From NCBI GenBank assembly GCA_944989445.1, contig CALYLW010000744.1:237858-301857 (forward strand): a stretch of DNA of 64,000 bases, written 5' to 3'. This DNA is from Ampullaceana balthica (Eukaryota > Mollusca > Gastropoda > Lymnaeidae). Of the stretch, positions 1 to 64,000 are shown in pieces. The translations under genes were made by a program, and so were the position numbers. A model generated the notes under the pieces. The model ran no database searches. It saw only the letters and a program-made list of their open reading frames with translations, and was not told the origin of the DNA. Numbering within the stretch: position 1 is the first letter of the stretch; each line of letters begins with the position of its first letter.

Positions 1-1965
1 GTCAATGGTCCCACTTTCTTTCCGGAAACCACATTGGCTTTCTGGTAAAAGTCCCTGATCCAGATGTACATTTAGGCGATTTAGGAGAATTCTGGCGAGT
101 ATTTTTCCTGCAATTGATAGCAGTGAAATTCCACGATGATTGTCGCAGGCTTGGCGGTTCCCTTTTCGCTTGTACAAGTGGACTATAGAGGCATCTTTAA
201 AATACTGGGGGACAGCCTCTTGCTGCCACATCATTAGGAAGATTTCATGCAGCTTTTCCAGTAGAACCATGCCACCTTCTTTGTATATTTCTGCTGGAAT
301 TGAGTCTGCTCCAGGAGCCTTTCCACATGACAGAAGATGTACAGCTCTTGGCGTCTCAAGAAGTGTAGGCGGGTCATCCAATGCCAGGTTGATTGGTACT
401 TGAGGGAGGCGACTGATAGCATCTTCATTAATACTTGAGTTGCTGTTCAGGACAGCATGAAAGTGTTCAGCCCAGCACTCAAGAATCTTCTCCCCGTCAG
501 TAATTAGATATGTCCCGTCAGCACTGAGAAGCGGGGATGAATTAGACGTTGTGGGTCCGTACACTTCCTTAAGGGCGTTGTAAAAATTCTTCATATCATG
601 CCTGTCTGCATATTGTTGAATCTCATCAGCTTTCTTGTTTAGCCATGAGTCTCGCATCCATCGAAGTTTTTGTTGTATGACGCGGCGTATGCTATTATAT
701 GAGTCCGTTACGGTTGAAGACCTAGGATTGCTGATGTGTCTTTTGTGGAGTTGATGTTTCTCTGCCAACATTTGCTTGATTTCATGGCAATTGTCATCGA
801 ACCAGTCTTGGTGCTTTCTCGTCGCGAGTCCAAGGATTTGGGAGGCTGTGCTGTAGATTTGATCTCTAAAGTTCGTCCAAACAGTCTCAATGTTCGTATT
901 GTTTAGAGTGGTGGATCTCAGTTTGCCCTCCAGGGCTGTCTCCAGAGATTGTTTAGTACTCGCACAGTTTAGCTTTGTGATGTTTAGCCGTTTTAGGGTT
1001 TTCCTTCCTTGGGGCCGTCTTTTGGGCTGAATGCATATCTTAAGTTTAGAGATGATGAGACGATGGTCTGTCCAGCATTCAGCACCGCAGAGTGATTTGG
1101 TCACACGAACGTCTTGTCTATCTTTCTTCCTTGTGATGACATAGTCTATTAGGTGCCAGTGCTTGGAGCGAGGGTGCATCCATGAGGTCCTGATTCTTGT
1201 GGGAAGACTGAATACTGTGTTAGTAATCAACAAGTCATGTTCCACACATGTCTGAAGCAACAGGAGACCATTGCTATTACACCGACCCACTCTATGTTTT
1301 CCTATAGCACCGTCCCAAAGAGCGTCATCGCAGCCTACTCTTGCATTAAAGTCACCAAGTATGACAAGCTTATCAGTGGAAGGAATGTTGGCGATGATAG
1401 AGTGAAGGTCCTCGTAAAACTTGGATTTCACTTCATCAGGGTTAGTCATTGTTGGGGCATAGCAGCTGATGATGTTGAGATATTTCTTCCCGGCTAACAG
1501 AGGCAGTCTCATCGTCATGAGTCTGTCATTTATGCACTTTGGAGGACTAGCGAGTTTGCATACTAATGATGTCTTCATGGCAAAGCCAACACCGGCCTCA
1601 CGGCGTTCCTCGCTCCCTCTGCCACTCCAGAAGAAGGTGTAGCCGGAGCCTCTTTCACTTAGTTCGCCCTCTCCTGGTAAACGGGTCTCGCTGAGAGCGG
1701 CAATGTCGACATCATATCTTGAAAGTTCGTGGCCCACCAGGGCAGTCCTCCGTTGGGGTCTATTAGTTTCATCTCTGTCCATTAGTGTGCGCACATTCCA
1801 TGTGCCCAGGGTGAGAGGAATAGTCCTCGGCTTTTTCTTTAGTTTGCGACCGCAGAAATAGGGTCCCCGCCAGCTGCGGTAGTCTGGCCAGGGAAGATTT
1901 GAGCAGGCAATGTTTAGGACACCTTTTCTAGCCCCTTTCTCATGCCATGGAGGTGAGCACTGCAT
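1..1965 (-). mobile_element. Non-LTR retrotransposon ORF2, endonuclease and start of reverse transcriptase
   Basis: Reading the minus strand from an ATG at 1965 to the window edge gives 655 codons without a stop; the frame stays open upstream to a stop near 1988 and continues beyond base 1. The N-terminal half is an apurinic-type endonuclease that would nick target DNA. Visible catalytic motifs are LSETR (E near residue 93), GDFNARVG (D205, N207) and TDHR (D300, H301), plus SCYAPTMTNPDE. After a linker, the reverse transcriptase begins near residue 500 with AEHFHAVL, then GKAPGADSIPAEIYK, HRGISLLSIAGKI and ESQCGFR, which are fingers/palm motifs. The catalytic FADD box would lie off the window. 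The sequence resembles the LINE proteins often annotated as craniofacial development protein 2-like; the exact clade is uncertain. The open frame suggests a young copy. Confidence 0.93.
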
Positions 1966-2640
1966 TCCTAAAGAGGGCTGCTCAGTCGCTCAGGGGGCTG
2001 CCGGACACCGCTGCTGCTCAGTGTCAGTGGTGAACGACCCTATGGCGTGAGCCGCCTGCATGCAGGTTTGTGACTACGGCTGCCAGTGTACCCTCACCTG
2101 CCGCTTCGCCACTTGCCTGTCGCTACAGGGCTTTGGAATGAATCGATGATGATGATGAGAGTGACTTGCGCTGTGACTTTGTTTAAAGTGAGGAGGATTC
2201 GCGCAACACGTCGACCTCACTCTCTCGCCCAAAACCATCTGGTCCAGCAGCAAGACGTTGTCGAGACAGCTGGGAATGGGGTTGGGTGCAGTGGATGACC
2301 AGGACGTCCTATGTGTCTCGTCAAGCTCTTAGCACTCCACAATGCTTTGCTGTGTATCGCCTCTTGCCCATTGGCCCATAGAAGAACCAGCGCGCAGGCA
2401 GCCGAAAACCAGTCTTCACATGCTGGGTAGACAAATCCCACTTCACCGAGGTTTTTATCCCATCGGTTTACCCTCACCTGGTTTAGCCGGTCAGTCGAGA
2501 CCGTTTACCGGGTGTGGCCGCTGTGCATGCTACAGCTACTTGGAACCACAGGTGAGAGTTGAGTGCCAGGTGTGAACTACCCCAGGAGGAGTACGACTGC
2601 TCCCCATCCAGAGGTGCTACCCCTCCCATGGACACCCCAT
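1966..2640 (-). mobile_element. 5' untranslated region of the LINE
   Basis: This GC-richer stretch lies directly upstream of the LINE ORF and ends where the 29-bp AT-rich array starts. It has no long ORF in the LINE direction. Much of it (about 2090-2570) is recognisably similar, in inverted orientation, to a separate insertion at 17223-17690, so this sequence is dispersed. The TCATCATCATCATCG stretch near 2143 (minus strand) is typical of invertebrate retroelements. The outer boundary near 2640 is approximate. Confidence 0.65.
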
Positions 2641-2644
2641 ACAC

Positions 2645-4122
2645 CCCCATATATATTAGATATAAGACAACCCATATAAATATATTAGATATAAGACAAC
2701 CCATATAAATATATTAGATATAAGACCACCCATATAAATATATTAGATATAAGACAACCCTTATAAATATATTAGATATAAGACAACCCATATAAATATA
2801 TTAGATATAAGACCACCATTATAAATATATTAGATATAAGACCACCCATATAAATATATTAGATATAAGACAACCCTTATAAATATATTAGATATAAGAC
2901 AACCCATATAAATATATTAGATATAAGACCACCATTATAAATATATTAGATATAAGACAACCCTTATAAATATAATATTAGATATAAGACAACCCATATA
3001 AATATATTAGATATAAGACCACCCATATAAATATATTAGATATAAGACCACCATTATAAATATATTAGATATAAGACCACCCATATAAATATATTAGATA
3101 TAAGACAACCCTTATAAATATATTAGATATAAGACAACCCATATAAATATATTAGATATAAGACCACCATTATAAATATATTAGATATAAGACAACCCTT
3201 ATAAATATATTAGATATAAGACAACCCATATAAATATATTAGATATAAGACCACCCATATAAATATATTAGATATAAGACAACTCATATAAATATATTAG
3301 ATATAAGACCACCATTATAAATATATTAGATATAAGACAACCCTTATAAATATATTAGATATAAGACAACCCATATAAATATATTAGATATAAGACCACC
3401 CATATAAATATATTAGATATAAGACCACCATTATAAATATATTAGATATAAGACCACCCATATAAATATATTAGATATAAGACAACCCTTATAAATATAT
3501 TAGATATAAGACAACCCATATAAATATATTAGATATAAGACCACCATTATAAATATATTAGATATAAGACAACCCTTATAAATATATTAGATATAAGACA
3601 ACCCATATAAATATATTAGATATAAGACCACCCATATAAATATATTAGATATAAGACAACCCATATATATATATTAGATATAAGACAACCCTTATAAATA
3701 TATTAGATATAAGACAACCCATATAAATATATTAGATATAAGACCACCATTATAAATATATTAGATATAAGACCACCCATATAAATATATTAGATATAAG
3801 ACAACCCATATAAATATATTAGATATAAGACCACCATTATAAATATATTAGATATAAGACAACCCATATAAATATATTAGATATAAGACCACCCATATAA
3901 ATATATTAGATATAAGACAACCCATATAAATATATTAGATATAAGACAACCCTTATAAATATATTAGATATAAGACAACCCTTATAAATATATTAGATAT
4001 AACACCACACTTATAATAAATATATTAGATATAAGACAACCCTTATAAATATATTAGATATAACACCACACTTATAATAAATATATTAGATATAAGACAA
4101 CCCTTATAAATATATTAGATAT
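2645..4122. repeat. Minisatellite, 29-bp AT-rich unit, about 50 copies
   Basis: The unit reads roughly TTATAAATATATTAGATATA followed by AGACAACCC, with ACCACCC, ACCACCAT and ACAACTC variants. The variants recur in blocks, so the array grew by duplicating groups of units. Near 3990-4090 a few units have TAACACCACAC in place of AGACAACCC. No exon is visible in or beside it. Confidence 0.97.
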
Positions 4123-4298
4123 TTGAATAATTTTTATCCAAGAGTCGATATGAAAACAGATTAAGAATTGAAAAAAATAATTTCAAGAGTGAACAATTCC
4201 CTATAAACTTAGTGCTGTAAAATGATTGGAAAGTTTTCCATCCCATCTTGGCACAGGACATTTGTTTAAATGTTTATGCTGCAGGCTGTAAGCCACAC
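4123..4298. other. Unique AT-rich spacer
   Basis: About 175 bp of unique sequence separate the 29-bp and 49-bp arrays. It contains GGCACAG, then a short open stretch (DICLNVYAAG), then GCTGTAAGCC. This could be read as a very short exon, but I do not support that reading. Confidence 0.5.
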
Positions 4299-4800
4299 AT
4301 TGCTTGCACCCATCTATCAATAGAATTGTATTAAATTAAAATGTCTTATTGCTTGCACCCATCTATCAATAGAATTGTATTAGATTAAAATGTCTCATTG
4401 CTTGCACCCATCTATCAATAGAATTGTATTAAATTAAAATGTCTCATTGCTTTCACCCATCTATCAATAGAATTGTATTAAATTAAAATGTCTCATTGCT
4501 TTCACCCATCTATCAATAGAATTGTATTAGATTAAAATGTCTTATTGCTTGCACCCATCTATCAATAGAATTGTATTAGATTAAAATGTCTTATTGCTTG
4601 CACCCATCTATCACTAGAATTGTATTAAATTAAAATGTCTCATTCCTTGCACTCATCTATCACTAGAATTGTATTAAATTAAAATGTCTTATTGCTTGCA
4701 CCCATCTATCAATAGAATTGTATTAGATTAAAATGTCTTATTGCTGGCACCCATCTATCAATAGAATTGTATTAGATTAAAATGTCTTATTGCTTGCACC
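4299..4800. repeat. Minisatellite, 49-bp unit, left block (about 10 copies)
   Basis: The unit starts CTTGCACCCATCTATCAATA and ends AAAATGTCTCATTG, with G/A and T/C variants. The array is interrupted exactly at 4800 by a hAT transposon and resumes at 7929. Confidence 0.97.
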
Positions 4801-5875
4801 CAGTGGCGTCACTAGGGGGGTGCGGGGCCGCCCCGGGTGACACCCATCATGGGGTCACAACCAAACCTAACAATTTACTGAACGATTTTATGTTAAAAAA
4901 AAATAATAAATAAAAATTTTAAAAAGTCATTCTTTCCACTAGAAAGAAATTACGAAATACAATGAAATGCGCTAAACGCTTAAACTTTTTAATAAAAAAA
5001 TATCAGTTAACGTGCAATAATAAAACAGTCCCAACGAACTACAATGAAACAAATTAGGAAAAAATAAAGAAACAGCCAGACCAGAGAGAGCTTTAAAAAG
5101 TTTTGAAATATGGGAGACGGTGTCTTGTGTTTTAAATGATATAAGCCAACTGGGCTTAGACATACCGACACCCAACCTCACTAGTCCCTCCACCACAGTT
5201 GGGAGTGGGATGGACGAAGATTTCTCTAAAAACAAAATAATAATAAAAATCAAAATATGGATTTTCTTTGTTGTTTTTTTAAAGGAAAGTTATGAATTCA
5301 ATGTCTTTGAGTTAATAATTTTGTTTTATTTATACCAGTGGCGTCGCTAGGGGGGCAATGGGGGGGGGGCCCGGGTGACACCATCAGGAGGGTGTCACCA
5401 AAGTCTAAAATTTTATTGTGTTCGATTTTATGTCAGAAAAAAAGAAGACATTTTTTTTCATTTAGAAAGAAATTAAGAAATACAATTAAATTCGTTAAAC
5501 GCGAAAAGTTTTATTAAAAAAATATCAGTTAACTTGCAATAATAAAACAGTCCCAACACACAAACAACTTTAAAACAATTTAGGAAAAAAAGAAAAGAAA
5601 CAGTCGCAGCAGAGAGATCTTTAAAAAAGGCTGGACATGAAAGAGGCGGTGTCTTCTGTTTTAAAAGATATAAAGCCATTTTGCCTTTGACACACCGACA
5701 GCATGAAAGAATCCCACTTTATTTCTCCCTCCACCATAGTGAGAATACGATTTTTCTACAAAAAAAAACAAAAGATGGGTTTTCTAAGATGTCTTTTTTT
5801 AGAGGAAAATTTTGAGTTCAGTGTCTTTGACTTTATATTTTGTTTTATCTATATTTATTAGAAGCGTACAAGCAT
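4801..5875. repeat. Tandem duplication of the hAT left terminus
   Basis: The 4801-5337 segment and the segment from 5338 both begin with CAGTGGCGTC(A/G)CTAGGGGGG. They then share GGGTGACACC, AGAAAGAAATTA, AAATATCAGTTAAC and AATAATAAAACAGTCCCAAC in the same order. They are diverged, with many substitutions and short indels. This may be an ancestral feature of the family or one copy inserted next to another. Confidence 0.85.
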
Positions 5876-7489
5876 AGACATGCATGTTTTTTATACAGGA
5901 GGTCCTCCAGTTACGACGGTCCTATCCTGACTTACGCTGTTTCGTGGTTACCAACACGCCCCCATAAAGAATAATATTACGCATTATTCCGTATTTTTTA
6001 ATGTTTTTTTTTAAATTTTAAACTTTTGTTTTTCATTGGGTAACGAATTGTTTTCTCTATTTGAAATAAACAATTTATAAAAGTATTTATAATTATTATT
6101 TCAACCTACAAATTTCATTTGCGAATTTTTCTCATGGCGAAGTTAGCAATCAAGTCAGTAAAGCTAAGTATGCCTACAAGTTCCACTTCATTCTCATTAG
6201 AGAGAGCATATTCAGTCTTTGTTGTCCCATGCAAATTCTAACTCATTTTTATATTCTTTTCAACTTTGGAAAGGATCGCTCTCTGCTGCATTTTGGTTTC
6301 ATTACTGAAAGATAGATGCGATGTGTACATTTGTAAAGGACTGTGTGAATTAGCTCATTCAAAAGCATCAAAATTTTTAGTTCTGTGCACGTGTTTTGAG
6401 TTTCGCATTGTGCTACTTCCTTTTCCTTACCCTGAGCTTTGGTCTTGACAATAACGTTTTTAAGAGTTCTGAAAATTGGACTAATTCTGAAGATAGGCAG
6501 TCTTCAAAATCACTTGAATATTATTGCATTAACTTGGCTGCTGCCCATCGGATGGCATCATTGCTGAGCTCAGTTAGGTTTGTAAGAAAGTCATATTTCT
6601 TATGGATGTATTTATATGCGCCTAACCGATGTTGTAGGGCTTAAGAAAGTTTGCCAATAATTACCAGAAATACCTCAACCTTGAATTTTTGTCTCGGGGA
6701 GAATATTGTTTTGGTGATGTCCCTTTAACAGACTAACACTTTCTCATTATTGATACTATTGAAGATTGTTTATACTCTTTTTTTCATGGACTTGTCCTTT
6801 CCTTAGTCTTCATAGGAATCTAATTAAGAATGCAGTCTTTTAACAAACTCATTGAGAGACTTAAAATGCATGGCTGAATTCAAAGATATTCTCGGCTCTT
6901 GAAGGGATACATTCATTTTCTGAAATGTTTCTCAAATTTCAAGTTAAATAGCGACTTCCAGTTGTTCAAGTTCCTTCCGAAATCCTTCTGTTTCAAGTCG
7001 ACAGTAACGTGGCTGATTTTCGTTAGTTGCTAATTCTTCCAGTTCTGCAATATTCTCATGTTATGAGTTATTAAAAGACCTTAATCATTTCGGGCTGACC
7101 ATCTTATGTCAGACAAGGCTTTGTTAACATGTATCATTTTCATGTGTTTTTGAAGTACCTGTCAACGATGAGTAGATGCAACAAGCCGGGTATAAAGATT
7201 TTGCAGAAGGAAAAAAATCTGACTGCAGCAGGACAACCAGCTGCACTTTTCCCAACAAATTAATGGAATGAGCTGTGCACATAATGAGCAACACTGCACT
7301 TCTCACGAAGAATAGCCTGGACTCCGTTTTAATTCCTACTCATATTTGCAGCATTGCCGTATGACTGAAGGCATTTTCAGGGTTTCATACAAACATTTGC
7401 CCATCTTTATTATACACTACACTGTATAATAATTTTGGTGGACTTTAAATCATTGGGGACCCCTAGCTTTAGCCCGCTCAGCACCCCCT

Positions 7490-7860
7490 CCGCCATAGGG
7501 GGACGGTGTCACACATCTGTGACGATGTGTGATGAGGGGGAGGGGTGTGTTTAAAAAAATGTGACGTAAAATCATAAACGCGCAACTTTAAATAAAAGTT
7601 CCACTTAAATATTTGATCGTTTACCATTTATTTAATGACGTTTTCAATAGCTTCACGCGTGTTACGATATTAGAGAGCAGACTTACCCTAAATACTAGAA
7701 AATACGGCTTTGGGGGGGGGTGTAAAAACTTTGTGACGTCATATCGGAAAAAAATGGGGGGGGGGAGGGGTGGATTCTAAGTTTTTGTGACAAAGTATGA
7801 CGCTGGGGGAGGGTGGGGTAAAAATCGGCAACATAGCGTGACGTCATTTATGGACGACCA
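7490..7860. mobile_element. Harbinger-like MITE nested in the hAT element
   Basis: The segment has GTGACG-rich and G-run-rich sequence and ends with GTGACGTCATTTATGGACGA, the terminal motif of the MITE at 31948-32356. The left inverted repeat is degraded. Runs of 8-10 G alternate with TGTGACGTCA motifs, as in other copies here. Confidence 0.7.
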
Positions 7861-7928
7861 CTTCGGTCGTGAAGGGGTGACACCATGAGCTACCGCCCCG
7901 GGTGACACCAACCCTAGAGACGCCTCTG

Positions 7929-8656
7929 CTTGCACCCATCTATCAATAGAATTGTATTAGATTAAAATGTCTCATTCCTTGCACTCATCTATCAATAGAA
8001 TTGTATTAAATTAAAATGTCTTATTGCTTGCACCCATCTATCAATAGAATTGTATTAAATTAAAATGTCTTATTGCTTGCACCCATCTATCAATAGAATT
8101 GTATTAGATTAAAATTTCTTATTGCTTGCACCCATCTATCACTAGAATTGTATTAAATTAAAATGTCTTATTGCTTGCACCCATCTATCAATAGAATTGT
8201 ATTAGATTAAAATGTCTCATTGCTTGCACCCATCTATCAATAGAATTGTATTAAATTAAAATGTCTTATTGCTTGCACCCATCTATCAATAGAATTGTAT
8301 TAAATTAAAATGTCTCATTGCTTGCACCCATCTATCAATAGAATTGTATTAAATTAAAATGTCTTATTGCTTGCACCCATCTATCAATAGAATTGTATTA
8401 AATTAAAATGTCTCATTGCTTGCACCCATCTATCAATAGAATTGTATTAGATTAAAATGTCTTATTGCTTGCACCCATCTATCAATAGAATTGTATTAAA
8501 TTAAAATGTCTCATTGCTTGCACCCATCTATCAATAGAATTGTATTAAATTAAAATGTCTCATTCCTTGCACTCATCTATCAATAGAATTGTATTAGATT
8601 AAAATGTCTCATTGCTTGCACTCATCTATCAATAGAATTGTATTAGATTAAAATGT
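7929..8656. repeat. Minisatellite, 49-bp unit, right block (about 15 copies)
   Basis: This continues the 4299-4800 array after the hAT insertion, with the same unit and variants. It ends about 55 bp upstream of the first visible TRAF7-like exon, without including its acceptor. Confidence 0.97.
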
Positions 8657-8711
8657 CTTGTCAACTGACCTCTTGTGTAACTCTAAATGACTTCATCTGC
8701 TCCCATCTCAG

Positions 8712-8816
8712 ATATGTTGCCTTGCCACATGGGGCAACACTCTTGTGTCATCTGGTGCTGACAAGTCTATTCACTTTTGGAATGTGGACACATGTGAGCA
8801 GAAGTCAACCATAGAG
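8712..8816 (+). CDS. TRAF7-like: TRAF7-like exon a
   Basis: Thirty-five codons in phase 0, after the acceptor CTCCCATCTCAG and before the donor GAG/GTAATT. It encodes a WD40 blade with LVSSGADKSIHFWNVDTCEQ. Its last six bases, ATAGAG, and the donor are part of every unit of the following 39-bp array. Confidence 0.88.
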
Positions 8817-11800
8817 GTAATTAAGTGATAGCTACACCAGACATTAGCTGTAGAAGTAATTAAGTGATAGCTACACCAGACATTAGCTATAGAGATAATT
8901 AAGTGATGAATACACCAGACATTACCTGCAGAGGTAATTAAGTGATAGCTACACCAGACATTACCTGTAGAGATAATTAAGTGATGAATACACCAGATAT
9001 TATCTGTAGAGGTAATTAAGTGATAGCTACACCAGACATTACCTGTAGAGGTAATTAAGTGATAGCTACACCAGACATTACCTGTAGAGGTAATTAAGTG
9101 ATGGCTACACCAGACAATGGCTATAGAGGTAATTAAGTGATGGCTACACCAGACATTGGCTATAGAGGTAATTAAGTGATTGCTACACCAGACATTAGCT
9201 GTAGAAGTAATTAAGTGATAGCTACACCAGACATTAGCTATAGAGGTAATTAAGTGATGGCTACACCAGACATTAGCTATAGAGGTAATTAAGTGATAGC
9301 TACACCAGACATTAGCTATAGAGGTAATTAAGTGATAGCTACACCAGACATTAGCTATAGAGGTAATTAAGTGATGACTACACCAGACATTAGCTGTAGA
9401 GGTAATTAAGTGATAGCTACACCAGACATTAGCTATAGAGGTAATTAAGTGATAGCTACACCAGACATTAGCTATAGAGGTAATTAAGTGATAGCTACAC
9501 CAGACATTAGCTATAGAGGTAATTAAGTGATAGCTACACCAGACATTAGCTATAGAGTTAATTAAGTGATAGCTACACCAGACATTAGCTATAGAGGTAA
9601 TTAAGTGATAGCTACACCAGACATTACCTGTAGAGGTAATTAAGTGATAGCTACACCAGACATTAGCTGTAGAGGTAATTAAATGATATCTACACCAGAC
9701 ATTAGCTGTAGAAGTAATTAAGTGATAGCTACACCAGACATTAGCTATAGAGGTAATTAAGTGATAGCTACACCAGACATTACCTGTAGAGGTAATTAAG
9801 TGATGGCTACACCAGACATTACCTGTAGAGGTAATTAAGTGATAGCTACACCAGACATTAGCTATAGATGTAATTAAGTGATGGCTACACCAGACATTAG
9901 CTATAGATGTAATTAAGTGATGGCTACACCAGACATTAGCTGTAAAGGTAATTAAGTGATAGCTACACCAGACATTAGCTATAGAGGTAATTAAGTGATA
10001 GCTACACCAGACATTACCTGTAGAGGTAATTAAGTGATAGCTACACCAGACATTAGCTATAGAGGTAATTAAGTGCTGGCTACACCAGACATTAGCTATA
10101 GAGGTAATTAAGTGATGGCTACACCAGACATTAGCTATAGAGGTAATTAAGTGATGGCTACACCAGACATTAGCTATAGAGTTAATTAAGTGATAGCTAC
10201 ACCAGACATTAGCTATAGAGGTAATTAAGTGATAGCTACACCAGACATTAGCTATAGAGTTAATTAAGTGATAGCTACACCAGACATTAGCTATAGAGGT
10301 AATTAAGTGACAGCTACACCAGACATTACCTGTAGAGGTAATTAAGTGATAGCTACACCAGACATTAGCTGTAGAGGTAATTAAATGATATCTACACCAG
10401 ACATTAGCTGTAGAAGTAATTAAGTGATAGCTACACCAGACATTAGCTATAGAGGTAATTGAGTGATAGCTACACCAGACATTACCTGTAGAGGTAATTA
10501 AGTGATGGCTACAACAGACATTAGCTATAGAGGTAATTAAGTGATAGCTACACCAGACATTAGCTATAGAGGTAATTAAGTGATGGCTACACCAGACATT
10601 AGCTATAGATGTAATTAAGTGATGGCTACACCAGACATTAGCTGTAAAGGTAATTAAGTGATAGCTACACCAGACATTAGCTGTAGAGGTAATTAAATGA
10701 TATCTACACCAGACATTAGCTGTAGAAGTAATTAAGTGATAGCTACACCAGACATTAGCTATAGAGGTAATTGAGTGATAGCTACACCAGACATTACCTG
10801 TAGAGGTAATTAAGTGATGGCTACAACAGACATTAGCTATAGAGGTAATTAAGTGATAGCTACACCAGACATTAGCTATAGAGGTAATTAAGTGATGGCT
10901 ACACCAGACATTAGCTATAGATGTAATTAAGTGATGGCTACACCAGACATTAGCTGTAAAGGTAATTAAGTGATAGCTACCCCAGACATTAGCTATAGAG
11001 GTAATTAAGTGATAGCTACACCAGACATTACCTGTAGAGGTAATTAAGTGATAGCTACACCAGACATTAGCTATAGAGGTAATTAAGTGATGGCTACACC
11101 AGACATTAGCTATAGATGTAATTAAGTGATAGCTACACCAGACATTAGCTATAGAGGTAATTGAGTGATAGCTACACCAGACATTACCTGTAGAGGTAAT
11201 TAAGTGATGGCTACAACAGACATTACCTGTAGAGGTAATTAAGTGATAGCTACACCAGACATTAGCTATAGAGGTAATTAAGTGATAGCTACACCAGACA
11301 TTAGCTATAGAGGTAATTAAGTGATAGCTACACCAGACATTACCTGTAGAGGTAATTAAGTGATAGCTACACCAGACATTAGCTGTAGAGGTAATTAAGT
11401 GATAGCTACACCAGACATTGGCTTTATAGGATGATAAAATATTATTATTATTATTATTAGTTAAAAGTCTATGATTATTTTAGAGGATATGCTTTCATTT
11501 TGTTAAATCAATTATCTTTGTTACAATAAGATTTCTGTTAAATCAATTATCTTTGTTACAATAAGATTTCTGTTAAATCAATTATCTTTGTTACAATAAG
11601 ATTTCTGTTAAATCAATTATCTTTGTTACAATAAGATTTCTGTTTATTTAGTGCAGTGTTTTAATTTGTCTGTAGGCTGCCCATGGTGACATAGTTTGTG
11701 CAATGGTTATTCATGATAACTGGTTGTTTACTTCATCATTTTCTCTCATTAAGGTAAGGCTAATAATGTCAACTTGGTGAATTCCAACAAATTAAATGGT

Positions 11801-14800
11801 AATAAATCATAGAACAAGACCTGACAGTCATGTGTAAAAACTGTAGACAAAATTTAGAAAACTTGTGAAGCTAAAATAAAAGCAGGGCATATGATTTAGG
11901 TAATCATAAGCGTTTTACTTTTGTCAAATTTGATCAATATTTTGTGTTTGTACAATTTCCTTTTTATTTCTATATGACATGGAGGTATGGGACTTAAGTC
12001 ATTTATTTCTATATGACATGTTGTAGGTATGGGACTTAAGTCATTTATTTCTATATGACATGTTGTAGGTATAGGACTTAAAGTCATTTATTTCTATATG
12101 ACATGTAGGTATGGGACTTAAAGTCATTTATTTCTATATGACATGTTGTAGGTATGGGACTTAAGTCGTTTATTTCTATATGACATGTTGTAGGTATGGG
12201 ACTTAAGTCATTTATTTCTATATGACATGTTGTAGGTATGGGACTTAAAGTCATTTATTTCTATATGACATGGAGTTATGGGACTTAAAGTCATTTATTT
12301 CTATATGACATGTAGGTATGGGACTTAAGTCATTTATTTCTATATGACATGTTGTAGGTATGGGACTTAAAGTCATTTATTTCTATATGACATGGAGTTA
12401 TGGGACTTAAAGTCATTTATTTCTATATGACATGTAGGTATGGGACTTAAGTCATTTATTTCTATATGACATGTTGTAGGTATGGGACTTAAGTCATTTA
12501 TTTCTATATGACATGTAGGTATGGGACTTAAAGTCATTTATTTCTATATGACGTGGAGGTATGGGACTTAAAGTCATTTATTTCTATATGACATGTAGGT
12601 ATGGGACTTAAAGTCATTTATTTCTATATGACATGTAGGTATGGGACTTAAAGTCATTTATTTCTATATGACATGGAGTTAAGGGACTTAAAGTCATTTA
12701 TTTCTATATGACATGTAGGTATGGGACTTAATTCATTTATTTCTATATGACATGTTGTAGGTATGGGACTTAAGTCATTTATTTCTATATGACATGTAGG
12801 TATGGGACTTAAAGTCATTTATTTCTATATGACATGTAGGTATGGGACTTAAAGTCATTTATTTCTATATGACATGTAGGTATGGGACTTAAAGTCATTT
12901 ATTTCTATATGACATGGAGTTATGGGACTTAATGTCATTTATTTCTATATGACATGTAGGTATGGGACTTAAAGTCATTTATTTCTATATGACAAGGAGG
13001 TATGGGACTTAAAGTCATTTATTTCAATATGACATGTAGGTATGGGACTTAAAGTCCTTGACATTGAAAGCCACTCTGACTGGCATCAAACATTGGGTTA
13101 GAGCTTTGGCCCTGGGTCATAATAAAGTAAGTCTGTAAGCAAATTTTTTTTAGTTAATTGCTAGTTTGTTAATAAATTTAAATGTCTTAACAATTTTAGC
13201 ATAAGCAGTATGATAATTTAAGCATTATAACAATTTAAGTAGGGCTGTTAATGATTAATTTAAATTTAATCGTTAACTTTTGTAAAATTAAAGATTACTT
13301 AATCGTTAATTTCGATTAAAGCCAAAATTGAAATGTATGGTGTCGTAAGTAACATTCATTAAACGTATTTGTTGAAAAAAAATCGAAATAACACTAGAAT
13401 GTCTTCTTTATATGACATCTTTTAACCAACATGCAAACAGACAAGTGTATTGACATTATTTGGTTCAAGTGATGAGCGGGTCTTATTGACAATATAACCA
13501 GCCGAGCTGAACAATCGTTCACATAGCTTTAGATTGTCTCAGCTGAAGTTTCTGATACTGTAGTGGATGTTTGGTTTGCAGGTAATATGTAAGCGAAGTG
13601 TTAGAACCTTGGTAGCATTGTTCCCTTTAAGCAGCATGATTGCGCAGATATTTGACCGACGCCACGCAGGAGTTTAGAATAACCGCACAGCAATTTGGTA
13701 AAATATTGCACAAAAATGGACGTTGTGCAACTTTGCCCATGAGTTTTTTTTTAACTTTACACACAGACCAACGAAGCTTAGACTTACAGGGAACATTGCT
13801 TGGTAGGCAAACGATTTCTTTCAATGGACACAATAACCTTTATCAACATTTTGAACATTCACGTCAGTCAATAGTTTAAAACCAAAATGTTTGTGTAACC
13901 ATCCGGAAATTAGTTTATATTTATCAGCCGAAATATTTTACTTTTTGACTTCAAGTACATTTATAAGTGGTGAGTCGATTAATCGTTTAAAAAAAATTAA
14001 TAGTTAAAAATTTGAACGATTAATCTAGAAATTAATCGTTAATTTCCGCAGCCCTAAATTTAAGCATTATAACAATTTAAGTATTATAATCATTTAAGCA
14101 TTATAACAATTTAAGTATTATAATAATTTAAGCATTATAACAATTTAAGCATTATAATAATTTAAGTATTATAATAATTTAAGCATTATAACAATTTAAG
14201 CATTATAACAATTTAAGCATTATAACAATTTAAGCATTATAACAATTTAAGCAGTATAATAATTTAAGCATTATAACAATTTAAGCATTATAACAATTTA
14301 AGCATTATAACAATTTAAGCATTATAATTATAACAATTTAAGCATTATTCCAGAGCGGTGTTCTTCTGCCAACTTTGTTCTATTATTATCATAAAAATGA
14401 TATTTTATATTTTGGAGTTTCAAAAAAGAATTGTGCTATTGTTATTCTTTGAATAGCCACTACACTAACTATTGTTATCCTTTGAATAGCCACTACACTA
14501 ACTATTGTTATCCTTTGAATAGCCACTACGCTAACTATTGTTATCCTTTCAATATCCACTACACTAACTATTCTTATCTTATCTGTTTACAGACGCTCAT
14601 TCTATACAGAAGATTATTGCGTCCTATGCTTATCTATGGTTTGTGTTTAGTCCTGCATTTTTATTAGAGATTTAAATGCTGATAAAGTGTTGGTTTTCCT
14701 GGATTCTTCAGGCAACCCATTCCACGCCCGAATTCCGGACGGGAAGAAGGAAAACTTGTATGTGTTTGTTCTTGCATACGGAATAAGAAAGGTGTTTTTA

Positions 14801-17800
14801 TCCTTATGTCTTTCTGAGGGTTGTATTAAGTTATCTTTGTGTTGTATTTCTAAATTAGAATTAATTGCTTTATGTATGATTACTACTTTGCTTTTGGTTC
14901 TTCTATCCTCTAGTGTTTCAAGGTTTAATGATTTAACTAATGGTGTTATTCTTGTCAGTTTCGAATATTCTCCAGTAATGAATCTGGCAGCTCTTTTTTG
15001 AATTTGTTCTAGTTTATCAATGTTTTCTTTGGTGGATGGGTCCCATACAGAAGATGCATATTCTAGTACAGGTCTCACCAAAGTGAGGTAGCATTTTAGT
15101 TTTATATCTCTATTACATTTGTTAAAGTTTCTTTTTATAAAGCCTAAGGTTTTGTTTGATTTTTTAATAACTTCATTGACATGGGGATTCCATGATAGTT
15201 TCTCATTTATTAAGACTCCTAAGTATTTTGCATCTTTAGTTTGGGTCAGTTCTTTTCCATGAATGTAATATTTTGAATTTATTTGTTTCTTTTTCTTTGT
15301 TACTCTTAACAGTTGACACTTTTCTGGGTGGAAAGACATACTCCAGTTAGTTTCCCATTTTATCAATTCATCTAAGTCTTTTTGTAAAATTTTGCTGTCT
15401 TGTTCTGATTTAATTGTTCTATAGATTATACAATCATCAGCAAATAACCTAACTTTTGTACCTGTTGAGATGTTGTTGGGTAAATCATTTATATAAATTT
15501 AAAAAAGTAAGGGACCTAGCACAGTTCCTTGTGGAACTCCTGAGTTAACCTTTATTGGTGCAGATTTAGATCCATTAATTATTACAGTTTGCTCCCTGCC
15601 CAAAAGGAAGTCTTGGATCCAGTGATGTAAGGAACCTGAGATTCCAAAGTAGTTAAGTTTTTTAAGTAAACTAAGGTGGTGAACTTTGTTAAATGCTTTT
15701 GAGAAGTCTAGTAATATTGTATCTATTTGATCATTTTTGTCTAAGCCTTTTGATAGTTCATCTATTAAACCTATTAATTGTGTGTTCACATGATCTGTTT
15801 TTTCTAAAGCTGTGTTGATGTGGGCATAGGGCATTATATTTGTCAAGGTGGTTAACTATTCTACTATATATTATGTGTTCTAGTAATTTACAGGTGATAC
15901 TAGTATGTGATACAGGCCTGTAATTACCAGGGTCTGATTTATCCCCTTTCTTAAAGAGTGGAGTTACGTTAGCTAATTTCCAATCCTGGGGCACTTTACC
16001 CTGGTTTAGAGAGGCTTGAAAGAGAACTACCAGGATTGGGGACAGTTCATTGCTTAGTTCTTTTAATAACCTTGCAGGCAAATCATCTGGGCCAGTAGCT
16101 TTGTTTATTTTAAAGTTTTTTAGGAGTGAATGTATACCTATCTCATCTACAATTATGTTACCTATTTCCGCCATTTTATTTAAATTTATTAAAACTTCCT
16201 TGTCGCCTTAGGCAGAAAAAGATGATGCAAAATATGTGTTAAGGATATTAGCTTTAGTTTCATTATCATTATAGGTTTTATTATTTGAGCCTTTTAGTGT
16301 GGCTATTCCTGAAAGGTTCCATTTTTTTAGATTTGATAAAGGACCATAAGTTTTTATTGTTATCTTTGGTAATTACATTGTTTATATATTCATTTTGGAG
16401 GTTTCGACTAAGTTTTTGTGTCAAGTGTTTAATCTTTAAGTATTTTTTGTGTATTCTATATGAATAGGTAGCTTTATATTTCTTAAATAAGTTCTCTTTT
16501 TGTTTGCATAGCTTTTTCAATCTAGAATTGAACCAGCATTTGTTAATTTTATTTGATGTTAGTTTTGTTGGAACATACTCATCCATTATAGTTTTTAGAT
16601 TTGTTTTTATATCTTTCCAAATTTCTTCTACTGGGCTATTTGTGTTAACTTTACTTAGGAAAGTTTGTTGGAAGTTAGCCGCTGATTGGTGTAGTTTTAT
16701 TGAATTACATTTATTCCAAAGATATATTATTCTTCTAGGTATCTTATTAATTTTAGTTTTTATTGTATTGGTGACCCTAACAATATCATGGTCGGAGAGT
16801 CCTGGAATTATTTTATAGTCTAACACTAGTCCTGGTCTATTTGTTAGGAATAAATCCAGTGTTTTATTTTTCCTTGTTATGCTTTCAATATCCACTACAC
16901 CAACTATTGTTATCCTTTCAATATCCACTATACCAACTATTGTTATCCTTTCAATATCCACTACACCAACTACTGATGATAACTTCCGGTTGTTCAAAAT
17001 GGCGAAACCTAAATTTCTCTGCTGTCATTAAAAGACAAAAATAATCAAGCGCTGGAGAAATATACAACATACAAATGCAAATTAAGGAAATTAAAGTTAT
17101 CAAGGAACTGATCTTCGAAATGAATTCCTTCTATGCTCGTCTGGTTGTATTTTACTTGGTTTTGTCATTTTGTGGCTGTTAATACTATTAATATTAATCC
17201 GGAAGTTGTCTCACAGCTCTCACCAGTGGCTCATAGAAACTGCAACGTGCGCAGTAGCCACACCCCGGGCAACGGCTTCGACTGGCTTGCTAAACCTGGT
17301 GAGGGTAGCCGACGGGTCTCAAACCCTCGGTGATCTAGATATGTCTATCTATGCACGTGAAGACTGGATTCGGTGGACAGAGCGGAGGAACCACTAGTTG
17401 GTCAACGGTCAAAAAGGCGAATCTCAGCAAAGCGTTGTGGAACGCTAAGGGCATGACAAGACACACAGGACATCATGGCCATCCACTGCACCCGTTTCCA
17501 TCACCAGCCGTCTCGACTTAGTCCTGCCGCTGGATAAGATGGCCTCGGGCGAGAGAGTGAGATCGACGAATTGCGCAACTCCTTCTCACTTAAATCCAAA
17601 TCACCGCGCAAGTCACTTTTGTCATCCATCCCATACCAGCGGTCTACAACCCTCGGATGACTAGAGTGGTCCTCGTCGTATCGACGGACGAACGAACACA
17701 CCAACTATTGTTATCCTTTCAATATCCACTACACCAACTATTGTTATCCTTTCAATATCCACTGCACCAACTATTGTTATCCTTTCAATATCCACTGCAC

Positions 17801-20800
17801 CAACTATTATAATATCCTTTCAATATCCACTACACCAACTATTTTTATCCTTTCAATATCCACTACACCAACTATTGTTATCCTTTCAATATCCACTACA
17901 CCAACTATTGTTATCCTTTCAATATCCACTACACCAACTATTGTTATCCTTTCAATATCCACTACACCAACTATTGTTATCCTTTCAATATCCACTGCAC
18001 CAACTATTATAATATCCTTTCAATATCCACTACACCAACTATTTTTATCCTTTCAATATCCACTACACCAACTATTATAATATCCTTTCAATATCCACTA
18101 CACCAACTGTTTTTATCCTTTCAATATCCACTACACCAACTATTGTTATCCTTTCAATATCCACTACACCAACTATTGTTATCCTTTCAATATCCACTAC
18201 ACCAACTATTGTTATCCTTACAATATCCACTACACCAACTATTGTTATCCTTTCAATATCCACTACACCAACTATTGCTATCCTTTCAATAGCCACTACA
18301 CCAACTAGTGTTATCCTTTCAATAGCCACTACACCAACTATTGTTATCATTTCAATAGCCACTACACCAACTATTGTTATCATTTCAATAGCCACTACAC
18401 CAACTATTGTTATCCTTTCAATATCCACTACACCAACTATTGTTATCCTTTCAATAGCCACTACACCAACTATTGTTATCCTTTCAATAGCCACTACACC
18501 AACTATTGTTATCCTTTCAATAGCCACTACACCAACTATTGTTATCATTTCAATAGCCACTACACCAGACCAGTGTTAAGAAACGCTCGTAGTTACTTCT
18601 ATTGTTACCTATTACTTTTTTTGTTTCTCATATTTTTTTGAACATAATGAATTTTATAGAAGTGGAGTAATAATAATATAATAGTATTCATGATCATAAT
18701 GTTTTATTAATGTAGTTTTAAAGAAGCAACATTTTCTTAGAAAATCAACTTTACATTGGCTCTCTCATAAAAAAATCAACATTTATAAATAAATCAACTT
18801 TACATTGGCTCCCTCATAACAAATCAACATTTATAAATAAATCAACTTTACAGTGACTCTCAATTACAAAACCCACCTGTTTACAGGACAAGCTTTACAG
18901 TGGTTCTCACAATGCCATCAATGTTTGGGAGACAAGAGAAGAGTTTGAGAAGCTTGCAACAATTGAACACGAGTGTGGATCAGTGTACTCCCTGGCAGTC
19001 AATAAAACCTACATTATAGCAGGTAACTCAGGTAAAACAATACTCCAAGGTCAAGGTCTTCTTTATGTTTGGAAAATGTTTTATACAAATACATTGATTA
19101 CATACAGACAAAATGAAGACATGATGAAAAAAAGATGTCTACAAAATTTGGTTTATTTTTTAGCTATAAGAATTTTGTTGAAGGAGAAATGGGGAATGAA
19201 TATGGTAGTTATCACTATTTGTATCACTATTTGTATCACTATTAGTATCACTATTTGTATCACTATTTGTATCACTATTTGTATTCCTTGTGGAGTAATG
19301 GGGAATGAATATGGTAGTTATAGCTATTTGTATCACTATTTGTATCACTATTTGTATCACTATTTGTATCACTATTATGTATCACTATTTGTATCACTAT
19401 TTGTTTCACTATTAGTGCCACTATTTGTGTCACTATTTGTGTCACTATTAGTGTCACTATTAGTGTCACTATTAGTGTCACTATTTGTGTCACTATTAGT
19501 GTCACTATTTGTATTACTATTTGTATCACTATTTGTATCACTATTTGTATTCCTTGTGGAGTAATGGGGAATGAATATGGTAGTTATCACTATTTGTATC
19601 ACTATTTGTATTATAGTTAGTATCACTATTTGTATCACTATTAGTATCACTATTTGTATCACTATTAGTATCACTATTTGTATCACTATTTGTATCACTA
19701 TTTGTATCACTATTTGTATCACTTTTGTATTCCTTGTGGTTGCTCTCTGATGTTCAAAAACTCTCTCAAATAAAATAAGTCTTCATATATTTGTCTTTGT
19801 GGTGACACTTGTTCTAAAGAGCGCAGGCCGAGACACTTTCTCCTGAGTCCATAGTGGTGACACTTGTTCTAAAGAGCGCAGGCCGAGACACTTTCTCCTG
19901 AGTCCATCCAATCGAAGAACTTTCAGAAGGGATTGTGTAGAAGAATGCAGGCCCTGCTAGAGATAAATGTTCCGATGTTAATTCCTTCAAGGGGCCATCC
20001 ATATATTACGTACGCACAAAATTCGTATTTTTGTACCCCCTCCCCCCGTTGCATCCCGTACATTTTCGTGACCCCTCCCCTAAATGTACGTACAAATTCT
20101 CTCAACTTTTTTTGAAATTTTTTTTTAAAGTCAGAAGATATTGGTTTTACTCTTTGAAGTCGTCCATAAATGACGTCACACGCCTAAAAAGGGGGAGGGG
20201 GTCACGCATTTGTGACGAGGGGGAGGGGGTGTTTAAGAAATGTGATGTCACATCTAAATGCGCACAAAAATATTTTAAAATGCGGCTTTTTTTGTGTGTG
20301 TGTGGGAGGGGGCTCAAAGCTTTGGGGCCGCCCATTAATGACGTCCCGTGATTATGGCAGATTTTTCATCCCCCCCCCCATCGTCACTAAAAGTTAGACA
20401 CACCCCCCCTCTTTTCCAATATTACGTCACAAAAATGCCCCTTACCCCCAAAAAAACATTTTTTAATTTGAAAATTAGCATGTTTCAAATCACTTTTTTG
20501 TCGTTTAAGTATATATTTAGTGTTAGGCTGCACTTTAATATCGTAACACGTGCGAAGCCCAAGTAAAACGTCATTAAATAAATTGTAAACAAACAAATAT
20601 TTAAGTACAACTTTTATTTTTAGTTATGCGTTTTGATGTGAAGTGACATTTCTTAAACTACCCCTCCCCTTCGTCACAAATGGTCGACCCCCTCCCCCCT
20701 CTATGTGCGTAACGTCATTTACGTCCCTAAATGACATCACGCGATTTTGGCAGATTTTTCACTCCCCCTTAATCACGCGTCGTCACAAAAACTTAGACAA

Positions 20801-23800
20801 TCCCCTCCAATATGGCGTCACAAAGCTTTGTGCCCCCCCCCCAGAAAAGCTGTATTTTCTATTTGAAAAAGAGCATGTTTAAAATCACTTTTTTGTCACT
20901 TAAGTATTTATTTAGTGTAGGCCTGCATTCTAATATCGTAACACGTGTGAAGTCAAGTAAAACACCATGTAACAAATCAAATATTTAAGTGGAACTTTTA
21001 TTTAAAGTTGCGAGTTTTGATGTGACGTCACATTTCTCTAACCCCCACATTTTTTACCCCCCTCCCCCACATCACACATCGTCACAAATATGTAGACACC
21101 CTCCCCTTTTCCCCTAGATGCGTGAAATCGCCGTCCTGTTGTGCGTTTATAACGGCTAAGGCACCGGTGGGCGAAAGAGAAACTTCATCTAATTTCAAGA
21201 AATGGACATATAAATCCGACGGATATTTTTTAATAATGTGTAAACGTTTGGTCTGAATCAAATGTTAATTACTTCCAAGTAATTAAAATTCAAAATTTCG
21301 TTTGCAATAAATTATAAAACATTATTGCATATCAGTCTTGACTCAGTCGGTCTCGAAAATCGTTTGCAGCCAGAGCGGTGTGGCGATATTTATGAAATCT
21401 TAGGTGGCTTGTTGTCTAGGGGCATATATATATGTATGTTTAAGTTAATCTCGCTCACAAGGTATACTTTAGTGATCTACTCGCATACGACAATCAACAA
21501 ACTAAAAGGTTGAATTTTAACACAATTTAATTTATCATACACTTTTTACAAGGATTGGATTGCTGCAATGCAATGTCCCCTTCACATAACATTAATCATC
21601 ATCATTAGGTCAAGTTGCAATTAACCTTATGTTAATGGTGGGTACTTATAGTTGCACTGTGTGCTGTGGGTCGTCTCATCTACTCCGGGTTCCCTCTGTA
21701 GCTGGAGCGGGTAGGGGTGCCTCACGAGCTCCACGGGCTGTGCTTCGTACTGAGGTTGGCTGCAGGTGTTCTTGCCCCACCCGTGTCCTGTGTAAGGGGC
21801 GGGATGGTTGGTTCTGCAAGTCCTTCCTGGCCGCTGCGGTTCACTGGCTTGGATAACACTGGGTCAACTCTGGGTCACCTCGCCCTGCGCCGGGTTCCTT
21901 CGGTTGAGGGGCGGACGCAGTTGGTACTGCAAGGTCGTTCCTCTGGCTGGCGTGTTGAGTAAGGAGGTCACTTGGGCGTGCTCCTGATACTCGATGCTTG
22001 GGTGCGTGTTGGCTATCTCGTCTTGGGTTAAGACGGCATTAACTTTCACAGGATGTGTGATAAGTTATCTTTCGCACTCACGTGTGTGATGTGCGAGCTT
22101 TGGGGCACAGCTATGTGTGTGGCCACCAGCTTCGATTGGTACGGTGTGTGACCAATCGGGTATGACGACAAGTCAGCCTGGGTTGGACTGTGGACAGGAG
22201 TGCGTGTTGCCTCTCTGCACAGGTCCGGTATCCAGGAACCAGACTAAAACAGAAAAGAAAACTAGGGTAGTTTCTCTAATTCAGTCTGTCTATATTCCAC
22301 CTTCCGACAACCAAGCCTTCAGAGCAAGGTGCCAAAAGTGGATTACATATATTCATGTACAATGTGAATTATTAATTTAATAATGGGGGGGGGGTGTGCT
22401 TAGACTAGGTCTAAGTCTTAAACCACGGATGCAGACCTAGCTGGCTGACACCCGGGCACATGGTTCAACATATATAAATACCTTAAATGCATTAAATGCA
22501 TCTTATTTTGTGAAAATCTAGCTCAAACCATCCATTCGATGGAGAGCGTGGGTAATCACACAGTTAAATAACAACATGGAATGTTCACGTGTCCCACGTG
22601 GTCCCGCATGGCGAGCTGTCGACCGTGGGGCTTAAACATTCCAACAATTTTACAACCGGAAAATTCAATGGTTCATATCTAAGTATTTACATGTAATGCA
22701 TACAATACAAATACGGCAAATAAAGCTAGAGCTCACTCTTACCAGATTCTGGGTTTTGGATGTACTTGTCGGCTCTCTTGACCAAGGATGCGCACAGATA
22801 GAATCTTGACGCGAATACTACACTTCGTTTGTTCTGATGCTGTGGTCGTTGGCCGGAAAAGAAGAGAACGAGATCCAGGGGCGCGCTGGTATTTATACCC
22901 TGAGGGGCGGTTTTGTCCAGTTGTGTCCGATTGGCCTCTAATTATTTTCCATCTCACAAAGAGGTTGGACTCTTTCACCTGACATCCTTGCATATTTAAT
23001 TGGGTTCCGTTGACACAGGCGAGCTAATCAAGCGTGTGTGAGTTATCCCCCTTGTTTCACCCGTAGGCTGGGTAGCAGATATTTGAGTCAACACAAATTT
23101 CGTCACAAGCGGTTTACGTTACTATGCTTAGTATTATGCAAATTAAATTTGTTGTGCGTACGTACACATTCAGTCGAGACCCCCCTTCCCCCGTACGCGT
23201 GCATATGCAAAATGCCGTAAATTTAAGACCCCCCCTCCTTACGTACGTAATATATGGATGGCCCCCAAATACTGTGGCTCTGATATGTGTAACTATTAAC
23301 TTTTTATATGTAACTCTCTTGTAGGCGTTCTCACAATACAGAATCTTGTGCACAATAATCCACTGAAGAACTTGTTTCAACAAAACAACTTTAATATGTA
23401 TACTTTGTACACAGAAATATCATTTGAGGTTATACGTGGAAATCTTGAGGCACACACACATTCCGTCCTTACACCACGGAACTCCTCTGACAACTGCTCG
23501 CCCAACACTTTCAACCAATAGGAATGCTCCTTTCTTCCCGCGTTTCTTATTCACGTGACCATACGTCACAAATCATGTTAATCACACGTGACAATATGTT
23601 CATAAAGCTGTAAGGAATTGAAAGAAGCAACATTAAAAAAAATTCTTCAACTTGAACTTTCTCATGTTTCTATTTCTAATTGTATGTTTGGCCAGGTACC
23701 TATAACCAGAACATACAGATATTTCATGTGGACAATCATGACTTTGTTATGAACCTATGTGGGCATTTAGGAACTGTGACCACACTGGTCATCTCCCCTT

Positions 23801-26800
23801 CTGGTCGTTTTCTGTTTTCAGCTTCCCATGACTGTAACATACAGGTTAGTTTTATTTAAACTATACAAAACATTATATACATAATACATGACTGTAACAT
23901 ACAGGTTAGTTTTATTTAAACTATACAAAACATTATATACATAATACATGACTGTAACATACAGGTTAGTTTTATTTCAACTATACAAAACATTATATAC
24001 ATAATACATGACTGTAACATACAGGTTAGTTTTATTTCAACTATACAAAACATTATATACATAATACATGACTGTAACATACAGGTTAGTTTTATTTCAA
24101 CTATACAAAACATTATATACATAATACATGACTTTGACATACAGGTTAGTTTTATTTCAACTATACAAAACATTATATACATAATACATGAGTCGTTCAA
24201 TAGTACACCTCATTACACCTCTAAATTACATTGTTATCTACATTAAATACATGATTCATTCAATAGTACACCTCATTACACCTCTAAATTTCTAAATTAC
24301 ATTGTTATCTACATTAAATACCCGATTCATTCAATAGTACACCTCATTACACCTCTAAATTACATTGTTATCTACATTAAATACATGATTCATTCAATAG
24401 TACACCTCATTACACCTCTAAATTACATTGTTATCTACATTAAATACATGATTCATTCAATAGTACACCTCATTACACCTCTAAATTACATTGTTATCTA
24501 CATTAAATACATGATTCATTCAATAGTACACCTCATTACACCTCTAAATTACATTGTTATCTATATTCATTCAATAGTACACCTCATTACACCTCTAAAT
24601 TACATTGTTATCTACATTAAATACATGATTCATTCAATAGTGCACCTCATTACACCTCTAAATTACATTGTTATCTATATTCATTCAATAGTACACCTCA
24701 TTACACCTCTAAATTACATTGTTATCTACATTAAATACATGAGTCGTTCAATAGTACACCTCATTACACCTCTAAATTACATTGTTATCTACATTCATTC
24801 AATAGTACACCTCATTACACCTCTAAATTACATTGTTATCTACATTCATTCAATAGTACACCTCATTACACCTCTAAATTACATTGTTATCTACATTCAT
24901 TCAATAGTACACCTCATTACACCTCTAAATTACATTGTTGTCTACATTAAATACATGAGTCGTTCAATAGTACACCTCATTACACCTCTAAATTACATTG
25001 TTATCTACATTCATTCAATAGTACACCTCATTACACCTCTAAATTACATTGTTATCTACATTCATTCAATAGTACACCTCATTACACCTGTAAATTACAT
25101 TGTTATCTACATTAAATACATGATTCATTCAATAGTACACCTCATAACATCTCTAAATTACATTGTTATCTACATTAAATACATGATTCATTCAATAGTA
25201 CACCTCATTACACCTCTAAATTACATTGTTATCTACATTAAATACATGATTCATTCTATAGTACACCTCATTACACCTCTAAATTTCTAAATTACATTGT
25301 TATCTACATTAAATACCCGATTCATTCAATAGTACACCTCATTACACCTCTAAATTACGTTGTTATCTACATTAAATACATGATTCATTCAATAGTACAC
25401 CTCATTACACCTCTAAATTACATTGTTATCTACATTAAATACATGATTCATTCAAAAGTACACCTCATTACACCTCTAAATTACATTGTTATCTACATTC
25501 ATTCAATAGTACACCTCATTACACCTCTAAATTACATTGTTATCTACATTCATTCAATAGTACACCTCATTACACCTCTAAATTACATTGTTATCTACAT
25601 ATTCATTCAATAGTACACCTCATTACACCTCTAAATTACATTGTTATCTACATTAAATACATGATTCATTCAATAGTACACCTCTTTACACCTCTAAATT
25701 ACATTGTTATCTACATTAAATACATGATTCATTCAATAGTACACCTCATTACACCTCTAAATTACATTGTTATCTACATTAAATACATGATTCATTCAAT
25801 AGTGCACCTCATTACACCTCTAAATTACATTGTTATCTACATTAAATACATGATTCATTCAATAGTACACCTCATTACACCTCTAAATTACATTGTTATC
25901 TACATTAAATACACGATTCATTCAATAGTACACCTCATTACACCTCTAAATTACATTGTTATCTACATTAAATACACGATTCATTCAATAGTACACCTCA
26001 TTACACCTCTAAATTACATTGTTATCTACATTAAATACATGATTCATTCAATAGTACACCTCATTACACCTCTAAATTACATTGTTATCTACATTAAATA
26101 CATGATTCATTCAATAGTACACCTCATTACACCTCTAAATTACATTGTTATCTACATTAAATACATGAGTCGTTCAATAGTACACCTCATTACACCTCTA
26201 AATTACATTGTTATCTACATTAAATACATGATTCATTCAATAGTGCACCTCATTACACCTCTAAATTACATTGTTATCTACATTAAATACACGATTCATT
26301 CAATAGTACAACTCATTACACCTCTAAATTACATTGTTATCTACATTAAATACATGATTCATTCAATAGTACACCTCATTACACCTCATGATTCATTCAA
26401 TAGTACACCTCATGATTCATTCAATAGTACACATCATTACACCTCATGATTCATTCAATAGTACACCTCATTACACCTCAAATATGCAGTGAGTCAAATC
26501 AAAACTTGAAATTTGATTAATTCATTGGTATTTCACATAATTATTTGTGAAATTAACACAAGAAATATTTGATCTTGCCATAGATGTGAAATTAACACAC
26601 GAAATATTTGATCTTGCCATAGATGTGAAATTAACACAAGAAATATTTGATCTTGCCATAGATTTGAAATTAACACAAGAAATATTTGATCTTGCCATAG
26701 ATGTGAAATTAACACACGAAATATTTGATCTTGCCATAGATGTGAAATTAACACAAGAAATATTTGATCTTGCCATAGATTTGAAATTAACACACGAAAT

Positions 26801-27295
26801 ATTTGATCTTGCCATAGATGTGAAATTAACACAAGAAATATTTGATCTTGCCATAGATGTGGAGTCTTGAAAAACTTCTACCAATCCAGACATTATCTCG
26901 GCACCAAGGTAGTGTTAATGCCCTTACACTACATGGAGACTTCCTCTTGTCAGGTTCTGAGGACCATGAGATCAAGGTAGGTAGTTACATGGAGGACCAT
27001 GAGATCAAGGTAGGTAATTACCTTTAAGACCATGAGATCAAGATAGGTAATTACCTTCAATTCATTAAGAGCCTCAAGTTTAAAGAAAATCAAGAATATA
27101 GAATAGTAGTGAAAGACCCTCAATTATCACTGACTGACTCACTCATTCCGTAAGTAGAGAATAGTAGTAATTAAAAAATGATATTTATTTAATTACTATT
27201 TTTCAGTAAAGGTATTTAATTTAAATTAGCAATATGTTTTTCATCATATAATTCTCTTTTTTTCTCAGGTTTTCAGATATTTCCAGATTCAATAA
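8712..27295 (+). CDS. TRAF7-like: TRAF7-like protein, C-terminal WD40 domain (seven exons, 5' end missing)
   Basis: Joining 8712-8816, 11676-11753, 13040-13126, 18887-19022, 23696-23844, 26857-26976 and 27269-27295 gives 233 residues in one frame, ending in TAA. Every junction keeps phase and uses AG/GT sites. The protein is a run of WD40 blades with strand ends IHFWNVD, IKVWDLK, INVWETR, IQIFHVD, IQMWSLE and IKVFRYF. The TGIKHWVRAL motif, ECGSVYSLAV, and the RHQGSVNAL...SGSEDHEIKV end match, from memory, the propeller of TRAF7, an E3 ubiquitin ligase that binds MEKK3 through this domain. RING and TRAF zinc-finger exons should lie beyond the left edge. A TRAF7 paralogue or another WD40 protein is possible. 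The introns are almost entirely minisatellites and transposons, and several arrays contain the exon edges themselves. Confidence 0.85.
8817..11425 (+). repeat. Donor-anchored minisatellite, 39-bp unit, about 67 copies
   Basis: The unit is GTAATTAAGTGATAGCTACA followed by CCAGACATTAGCTATAGAG. It begins exactly at the exon a donor and each unit ends with a copy of the exon end, ATAGAG, so almost every unit recreates ATAGAG/GTAATTAAG. Variants (GGCTACA, TACCTGTAGAG, GATGTAATT, AAATGATATC) occur in repeated groups. It ends with a short ATT microsatellite near 11435-11460. Confidence 0.97.
11501..11643. repeat. Short minisatellite, 35-bp unit, four copies
   Basis: Four near-identical units beginning TGTTAAATCAATTATCTTTG lie about 30 bp upstream of the exon b acceptor. 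They do not include it. Confidence 0.95.
11676..11753 (+). CDS. TRAF7-like: TRAF7-like exon b
   Basis: Twenty-six codons (AAHGDIVCAMVIHDNWLFTS then SFSLIK), phase 0 at both ends, with acceptor TTTGTCTGTAG and donor AAG/GTAAGG. It covers the first strands of a blade, corresponding to RAHDNPVCTL in TRAF7. Confidence 0.88.
11962..13056 (+). repeat. Acceptor-anchored minisatellite, 40-bp unit, about 27 copies
   Basis: The unit is GTATGGGACTTAAAGTCATT followed by TATTTCTATATGACATGTAG. The last unit runs into exon c: its TATTTCTATATGACATGTAG is the real acceptor and GTATGGGACTTAAAGTC is the first 17 bases of the exon. Each upstream unit therefore carries a nearly complete 3' splice site with exon start. 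Variants are TGTTGTAG, TGGAG and ACTTAAGTC. Confidence 0.97.
13040..13126 (+). CDS. TRAF7-like: TRAF7-like exon c
   Basis: Twenty-nine codons, phase 0, VWDLKSLTLKATLTGIKHWV then RALALGHNK, followed by the donor AAA/GTAAGT. GIKHWVRAL is the most TRAF7-diagnostic stretch in this window. The exon begins with GTATGG, itself donor-like, so the junction reads TAG/GTATGG. Confidence 0.9.
13196..13239. repeat. 18-bp minisatellite, left fragment
   Basis: Two to three copies of TAAGCATTATAACAATTT stop at the hAT remnant, whose target duplication AATTTAAG is taken from this unit. Confidence 0.85.
13240..14056 (-). mobile_element. hAT transposon remnant, 817 bp, with dimerisation-domain fragment
   Basis: The ends are TAGGGCTG and CAGCCCTA, flanked by perfect 8-bp target duplications AATTTAAG at 13232-13239 and 14057-14064. 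Internal ATTAATCGTTAA motifs give further terminal inverted similarity. On the minus strand at about 13430-13530 it encodes CERLFSSAGYIVNKTRSSLE, the conserved C-terminal hAT dimerisation motif of ZBED-type transposases. The rest of the transposase is missing, so this is an internally deleted, non-autonomous copy. Confidence 0.93.
14057..14346. repeat. 18-bp minisatellite, right block
   Basis: About 16 copies of TTTAAGCATTATAACAAT continue the block at 13196 on the other side of the hAT remnant. Confidence 0.95.
14447..14590. repeat. 33-bp minisatellite, left block
   Basis: About four copies of CACTACACTAACTATTGTTA followed by TCCTTTGAATAGC. It is the left fragment of an array that resumes at 16881 and again at 17698 after two insertions. 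Confidence 0.93.
14590..16880 (-). mobile_element. Non-LTR retrotransposon of the Jockey/CR1 group, 5'-truncated and broken
   Basis: On the minus strand the order is: end of an endonuclease (GLSDHDIVRV near 16790), linker, reverse transcriptase and C-terminal domain. RT motifs are NKATGPDDLPARLL, GNYRPVSHTS, LLDFSKAFNKVHH, SGVPQGTVLGPLLF and the catalytic LFADD near 15435. The C-terminal region includes KYLGVLI, LVRPVLEYASSVWDP and KLEQIQKRAARFI, ending at a stop at 14647. It is dead: in-frame stops near 16208 and 15498, frameshifts near 16300 and 15780. The 5' truncation falls inside the endonuclease, at a junction with the 33-bp array. The 3' end within 14570-14640 is approximate. Confidence 0.95.
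16881..16978. repeat. 33-bp minisatellite, middle block
   Basis: Three copies of the CAACTATTGTTATCCTTTCA unit lie between the LINE and the next insertion. Confidence 0.93.
16979..17697 (+). mobile_element. Composite insertion related to the LINE 5' UTR
   Basis: The part 17223-17690 is clearly related to the LINE 5' region at about 2090-2570, in opposite orientation. Shared landmarks include ACCTGGTGAGGGTA, CATCCACTGCACCC, GCGAGAGAGTGAG and CGCGCAAGTCAC. No LINE coding sequence follows. The part 16979-17210 is bounded by AACTTCCGG and CCGGAAGTT, and starts with an ETS-like ACTTCCGG and a YY1-like AAAATGGCG. It may be a non-autonomous derivative that moves with LINE machinery. Confidence 0.7.
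17698..18567. repeat. 33-bp minisatellite, right block (about 26 copies)
   Basis: The unit is CACCAACTATTGTTATCCTT followed by TCAATATCCACTA. Variants TATAATATCC, TTTTTATCC, CAATAGCC and ATCATTTC are distributed in duplicated groups. Because 33 is divisible by three, long spurious ORFs appear on both strands. Confidence 0.97.
18735..18875 (+). repeat. Degenerate repeat resembling the exon d start, about three copies
   Basis: Units of about 50 bp contain AATCAACTTTACATTGGCTC and TCTCATAA. The last copy, CAACTTTACAGTGACTCTCA, closely matches the start of exon d, CAAGCTTTACAGTGGTTCTCA. The splice AG is not preserved. It looks like an old or decayed acceptor-anchored array. Confidence 0.7.
18887..19022 (+). 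CDS. TRAF7-like: TRAF7-like exon d
   Basis: 136 bp, entering in phase 0 and leaving in phase 1 (GCA G/GTAACT), with acceptor CACCTGTTTACAG. It encodes DKLYSGSHNAINVWETREEF and ECGSVYSLAVNKTYIIAG, a WD40 blade corresponding to LYSGSYQTIKIWD and GGSVYSIAV of TRAF7. Confidence 0.9.
19208..19735. repeat. 12-bp minisatellite GTATCACTATTT in three blocks
   Basis: The 12-bp unit GTATCACTATTT (variants ATTA, GTGTCACT) is arranged in blocks separated by copies of a spacer containing ATTCCTTGTGGAGTAATGGG and GAATGAATATGGTAGTTA. This is a two-level repeat with a long period of roughly 110-250 bp. It produces spurious TNSDTNSD-type and VSLFVSLF-type ORFs. Confidence 0.95.
19799..19907. repeat. 55-bp tandem duplication
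   Basis: Two identical copies of a segment starting GTGGTGACACTTGTTCTAAA and ending CTGAGTCCAT lie side by side, 80 bp upstream of a large transposon. Confidence 0.95.
20156..21160. mobile_element. Nested or tandem Harbinger-like MITE copies
   Basis: At least three left-end-like starts are seen: CGTCCATAAATGACGTCACA (20162), GGGGCCGCCCATTAATGACG (about 20322) and CGTCCCTAAATGACATCACG (about 20721). Each is followed by related sequence (GATTTTGGCAGATTTTTC, CCCCCTC runs, AGCATGTTTAAAATCACTTT). They share this layout with the MITE at 31948-32356. Confidence 0.75.
21161..22740. other. Interior of the 3.3-kb element, no recognised gene
   Basis: This stretch is unique within the window. A GC-rich segment (about 21640-22060) contains two related blocks around GGTTGGTTCTGCAAGTCCTT and GTTGGTACTGCAAGGTCGTT. 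I find no conserved protein motif. Confidence 0.5.
22885..22940 (-). promoter_or_regulatory. Promoter-like CCAAT and TATA pair on the minus strand
   Basis: On the minus strand a CCAAT box (complement of ATTGG at 22930-22934) lies about 35 bp before TATAAAT (complement of 22891-22897). About 155 bp downstream, AATCTG/GTAAGAGTGAG resembles a splice donor. This may be the promoter of a transposon or LTR; no ORF follows it. Confidence 0.45.
23320..23593 (+). repeat. Dispersed 0.28-kb repeat, copy 1
   Basis: It begins TGTAGGCGTTCTCACA and ends CACACGTGACA. It is about 80-85% similar by eye to 41478-41763, in the same orientation. Shared parts include AATCTTGTGCACAATAAT, GTGGAAATCTTGAGGCA, CGCCCAACACTTTCAACCAA and TGCTCCTTTCTTCCCGCGTT. 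The TG...CA ends suggest a solo LTR, but I find no target duplication. Confidence 0.85.
23696..23844 (+). CDS. TRAF7-like: TRAF7-like exon e
   Basis: 149 bp, phase 1 to 0, with acceptor TTTGGCCAG and donor CAG/GTTAGT. It encodes GTYNQNIQIFHVDNHDF, a GHLGTVTTL blade start and SGRFLFSASHDCNIQ. The last 18 exon bases and the donor are repeated six more times in the following array. Confidence 0.9.
23827..24186 (+). repeat. Donor-anchored minisatellite, 60-bp unit, six copies
   Basis: The unit holds CATGACTGTAACATACAG (the exon e end) followed directly by GTTAGTTTTATTT (the donor and intron start), then ACTATACAAAACATTATATA and CATAATA. The first copy is the real exon edge. Units are nearly identical; TTTAAA/TTTCAA is the main variant and one unit has ACTTTGAC. 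Confidence 0.98.
24187..26480. repeat. Minisatellite, 63-bp unit with shorter variants, about 38 copies
   Basis: The full unit starts TTCATTCAATAGTACACCTC and ends ACATTAAATACATGA. A common shorter variant lacks the ATTAAATACATGA part. It follows the 60-bp array without a gap, sharing an AATACATGA joint. The right end collapses into short GATTCATTCAATAGTACACC units (26390-26480). The 63-bp length gives spurious ORFs of up to 301 codons. Confidence 0.97.
26548..26861 (+). repeat. Acceptor-anchored minisatellite, 39-bp unit, eight copies
   Basis: The unit is ATGTGAAATTAACACAAGAA followed by ATATTTGATCTTGCCATAG. The final TTTGATCTTGCCATAG is the exon f acceptor, and ATGTG is the first five bases of the exon. 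GTGAAA in the units replaces GTGGAG of the exon, creating an immediate stop (ATG TGA). Confidence 0.95.
26857..26976 (+). CDS. TRAF7-like: TRAF7-like exon f
   Basis: Forty codons, phase 0, with acceptor CTTGCCATAG and donor AAG/GTAGGT. It encodes MWSLEKLLPIQTLSRHQGSV and NALTLHGDFLLSGSEDHEIK, corresponding to RHQGSVTAL of TRAF7. Both edges of this exon are duplicated in neighbouring repeats. Confidence 0.9.
26958..27050 (+). repeat. Donor-anchored triplication, about 33-bp unit
   Basis: GGACCATGAGATCAAG/GTAGGT, the end of exon f with its donor, is followed by two more copies. The second copy keeps a perfect donor (27010). In the third the donor has become ATAGGT. Spacing between the first two donors is 33 bp. 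Confidence 0.95.
27269..27295 (+). CDS. TRAF7-like: TRAF7-like last coding exon
   Basis: After TTTTTTTCTCAG, the frame gives VFRYFQIQ and TAA. The blade end is IKVFRYF rather than the usual VW. This follows the SGSEDHEIK strand directly, so the propeller closes here. The 3' UTR follows. Confidence 0.82.
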   Translation, partial: VFRYFQIQ

Positions 27296-27408
27296 CAAAT
27301 TTAAATGTTTGAACATGAACGTCATATTCCAGACAATGCTACACCTGCTACAATAACAAATACTTTAACATGTACATCATATTCCAGGAATTGTTACAAG
27401 TGCTACAC
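27288..27408. repeat. 60-bp duplication covering the stop codon
   Basis: Two diverged copies of a unit starting CAATAACAAAT, with AACATG, TCATATTCCAG and TGCTACA in common. The first copy holds the stop codon (CAA TAA). Confidence 0.85.
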
Positions 27409-28660
27409 AAAAGCTCTGCTAGTGCTAAATATATAAACAATATAACAATAAATAAAGAAATATCTAGCTCCCGAGTGTTAAAACATAAATTGCTATTAAA
27501 AAGAAATTTTTTGTATACAAATAATTTGAGCATGAACTTTTTTGATAATGATTTTTTGAAATTTCCTGTATGGGAATTGGAAGTATGTTCCATCTATTTT
27601 AAAATGATTAATTAATAAATGTTGATAGAAAAAGTCACTGAGTTCAAGTGAAATGTTTAAATTTTGTTTTAGCTTTTTATTTTTTTTGCATGTTGGCACT
27701 CATCAATAAGGTGACCTTACAATATTTACTGAGTAAGTTCAACATACTGGTCTTTATTTTTTACATTTTGAAATGACACTGAATTTAGTTTTCCTGTAAA
27801 GTTTGTCATTGGAAATGTATAGCTAAAGAGTATTTTAAAATAATGTTGAAAATTCATGAAATAAGTAATTTTAAAATTACATCAAGTTATTGAATGCCCT
27901 GTCATGTTAATCTTGTGTATAGAAGCAGCGTCTGTAAATGTACAAGATGATACTGGGATGGTTCATTTTTGTTGCTTCAGAATCCAAAGGGAAATAAATC
28001 CCTGTGTTAAAATAACCTATTTAAAGTATCTCAATTAACCCAATCTCTCATTTCTATCTTTTATATTTGTCTACAAATTATTTGACATAAATATATCAAT
28101 ATTATTTATGTTAAATAATTATACAGTGTAACTTATGTGAAAGATTTTTAGGCATTTTTAAATCCCTTATATTAACTTCACCGCCGTCTCTCTCTGTCGT
28201 TCGTCATCAGGCGGGCAGAAAAACAAAAGTAAAAAATGACCCACTTCCCGTGATGCCATCAAGCTGAAATTTGGCACACGGACCCACATCACCTAACAAT
28301 GCATCGTATCAACATTTCAGATCGATCGAACGTACCGTAATTAAATTAATGCATTTTTAGTTTATCTATATAAACTATATGTAGCGGTCGCTATTGTTTA
28401 CATTTTACGGGTCACTTGACTTCACGCCAGCCATCGAATGACCACATCTTGTGGAGGAGGAGTTCACTCAGTTTTAGGCTGTAAATGTTTGTCGCATTGG
28501 AACATAATCAATACTTTAAGTTCTGTCTCACATATAAGGGATTTATAGTCAAAAACTTTGTTTTTACGGGTTTGTTTTATTTACCATATGTTTTTGTTTA
28601 CAATTGACTTGAATCATTCCTGACTTATGTGTTACATATTTATTGAAACTGTCAAGATAA
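27409..28660. other. Probable 3' UTR and intergenic sequence
   Basis: AT-rich DNA with several AATAAA-type signals (for example near 27612 and 27990), none assignable as the real polyadenylation site. A more GC-rich block at about 28180-28500, with AAGCTGAAATTTGGCACACG, looks like a dispersed repeat but has no diagnostic ends. No supported gene. Confidence 0.5.
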
Positions 28661-28664
28661 TTTT

Positions 28665-29045
28665 ATTGAGCTGTACTTGACTGTACATGACTGTACATGA
28701 CTGCACTACTAGATCACTTAAATAGCTTGATTGAGCTGTACATGACTGTACTACTAGATCACTTAAATAGCTTTATTGAGCTGTACATGACTGTACTACT
28801 AGATCACTTATATAGCTTGATTGAGCTGTACATGACTGTACTACTAGATCACTTAAATAGCTTGATTGAGCTGTACATGACTGTACTACTAGATCACTTA
28901 AATAGCTTGATTGAGCTGTACATGACTGTACAACTAGATCACTTAAATAGCTTTATTGAGCTGTACATGACTGTACTACTTGATCACTTAAATAGCTTGA
29001 TTGAGCTGTACATGACTGTACTACTAGATCACTTAAATAGCTTGA
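28665..29045. repeat. Minisatellite, 45-bp unit, about eight copies
   Basis: The unit is TTGATTGAGCTGTACATGAC followed by TGTACTACTAGATCACTTAA and ATAGC. The 45-bp period gives a spurious ORF of 133 codons. Confidence 0.96.
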
Positions 29046-29186
29046 TATTATCATATGCTGCATTTGATTTGATTTTGGGACTTTTTGGTCCTGTATGATG
29101 GCATGTATGCCGGATAAATGTCCTTACTAATGACTAACACTAACGCATTATAGAAAAACTCATCAAATTATTCTTTTAAGAATGTT

Positions 29187-29335
29187 ATATTTGTACATGT
29201 AATACATGTTATATTTGTACATGTAATACATAATTATGTTATATTTGTACATGTAATACATAATTATGTTATATTTGTACATGTAATACATAATTATGTT
29301 ATATTTGTACATGTAATACATGTAATACATAATTT
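29187..29335. repeat. Short minisatellite, 30-bp unit, about five copies
   Basis: The unit is TTATATTTGTACATGTAATA followed by CATAATTATG. Confidence 0.95.
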
Positions 29336-30390
29336 ACATAATTTCTTTTGCTGAAAAATAATGAATTCTTTTAAATGTTTCATTTTGGAACTGTATTTTT
29401 TAATATAAATTTTAATGAGTTCATGTGAAAAAGATTTTATATTTTATATCTATAAAATCTATTTATAGATCAGTGCATTCTTGGCTGTCACAATGTTATA
29501 TAAACTCTCTTAATGCATATGTTGTTATGGAAAATTAAAATAATTCATTTGATTTCAGAATGTTAAATAGTTTTATTTTTATATGATTGAAATAAAATGT
29601 TTTTAAAATATGATGGGTTTTCCATCCTTTCTACATTTTGAAAATTATGGAGAAATTTTTAAATTACACTACTAAATAGATATAAATTTGAAGACATTTA
29701 AAACAATATATTATATATCATATATAACCAACCTTAGGACATGGTTCTTTTCATGTAAAACATGCTACTCAATTTTCTAATTTTATTTTAATGTATTATA
29801 TTCATGACAAGAGGTCCATTAGTTATATTATTTTTTAGTATAGGTAGGGGTCTTGCCACAATGTATACCTACAAATGGCATTAGACCTTTTTAGGTTGGG
29901 TTAAAAAAGGCAATTGTCCCATTATGGGAAGAGTTCAGAAAAATAATATTGGTGCCTGTGCGATGATCACACATTGTAGCTGCCTTGAGCCAGCCCTGGT
30001 ATGTACTTTAAAACGCATTACTTTTTTTTAAACTAATAAACTGCTGTAGTAAAAACATAAATCCAAAATGATCTATAAAGCTTACTGAAATTTAAGTCCC
30101 AAATTTGTATTGTTCCTTTTGTGTAATGTAATTAACTGCTCAGTTTGACTCAACGTATTTCTGTTTCAAAAATGAAGAGAGAGTTTTTGTAGATGCTTCA
30201 TATCAATCATTTAAAACTCAGTGGCCATTGCAAAATATAGAAATTACGTGACATAACTTTTTAACGGCTAAAGAGAATTTTATTATGTTTTTACACATCA
30301 TAAAAGTCTATAATGGAAGTGAAATTGGTGTAAGGGAGGGGGTTAAATACACATTGTAAGAAGGCGAAAGACTCAGAGGGGGGGGGAATG
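29336..30390. other. Intergenic AT-rich sequence
   Basis: I find no coding exon, RNA gene or transposon end in this kilobase. AATAAA signals are present (near 29592), which could serve the upstream gene. Confidence 0.5.
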
Positions 30391-30397
30391 GTATGCC

Positions 30398-31275
30398 AGA
30401 ATACAAGTACGCATTGAACGTCAGTGCAATGTCCTTCAAATGTGTTATTGTATGTCAGAATACAAGTACGTATTGAACATCAGTGCAATGTCCTTCAAAT
30501 GTGTTATTGTATGTCAGAATACAAGTACGCATTGAACATCAGTGCAATGTCCTTCAAATGTGTTATTGGATGTCAGAATACAAGTACGCATTGAACACCA
30601 GTGCAATGTCCTTCAAATGTGTTATTGTATGTCAGAATACAAGTACGCATTGAACGTCAGTGCAATGTCCTTCAAATGTGTTATTGGATGTCAGAATACA
30701 AGTACGTATTGAACATCAGTGCAATGTCCTTCAAATGTGTTATTGTATGTCAGAATACAAGTACGCATTGAACATCAGTGCAATGTCCTTCAAATGTGTT
30801 ATTGGATGTCAGAATACAAGTACGCATTGAACATCAGTGCAATGTCCTTCAAATGTGTTATTGGATGTCAGAATACAAGTACGCATTGAACGTCAGTGCA
30901 ATGTCCTTCAAATGTGTTATTGTATGTCAGAATACAAGTACGTATTGAACATCAGTGCAATGTCCTTCAAATGTGTTATTGTATGTCAGAATACAAGTAC
31001 GCATTGAACATCAGTGCAATGTCCTTCAAATGTGTTATTGGATGTCAGAATACAAGTACGTATTGAACATCAGTGCAATGTCCTTCAAATGTGTTATTGT
31101 ATGTCAGAATACAAGTACGCATTGAACATCAGTGCAATGTCCTTCAAATGTGTTATTGGATGTCAGAATACAAGTACGCATTGAACGTCAGTGCAATGTC
31201 ATTCAAATGTGTTATAGGATGTCAGAATACAAGTACGCATTGAACATCAGTGCAATGTCATTTAAATGTGTTATT
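30398..31275. repeat. Minisatellite, 60-bp unit, about 15 copies
   Basis: The unit starts GTATGTCAGAATACAAGTAC and ends CTTCAAATGTGTTATTG. Variant positions (GCATT/GTATT, ACGTC/ACATC, GTATGTC/GGATGTC) recur about every four or five units. The array lies between the two genes. Confidence 0.97.
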
Positions 31276-31449
31276 GAAGATTGGAGTGAGAAAAGTGTTC
31301 AATATAAAAATAATAACAAAATAAAATTTACCTTGTGATGAGCTAAATAACATGATTTACCGCACTGACCTTTCCAAGTTTAATATTAAATGGCCATTAT
31401 CCACCAAGTAGCTAAGCCTCAGAAATTTGACAAATGGACTGCGGCCTTA

Positions 31450-31690
31450 TCTATGATATCACCAACACTTATGTACAAATACTACAGCCTTACCTATCGT
31501 ATCACCAACACTTATGTACAAATACTACAGCCTTACCTATCATATCACCAACACTTATGTACAAATACTACAGCCTTACCTATCATATCACCAACACTTA
31601 TGTACAAATACTACAGCCTTACCTATCATATCACCAACACTTATGTACAAATACTACAGCCTTACCTATCATATCACCAACACTCTTATA
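31450..31690. repeat. Minisatellite, 43-bp unit, about six copies
   Basis: The unit is TATCATATCACCAACACTTA followed by TGTACAAATACTACAGCCTT and ACC. It sits upstream of the ITFG1 promoter region. Confidence 0.96.
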
Positions 31691-31947
31691 CAACTCTTAT
31701 GCAACAACCCACTTTTGTATAGGAAGGCGTATGTATTACATGTATCTATGTTTTTTGTCTAGTGAGATATTCTAAAATAAATCGATAATTATGAATTCGT
31801 AATCCTTCTAATTAAATGGAAAAAATGTTCTGCCCTATGCCGTTTTTTCTACCCTATGCCGTTTTTCCCCCTCTTCTTTTAGAAAACGGTAAACCACTTG
31901 TTTGTGTCCACCCCTTATGACAATCACCACATCTCCGTCACTGATAA

Positions 31948-32356
31948 GGGGCCGTCCATAAATGACGTCACGCGATGTTGGCCAAATTTACACCTCCTCC
32001 CCTCTCGTCACAAAAAGTTAAACCCCCCTCAAATATGCCGTCACAAAAATGTGCGCCCCCCCCCCTAAAAGCCATATTTTCCATTTGAAAAAGAGCATGT
32101 TTCAAATCACTTTTTTTTTGTCATTTAAGTGTGCATTTATTAGTGTTAGGTTGGACTCTAATATCGTCACACGTGTGAAGCCATTTGTAATTAAGTAAAT
32201 TGTAAGCAATCAAATATTTCAGTGGAACTTTTATTTAAAGTTGTGCGTTTTGATGTGACGTTACATTTCTTTAACAGTCCCCTCCCCTTCGTCACACATC
32301 GTCACAAATGTGTGAACCCCTCCCCTAAGTGCGTGACGTCATTTATGGACGGCCCC
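31948..32356. mobile_element. Harbinger-type MITE, 409 bp, complete
   Basis: Both ends carry a perfect 26-bp inverted repeat starting GGGGCCGTCCATAAATGACG, flanked by TAA on both sides (31945-31947 and 32357-32359), the 3-bp target duplication of PIF/Harbinger elements. The interior has C-runs and TGACGT motifs in mirror arrangement and no coding capacity. It is the best-preserved member of a family with fragments near 7490, 20156, 33130 and 33650. Confidence 0.9.
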
Positions 32357-32378
32357 TAATATATTACTTGGGTGGGGA

Positions 32379-32388
32379 GGGGCGGGCA
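32379..32388 (+). promoter_or_regulatory. GC box in the ITFG1 promoter region
   Basis: GGGGCGGGC lies about 230 bp upstream of the ITFG1 start codon and 20 bp after the MITE. The 32360-32611 interval is the only unique sequence before the gene, so the promoter is likely here. No TATA box is evident. Confidence 0.4.
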
Positions 32389-32611
32389 ATAGAGGAAGGT
32401 GATAATAGTAAGTCAGTTGAAAACTATTTAGAGTAATCGTAATAACAAAAATTAACAGGTTTTTATTGCGATACTAATCAGTTTCGATACATATATACTT
32501 CCGGATGAGTCAAAATCACAAACATAACACAATCTTCTGAAAAGTAGCAAGGACTGTAAATTGCACGAGTGCCAATTATGAAATAGCAAGCGTATAATCC
32601 AAATCGACAAT

Positions 32612-32807
32612 ATGATCAAATTAATTTGCAGATGTAAATCTTTCTTTCCCTTTCTTCTCATTATCTGTTATTTAGTAAGTTTTGTTGAGAGTTCACTCTC
32701 TGATGTTACGTCCGAGGTATTTGATCAACAACCTACTGGGTTTATAGCTGCGTTTGGAGACCTGGACGCTGACAAGGCAACAGATATATTTGTGATATCT
32801 GAGGATG
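32612..32807 (+). CDS. ITFG1: ITFG1 exon 1, signal peptide
   Basis: It starts at the only ATG before a hydrophobic core (MIKLICRCKSFFPFLLIICY then LVSF), with cleavage likely near VES/SLSD. FGDLDADKATDIFVI is the first FG-GAP loop. The donor is GATG/GTAAGT, phase 1. Confidence 0.94.
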
Positions 32808-35800
32808 GTAAGTAAACCTTAGTTTTTTATGATAAGGGCTCATGAAGTTATTTAATTATTAAAACCAGGCCTAGGCCATACAAATTTGGCCGGCACTAGG
32901 TAGACCGCGGCGGTGGACCTTGCTATAGGCCTGCGTACACCGCGGAGGTGAACCTAGCCAAAGCATTGTGTCAGGGCTAGGTACACCGCGGTTAAAAATA
33001 GATATATAAAAGTTAATAGAAAATGATAGATGTGAATAAATTACGCTAGCTAAAAGTTGTAATAATGTAAACTAGTCAATTTAAAATATCTATATATAGG
33101 TGTTACATTTTATTTTTATTTATTTTATTATAGTTTTTGGTGGGGGCGGGGTGTGGGGGGTAATCAAATGTTGACGTAATTTTTGTAGGGGTGTCTATGA
33201 CTATGGAAGGTTGACAAGGGGGAGGGGGGAGGTAAAAATCGCCATTAATTTGTTTACATAATTAATGGACAGCCCCTTAGCGCTTTCACCACTGCCACCA
33301 CTCTGGTATTGCTTGCAAACACTTAAATTTCAAAACTATTTAGATTTAAAAGGGGATTATAAAATTTCCATTCAACGCAAAATTTATTTTTCTACAAAAT
33401 GATACTCTACTATCTTCGACTCTTCATTATCCCCCCTCTCCCTATCTTTCTTCATTCAACGACAACGAGGAACTTCACTATTTCTCTTTCAGGCTGTGGA
33501 AACTGACATAATTGTCAACAAGTATAATTTTAACAAGTATACATTTTAAAGTTAAAATTAAATACTAGTCTACCTGTACAAATTATAACCTGTGCGACTG
33601 TGCGTGTAGGCTATCTTATTTGTCAGTCCAGTAAAAAAATGTCTTAAAATAACATCACACGATTATTGACGATTCTTCACCCCCTTGTCACACGTCCTCA
33701 TACAAACTCCCCCCCCCATTTTTTTCAATATGACGTCACAGAGCTGTTGCCCCCCCCCCTCCCCCCCCCAAAGAAAAAAAACAACAACAAACAAACAAAC
33801 ACAAAAAAAAACGTATTTTCTATTTGTAAATGAAACAAATTAAAATCACTTTTTTTCGCCCCTTACGTATAAGTATAACATTTGAATATTATGTAATTAT
33901 TAATATCTTTGAATGAATACACATTTTAAAAATAAAAATTGAAATTAATTTGTCTTTTCTTTTGGTGTGTGTGTGGAGGGGGGGGGTATTTACCTATATT
34001 ATTATAATGGGTGAGGGGTCGGGTGGAAAAGAACGTGTTCCCTCCTTTTTTTTTGAAGTTAGCTAGTCAATGAGACAAACAGATATTCTAATACTAAAAC
34101 AATCCTTTTGTTAAACATAGGGTCATACTCATAGCGATGGTGATAGAAACACCTTTCCGTAGCAGTATGCAAGAACAAACTCATAATGATTTTCGTTCCC
34201 GTCTCGAATTTGGGTATGGGTCGCCTAAACTATCTACGAAATCCAACATACAATCAATTTTTTAAATTTAAAACTCTAACAAAATTGAAATACTTAGCAT
34301 AAATCCATTAAATATTAAATCATGCATAGGCATAAGACTGTGTAGAAATAGAAGGAGAGTCTATAACACAAAAGATAAGACAGGCCTTTTTTTTTGGGGG
34401 GGGGGTGAATGCTTCATTGATACTTAGATTTGCACGTAGTATAAAACAATTTTTGCGAGGACCCTCATTGTGGTTTTAAAATAAAAATAATTTTAAAAAA
34501 AATATTTTTTAAATTCCATCAATCCGATTCGAACCCGACACCACCAACGTAACTACTACTTCACTGCGCTTTACCATTCGTCTGGAACTGCTCATGAAAT
34601 ATTTTGGTTTTTAAAACTTATAACTAATTATCCTGGAATGGTGACCAAAATAGTTTTTTTAAACATTCAGTAATCATTAAAAATTGCATAAATACATTGA
34701 TTATTTAAGCTCTACTGTTTATTAGCATAGGGATTACACACTTATATAGGGATTACGCCTAAATATAGTGAAATCTTCTCAATTTTTAGCCACGGTGTAC
34801 CTAGGCCAAAGCCAATGGTTTAGCTAGGTACACCGCGGCGGTGTAAGCAGGCCAAGGACAATGGTTTAGCTGGGTGCACCGCCGCGGTGTCCGTAGACAC
34901 TTCGTAAAAATTTATTCAAATTAAAAAAGTCAGATTGTTAGTTCGAGTTAATCAATTATTTTATTAGTAAAGTTCATAAAATTTAACTATGTTCCTTGTG
35001 AGTAGCATTGAGTTGATTGAGCTAGAATAAGGGTCACCAAGTTCCATCTGACCTAATTTTTTTAGTGAGTGTGCATTTTATTAAATTTCAATGTCCTGGC
35101 TGATCACACAAACTAACTTGCAGAATATGTTAGTGAGTGTGATTTGTGAAATTGATTTTTGACCTTCATTATCAATGTTTTGTTTAAAATTGATGCATCC
35201 AATAAAATCATGAGGATAATAATAATTGCTTTCAACTGTTTATAAGTCAAATTTATTCAAGTGCTTCACAACCTTCATTTTTTAAAATGTTGCTCACAGT
35301 TACAGGCATAATTTAATACTAAAGCCATACCAGCAACAAATTCATGGGCATAATTTAAAACTAAATCTATACCAGCAACAAATTTCTTCAGTTTTTATAA
35401 ATTCAGCATGGGTTAAGGAGTACAAAATTTTACAAGCTTTCCTTCTCAGTGCTTCACTTTCAACAAGTCATTTGGTTGCAAATTAATCAGCTCTAATACT
35501 AATGGTAGTTAAACTGACACAATATCGATGTTCCGATTCTGGTGTTGTAAACATTTTAAACAGATGAAATAGGTTCAAACTTTTTATCAGGGCTGCTGAC
35601 ACCATTCCACATGTAGGATCAAAATTATGCATAATTTTTTTAACTAGGCCTCGGTTGAATTCAAAATCAACTTGATGTTAGTACACATTTATTTGAAAAT
35701 ATTCCTATATTGTTTCATTGATATGATTACTCTGAAATTTTTATCTTTTGACATTTATTTTAGGAGTATCTGTGTACATTCTAGAGGCTGATATAGACAT

Positions 35801-38800
35801 AAGGAGGGATGGAACCAAATTAAATAAAAGGTCTTTGATAGATGGTACAGGAACAGACTCAAAGATCATCAACATTGTACCTGCTGATTTCACTGGAGAC
35901 TCCCAGATGGATGTTCTATTGATGAGAAGATCTACAACTCTTGGAACCAATGTCAATATTGAGATCTATGATGGCAAAACTAAAAATAGAACAGGTTTGT
36001 CACAGTCCATTTTTTAAATTTCATTTGACAACTGGCAGTTTTTAAATAAGCTTATAACCTCTTTAATATGTAAAATCTTTTTTAAAAATTCAAGCTGTGG
36101 CTTCCAGATCTATTTATTTTTTACATCCCCAAAATGATGAGAGTTTTTGTCAAGTTTCAATTTGTAAGATATTTTATATTGTAGGACATAATAGATGTCT
36201 ACATTGGTTGGCGGTAGGCGGTCATTTGATAAATGACAAAAATGTAAAATAAAGAATGGCCACTTGTATATTTCTAAAAATGATTGACTTTATTCTAGAA
36301 TGCACCATATGAATGTTTGTAGTCTTTTCTTATAGATTTGACATTTCTCTTATTTATTGTCTCATTTTATACGTGATGATTACAAATTTCTATGTTCCAT
36401 TTAAAGGAACAATAACAATATGATTGATCTTTGTTGCTATGAATTTCAAATTGATTTGAGTATAAAAAAAAATTTTTTAAATGTTATTTTGTTCCAGCAA
36501 CGACACCATATTTAATATTAAATGAAACATTCAGAGACCAACCAGCAGTGATAGAGTAAGTCATGTTTTTAACACATTTCTGTTAACAATATCTTTTTAA
36601 AAATTAGATAGACTAACTGTTTTTTTCTTTTTTTAATTAAAAATATAATCCAAAGGAACCGACATTAATTTAGTCTAGTGAGGTAAGTGGTCAAGTCCCC
36701 TTTTCAGACCTTGATGGATTATGGGGCAAGTGAAGCAGCGCTCACAAGTTTCTAGTTTCTGTAGCCACAGGTTACAAGGGGATTGTGTGGCTAGCACAAT
36801 GCCCAACCGCCTTTACTTCCACAACATATATCAGGTACCCATTCGGAACTGGGTGGATTCGGGGACGCCCTTTAGCCTTGGGAACCCTGCCTTTACAGAG
36901 ACTTGAACCCGTGACTCTCAGTACAACAGCCGACCATCACGGCAAGCACCTAGGAATGGCTCAATGCCTTCCATTCTCAGTGCGACAGCCGACCACCGCG
37001 GCTAGCACCTAGGAATGGCTCAATGCCTTCCATTCTCAGTACGACAGCCGACCACCGCGGCTAGCACCTAGGAATGGCTCAATGCCTTTGGAAGTGTTAT
37101 AGTTATTTGCCCACAATCACCTTCTAATAACATATGGCCTGGCACTGTATATTTGCCCACAATCACATTCTAATAACTTATGGCCTGACACTGTATATTT
37201 GCCCCACAATCACCTTCTAATAACTTATGGCCTGGCACTGTATATGTGCCCCACAATCACCTTCTAACAACTTATGGCCTGGCACTGTATATGTGCCCCA
37301 CAATCACATTCTAACAACTTATGGCCTGGCACTGTATATTTGCCCCACAATCACATTCTAACAAGTTATGGCCTGGCACACTATATTTGCCCCACAATCA
37401 CCTTCTAACAACTTATGGCGTGGCACTGTATATTTGCCCAACAATCACATTCTAATAACTTATGGCCTGACACTGTATATTTGCCCCACAATCACATTCT
37501 AACAACTTATGGCCTGACACTGTATATTTGCCCCACAATCACATTCTAATAACTTATGGCCTGGCACTGTATATTTACCCAACAATCACATTCTAACAAC
37601 TTATGGCCTAACACTGTATATTTGCCCCACAATCACATTCTAATAACTTATGGCCTGGCACTCTATATTTGCCCCACAATCACCTTCTAACAACTTATGG
37701 CCTGACACTGTATATTTGACCCACAATCACATTCTAACAACTTATGGCCTGACACTGTATATTTGAATCACAATCACATTCTAATAACTTATGGCCTGGC
37801 ACTGTATATTTGCCCCACAATCACCTTCTAATAACTTATCGCCTGGCACTGTATATTTGCCCCACAATCACATTCTAATAGCTTATGGCCTGGCACTGTA
37901 TATGTGCCCCACAATCACATTCTAATAGCTTATGGCCTGGCACTGTATATGTGCCCCACAATCACATTCTAATAACTTATGGCCTGGCACTGTATATTTG
38001 CCCCACAATCACATTCTAATAGCTTATGGCCTGGCACTGTATATTTGCCCAATCACATTCTAATAGCTTATGGCCTGGCACATATTTGCCCCACAATCAC
38101 CTTCTAACAACTTATGGCCTGGCACTGTATATTTGCCCCACAATCACATTCTAACAAGTTATGGCCTGGCACTGTATATTTGCCACACAATCACCTTTTA
38201 ACAACTTATTTGCGTGGCACTGTATATTTGCCCCACAATCACATTCTAATAACTTATGGCCTGGCACTGTATATTTGCCCCACAATCACATTCTAACAAG
38301 TTATGGCCTGGCACTCTATATTTGCCCCACAATCACCTTCTAACAACTTATGGCGTGGCACTGTATATTTGCCCAACAATCACATTCTAATATCTTATGG
38401 CCTGGCACTGTATATTTGCCCCACAATCACATTCTAATAACTTATGGCCTGACACTGTATATTTGCCCCACAATCACATTCTAATAACTTATGGCCTGAC
38501 ACTTTATATTTGACCCACAATCACATTCTAATAACTTATGGCCTGACACTGTATATTTGACCCACAATCACATTCTAACAACTTATGGCCTGGCACTGTA
38601 TATTTGACCCACAATCACATTCTAACAAGTTAGGGCCTGGCACTGTATATTTGCCCAACAATCACATTCTAACAACTTATGGCCTGGCAATGTATATTCT
38701 TTGACTATTAATTATTGAATCTATCTTTCAGTTTTGATGGAGACATGGTGCCTGACCTATTTGGTGAGACCAGCGATGGCAAGCGCGCTGTCTGGACATT

Positions 38801-41800
38801 TCCGTAAAAAAAAATTTCAAAGATTTCATCTTATTTGTCATATCAAACTTTCACTGAAAAATGTTGTTTGGCAATTAAAAAATTTCAAAATTGAAATCAG
38901 AACAGATGTTTCTTTACTTAAATATTTGCTACATTATTTTGAAATCTGATTTGAAGCTTTTTACCATTACAACTTAGTCCAATGAGCAAATTATCTTTAC
39001 ACAAGTCTGGGTTTTTTTCAGCATCAGTGGCACATACAGAGTTCATTATTTTTCAACTAGTAATGATTCTGCCATACTGCCTCCACTGAAAATACCTCAG
39101 TCAAGTGCCTTTCTGGATTTAAATGGGGACCTTTATGCAGGTTAGCCTGCATTACTTAACAGTTAGTGCAACAAAAACTCTAGTCTGTGCTCTTGTTCTA
39201 GCTCGCATTGATTATTGCAATTCTCTTCTGTCAGGTGCGCCAAAACAATGCTTTGAAAAACTACAGAAAGTTCAAAATTGTGCTGCCAGACTAGTTCTTA
39301 AGGCAAAAAAACATGACCGTGTTACTCCGCTACTTTAATCACTTCATTGGCTACCTATACAAGCTCGAATTGATTACAAACTGGCTGTTCTCTGTCACAA
39401 CTTCTTTTCTGACTCATCTCCTCCCTTCTTACTGAACTTCTGTCGGTCTACTCACCCAGTCGTCAGCTACGCTCTTCTGCAGACACATATTCTCTGTTTT
39501 CCTAAGACACGAACTAAAACTTTTGGCGAAAGGTCATTCTCTTTTTTGGTGCAGCCAAACAATGGAATTCTCTACCATTACTCATCTGTAGTATTCCAAC
39601 TACCAAGTCCTTCAAGACTGCACTTAAGACGCATCTTTTCAAAATGTAATTACAAAATTAATGAAACAACATTTGTTTTAATGATTATCGTAGCTTATGT
39701 GTAATGTACTGTCCTTTTTGTTGTTATTATGGTATGAATGGTTATTTAATTTTTATATGTATGTTATGATCTCCATGTAAAGCGATGTGAGCCCGGTTCC
39801 TTACTGGGATACAGCGCTATATAAATTATTATTATTATTATTGGCCTCTAAGTTCATTGTTTATAATTTATATTAAGCTTTACAAAATTTGTCCTGTTAT
39901 CATAAGATTTGATAATCCAGTTTTTGTAATGTACAGACCTAGTCATGTTATCATAAGATTTGCTAATCCAGTTTTTGTAATGTACAGACCTGTGTGCAGT
40001 GACAGAAGTTAATAAAGTTGTGTCCTTTGAATTTTGGTTGAATAAAGTAAGCACATTTTTTGTTGTTGTATTCTGAAGCTTTTGACTTTAATTCAGTCAA
40101 ACTGGAATTTCACACAAAACAACAAAAAACTTGGGTGAAAAAATACTAATGATGAAATAATGTTGTTTCTTTTCCATACGTTTGATTGCATTTGACACAA
40201 TGACCATTAAAAATTATTTTTTTTAAATTAAAATGTGAAATTCATTGTTGTTGAAGGTCTAAAATTTGTTGAAACACAAATGATTCAATTGACATTTGTA
40301 GCAATAATTTTTAAATATAACTAATCACTGCAAGGTACAAGTTTCATTTAAATACCTGGCAAAGAACTTTGTCTTCCTTTGCAGAATGGCAATTTGACCC
40401 AGACAGATAATATTTCTGCGCCTGTTGATTTAAAAGTTATTGGCCAAGCATCATTTGTAGATTTGAGTGAGTGAATGGATTTTATATAATAATAAAAATC
40501 AATAGAAAAATATCTGGTAGCTGTGGCCTGTGAACGGTGCTTCACTTGCCAAACAGGCCAATATGGTCTTTGCGCTCTAATAAAAAGTAGGTAGGATGAA
40601 ATAATATTCTATAATTGTCTGTAATGAATAAAGGAGATCAAAGAAAAAATCAATTTACACATTTCTTTACATCTAATTATGAAATTGGAATATTTATTTT
40701 TAAATACAAGTCTAAAATAAAATAGATCGAAAAAATAAAGAAAGAAATCTATAACATACAATTCCAGGAATCTTATTAAAAACAAATATTCATAGTCCCA
40801 TTTTATTCTTAGATGGAAATCATGAAACAAATATTGTTCTTCCTGGCTGCTTGGATGAGGCCTGCAAAGATGCTGCCATATTTGTGTGGGCTCATAATAA
40901 GGCAAGGAATTTTCACATTTTATTCACAATAATAGAAATAACATAGAAGTAGAAATAACCTGCCATAACTAAAGACAGTCTTTTGTCTTTTATTTCTTAG
41001 TACCAATATTAACAGCTGCTTCAACTAAAGACATTTATTTATTTCTTAGTACCAATATTAACAGCTGGTTCAACTAAAGACATTCTTTTATTTCTTAACA
41101 CCTTTACTAACAGCTGGTTCAACTAAATACATTCTTTTATTTCTTAGTACCAATATTAACAGCTGATTTCACTATTTATTTCTGTTTTATTTCTCAGTCG
41201 TCAAAGAACCCAACTGAAGGCAGCTGGTTCCAGTTAAATGTTAATTTTAAGACAGACGACAGGAAGACATCCTTTCCTACTTCAACAAGTCCGTTTGATT
41301 GGTTGCATCTGCCAATAACACTTCGATTTGGGGATTTTAACCTCGATGGCTTTCCAGACGCTGTTGCAGTTTTATCAGATTCAAAAAGGTTTGGATTTAT
41401 TTATTTATATATATTTTTTTATTTAAAAATTTTTTTTTGAGGGGGGGGTGTAACTATTATCTATATATTTCTCTTTATGTAGGCGTTCTCACAGTAAATA
41501 ATCTTGTGCACAATAATTCACTGAAGAATTCGTTTATCCAAAACAACTTTAATATATATATATATTGTACACATAGATATCATTTGAGGTAATATAACGT
41601 GGAAATCTTGAGGCATTCATCATACATCTTTCCTCGGCGGAAATCTACACACAACTCCACGCCCAACACTTTCAACCAATAGAAATGTAGAAATGCTCCT
41701 TTCTTCCCGCGTTTCTTGTACACGTGACCTTACGTCACAAAATTATGTTAATCACATGTGACAGGAGGGGGATTTTTGTTATGACCTAAATGTGTCCAAA

Positions 41801-42159
41801 ATATAAAGAAATGTAGTAAATTAATTTGAAAGAACATTTATTATTTGGAGTTAGATGTTTTTAAATTGTTTAGTATCCAGAATCTGTAAAACAATTTTGT
41901 TAAAGATTTTTTCTTGCGTAAAATGGATATCTTTAAGAAATGTAATAGTTTATTTATAGAATTTGTAAACAGGAAGTGCAGTGTTATCATCACTTCTTCT
42001 TTTTCTTTCAGCCCTAAAAATAGATCTGCATTTATCCTTTATAATGAACCTTGCAAGATTAATTGTCAGGATTTTTCACAAACTTTATCCATTGACTATA
42101 AGCAGAAGTTGGAGAGGAACATACCAGTTTTGGTGGCATTTTATGATCTGATGGAAAAT
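32612..42159 (+). CDS. ITFG1: ITFG1 (TIP/LINKIN), N-terminal two-thirds, ten exons
   Basis: Ten exons (32612-32807, 35764-35994, 36498-36555, 38732-38803, 39022-39140, 39988-40046, 40385-40466, 40813-40901, 41198-41388, 42012-42159) join to 1245 bp, 415 codons, with no stop. Human ITFG1 has about 612. The protein starts with a signal peptide (core FFPFLLIICYLVSF) and holds calcium-loop FG-GAP motifs: DLDADKATD, DFTGDSQMD, DFDGDMVPD, DLNGDLYAD, DLNGNHETN and DFNLDGFPD. A seventh, DLMEN, is completed by GVLD of exon 11. The order matches ITFG1, a membrane protein with an integrin-like propeller implicated in cell adhesion and, for its secreted form, in immune modulation. The exon 8/9 intron appears to be GC-AG. 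The transmembrane C-terminus is outside the window. Confidence 0.95.
32915..33000. repeat. CCGCGG-rich degenerate repeat, left cluster
   Basis: GACCGCGGCGGTGGACCT, GTACACCGCGGAGGTGAACC and GGTACACCGCGGTTAAA occur about 40 bp apart, each with TAGC or TAGG motifs. The same family reappears at 34785-34900. Confidence 0.75.
34520..34590 (-). repeat. tRNA-like SINE remnant
   Basis: The minus strand contains GGTGTCGGGTTCGAATCGG, which fits a tRNA B box (GGTTCGANNC). It is preceded by ATGGTAAAGCGCAGTGAAG, resembling a degenerate A-box arm. It does not fold as a complete tRNA by eye, so a SINE or tRNA pseudogene is likely. Confidence 0.45.
34785..34900. repeat. CCGCGG-rich degenerate repeat, right cluster
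   Basis: Units of about 50 bp, such as AGCTAGGTACACCGCGGCGG and AGCTGGGTGCACCGCCGCGG, with GGCCAA and CAATGGTTT between them. Confidence 0.8.
35764..35994 (+). CDS. ITFG1: ITFG1 exon 2
   Basis: 231 bp, phase 1 to 1, with acceptor CATTTATTTTAG and donor ACAG/GTTTGT. It encodes the second FG-GAP loop in IVPADFTGDSQMDVLLMRR, matching VVPGDYDGDSQMDVLLT of the vertebrate protein. Confidence 0.94.
36498..36555 (+). CDS. ITFG1: ITFG1 exon 3
   Basis: 58 bp, between TTTTGTTCCAG and the donor ATAGA/GTAAGT. It encodes TTPYLILNETFRDQPAVI, corresponding to ILNRTFQDEPLIM of the family. NET is a potential glycosylation site. Confidence 0.92.
36656..36945 (-). mobile_element. Putative SINE-like insertion
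   Basis: A non-AT-rich block containing TGGGTGGATTCGGGGACGCC and, on the minus strand, CACGGGTTCAAGTCTC, which resembles a tRNA B box. It has no ORF of note. Its family is not certain. Confidence 0.45.
36925..37090. repeat. 59-bp tandem repeat, about three copies
   Basis: The unit contains GACAGCCGACCACCGCGGCT, AGCACCTAGGAATGGCTCAA and TGCCTTCCATTCTCAGT. It continues the preceding insertion. Confidence 0.93.
37105..38697. repeat. Minisatellite, 47-bp unit, about 34 copies
   Basis: The unit is GCCCCACAATCACATTCTAA followed by TAACTTATGGCCTGGCACTG and TATATTT. Many variants (CAAGTT, TAGCTT, ACTCTATA, TTTGACC) recur in groups. It fills ITFG1 intron 3 and ends 35 bp before exon 4 without including its acceptor. 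Confidence 0.97.
38732..38803 (+). CDS. ITFG1: ITFG1 exon 4
   Basis: 72 bp, with acceptor ATCTATCTTTCAG and donor TTTCC/GTAAAA. It encodes FDGDMVPDLFGETSDGKRAV and WTF; the loop DFDGDMVPD begins with a codon split from exon 3. Confidence 0.93.
39022..39140 (+). CDS. ITFG1: ITFG1 exon 5
   Basis: 119 bp, with acceptor GGGTTTTTTTCAG and donor TGCAG/GTTAGC. It encodes a GTYRVHYFST strand and the loop FLDLNGDLYA(D), matching the FIDLTEDFTAD position of the family. A LINE fragment begins about 10 bp after the donor. Confidence 0.93.
39150..39842 (+). mobile_element. 5'-truncated LINE 3' end (CR1/L2-like)
   Basis: It encodes the C-terminus of an RT polyprotein: TLVCALVLARIDYCNSLLSG, LQKVQNCAARLVLKAKKHDR, then HWLPIQARIDYKLAVLCHN after a stop near 39338, with further frame damage. 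The 3' end is CAGCGCTATATAAATTATTA followed by more ATT repeats, a common tail of CR1/L2-like elements. Same strand as ITFG1; dead copy. Confidence 0.93.
39894..39991 (+). repeat. Acceptor-anchored 51-bp duplication, two copies
   Basis: Two near-identical copies of a segment from GTTATCATAAGATTTG to TTTTTGTAATGTACAGACCT. The second ends at the true exon 6 acceptor (GTACAG/ACCT); the first is a full duplicate of this acceptor and four exon bases. Confidence 0.95.
39988..40046 (+). CDS. ITFG1: ITFG1 exon 6
   Basis: 59 bp, with acceptor TTTTTGTAATGTACAG and donor AAA/GTAAGC. It encodes (D)LCAVTEVNKVVSFEFWLNK, matching ADLFLTTLNATTSTFQFEIW of the family. Confidence 0.93.
40385..40466 (+). CDS. 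ITFG1: ITFG1 exon 7
   Basis: 82 bp, with acceptor CTTCCTTTGCAG and donor TTGA/GTGAGT. It encodes NGNLTQTDNISAPVDLKVIG and QASFVDL, the strand before the fifth loop; NLT and NIS are potential glycosylation sites. Confidence 0.92.
40813..40901 (+). CDS. ITFG1: ITFG1 exon 8
   Basis: 89 bp, with acceptor TTTTATTCTTAG. It encodes NGNHETNIVLPGCLDEACKD and AAIFVWAHNK, matching LLPGCEDKNCQKSTIYLV with both cysteines kept. The exon ends AATAAG/GCAAGG: no GT lies nearby, so the donor is probably GC. The calcium loop has lost acidic positions (DLNGNHETN). Confidence 0.9.
40975..41170 (+). repeat. Minisatellite near the exon 9 acceptor, 49-bp unit, four copies
   Basis: Units contain TTTTATTTCTTAG, TACCAATATTAACAGCTGGT and TCAACTAAAGACATTC. 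The first part resembles the true acceptor TTTTATTTCTCAG. CAGCTGGTTC and CAACTAAAGACA resemble exon 9 bases (CAACTGAAGGCAGCTGGTTC), in changed order. Possibly an old acceptor-anchored array. Confidence 0.75.
41198..41388 (+). CDS. ITFG1: ITFG1 exon 9
   Basis: 191 bp, with acceptor TTTTATTTCTCAG and donor AAAAAG/GTTTGG. It encodes PTEGSWFQLNVNFKTDDRK and LPITLRFGDFNLDGFPDAVA, matching IPITLHIGDYNMDGYPDALV, the best-conserved FG-GAP loop in the family. Confidence 0.95.
41478..41763 (+). repeat. Dispersed 0.28-kb repeat, copy 2
   Basis: This matches 23320-23593 end to end, starting TGTAGGCGTTCTCACA and ending CACATGTGACA, with a TATATATATATA insertion and small gaps. It lies in ITFG1 intron 9. 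Confidence 0.85.
42012..42159 (+). CDS. ITFG1: ITFG1 exon 10
   Basis: 148 bp, phase 2 to 0, with acceptor TTTTTCTTTCAG and donor AAT/GTAAGA. It encodes NRSAFILYNEPCKINCQDF and IPVLVAFYDLMEN, matching AFLLENVPCNNASCEEA and ATFFDIYEDG of the family. The seventh loop is cut after EN and should continue GVLD in exon 11. Confidence 0.94.
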
Positions 42160-42209
42160 GTAAGACTTTGTTTAACTTTACACAGGTCATGTGAGTTGAG
42201 TTTAGAATT

Positions 42210-42790
42210 AGTACCCTGTAGTACATTTAGTACCCTGTAGTACATTTAGTACCCTGTAGTACATTTAGTACCATGTAGTACATTTAGTACCCTGTATTAC
42301 ATTTAGTACCCTGTAGTACATTTAGTACCATGTAGTACATTTAGTACCCTGTAGTACATTTAGTACACTGTAGTACATTTGGTCCCATGTAGTACATTTA
42401 GTACCCTGTAGTACATTTAGTACCATGTAGTACATTTAGTACCCTGTAGTACCCGGTAGTACATTTAGTACACTGTAGTACATTTAGTACCATGTAGTAC
42501 ATTTAGTACCCGTAGTACATTTAGTACCCTGTATTACATATAGTACCCTGTAGTACATTTAGTACCCTGTAGTACATTTAGTACCCTGTAATACATTTAG
42601 TACCCTGTAGTACATTTAGTACCCTGTAGTACATTTAGTACCCTGTAGTACATTTAGTACCCTGAAGTACATTTAGTACCCTGTAGTACTTTTAGTACCC
42701 TATAGTACATTTAGTACCCTGTCGTACATTTAGTACCCTATAGTACCCGGTAGTACATTTAGTACCCGGTAGTACATTTAGTACCCAGTA
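42210..42790. repeat. Minisatellite, 19-bp unit, about 30 copies
   Basis: The unit is GTACCCTGTAGTACATTTA, with CCATGTAG, CCGGTAG and CACTGTAG variants. It starts about 50 bp after the exon 10 donor. GTAC is present twice in most units, making the array rich in RsaI-type palindromes. Confidence 0.97.
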
Positions 42791-42884
42791 AAATGCTTGA
42801 TTTTTCATTTCAAGTACCTTTAAATTGTATATTATAACCAGCTGCTTAAAAGATAAACATCTTGTTTTGTAGTTTGTCATCCTT

Positions 42885-45800
42885 GTACGGTTAATGTCAA
42901 GTTATTGGCCTCAGCTTTCTGAAGGGGTATTGTCAAGTTATTGACTTGTCATTCTTGTAGAGGTATTGTCAAGTTATTGACTTGTCATTCTTGTAGAGGT
43001 ATTGTCAAGTTATTGACTTGTCATTCTTGTAGAGGTATTGTCAAGTTATTGACTTGTCATTCTTGTAGGGGTATTGTCAAGTTATTGGCTTGTCATTATT
43101 GTAGAGGTATTGTCAAGTGATTGACTTGTCATTCTTGTAGGGGTATTGTCAAGTTATTGGCTTGTCATTCTTGTAGAGGTATTGTCAAGTTATTGGCTTG
43201 TCATTATTGTAGAGGTATTGTCAAGTTATTGACTTGTCATTCTTGTAGAGGTATTGTCAAGTTATTGGCTTGTCATTCTTGTAGAGGTATTGTCAAGTTA
43301 TTGACTTGTCATTCTTGTAGAGGTATTGTCAAGTTATTGACTTGTCATTCTTGTAGAGGTATTGTCAAGTTATTGACTTGTCATTCTTGTAGAGGTATTG
43401 TCAAGTTATTGACTTGTCATTCTTGTAGGGGTATTGTCAAGTTATTGGCTTGTCATTATTGTAGAGGTATTGTCAAGTGATTGACTTGTCATTCTTGTAG
43501 GGGTATTGTCAAGTTATTGGCTTGTCATTCTTGTAGAGGTATTGTCAAGTTATTGGCTTGTCATTATTGTAGAGGTATTGTCAAGTTATGGACTTGTCAT
43601 TCTTGTAGAGGTATTGTCAAGTTATTGGCTTGTCATTCTTGTAGAGGTATTGTCAAGTTATTGACTTGTCATTCTTGAAGAGGTATTGTCAAGTTATTGA
43701 CTTGTCATTCTTGCAGAGGTATTGTCAAGTTATTGATTTGTCATTCTTGTAGGGGTATTGTCACTTTATTGACTTGTCATTCTTGTAGAGGTATTGTCAA
43801 GTTATAGGCTGATAATTCTTGTAGAGGTATTGTCAAGTTATTGGCTTGTCATTCTTGTAGAGGTATTGTCAAGTTATTGGCTGGTCATTCTTGTAGGGTT
43901 ATTTTCAAGTTATTAGCTTGTCATTATAGTAGAGGTATTTTCAAGTTATTAGCTTGTCATTATAGTAGAGGTATTGTCAAGTTATAGGCTTGTCATTCTT
44001 GTAGAGGTATTGTCAAGTTATTGACTTGTCATTCTTGTAGAGGTATTGTCAAGTTATTGACTTGTCATTCTTGTAGAGGTATTGTCAAGTTATTGACTTG
44101 TCATTCTTGTAGGGGTATTGTCACGTTATTGACTTGTCATTCTTGTAGAGGTATTGTCAAGTTATTGGCTTGTCATTTTTGTAGAGGTATTGTCAAGTTA
44201 TTGACTTGTCATTCTTGTAGGGGTATTGTCAAGTTATTGACTTGTCATTCTTGTAGGGGTATTGTCAAGTTAATGACTTGTCATTCTTGTAAGTGTATTG
44301 TCAAGTTATTGACTTGTCATTCTTGTAGGGGTATTGTCAAGTTATTGACTTGTCATTTTTGTAGAGGTATTGTCAAGTTATGGACTTGTCATTCTTGTAG
44401 AGGTATTGTCAAGTTATTGACTTGTCATTCTTGTAGGGGTATTGTCAAGTTATTGACTTGTCATTTTTGTAGGGGTATTGTCAAGTTATTGACTTGTCAT
44501 TCTTGTAGGGGTATTGTCAAGTTATTGACTTGTCATTCTTGTAGGGGTATTGTCAAGTTATTGACTTGTCATTCTTGTAGGGGTATTGTCAAGTTATTGA
44601 GTTGTCATTCTTGTAGAGGTATTGTCAAGTTATTGACTTGTCATTCTTGTAGGGGTATTGTCTAGTTATTGACTTGTCATTCTTGTAGGGGTATTGTCAA
44701 GTTATTGACATGTCATTCTTGTAGGGGTATTGTCAAGTTATTTACTTGTCATTCTTGTAGGGGTATTGTCAAGTTATTGACTTGTCATTCTTGTAGGGGT
44801 ATTGTCAAGTTATTGACTTGTCATTCTTGTAGAGGTATTATCAAGTTATTGACTTTTCATTCTTGTAGAGGTATTGTCAAGTTTTTGGCTTGTCATTCTT
44901 GTAGAGGTATTGTCAAGTTATTGGCTTGTCATTCTTGTAGGGGTATTGTCAAGTTATTGACTTGTCATTCTTGTAGGGGTATTGTCAAGTTATTGGCTTG
45001 TCATTCTTGTAGAGGTATTGTCACGTTATTGACTTTTCATTCTTGTAGAGGTATTGTTAAGTTATTGGCTTGTCATTCTTGTAGAGGTATTTGCAAGTTA
45101 TTGGCTGGTCATTCTTATAGAGGTATTGTCAAGTTATTGGCTTGTCATTCTTGTAGGGGTATTGTCAAGTTATTGGCTTGTCATTCTTGTAGGGATATTG
45201 TCAAGTTATTGACTTGTCATTATTGTAGGGGTATTGTCAAGTTATTGGCTTGTCATTCTTGTAGAGGTATTGTCAAGTTATTGACCTGTCATTCTTATAG
45301 AGGTATTGTCAAGTTATTGGCTTGTCATTCTTGTAGAGGTATTGTCAAGTTATTTGCTGGTCATTATAGAAGAGGTATTGTCAAGTTATTGACCTGTCAT
45401 TCTTGTAGAGGTATTGTCAAGTTATTGACTTGTCATTCTTGTAGAGGTATTGTCAAGTTATTGACTTGTCATTCTTGTAGAGGTATTGTCAAGTTATTGG
45501 CTTGTCATTCTTGTAGAGGTATTGTCAAGTTATTGACTTGTCATTCTTGTAGAGGTATTGTCAAGTTATTGGCTTGTCATTCTTGTAGGGGTATTGTCAA
45601 GTTATTTGCTTGTCATTCTTGTAGGGGTATTGTCAAGTTATTGACTTGTCATTATTGTAGGGGTATTGTCAAGTTATTGGCTTGTCATTCTTGTAGAGGT
45701 ATTGTCAAGTTATTGACCTGTCATTCTTATAGAGGTATTGTCAAGTTATTGGCTTGTCATTCTTGTAGAGGTATTGTCAAGTTATTTGCTGGTCATTATA

Positions 45801-47262
45801 GAAGAGGTATTTTCAAGTTATTGACCTGTCATTCTTGTAGAGGTATTGTCAAGTTATTGACTTGTCATTCTTGTAGAGGTATTGTCAAGTTATTGGCTTG
45901 TCATTCTTCTAGAGGTATTGTCAAGTTATTGACTTGTCATTCTTGTAGAGGTATTGTCAAGTTATAGGCTTGTCATTCTTGTAGGGGTATTGTCAAGTTA
46001 TTGACCTGTCATTCTTGTAGAGGTATTGTCAAGTTATTGACTTGTCATTCTTGTAGAGGTATTGTCAAGTTATTGGCTTGTCATTCTTGTAGAGGTATTG
46101 TCAAGTTATTGACTTGTCATTCTTGTAGAGGTATTGTCAAGTTATTGACTTGTCATTCTTGTAGGGGTATTGTCAAGTTATTGGCTTGTCATTCTTGTAG
46201 AGGTATTGTCAAGTTATTGACTTGTCATTCTTGTAGAGGTATTGTCAAGTTATTGACTTGTCATTCTTGTAGGGGTATTGTCAAGTTATTGGCTTGTCAT
46301 TCTTGTAGAGGTATTGTCAAGTTATTGACTTGTCATTCTTGTAGAGGTATTGTCAAGTTATTGACTTGTCATTCTTGTAGAGGTATTGTCAAGTTATTGA
46401 CTTGTCATTCTTGTAGAGGTATTGTCAAGTTATAGGCTTGTCATTCTTGTAGGGGTATTGTCAAGTTATTGACCTGTCATTCTTGTAGAGGTATTGTCAA
46501 GTTATTGACTTGTCATTCTTGTAGAGGTATTGTCAAGTTATTGGCTTGTCATTCTTGTAGAGGTATTGTCAAGTTATTGACTTGTCATTCTTGTAGAGGT
46601 ATTGTCAAGTTATTGACTTGTCATTCTTGTAGGGGTATTGTCAAGTTATTGGCTTGTCATTCTTGTAGAGGTATTGTCAAGTTATTGACTTGTCATTCTT
46701 GTAGAGGTATTGTCAAGTTATTGACTTGTCATTCTTGTAGGGGTATTGTCAAGTTATTGGCTTGTCATTCTTGTAGAGGTATTGTCAAGTTATTGACTTG
46801 TCATTCTTGTAGAGGTATTGTCAAGTTATTGACTTGTCATTCTTGTAGGGGTATTGTCAAGTTATTGACTTGTCATTCTTGTAGGGGTATTGTCAAGTTA
46901 TTGACTTGTCATTCTTGTAGGGGTATTGTCAAGTTAATGACTTGTCATTCTTGTAAGTGTATTGTCAAGTTATAGGCTGATAATTCTTGTAGGGGTATTG
47001 TCAAGTTATTGACTTGTCATTTTTGTAGAGGTATTGTCAAGTTATTGACTTGTCATTCTTGTAGAGGTATTGTCAAGTTATTGGCTTGTCATTTTTGTAG
47101 AGGTATTGTCAAGTTATTGACTTGTCATTCTTGTAGAGGTATTGTCAAGTTATTGACTTGTCATTCTTGTATTGGTATTGTCAAGTTATTGACTTGTCAT
47201 TCTTGTAGGGGTATTGTCAAGTTATTGACTTGTCATTCTTGTAGGGGTATTGTCAAGTTATT
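42885..47262. repeat. Minisatellite, 36-bp unit, about 121 copies
   Basis: The unit is GTATTGTCAAGTTATTGACT followed by TGTCATTCTTGTAGAG. Common variants are GGCT for GACT, GGG for AGG, ATTATTG and ACCTGTC. Larger blocks are themselves duplicated. Each unit holds an acceptor-like TTGTCATTCTTGTAG, but I see no exon next to it. The 36-bp period gives ORFs of up to 432 codons (TCHSCRGIVKLL repeats), which are artefacts. Confidence 0.97.
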
Positions 47263-47329
47263 GGCCTTAACTGACATCTATGCACACCATGAACTACTGT
47301 TCTATCCTACACAAAATCCTTAAGGTACA

Positions 47330-50300
47330 GTTATATAAATGAAATGATAATTGTTTGTTTCTCTCAGGGAGTGTTAGATGTTACAGTTATATAAATGAGT
47401 TGATAATTGTTTGTTTCTCTCAGGGAGTGCTAGATGTTACAGTTATATAAATGAGTTGATAATTGTTTGTTTCTCTCAGGGAGTGCTAGATGTTACAGTT
47501 ATATAAATGAGTTGATAATTGTTTGTTTCTCTCAGGGAGTGTTAGATGTTACAGTTATATAAATGAGTTGATAATTGTTTGTTTCTCTCAGGGAGTGCTA
47601 GATGTTACAGTTATATAAATGAGTTGATAATTGTTTGTTTCTCTCAGGGAGTGCTAGATGTTACAGTTATATAAATGAGTTGATAATTGTTTGTTTCTCT
47701 CAGGGAGTGCTAGATGTTACAGTTATATAAATGAGTTGATAATTGTTTGTTTCTCTCAGGGAGTGCTAGATGTTACAGTTATATAAATGAGTTGATAATT
47801 GTTTGTTTCTCTCAGGGAGTGCTAGATGTTACAGTTATATAAATGAGTTGATAATTGTTTGTCTCTCTCAGGGAGTGCTAGATGTTACAGTTATATAAAT
47901 GAGTTGATAATTGTTTGTTTCTCTCAGGGAGTGCTAGATGTTACAGTTATATAAATGAGTTGATAATTGTTTGTTTCTCTCAGGGAGTGCTAGATGTTAC
48001 AGTTATATAAATGAGTTGATAATTGTTTGTTTCTCTCAGGGAGTGCTAGATGTTACAGTTATATAAATGAGTTGATAATTGTTTGTTTCTCTCAGGGAGT
48101 GCTAGATGTTACAGTTATATAAATGAGTTGATAATTGTTTGTTTCTCTCAGGGAGTGCTAGATGTTACAGTTATATAAATGAGTTGATAATTGTTTGTTT
48201 CTCTCAGGGAGTGCTAGATGTTACAGTTATATAAATGAGTTGATAATTGTTTGTCTCTCTCAGGGAGTGCTAGATGTTACAGTTATATAAATGAGTTGAT
48301 AATTGTTTGTTTCTCTCAGGGAGTGCTAGATGTTACAGTTATATAAATGAGTTGATAATTGTTTGTTTCTCTCAGGGAGTGCTAGATGTTACAGTTATAT
48401 AAATGAGTTGATAATTGTTTGTTTCTCTCAGGGAGTGCTAGATGTTACAGTTATATAAATGAGTTGATAATTGTTTGTTTCTCTCAGGGAGTGCTAGATG
48501 TTACAGTTATATAAATGAGTTGATAATTGTTTGTTTCTCTCAGGGAGTGCTAGATGTTACAGTTATATAAATGAGTTGATAATTGTTTGTTTCTCTCAGG
48601 GAGTGCTAGATGTTACAGTTATATAAATGAGTTGATAATTGTTTGTTTCTCTCAGGGAGTGCTAGATGTTACAGTTATATAAATGAGTTGATAATTGTTT
48701 GTTTCTCTCAGGGAGTGCTAGATGTTACAGTTATATAAATGAGTTGATAATTGTTTGTCTCTCTCAGGGAGTGCTAGATGTTACAGTTATATAAATGAGT
48801 TGATAATTGTTTGTTTCTCTCAGGGAGTGCTAGATGTTACAGTTATATAAATGAGTTGATAATTGTTTGTTTCTCTCAGGGAGTGCTAGATGTTACAGTT
48901 ATATAAATGAGTTGATAATTGTTTGTTTCTCTCAGGGAGTGCTAGATGTTACAGTTATATAAATGAGTTGATAATTGTTTGTTTCTCTCAGGGAGTGCTA
49001 GATGTTACAGTTATATAAATGAGTTGATAATTGTTTGTTTCTCTCAGGGAGTGCTAGATGTTACAGTTATATAAATGAGTTGATAATTGTTTGTTTCTCT
49101 CAGGGAGTGCTAGATGTTACAGTTATATAAATGAGTTGATAATTGTTTGTTTCTCTCAGGGAGTGTTAGATGTTACAGTTATATAAATGAGTTGATAATT
49201 GTTTGTTTCTCTCAGGGAGTGCTAGATGTTACAGTTATATAAATGAGTTGATAATTGTTTGTTTCTCTCAGGGAGTGCTAGATGTTACAGTTATATAAAT
49301 GAGTTGATAATTGTTTGTTTCTCTCAGGGAGTGCTAGATGTTACAGTTATATAAATGAGTTGATAATTGTTTGTTTCTCTCAGGGAGTGCTAGATGTTAC
49401 AGTTATATAAATGAGTTGATAATTGTTTGTTTCTCTCAGGGAGTGCTAGATGTTACAGTTATATAAATGAGTTGATAATTGTTTGTTTCTCTCAGGGAGT
49501 GCTAGATGTTACAGTTATATAAATGAGTTGATAATTGTTTGTTTCTCTCAGGGAGTGCTAGATGTTACAGTTATATAAATGAGTTGATAATTGTTTGTCT
49601 CTCTCAGGGAGTGCTAGATGTTACAGTTATATAAATGAGTTGATAATTGTTTGTTTCTCTCAGGGAGTGCTAGATGTTACAGTTATATAAATGAGTTGAT
49701 AATTGTTTGTTTCTCTCAGGGAGTGTTAGATGTTACAGTTATATAAATGAGTTGATAATTGTTTGTTTCTCTCAGGGAGTGCTAGATGTTACAGTTATAT
49801 AAATGAGTTGATAATTGTTTGTTTCTCTCAGGGAGTGCTAGATGTTACAGTTATATAAATGAGTTGATAATTGTTTGTCTCTCTCAGGGAGTGCTAGATG
49901 TTACAGTTATATAAATGAGTTGATAATTGTTTGTTTCTCTCAGGGAGTGCTAGATGTTACAGTTATATAAATGAGTTGATAATTGTTTGTTTCTCTCAGG
50001 GAGTGCTAGATGTTACAGTTATATAAATGAGTTGATAATTGTTTGTTTCTCTCAGGGAGTGCTAGATGTTACAGTTATATAAATGAGTTGATAATTGTTT
50101 GTTTCTCTCAGGGAGTGCTAGATGTTACAGTTATATAAATGAGTTGATAATTGTTTGTTTCTCTCAGGGAGTGCTAGATGTTACAGTTATATAAATGAGT
50201 TGATAATTGTTTGTTTCTCTCAGGGAGTGCTAGATGTTACAGTTATATAAATGAGTTGATAATTGTTTGTTTCTCTCAGGGAGTGCTAGATGTTACAGTT

Positions 50301-53300
50301 ATATAAATGAGTTGATAATTGTTTGTTTCTCTCAGGGAGTGCTAGATGTTACAGTTATATAAATGAGTTGATAATTGTTTGTTTCTCTCAGGGAGTGCTA
50401 GATGTTACAGTTATATAAATGAGTTGATAATTGTTTGTTTCTCTCAGGGAGTGCTAGATGTTACAGTTATATAAATGAGTTGATAATTGTTTGTTTCTCT
50501 CAGGGAGTGCTAGATGTTACAGTTATATAAATGAGTTGATAATTGTTTGTTTCTCTCAGGGAGTGCTAGATGTTACAGTTATATAAATGAGTTGATAATT
50601 GTTTGTTTCTCTCAGGGAGTGCTAGATGTTACAGTTATATAAATGAGTTGATAATTGTTTGTTTCTCTCAGGGAGTGCTAGATGTTACAGTTATATAAAT
50701 GAGTTGATAATTGTTTGTTTCTCTCAGGGAGTGCTAGATGTTACAGTTATATAAATGAGTTGATAATTGTTTGTTTCTCTCAGGGAGTGCTAGATGTTAC
50801 AGTTATATAAATGAGTTGATAATTGTTTGTTTCTCTCAGGGAGTGCTAGATGTTACAGTTATATAAATGAGTTGATAATTGTTTGTTTCTCTCAGGGAGT
50901 GTTAGATGTTACAGTTATATAAATGAGTTGATAATTGTTTGTTTCTCTCAGGGAGTGCTAGATGTTACAGTTATATAAATGAGTTGATAATTGTTTGTTT
51001 CTCTCAGGGAGTGTTAGATGTTACAGTTATATAAATGAGTTGATAATTGTTTGTTTCTCTCAGGGAGTGCTAGATGTTACAGTTATATAAATGAGTTGAT
51101 AATTGTTTGTTTCTCTCAGGGAGTGTTAGATGTTACAGTTATATAAATGAGTTGATAATTGTTTGTCTCTCTCAGGGAGTGCTAGATGTTACAGTTATAT
51201 AAATGAGTTGATAATTGTTTGTTTCTCTCAGGGAGTGCTAGATGTTACAGTTATATAAATGAGTTGATAATTGTTTGTTTCTCTCAGGGAGTGCTAGATG
51301 TTACAGTTATATAAATGAGTTGATAATTGTTTGTTTCTCTCAGGGAGTGCTAGATGTTACAGTTATATAAATGAGTTGATAATTGTTTGTTTCTCTCAGG
51401 GAGTGCTAGATGTTACAGTTATATAAATGAGTTGATAATTGTTTGTTTCTCTCAGGGAGTGCTAGATGTTACAGTTATATAAATGAGTTGATAATTGTTT
51501 GTTTCTCTCAGGGAGTGCTAGATGTTACAGTTATATAAATGAGTTGATAATTGTTTGTTTCTCTCAGGGAGTGCTAGATGTTACAGTTATATAAATGAGT
51601 TGATAATTGTTTGTTTCTCTCAGGGAGTGCTAGATGTTACAGTTATATAAATGAGTTGATAATTGTTTGTTTCTCTCAGGGAGTGCTAGATGTTACAGTT
51701 ATATAAATGAGTTGATAATTGTTTGTTTCTCTCAGGGAGTGCTAGATGTTACAGTTATATAAATGAGTTGATAATTGTTTGTTTCTCTCAGGGAGTGCTA
51801 GATGTTACAGTTATATAAATGAGTTGATAATTGTTTGTTTCTCTCAGGGAGTGCTAGATGTTACAGTTATATAAATGAGTTGATAATTGTTTGTTTCTCT
51901 CAGGGAGTGCTAGATGTTACAGTTATATAAATGAGTTGATAATTGTTTGTTTCTCTCAGGGAGTGCTAGATGTTACAGTTATATAAATGAGTTGATAATT
52001 GTTTGTTTCTCTCAGGGAGTGCTAGATGTTACAGTTATATAAATGAGTTGATAATTGTTTGTTTCTCTCAGGGAGTGCTAGATGTTACAGTTATATAAAT
52101 GAGTTGATAATTGTTTGTTTCTCTCAGGGAGTGCTAGATGTTACAGTTATATAAATGAGTTGATAATTGTTTGTTTCTCTCAGGGAGTGCTAGATGTTAC
52201 AGTTATATAAATGAGTTGATAATTGTTTGTTTCTCTCAGGGAGTGCTAGATGTTACAGTTATATAAATGAGTTGATAATTGTTTGTTTCTCTCAGGGAGT
52301 GCTAGATGTTACAGTTATATAAATGAGTTGATAATTGTTTGTTTCTCTCAGGGAGTGCTAGATGTTACAGTTATATAAATGAGTTGATAATTGTTTGTTT
52401 CTCTCAGGGAGTGCTAGATGTTACAGTTATATAAATGAGTTGATAATTGTTTGTTTCTCTCAGGGAGTGTTAGATGTTACAGTTATATAAATGAGTTGAT
52501 AATTGTTTGTCTCTCTCAGGGAGTGCTAGATGTTACAGTTATATAAATGAGTTGATAATTGTTTGTTTCTCTCAGGGAGTGTTAGATGTTACAGTTATAT
52601 AAATGAGTTGATAATTGTTTGTCTCTCTCAGGGAGTGCTAGATGTTACAGTTATATAAATGAGTTGATAATTGTTTGTTTCTCTCAGGGAGTGCTAGATG
52701 TTACAGTTATATAAATGAGTTGATAATTGTTTGTTTCTCTCAGGGAGTGCTAGATGTTACAGTTATATAAATGAGTTGATAATTGTTTGTTTCTCTCAGG
52801 GAGTGTTAGATGTTACAGTTATATAAATGAGTTGATAATTGTTTGTTTCTCTCAGGGAGTGCTAGATGTTACAGTTATATAAATGAGTTGATAATTGTTT
52901 GTTTCTCTCAGGGAGTGCTAGATGTTACAGTTATATAAATGAGTTGATAATTGTTTGTCTCTCTCAGGGAGTGCTAGATGTTACAGTTATATAAATGAGT
53001 TGATAATTGTTTGTTTCTCTCAGGGAGTGCTAGATGTTACAGTTATATAAATGAGTTGATAATTGTTTGTTTCTCTCAGGGAGTGCTAGATGTTACAGTT
53101 ATATAAATGAGTTGATAATTGTTTGTTTCTCTCAGGGAGTGTTAGATGTTACAGTTATATAAATGAGTTGATAATTGTTTGTTTCTCTCAGGGAGTGTTA
53201 GATGTTACAGTTATATAAATGAGTTGATAATTGTTTGTCTCTCTCAGGGAGTGCTAGATGTTACAGTTATATAAATGAGTTGATAATTGTTTGTTTCTCT

Positions 53301-56300
53301 CAGGGAGTGCTAGATGTTACAGTTATATAAATGAGTTGATAATTGTTTGTTTCTCTCAGGGAGTGCTAGATGTTACAGTTATATAAATGAGTTGATAATT
53401 GTTTGTCTCTCTCAGGGAGTGCTAGATGTTACAGTTATATAAATGAGTTGATAATTGTTTGTTTCTCTCAGGGAGTGCTAGATGTTACAGTTATATAAAT
53501 GAGTTGATAATTGTTTGTTTCTCTCAGGGAGTGCTAGATGTTACAGTTATATAAATGAGTTGATAATTGTTTGTTTCTCTCAGGGAGTGCTAGATGTTAC
53601 AGTTATATAAATGAGTTGATAATTGTTTGTTTCTCTCAGGGAGTGCTAGATGTTACAGTTATATAAATGAGTTGATAATTGTTTGTTTCTCTCAGGGAGT
53701 GCTAGATGTTACAGTTATATAAATGAGTTGATAATTGTTTGTTTCTCTCAGGGAGTGCTAGATGTTACAGTTATATAAATGAGTTGATAATTGTTTGTTT
53801 CTCTCAGGGAGTGCTAGATGTTACAGTTATATAAATGAGTTGATAATTGTTTGTTTCTCTCAGGGAGTGCTAGATGTTACAGTTATATAAATGAGTTGAT
53901 AATTGTTTGTTTCTCTCAGGGAGTGCTAGATGTTACAGTTATATAAATGAGTTGATAATTGTTTGTTTCTCTCAGGGAGTGCTAGATGTTACAGTTATAT
54001 AAATGAGTTGATAATTGTTTGTTTCTCTCAGGGAGTGCTAGATGTTACAGTTATATAAATGAGTTGATAATTGTTTGTTTCTCTCAGGGAGTGCTAGATG
54101 TTACAGTTATATAAATGAGTTGATAATTGTTTGTTTCTCTCAGGGAGTGCTAGATGTTACAGTTATATAAATGAGTTGATAATTGTTTGTTTCTCTCAGG
54201 GAGTGCTAGATGTTACAGTTATATAAATGAGTTGATAATTGTTTGTTTCTCTCAGGGAGTGCTAGATGTTACAGTTATATAAATGAGTTGATAATTGTTT
54301 GTTTCTCTCAGGGAGTGCTAGATGTTACAGTTATATAAATGAGTTGATAATTGTTTGTTTCTCTCAGGGAGTGCTAGATGTTACAGTTATATAAATGAGT
54401 TGATAATTGTTTGTTTCTCTCAGGGAGTGCTAGATGTTACAGTTATATAAATGAGTTGATAATTGTTTGTTTCTCTCAGGGAGTGCTAGATGTTACAGTT
54501 ATATAAATGAGTTGATAATTGTTTGTCTCTCTCAGGGAGTGCTAGATGTTACAGTTATATAAATGAGTTGATAATTGTTTGTTTCTCTCAGGGAGTGCTA
54601 GATGTTACAGTTATATAAATGAGTTGATAATTGTTTGTTTCTCTCAGGGAGTGCTAGATGTTACAGTTATATAAATGAGTTGATAATTGTTTGTTTCTCT
54701 CAGGGAGTGCTAGATGTTACAGTTATATAAATGAGTTGATAATTGTTTGTTTCTCTCAGGGAGTGCTAGATGTTACAGTTATATAAATGAGTTGATAATT
54801 GTTTGTCTCTCTCAGGGAGTGCTAGATGTTACAGTTATATAAATGAGTTGATAATTGTTTGTTTCTCTCAGGGAGTGCTAGATGTTACAGTTATATAAAT
54901 GAGTTGATAATTGTTTGTTTCTCTCAGGGAGTGCTAGATGTTACAGTTATATAAATGAGTTGATAATTGTTTGTTTCTCTCAGGGAGTGCTAGATGTTAC
55001 AGTTATATAAATGAGTTGATAATTGTTTGTTTCTCTCAGGGAGTGCTAGATGTTACAGTTATATAAATGAGTTGATAATTGTTTGTTTCTCTCAGGGAGT
55101 GCTAGATGTTACAGTTATATAAATGAGTTGATAATTGTTTGTTTCTCTCAGGGAGTGCTAGATGTTACAGTTATATAAATGAGTTGATAATTGTTTGTCT
55201 CTCTCAGGGAGTGCTAGATGTTACAGTTATATAAATGAGTTGATAATTGTTTGTTTCTCTCAGGGAGTGCTAGATGTTACAGTTATATAAATGAGTTGAT
55301 AATTGTTTGTTTCTCTCAGGGAGTGCTAGATGTTACAGTTATATAAATGAGTTGATAATTGTTTGTTTCTCTCAGGGAGTGCTAGATGTTACAGTTATAT
55401 AAATGAGTTGATAATTGTTTGTTTCTCTCAGGGAGTGCTAGATGTTACAGTTATATAAATGAGTTGATAATTGTTTGTTTCTCTCAGGGAGTGCTAGATG
55501 TTACAGTTATATAAATGAGTTGATAATTGTTTGTTTCTCTCAGGGAGTGCTAGATGTTACAGTTATATAAATGAGTTGATAATTGTTTGTTTCTCTCAGG
55601 GAGTGCTAGATGTTACAGTTATATAAATGAGTTGATAATTGTTTGTTTCTCTCAGGGAGTGCTAGATGTTACAGTTATATAAATGAGTTGATAATTGTTT
55701 GTTTCTCTCAGGGAGTGCTAGATGTTACAGTTATATAAATGAGTTGATAATTGTTTGTTTCTCTCAGGGAGTGCTAGATGTTACAGTTATATAAATGAGT
55801 TGATAATTGTTTGTTTCTCTCAGGGAGTGCTAGATGTTACAGTTATATAAATGAGTTGATAATTGTTTGTTTCTCTCAGGGAGTGCTAGATGTTACAGTT
55901 ATATAAATGAGTTGATAATTGTTTGTCTCTCTCAGGGAGTGCTAGATGTTACAGTTATATAAATGAGTTGATAATTGTTTGTTTCTCTCAGGGAGTGTTA
56001 GATGTTACAGTTATATAAATGAGTTGATAATTGTTTGTTTCTCTCAGGGAGTGCTAGATGTTACAGTTATATAAATGAGTTGATAATTGTTTGTTTCTCT
56101 CAGGGAGTGCTAGATGTTACAGTTATATAAATGAGTTGATAATTGTTTGTTTCTCTCAGGGAGTGCTAGATGTTACAGTTATATAAATGAGTTGATAATT
56201 GTTTGTTTCTCTCAGGGAGTGCTAGATGTTACAGTTATATAAATGAGTTGATAATTGTTTGTTTCTCTCAGGGAGTGCTAGATGTTACAGTTATATAAAT

Positions 56301-59300
56301 GAGTTGATAATTGTTTGTTTCTCTCAGGGAGTGCTAGATGTTACAGTTATATAAATGAGTTGATAATTGTTTGTTTCTCTCAGGGAGTGCTAGATGTTAC
56401 AGTTATATAAATGAGTTGATAATTGTTTGTTTCTCTCAGGGAGTGCTAGATGTTACAGTTATATAAATGAGTTGATAATTGTTTGTTTCTCTCAGGGAGT
56501 GCTAGATGTTACAGTTATATAAATGAGTTGATAATTGTTTGTTTCTCTCAGGGAGTGCTAGATGTTACAGTTATATAAATGAGTTGATAATTGTTTGTTT
56601 CTCTCAGGGAGTGCTAGATGTTACAGTTATATAAATGAGTTGATAATTGTTTGTCTCTCTCAGGGAGTGCTAGATGTTACAGTTATATAAATGAGTTGAT
56701 AATTGTTTGTTTCTCTCAGGGAGTGCTAGATGTTACAGTTATATAAATGAGTTGATAATTGTTTGTTTCTCTCAGGGAGTGCTAGATGTTACAGTTATAT
56801 AAATGAGTTGATAATTGTTTGTTTCTCTCAGGGAGTGCTAGATGTTACAGTTATATAAATGAGTTGATAATTGTTTGTTTCTCTCAGGGAGTGCTAGATG
56901 TTACAGTTATATAAATGAGTTGATAATTGTTTGTTTCTCTCAGGGAGTGCTAGATGTTACAGTTATATAAATGAGTTGATAATTGTTTGTTTCTCTCAGG
57001 GAGTGCTAGATGTTACAGTTATATAAATGAGTTGATAATTGTTTGTCTCTCTCAGGGAGTGCTAGATGTTACAGTTATATAAATGAGTTGATAATTGTTT
57101 GTTTCTCTCAGGGAGTGCTAGATGTTACAGTTATATAAATGAGTTGATAATTGTTTGTTTCTCTCAGGGAGTGCTAGATGTTACAGTTATATAAATGAGT
57201 TGATAATTGTTTGTTTCTCTCAGGGAGTGCTAGATGTTACAGTTATATAAATGAGTTGATAATTGTTTGTTTCTCTCAGGGAGTGCTAGATGTTACAGTT
57301 ATATAAATGAGTTGATAATTGTTTGTCTCTCTCAGGGAGTGCTAGATGTTACAGTTATATAAATGAGTTGATAATTGTTTGTTTCTCTCAGGGAGTGCTA
57401 GATGTTACAGTTATATAAATGAGTTGATAATTGTTTGTTTCTCTCAGGGAGTGCTAGATGTTACAGTTATATAAATGAGTTGATAATTGTTTGTTTCTCT
57501 CAGGGAGTGCTAGATGTTACAGTTATATAAATGAGTTGATAATTGTTTGTTTCTCTCAGGGAGTGCTAGATGTTACAGTTATATAAATGAGTTGATAATT
57601 GTTTGTTTCTCTCAGGGAGTGCTAGATGTTACAGTTATATAAATGAGTTGATAATTGTTTGTTTCTCTCAGGGAGTGCTAGATGTTACAGTTATATAAAT
57701 GAGTTGATAATTGTTTGTTTCTCTCAGGGAGTGCTAGATGTTACAGTTATATAAATGAGTTGATAATTGTTTGTTTCTCTCAGGGAGTGCTAGATGTTAC
57801 AGTTATATAAATGAGTTGATAATTGTTTGTTTCTCTCAGGGAGTGCTAGATGTTACAGTTATATAAATGAGTTGATAATTGTTTGTTTCTCTCAGGGAGT
57901 GCTAGATGTTACAGTTATATAAATGAGTTGATAATTGTTTGTTTCTCTCAGGGAGTGCTAGATGTTACAGTTATATAAATGAGTTGATAATTGTTTGTTT
58001 CTCTCAGGGAGTGCTAGATGTTACAGTTATATAAATGAGTTGATAATTGTTTGTTTCTCTCAGGGAGTGCTAGATGTTACAGTTATATAAATGAGTTGAT
58101 AATTGTTTGTTTCTCTCAGGGAGTGCTAGATGTTACAGTTATATAAATGAGTTGATAATTGTTTGTTTCTCTCAGGGAGTGCTAGATGTTACAGTTATAT
58201 AAATGAGTTGATAATTGTTTGTTTCTCTCAGGGAGTGCTAGATGTTACAGTTATATAAATGAGTTGATAATTGTTTGTTTCTCTCAGGGAGTGCTAGATG
58301 TTACAGTTATATAAATGAGTTGATAATTGTTTGTCTCTCTCAGGGAGTGCTAGATGTTACAGTTATATAAATGAGTTGATAATTGTTTGTTTCTCTCAGG
58401 GAGTGCTAGATGTTACAGTTATATAAATGAGTTGATAATTGTTTGTTTCTCTCAGGGAGTGCTAGATGTTACAGTTATATAAATGAGTTGATAATTGTTT
58501 GTTTCTCTCAGGGAGTGCTAGATGTTACAGTTATATAAATGAGTTGATAATTGTTTGTTTCTCTCAGGGAGTGCTAGATGTTACAGTTATATAAATGAGT
58601 TGATAATTGTTTGTTTCTCTCAGGGAGTGCTAGATGTTACAGTTATATAAATGAGTTGATAATTGTTTGTTTCTCTCAGGGAGTGCTAGATGTTACAGTT
58701 ATATAAATGAGTTGATAATTGTTTGTTTCTCTCAGGGAGTGCTAGATGTTACAGTTATATAAATGAGTTGATAATTGTTTGTTTCTCTCAGGGAGTGCTA
58801 GATGTTACAGTTATATAAATGAGTTGATAATTGTTTGTTTCTCTCAGGGAGTGCTAGATGTTACAGTTATATAAATGAGTTGATAATTGTTTGTTTCTCT
58901 CAGGGAGTGCTAGATGTTACAGTTATATAAATGAGTTGATAATTGTTTGTTTCTCTCAGGGAGTGCTAGATGTTACAGTTATATAAATGAGTTGATAATT
59001 GTTTGTTTCTCTCAGGGAGTGCTAGATGTTACAGTTATATAAATGAGTTGATAATTGTTTGTTTCTCTCAGGGAGTGCTAGATGTTACAGTTATATAAAT
59101 GAGTTGATAATTGTTTGTTTCTCTCAGGGAGTGCTAGATGTTACAGTTATATAAATGAGTTGATAATTGTTTGTTTCTCTCAGGGAGTGCTAGATGTTAC
59201 AGTTATATAAATGAGTTGATAATTGTTTGTTTCTCTCAGGGAGTGCTAGATGTTACAGTTATATAAATGAGTTGATAATTGTTTGTTTCTCTCAGGGAGT

Positions 59301-61890
59301 GCTAGATGTTACAGTTATATAAATGAGTTGATAATTGTTTGTTTCTCTCAGGGAGTGCTAGATGTTACAGTTATATAAATGAGTTGATAATTGTTTGTTT
59401 CTCTCAGGGAGTGCTAGATGTTACAGTTATATAAATGAGTTGATAATTGTTTGTTTCTCTCAGGGAGTGCTAGATGTTACAGTTATATAAATGAGTTGAT
59501 AATTGTTTGTTTCTCTCAGGGAGTGCTAGATGTTACAGTTATATAAATGAGTTGATAATTGTTTGTTTCTCTCAGGGAGTGCTAGATGTTACAGTTATAT
59601 AAATGAGTTGATAATTGTTTGTTTCTCTCAGGGAGTGCTAGATGTTACAGTTATATAAATGAGTTGATAATTGTTTGTTTCTCTCAGGGAGTGCTAGATG
59701 TTACAGTTATATAAATGAGTTGATAATTGTTTGTTTCTCTCAGGGAGTGCTAGATGTTACAGTTATATAAATGAGTTGATAATTGTTTGTTTCTCTCAGG
59801 GAGTGCTAGATGTTACAGTTATATAAATGAGTTGATAATTGTTTGTTTCTCTCAGGGAGTGCTAGATGTTACAGTTATATAAATGAGTTGATAATTGTTT
59901 GTTTCTCTCAGGGAGTGCTAGATGTTACAGTTATATAAATGAGTTGATAATTGTTTGTTTCTCTCAGGGAGTGTTAGATGTTACAGTTATATAAATGAGT
60001 TGATAATTGTTTGTTTCTCTCAGGGAGTGCTAGATGTTACAGTTATATAAATGAGTTGATAATTGTTTGTTTCTCTCAGGGAGTGCTAGATGTTACAGTT
60101 ATATAAATGAGTTGATAATTGTTTGTTTCTCTCAGGGAGTGCTAGATGTTACAGTTATATAAATGAGTTGATAATTGTTTGTTTCTCTCAGGGAGTGCTA
60201 GATGTTACAGTTATATAAATGAGTTGATAATTGTTTGTTTCTCTCAGGGAGTGCTAGATGTTACAGTTATATAAATGAGTTGATAATTGTTTGTTTCTCT
60301 CAGGGAGTGCTAGATGTTACAGTTATATAAATGAGTTGATAATTGTTTGTTTCTCTCAGGGAGTGCTAGATGTTACAGTTATATAAATGAGTTGATAATT
60401 GTTTGTTTCTCTCAGGGAGTGCTAGATGTTACAGTTATATAAATGAGTTGATAATTGTTTGTTTCTCTCAGGGAGTGCTAGATGTTACAGTTATATAAAT
60501 GAGTTGATAATTGTTTGTTTCTCTCAGGGAGTGCTAGATGTTACAGTTATATAAATGAGTTGATAATTGTTTGTTTCTCTCAGGGAGTGCTAGATGTTAC
60601 AGTTATATAAATGAGTTGATAATTGTTTGTTTCTCTCAGGGAGTGCTAGATGTTACAGTTATATAAATGAGTTGATAATTGTTTGTTTCTCTCAGGGAGT
60701 GCTAGATGTTACAGTTATATAAATGAGTTGATAATTGTTTGTTTCTCTCAGGGAGTGCTAGATGTTACAGTTATATAAATGAGTTGATAATTGTTTGTTT
60801 CTCTCAGGGAGTGCTAGATGTTACAGTTATATAAATGAGTTGATAATTGTTTGTTTCTCTCAGGGAGTGCTAGATGTTACAGTTATATAAATGAGTTGAT
60901 AATTGTTTGTTTCTCTCAGGGAGTGCTAGATGTTACAGTTATATAAATGAGTTGATAATTGTTTGTTTCTCTCAGGGAGTGCTAGATGTTACAGTTATAT
61001 AAATGAGTTGATAATTGTTTGTTTCTCTCAGGGAGTGCTAGATGTTACAGTTATATAAATGAGTTGATAATTGTTTGTTTCTCTCAGGGAGTGTTAGATG
61101 TTACAGTTATATAAATGAGTTGATAATTGTTTGTTTCTCTCAGGGAGTGTTAGATGTTACAGTTATATAAATGAGTTGATAATTGTTTGTTTCTCTCAGG
61201 GAGTGCTAGATGTTACAGTTATATAAATGAGTTGATAATTGTTTGTTTCTCTCAGGGAGTGCTAGATGTTACAGTTATATAAATGAGTTGATAATTGTTT
61301 GTTTCTCTCAGGGAGTGCTAGATGTTACAGTTATATAAATGAGTTGATAATTGTTTGTTTCTCTCAGGGAGTGCTAGATGTTACAGTTATATAAATGAGT
61401 TGATAATTGTTTGTTTCTCTCAGGGAGTGCTAGATGTTACAGTTATATAAATGAGTTGATAATTGTTTGTTTCTCTCAGGGAGTGCTAGATGTTACAGTT
61501 ATATAAATGAGTTGATAATTGTTTGTTTCTCTCAGGGAGTGCTAGATGTTACAGTTATATAAATGAGTTGATAATTGTTTGTTTCTCTCAGGGAGTGCTA
61601 GATGTTACAGTTATATAAATGAGTTGATAATTGTTTGTTTCTCTCAGGGAGTGCTAGATGTTACAGTTATATAAATGAGTTGATAATTGTTTGTTTCTCT
61701 CAGGGAGTGCTAGATGTTACAGTTATATAAATGAGTTGATAATTGTTTGTTTCTCTCAGGGAGTGCTAGATGTTACAGTTATATAAATGAGTTGATAATT
61801 GTTTGTTTCTCTCAGGGGAGTGCTAGATGTTACAGTTATATAAATGAGTTGATAATTGTTTGTTTCTCTCAGGGAGTGTTAGATGTTACA
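47330..61890 (+). repeat. Acceptor-anchored giant minisatellite, 56-bp unit, about 260 copies
   Basis: The unit is GGAGTGCTAGATGTTACAGT followed by TATATAAATGAGTTGATAAT and TGTTTGTTTCTCTCAG, with a strict 56-bp period. It contains a strong acceptor (TTTGTTTCTCTCAG). The bases after it encode GVLDVT, which continues the exon 10 reading frame into the seventh FG-GAP loop (DLMEN-GVLD; DGILDIV in vertebrates). The unit therefore holds the intron 10 end and exon 11 start of ITFG1. Variation is tiny: GTGTTAG for GTGCTAG and GTCTCTCTC for GTTTCTCTC. Confidence 0.97.
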
Positions 61891-64000
61891 GTTTATAAAT
61901 GAGTTGATAAATTGTTTGTTTCTCTCAGGGAGTGTTATGTTCAGTTATAAAATTGATAATTGTTTGTCTCTCAGGGGTTAGATGTTACAGTTTATATAAA
62001 TGAGTTGATAATTGTTTGTTTCTCTCAGGGAGTGCTAGATGTTACAGTTATATAAATGAGTTGATAATTGTTTGTTTCTCTCAGGGAGTGCTAGATGTTA
62101 CAGTTATATAAATGAGTTGCATAATCTGTTTTGTTTCGTCCTCGAAGGAGTGTTAGAATGTACAAAGATTTTATACTAAATGTAGATTTGATAAAAATAC
62201 TAAAATTTGTTTGTACTCCAACCGTCAGGGAGTGCTAAGTAACAGTTAATTAGAAATGAGTTGATATATTTGTTTTGTTAGCTCTCAAGGAGTGATAGAA
62301 TTACACGTCTTTGCATATAATAAAAATGATGACATAATTGTTTGTTTCTCTCAGTGGGAGTGCTTAGATGTACACAGTTATCCAATAAATGCGTGTTGAT
62401 AATTGTATGGGGGGTTAGCTCTCCATGGAGTGTTAGATTTACAGTTCATACATTAAATGAGTTATAATTCGTTTGTCTCTCACATCTTTCATCAGGGGTA
62501 CAAGTGTTAAGATTTACAGGATAAATAAATGAAGTTGATAATTGTTTGTTTTATCACCTCTCATCTCAGGTGAGTAGCTAGAATGATACAAGTTAGATAA
62601 ATGAGTTTGATTAATATGTCTTGTTTTCTCTCTTCGAAGGAGTGCTAGATGTACACGTTAATTAATAAATGAGTACAACTTGATAAATTGTTTGTTTACT
62701 CAACACAAGGAGATAGAAGAGTGGCTAGAAGTTACAGGTTTTATAATAAATGAGTTGATAAATGTATGTCTAGTCTCAAGGGAGTGCACAGATTTTACAG
62801 TTAAATATGTCATAGAAAATATCTCGATAGATTTGAATTAATGTTTGTTTCCTCTCAGGGAAGTGTTAAGGCAGGAAGGATTTTTTATAAAATTGTTACA
62901 AGTTAATAATATAATATGAAAGGCTTATCTTGTTGATAATCTACAAAATTGTTATTCTTTGTTCATTGCTACTCAACAGGAGAAGGTTAATGTTACAGTT
63001 ATAAATAAATTTAGATGATAATTGTATTGTCTCTCTCTATGGCGATTATGTTACCGTTAGAACAATAATACTCATGTAAGTTGATCAAATGTTTGTTTTT
63101 CAATCCATCATGGAGTGCTATATGTTACGAGTTAACAAAAAAAAAAAAAATTAGTAAAGAAATCACAAAGATACTTTGAACCCATTTGTTGCACTCAGGG
63201 AGTGTTAGATTTACTGTTATATAAATGAGGATTGATAGAGTTGACATTTTTTCTCTCTACATCAGGGAGTTGCTCAAGATGTAACAGGTTTAAAATTAAA
63301 AAAATAATTGAAAGTTTTGATAATTGTTTGTCTCTCTCAGTGATTGTTAAAGTTATGTTAACAGTTAAATAAAAGAGCTTGATTAATGTTTGTTTCTCTC
63401 AGGGAGTGGCCAGAGTGTTACAGTTAAATAAATGATTTGATAATTGAATATTTTACTCCCAGCGGAGTGTGCTAGAGTGATACAATTGTTAATATAAAAA
63501 GCTATAAAAATCCACACTTGATACGATAACAAACCAATAGATTGTTTTTTGATCCTAACTCTCATTGGAGTGCTAAGATCGTTCAGTTAATTATAACATG
63601 AGTTGATTAATTGTTTGTCTTCAAAATACCTCCTACCTTCTCTTATCTCTTTCTATTCTTTCTCTCTTTTCTCCTACTGCCATCTCTACTCTCTCTCACT
63701 GTGACTCAGGGAGTTGCTTAGATGTTTACAAGTTATCTTGATAAATAAGTTATAATTGTTTGTTTCTTCTCTCAGGGAGTGCTAGATGTTACAGTTTAGA
63801 AATATAAATGATGTTTCATAAAGATTGTTTGTTTTTCTCTCAGAGGGAGTCTACGATTAATATGAGTTTCTACACATTATATAAATGCCAAGTTGATAAT
63901 ACAATGTTTGTCAATCATCTTCAGGGAGTCTCAAGATGTTACAGGTTATATAAATGAGTTGTTAATTGTTTGTTTTTCTTTCCTCTCAGGGAGTGCTAGA
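61890..64000 (+). repeat. Disordered end of the 56-bp array
   Basis: The same unit continues with many small insertions and deletions, beginning with an extra G near 61817 and rising steeply after 62115. Recognisable pieces (GGAGTG, TTACAGTT, AAATGAGTTG, TTGTTTCTCTCAG) stay roughly in register to the window end. A CT-rich stretch at 63630-63700 is foreign to the unit. The final bases again read CTCTCAGGGAGTGCTAGA. Unpolished assembly is likely; true decay is possible. Confidence 0.85.

Follow-up and report, generated by a model that had tools for sequence, protein, structure and literature searches.

Mirage-type minisatellites across predicted exon edges in Ampullaceana balthica, with an excess at dynein exon edges

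Minisatellites that carry splice sites

Minisatellites whose unit spans an exon-intron boundary have been described in amphioxus as "mirages", in an account that names Adh3, the globin genes BflGb6 and BflGb9, PGBD5 and troponin C (PMC3902484). Adh3 is given unit lengths of 10-72 bp there and the globins 150-160 bp, and RT-PCR in amphioxus suggests normal splicing despite the mirages. The arrays reported here belong to the same class, which is therefore not new, and they extend it to several gene families and to about 260 copies in one array. The unit likewise spans the boundary in seven arrays of the window (one of them inferred), in 13 dynein arrays plus six at outer edges, and in two kinesin arrays plus three at outer edges (at least 4 exon bases). 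Unlike the amphioxus mirages, one array here has about 264 copies and two gene families were compared with a placement null; the assembly is also larger (1.097 Gb, its dynein and kinesin loci having a G+C content of 0.35), the B. lanceolatum haplotypes being given as 468 and 466 Mb.

Two further systems are related. In the intron gain model of Rogers (Gao and Lynch 2009, as cited in PMC3087553), introns arise by tandem duplication of AG/GT-containing sequence, and splice signals are duplicated in tandem inside genes as they are here; however, our arrays gave no sign of an intron or exon newly formed, since the fitted frames use the exon-side copies, minor extra splicing may occur, and the additional copies (decoys) appear to lie inside an intron that was already there. 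Ordinary intronic minisatellites share the unit size, the head-to-tail arrangement and the copy-number difference between near-identical copies, but here the unit also contains the functional splice site, along with coding bases that number between a few and about 40.

Repeats and gene models in the window

The window is the whole stretch of 64,000 nt that was analysed. Tandem repeats were called over all of it with Tandem Repeats Finder (TRF), giving 54 rows, of which 44 were retained after rows nested inside others were left out. These formed 36 merged arrays, 33 of them beyond position 8712; the call at 62429-62570 was dropped as the tail of the 56-bp repeat described below. Two joined open reading frames run without a break from end to end: one of 415 amino acids matching FG-GAP_3 (E 4.9e-17), for which we keep the name ITFG1 from the preliminary description, and one of 233 amino acids matching WD40 (E 1.1e-23). 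Calling the latter gene TRAF7-like is reasonable on its predicted domains, because the same contig holds, further upstream, a RING exon that passes the cut-off and an exon resembling zf-TRAF that scores 25.6 bits, below the cut-off of 27. Counting the inferred exon 11 acceptor of the ITFG1-like gene, the exon edges number 33, the total given previously. The window also holds a piece of a LINE reverse transcriptase, for which prokaryote and viral collections yielded no relative; by reading, mobile elements are inserted within several of its intronic arrays, and dispersed copies were found by self-BLAST.

All features below lie on the + strand; exons of the TRAF7-like gene come from the joined frame (for exon a also from the WD40 match) and arrays from TRF calls, assigned by edge overlap. 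At the donor of exon a (8712..8816), a 39-bp unit is repeated 67 times (8811..11430); it reads ATAGAG/GTAATT... (the slash marks the edge), with six exon bases, and the GT is intact in 61 of 66 decoys. Exon b (11676..11753) is followed by a 40-bp array of 27 copies (11963..13056) at the acceptor of exon c (13040..13126), with 17 exon bases and AG intact in 26/26 decoys. The donor of exon e (23696..23844) carries six copies of a 60-bp unit (23827..24191; 18 exon bases, GT intact in 5/5). Exon f (26857..26976) has an array at either end: eight copies of 39 bp at the acceptor (26546..26861; five exon bases, AG intact in 7/7) and three copies of 33 bp at the donor (26958..27057; 18-19 exon bases, GT intact in one of two). 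Exon g (27269..27295) contains the stop codon.

The ITFG1-like gene (32612..42159, exons 1-10) comprises exons at 32612-32807, 35764-35994, 36498-36555, 38732-38803 and 39022-39140 (exons 1-5) and at 39988-40046, 40385-40466, 40813-40901, 41198-41388 and 42012-42159 (exons 6-10). Two copies of a 51-bp unit (39891..39991) reach the exon 6 acceptor with only four exon bases. Downstream lies a 56-bp unit in about 264 copies (47326..62137) that carries CTCTCAG/GGAGTGCTAGATGT; chaining gave 260 copies, and every one of them keeps the AG. This array probably marks the acceptor of exon 11, as suggested by reading phase only (...MEN/GVLDVT); exon 11 itself lies outside the contig, which ends at the last base of the window, and a search of Pfam returned no support for the exon 11 reading of the 56-mer.

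Thus, of the seven arrays previously said to cross exon edges, six overlap predicted edges by 4-19 exon bases and the seventh is the inferred exon 11 case; three of the window's overlaps amount to only 4-6 exon bases. Two arrays listed earlier as weaker examples do not cross. The 48-bp array at 18742..18861 (TRF) ends 25 bp before the acceptor of exon d (18887..19022, joined frame), and the 49-bp array at 40986..41165 (TRF) ends 32 bp before that of ITFG1-like exon 9. Neither was accepted as an eroded mirage: the former's unit is no more similar to its exon than shuffled versions are (of 60 shuffles, 13% did equally well), and the best exon match of the latter's unit is a different exon. An interior 33-mer (14436-14578) has an antisense match to exon b that beat 60/60 shuffles, which was taken as chance with about 30 units tested.

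Edge crossing compared with chance

The expectation given earlier, less than one crossing by chance, proves too low, since the nulls give 1.0 to 4.1. With score cut-offs that keep all seven arrays, the seven crossings compare with 1.0-1.6 expected when arrays are placed over all DNA (p 0.00005-0.0009), with 2.1-2.9 once 9.2 kb of confident mobile-element DNA is removed (p 0.003-0.018) and with 3.7-4.1 after generous removal (p 0.06-0.10). The mobile-element blocks were drawn by eye, the generous set before self-BLAST and the confident set after it, and results are given for both. Re-placing each array within its own intron, with the exon 11 array left out, gives six observed against an expectation of 2.7-2.8 (p 0.03-0.04), which rises to 3.6-3.7 (p 0.11-0.13) when elements are removed. 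If at least 6 exon bases are required, five crossings are left (p 0.04-0.11; generous removal p 0.26-0.33), and per intron four are observed against 2.6-3.5 expected (p 0.24-0.47). The excess in the window alone is therefore marginal (p 0.00005 to 0.13, and weaker under stricter overlap), and for this reason the same 1.1-Gb genome was sampled by exon position only.

Dynein loci were chosen from AAA_6 exons found with an HMM (124 of 127 matches used), giving 25 stretches in which 160 edges were solved by consistent splice-pair fitting. With a TRF score of at least 100, crossing defined as at least 6 exon bases and re-placement of arrays within their own intron as null, edges are crossed by 13 of 29 arrays against 3.45 expected (p<1e-5); with at least 12 exon bases there are ten crossings against 2.57. 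Both 5' and 3' boundaries are involved, as in amphioxus mirages: the 13 crossings at pair-solved edges are at nine donors and four acceptors, and the window has three donors and four acceptors (including the inferred exon 11). Twenty stretches were analysed first (10/18 arrays, 2.2-2.4 expected), five were added after that result, and kinesins came next. An outer-edge test, introduced after the kinesin result, gave 6/15 dynein arrays against 2.1 expected. The dynein stretches are not fully independent, because the near-identical L031 and L032 are both counted; a match between L036 and L039 was rejected as a gene relationship, since the alignment is one dispersed repeat.

In contrast, 20 kinesin stretches showed no excess at edges: 2/8 arrays cross against 1.35 expected with at least 4 exon bases, 1/8 against 1.25 with at least 6, and 3/10 against 3.3 at outer edges. 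The earlier statement that arrays cross edges more often than chance thus holds for dyneins, fails for kinesins and is marginal in the window itself. These kinesin counts match chance and the window stands at or near chance under strict nulls, as would be expected if minisatellites were born uniformly in non-coding DNA and covered edges by chance, without an edge-specific process. Such uniform birth is somewhat unlikely in view of the dyneins, with 13 crossings observed against 3.5 expected and real edges crossed in 13/160 cases (8.1%) against 2-3% for pseudo-edges 25-150 bp inside introns. The pseudo-edge counts are 5/160, 5/156, 4/146, 4/126 and 2/106 at 25, 50, 75, 100 and 125 bp, and 2/88, 3/60, 0/40 and 0/34 at 150, 200, 250 and 300 bp; the value at 200 bp is 5.0%, from just 3/60. 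The dynein bias to exon edges is two- to fourfold.

The excess is confined to the edge and gone 25 bp inside, which would fit splice sites acting as duplication hot spots, where breaks or slippage would follow from germ-line transcription or splicing, by way of R-loops or a paused polymerase. Axonemal dyneins are strongly transcribed in the testis, which also counts for such hot spots. Against them, G/C skew over the arrays, read in 2-kb windows, has both signs, and of the two families sampled one shows no excess; we consider this cause quite unlikely. The full version, in which exon edges are true germ-line hot spots tied to splicing or transcription, some gene classes bear intact decoy arrays at as many as about 8% of their splice sites, and the spliceosome routinely selects one of as many as 260 near-identical sites, we hold to be unlikely.

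Other candidate causes were set aside. The idea that arrays generally cluster close to edges was rejected: of the non-crossing dynein arrays, 7/16 come within 50 bp of one (3.8 expected, p 0.048) at score 100 and 8/28 (5.5 expected, p 0.15) at score 50, and the window shows no such crowding. High G+C was likewise rejected; by hand calculation on the first 20 dynein stretches, interior units average about 0.34 and introns 0.30.

Unit structure and birth of the arrays

Edge arrays in the sampled genome have units of 19-93 bp. Between 5 and 39 bases of the unit are exonic (21 arrays), too variable for one set motif where the duplications end; that breakpoints keep no constant position with respect to the splice site also favours uniform birth. 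In an uncontrolled count, array-end remainders are short (0-6 nt) in 19/27 arrays and not in the other 8/27.

As in mirages, where many repeats retain AG or GT, the splice dinucleotide is intact in 273/294 decoys (21 arrays), besides the 56-mer. Divergence in decoys is 0.041 in splice columns and 0.034 over all columns; the splice sites of the decoys show neither purging nor protection. Of the causes offered in the preliminary description, tolerance with the true site kept at the exon side fits these figures best.

The birth of an array can be read from the dynein pair L031 and L032. A 73-mer is present six times at a donor of L031 and once in its L032 counterpart (92.6% identical), and the duplicated 73-bp segment has TTT at either end. 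The pair reads as a simple in-situ tandem duplication of 73 bp of DNA; the two may be paralogues and not alleles. Amphioxus mirages differ in copy number among alleles or somatically; the six copies and the one copy here may belong to alleles or to recent paralogues. RNA-templated repair, also proposed earlier, would derive the arrays from RNA, whether spliced, partly spliced or in lariat form, that was copied into the DNA again at edges; no point in its favour was found in these arrays, and with units of contiguous exon-intron DNA and a pair that looks like simple duplication of a genomic segment it is extremely improbable.

Retention is the remaining alternative: arrays would arise everywhere, with those anchored on a conserved exon copy persisting longer or escaping the insertions and deletions by which the interior of introns is eroded. 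Several intronic arrays of the window have mobile elements within them, which shows that arrays in intron interiors do get broken up. By eye, however, copy identity is alike in crossing and interior arrays, and some two-copy arrays (L027, L035, L061) cross edges too. We rate retention, like hot spots, as quite unlikely.

Interpretation

The reading we consider probable is that of mirage-type local tandem duplications that are tolerated, with an excess at dynein exon edges. A local DNA duplication would take in an exon edge and then amplify as an ordinary minisatellite; the copy facing the exon would be the functional splice site, and the remaining copies would be intronic decoys, sequence-complete and with no exon behind them. 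Such duplications would be tolerated because the exon-side copy remains functional. Exon definition (splicing across the exon) should pass over the decoys, which would drift neutrally; splicing probably ignores them because no exon lies behind them. At sequence level, this reading is supported by straddling units, intact decoys, one apparent in-situ case of one against six copies, several gene families and the dynein excess, and it suggests that duplications arise, or survive, more often at exon edges. Against it stand the kinesins without excess, the window excess that fades on removing mobile elements, and exon edges that are predictions from sequence. That the class recurs and does not go back to one event is borne out, the same structure being present at donors and acceptors, in several dynein genes and in a few kinesin genes.

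With these arrays, mirages move from a few genes towards a genome-wide countable property. Their many independent births offer material on how tandem duplications start and on whether decoys feed intron gain, and natural arrays of near-identical splice sites make site choice (exon definition versus first-come splicing) addressable without engineering.

Genes and arrays in the window

Tandem Repeats Finder returned 54 rows in the window, of which 44 were kept and merged into 36 arrays, 33 of them beyond position 8712. Two genes of the window (+ strand) were rebuilt from joined predicted exons, and their reading frames remained open across all junctions. The gene comprising exons a to g encodes a WD40 protein and is named TRAF7-like because the contig also encodes, upstream of it, a RING finger and a zinc finger of TRAF-like type that scores slightly below the Pfam cut-off. 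The second gene encodes an FG-GAP protein for which a PDB search returned no relative; "ITFG1-like" is the name used in the preliminary description, without a confirming database match.

Six arrays overlap predicted exon edges on the + strand: those on donor a (6 exon bases overlapped), acceptor c (17), donor e (18), acceptor f (5) and donor f (19) of the TRAF7-like gene, and on the acceptor of ITFG1-like exon 6 (4). A seventh, a 56-mer array of about 264 copies, carries in-phase sequence reading as the start of exon 11; the contig stops at the last base of the window, the real exon 11 lies outside it, and Pfam gave no support for the inferred exon. The seven edge-crossing arrays claimed in the preliminary description therefore comprise six on predicted edges and one placed by reading phase only, while the two that it considered weaker, at the acceptors of exon d and ITFG1-like exon 9, do not cross their edges. 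From 62138 to the end of the contig at 64000 the 56-mer array decays to noisy copies with many indels, which have the look of unpolished long reads, so the number of copies actually present may differ from about 264.

Four arrays (37104-38698, 11497-11644, and the exon d and exon 9 arrays at 18742-18861 and 40986-41165) stop 25-33 bp short of an acceptor, as if expansion had reached as far as the branch point and pyrimidine tract. ITFG1-like exon 8 has a GC donor (40901-40902, AATAAG/GCAAGG). Elsewhere on the contig (227775-227907; L010:9918 to L009:50 in two fetched stretches), a 63-bp × 2.1 array lies at a putative donor of an upstream TRAF7-like exon (ATAAGAA/GTAAAG).

Mobile elements are located within the 17-mer and 33-mer arrays (13236-14056, 14579-16873, 16973-17697): one has hAT-like ends with AATTTAAG on their flanks, another is a LINE carrying reverse transcriptase, and a third is a short dispersed element. 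These arrays are thus older than the elements. A single 49-mer array lies in two parts (4299-4802 and 7927-8658); the roughly 3.1 kb between them is element-like DNA, which opens with two tandem repeats, 72% similar. Copies of a single family of dispersed repeats, whose ends resemble GTCCATAAATGACGTC, lie at 20161-21107, 31946-32345 and 7497-7863.

Array placement against chance

For the window, every array was collapsed to one unit and the units were randomly placed, with score cut-offs retaining all seven arrays. Using all DNA, 1.0-1.6 crossings were expected against the 7 observed (p 0.00005-0.0009); removal of 9.2 kb of confident mobile-element DNA raised the expectation to 2.1-2.9 (p 0.003-0.018), and generous removal to 3.7-4.1 (p 0.06-0.10). 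When each array was re-placed in its own intron and the exon 11 array was left out, 2.7-2.8 crossings were expected against 6 (p 0.03-0.04); taking out the elements brought the expectation to 3.6-3.7 (p 0.11-0.13). Demanding at least 6 exon bases weakened every test: 5 crossings were observed, with p 0.004-0.01 for all DNA, 0.04-0.11 after confident and 0.26-0.33 after generous removal, and the own-intron null gave 2.6-3.5 expected against 4 observed. The earlier expectation of less than one crossing was too low, as these nulls give 1.0 to 4.1, and the window by itself does not prove an excess, since element removal or the 6-base requirement weakens it.

The sample was extended to dynein and kinesin loci (G+C 35%) of the same assembly (1,097,344,711 bp), in stretches chosen by exon position only. 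Both figures differ from those of Branchiostoma, where G+C is about 41% and the haplotypes of B. lanceolatum measure 468 and 466 Mb. An HMM search for dynein AAA_6 gave 127 exon matches, 124 of them in 25 fetched stretches. An intron counted as solved if it had a GT or GC donor and an AG acceptor, kept the frame open and joined its exons in agreement with the HMM gap, which was the case for 78/82 in the first 20 stretches and 13/17 in the other five; 80 exactly fitted introns and 29 arrays (TRF score at least 100) were used. Thirteen of the 29 arrays cross an edge with at least 6 exon bases (9 donors, 4 acceptors) against 3.45 expected, a count reached in 0 of 200,000 random draws; with at least 12 exon bases, 10 cross against 2.57 (p 0.00005). 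Real edges were crossed in 13/160 cases. Pseudo-edges 25, 50, 75, 100 and 125 bp inside introns were crossed in 5/160, 5/156, 4/146, 4/126 and 2/106, and those at 150, 200, 250 and 300 bp in 2/88, 3/60, 0/40 and 0/34, these counts being non-independent because one array can cross several. Outer edges of stretches, picked by a simple splice-site score, are crossed by 6/15 arrays against 2.1 expected (p 0.0065). Dynein arrays that do not cross lie only slightly closer to edges than expected. One 3.3 kb dynein intron consists almost entirely of two arrays (L036:557-1544 and 1662-3821, sense orientation), a donor-crossing 30-mer × 33 and an 18-mer × 120.

The dynein excess was not repeated in the kinesin sample (61/127 exon matches in 20 stretches, 22 introns solved exactly), which has low power with 8 arrays. 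Two of these cross against 1.35 expected, or one against 1.25 with at least 6 exon bases; 3/10 cross at outer edges against 3.3 expected, and 1/44 real edges were crossed, compared with 1-2 of 28-42 pseudo-edges 25-200 bp inside. Edge-crossing arrays in kinesins (e.g., L055, L056) occur about as often as general array abundance predicts, within the low power of eight arrays. Pooling both families gives 15/37 crossing against 5.1 expected (p 2e-5), a result carried by the dyneins. The proposed recurring class of splice-site minisatellites is real and recurrent, being also present at dynein and kinesin edges. For the suggestion of a dedicated splice-site process, support comes from the dyneins alone: kinesins show no excess and the window alone is no proof.

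Decoy splice sites and origin of the arrays

In 21 arrays, GT or AG is kept in 273/294 of the non-functional copies (decoys), and in the 56-mer array AG is present in 260/260 copies. Decoys are neither purged nor protected, because splice columns diverge about like all columns (0.041 vs 0.034 in the 21 arrays). This pattern is as expected if splicing across exons ignores exon-less copies: the exon-side copy would be picked, and copies with no exon behind them passed over.

Clues to array origin come from L031 and L032, two near-identical stretches of the dynein sample, with identical coding bases at 729/750 positions over five exons and two introns about 92% and 96% identical at aligned positions. 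One donor differs, with six copies of a 73-bp unit (30 exon + 43 intron bases) in L031 and a single one in L032; TTT stands at either end of the duplicated segment. The reverse is seen for a 40-mer, which has one copy in L031 but forms an array of about ten where L032 begins. L032 may be an uncollapsed allele, as its contig is 60 kb, and the two could also be recent paralogues. These differences show in-situ tandem change of genomic DNA, and we infer the single-copy state to be the older one for this donor. The leftover past whole copies is 0-6 nt in 19/27 arrays (one of the 19 cut by a stretch end), an uncontrolled figure compatible with short microhomology.

Relation to known mirages

The class is already known in kind: minisatellites whose unit spans an exon-intron boundary, called mirages in amphioxus, have been reported in globin genes (PMC3087553), and a further paper mentions them for PGBD5, Adh and troponin C (PMC3902484). 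Among the papers listed in searches of one open-access library, no further title or abstract opening used the term with this meaning. In earthworm metallothionein, intronic minisatellites and exon duplications missing from transcripts have been described (PMC12783039). What is new here is how often edge-crossing arrays occur in the genes sampled, the great length of one array, and the testing of array placement.
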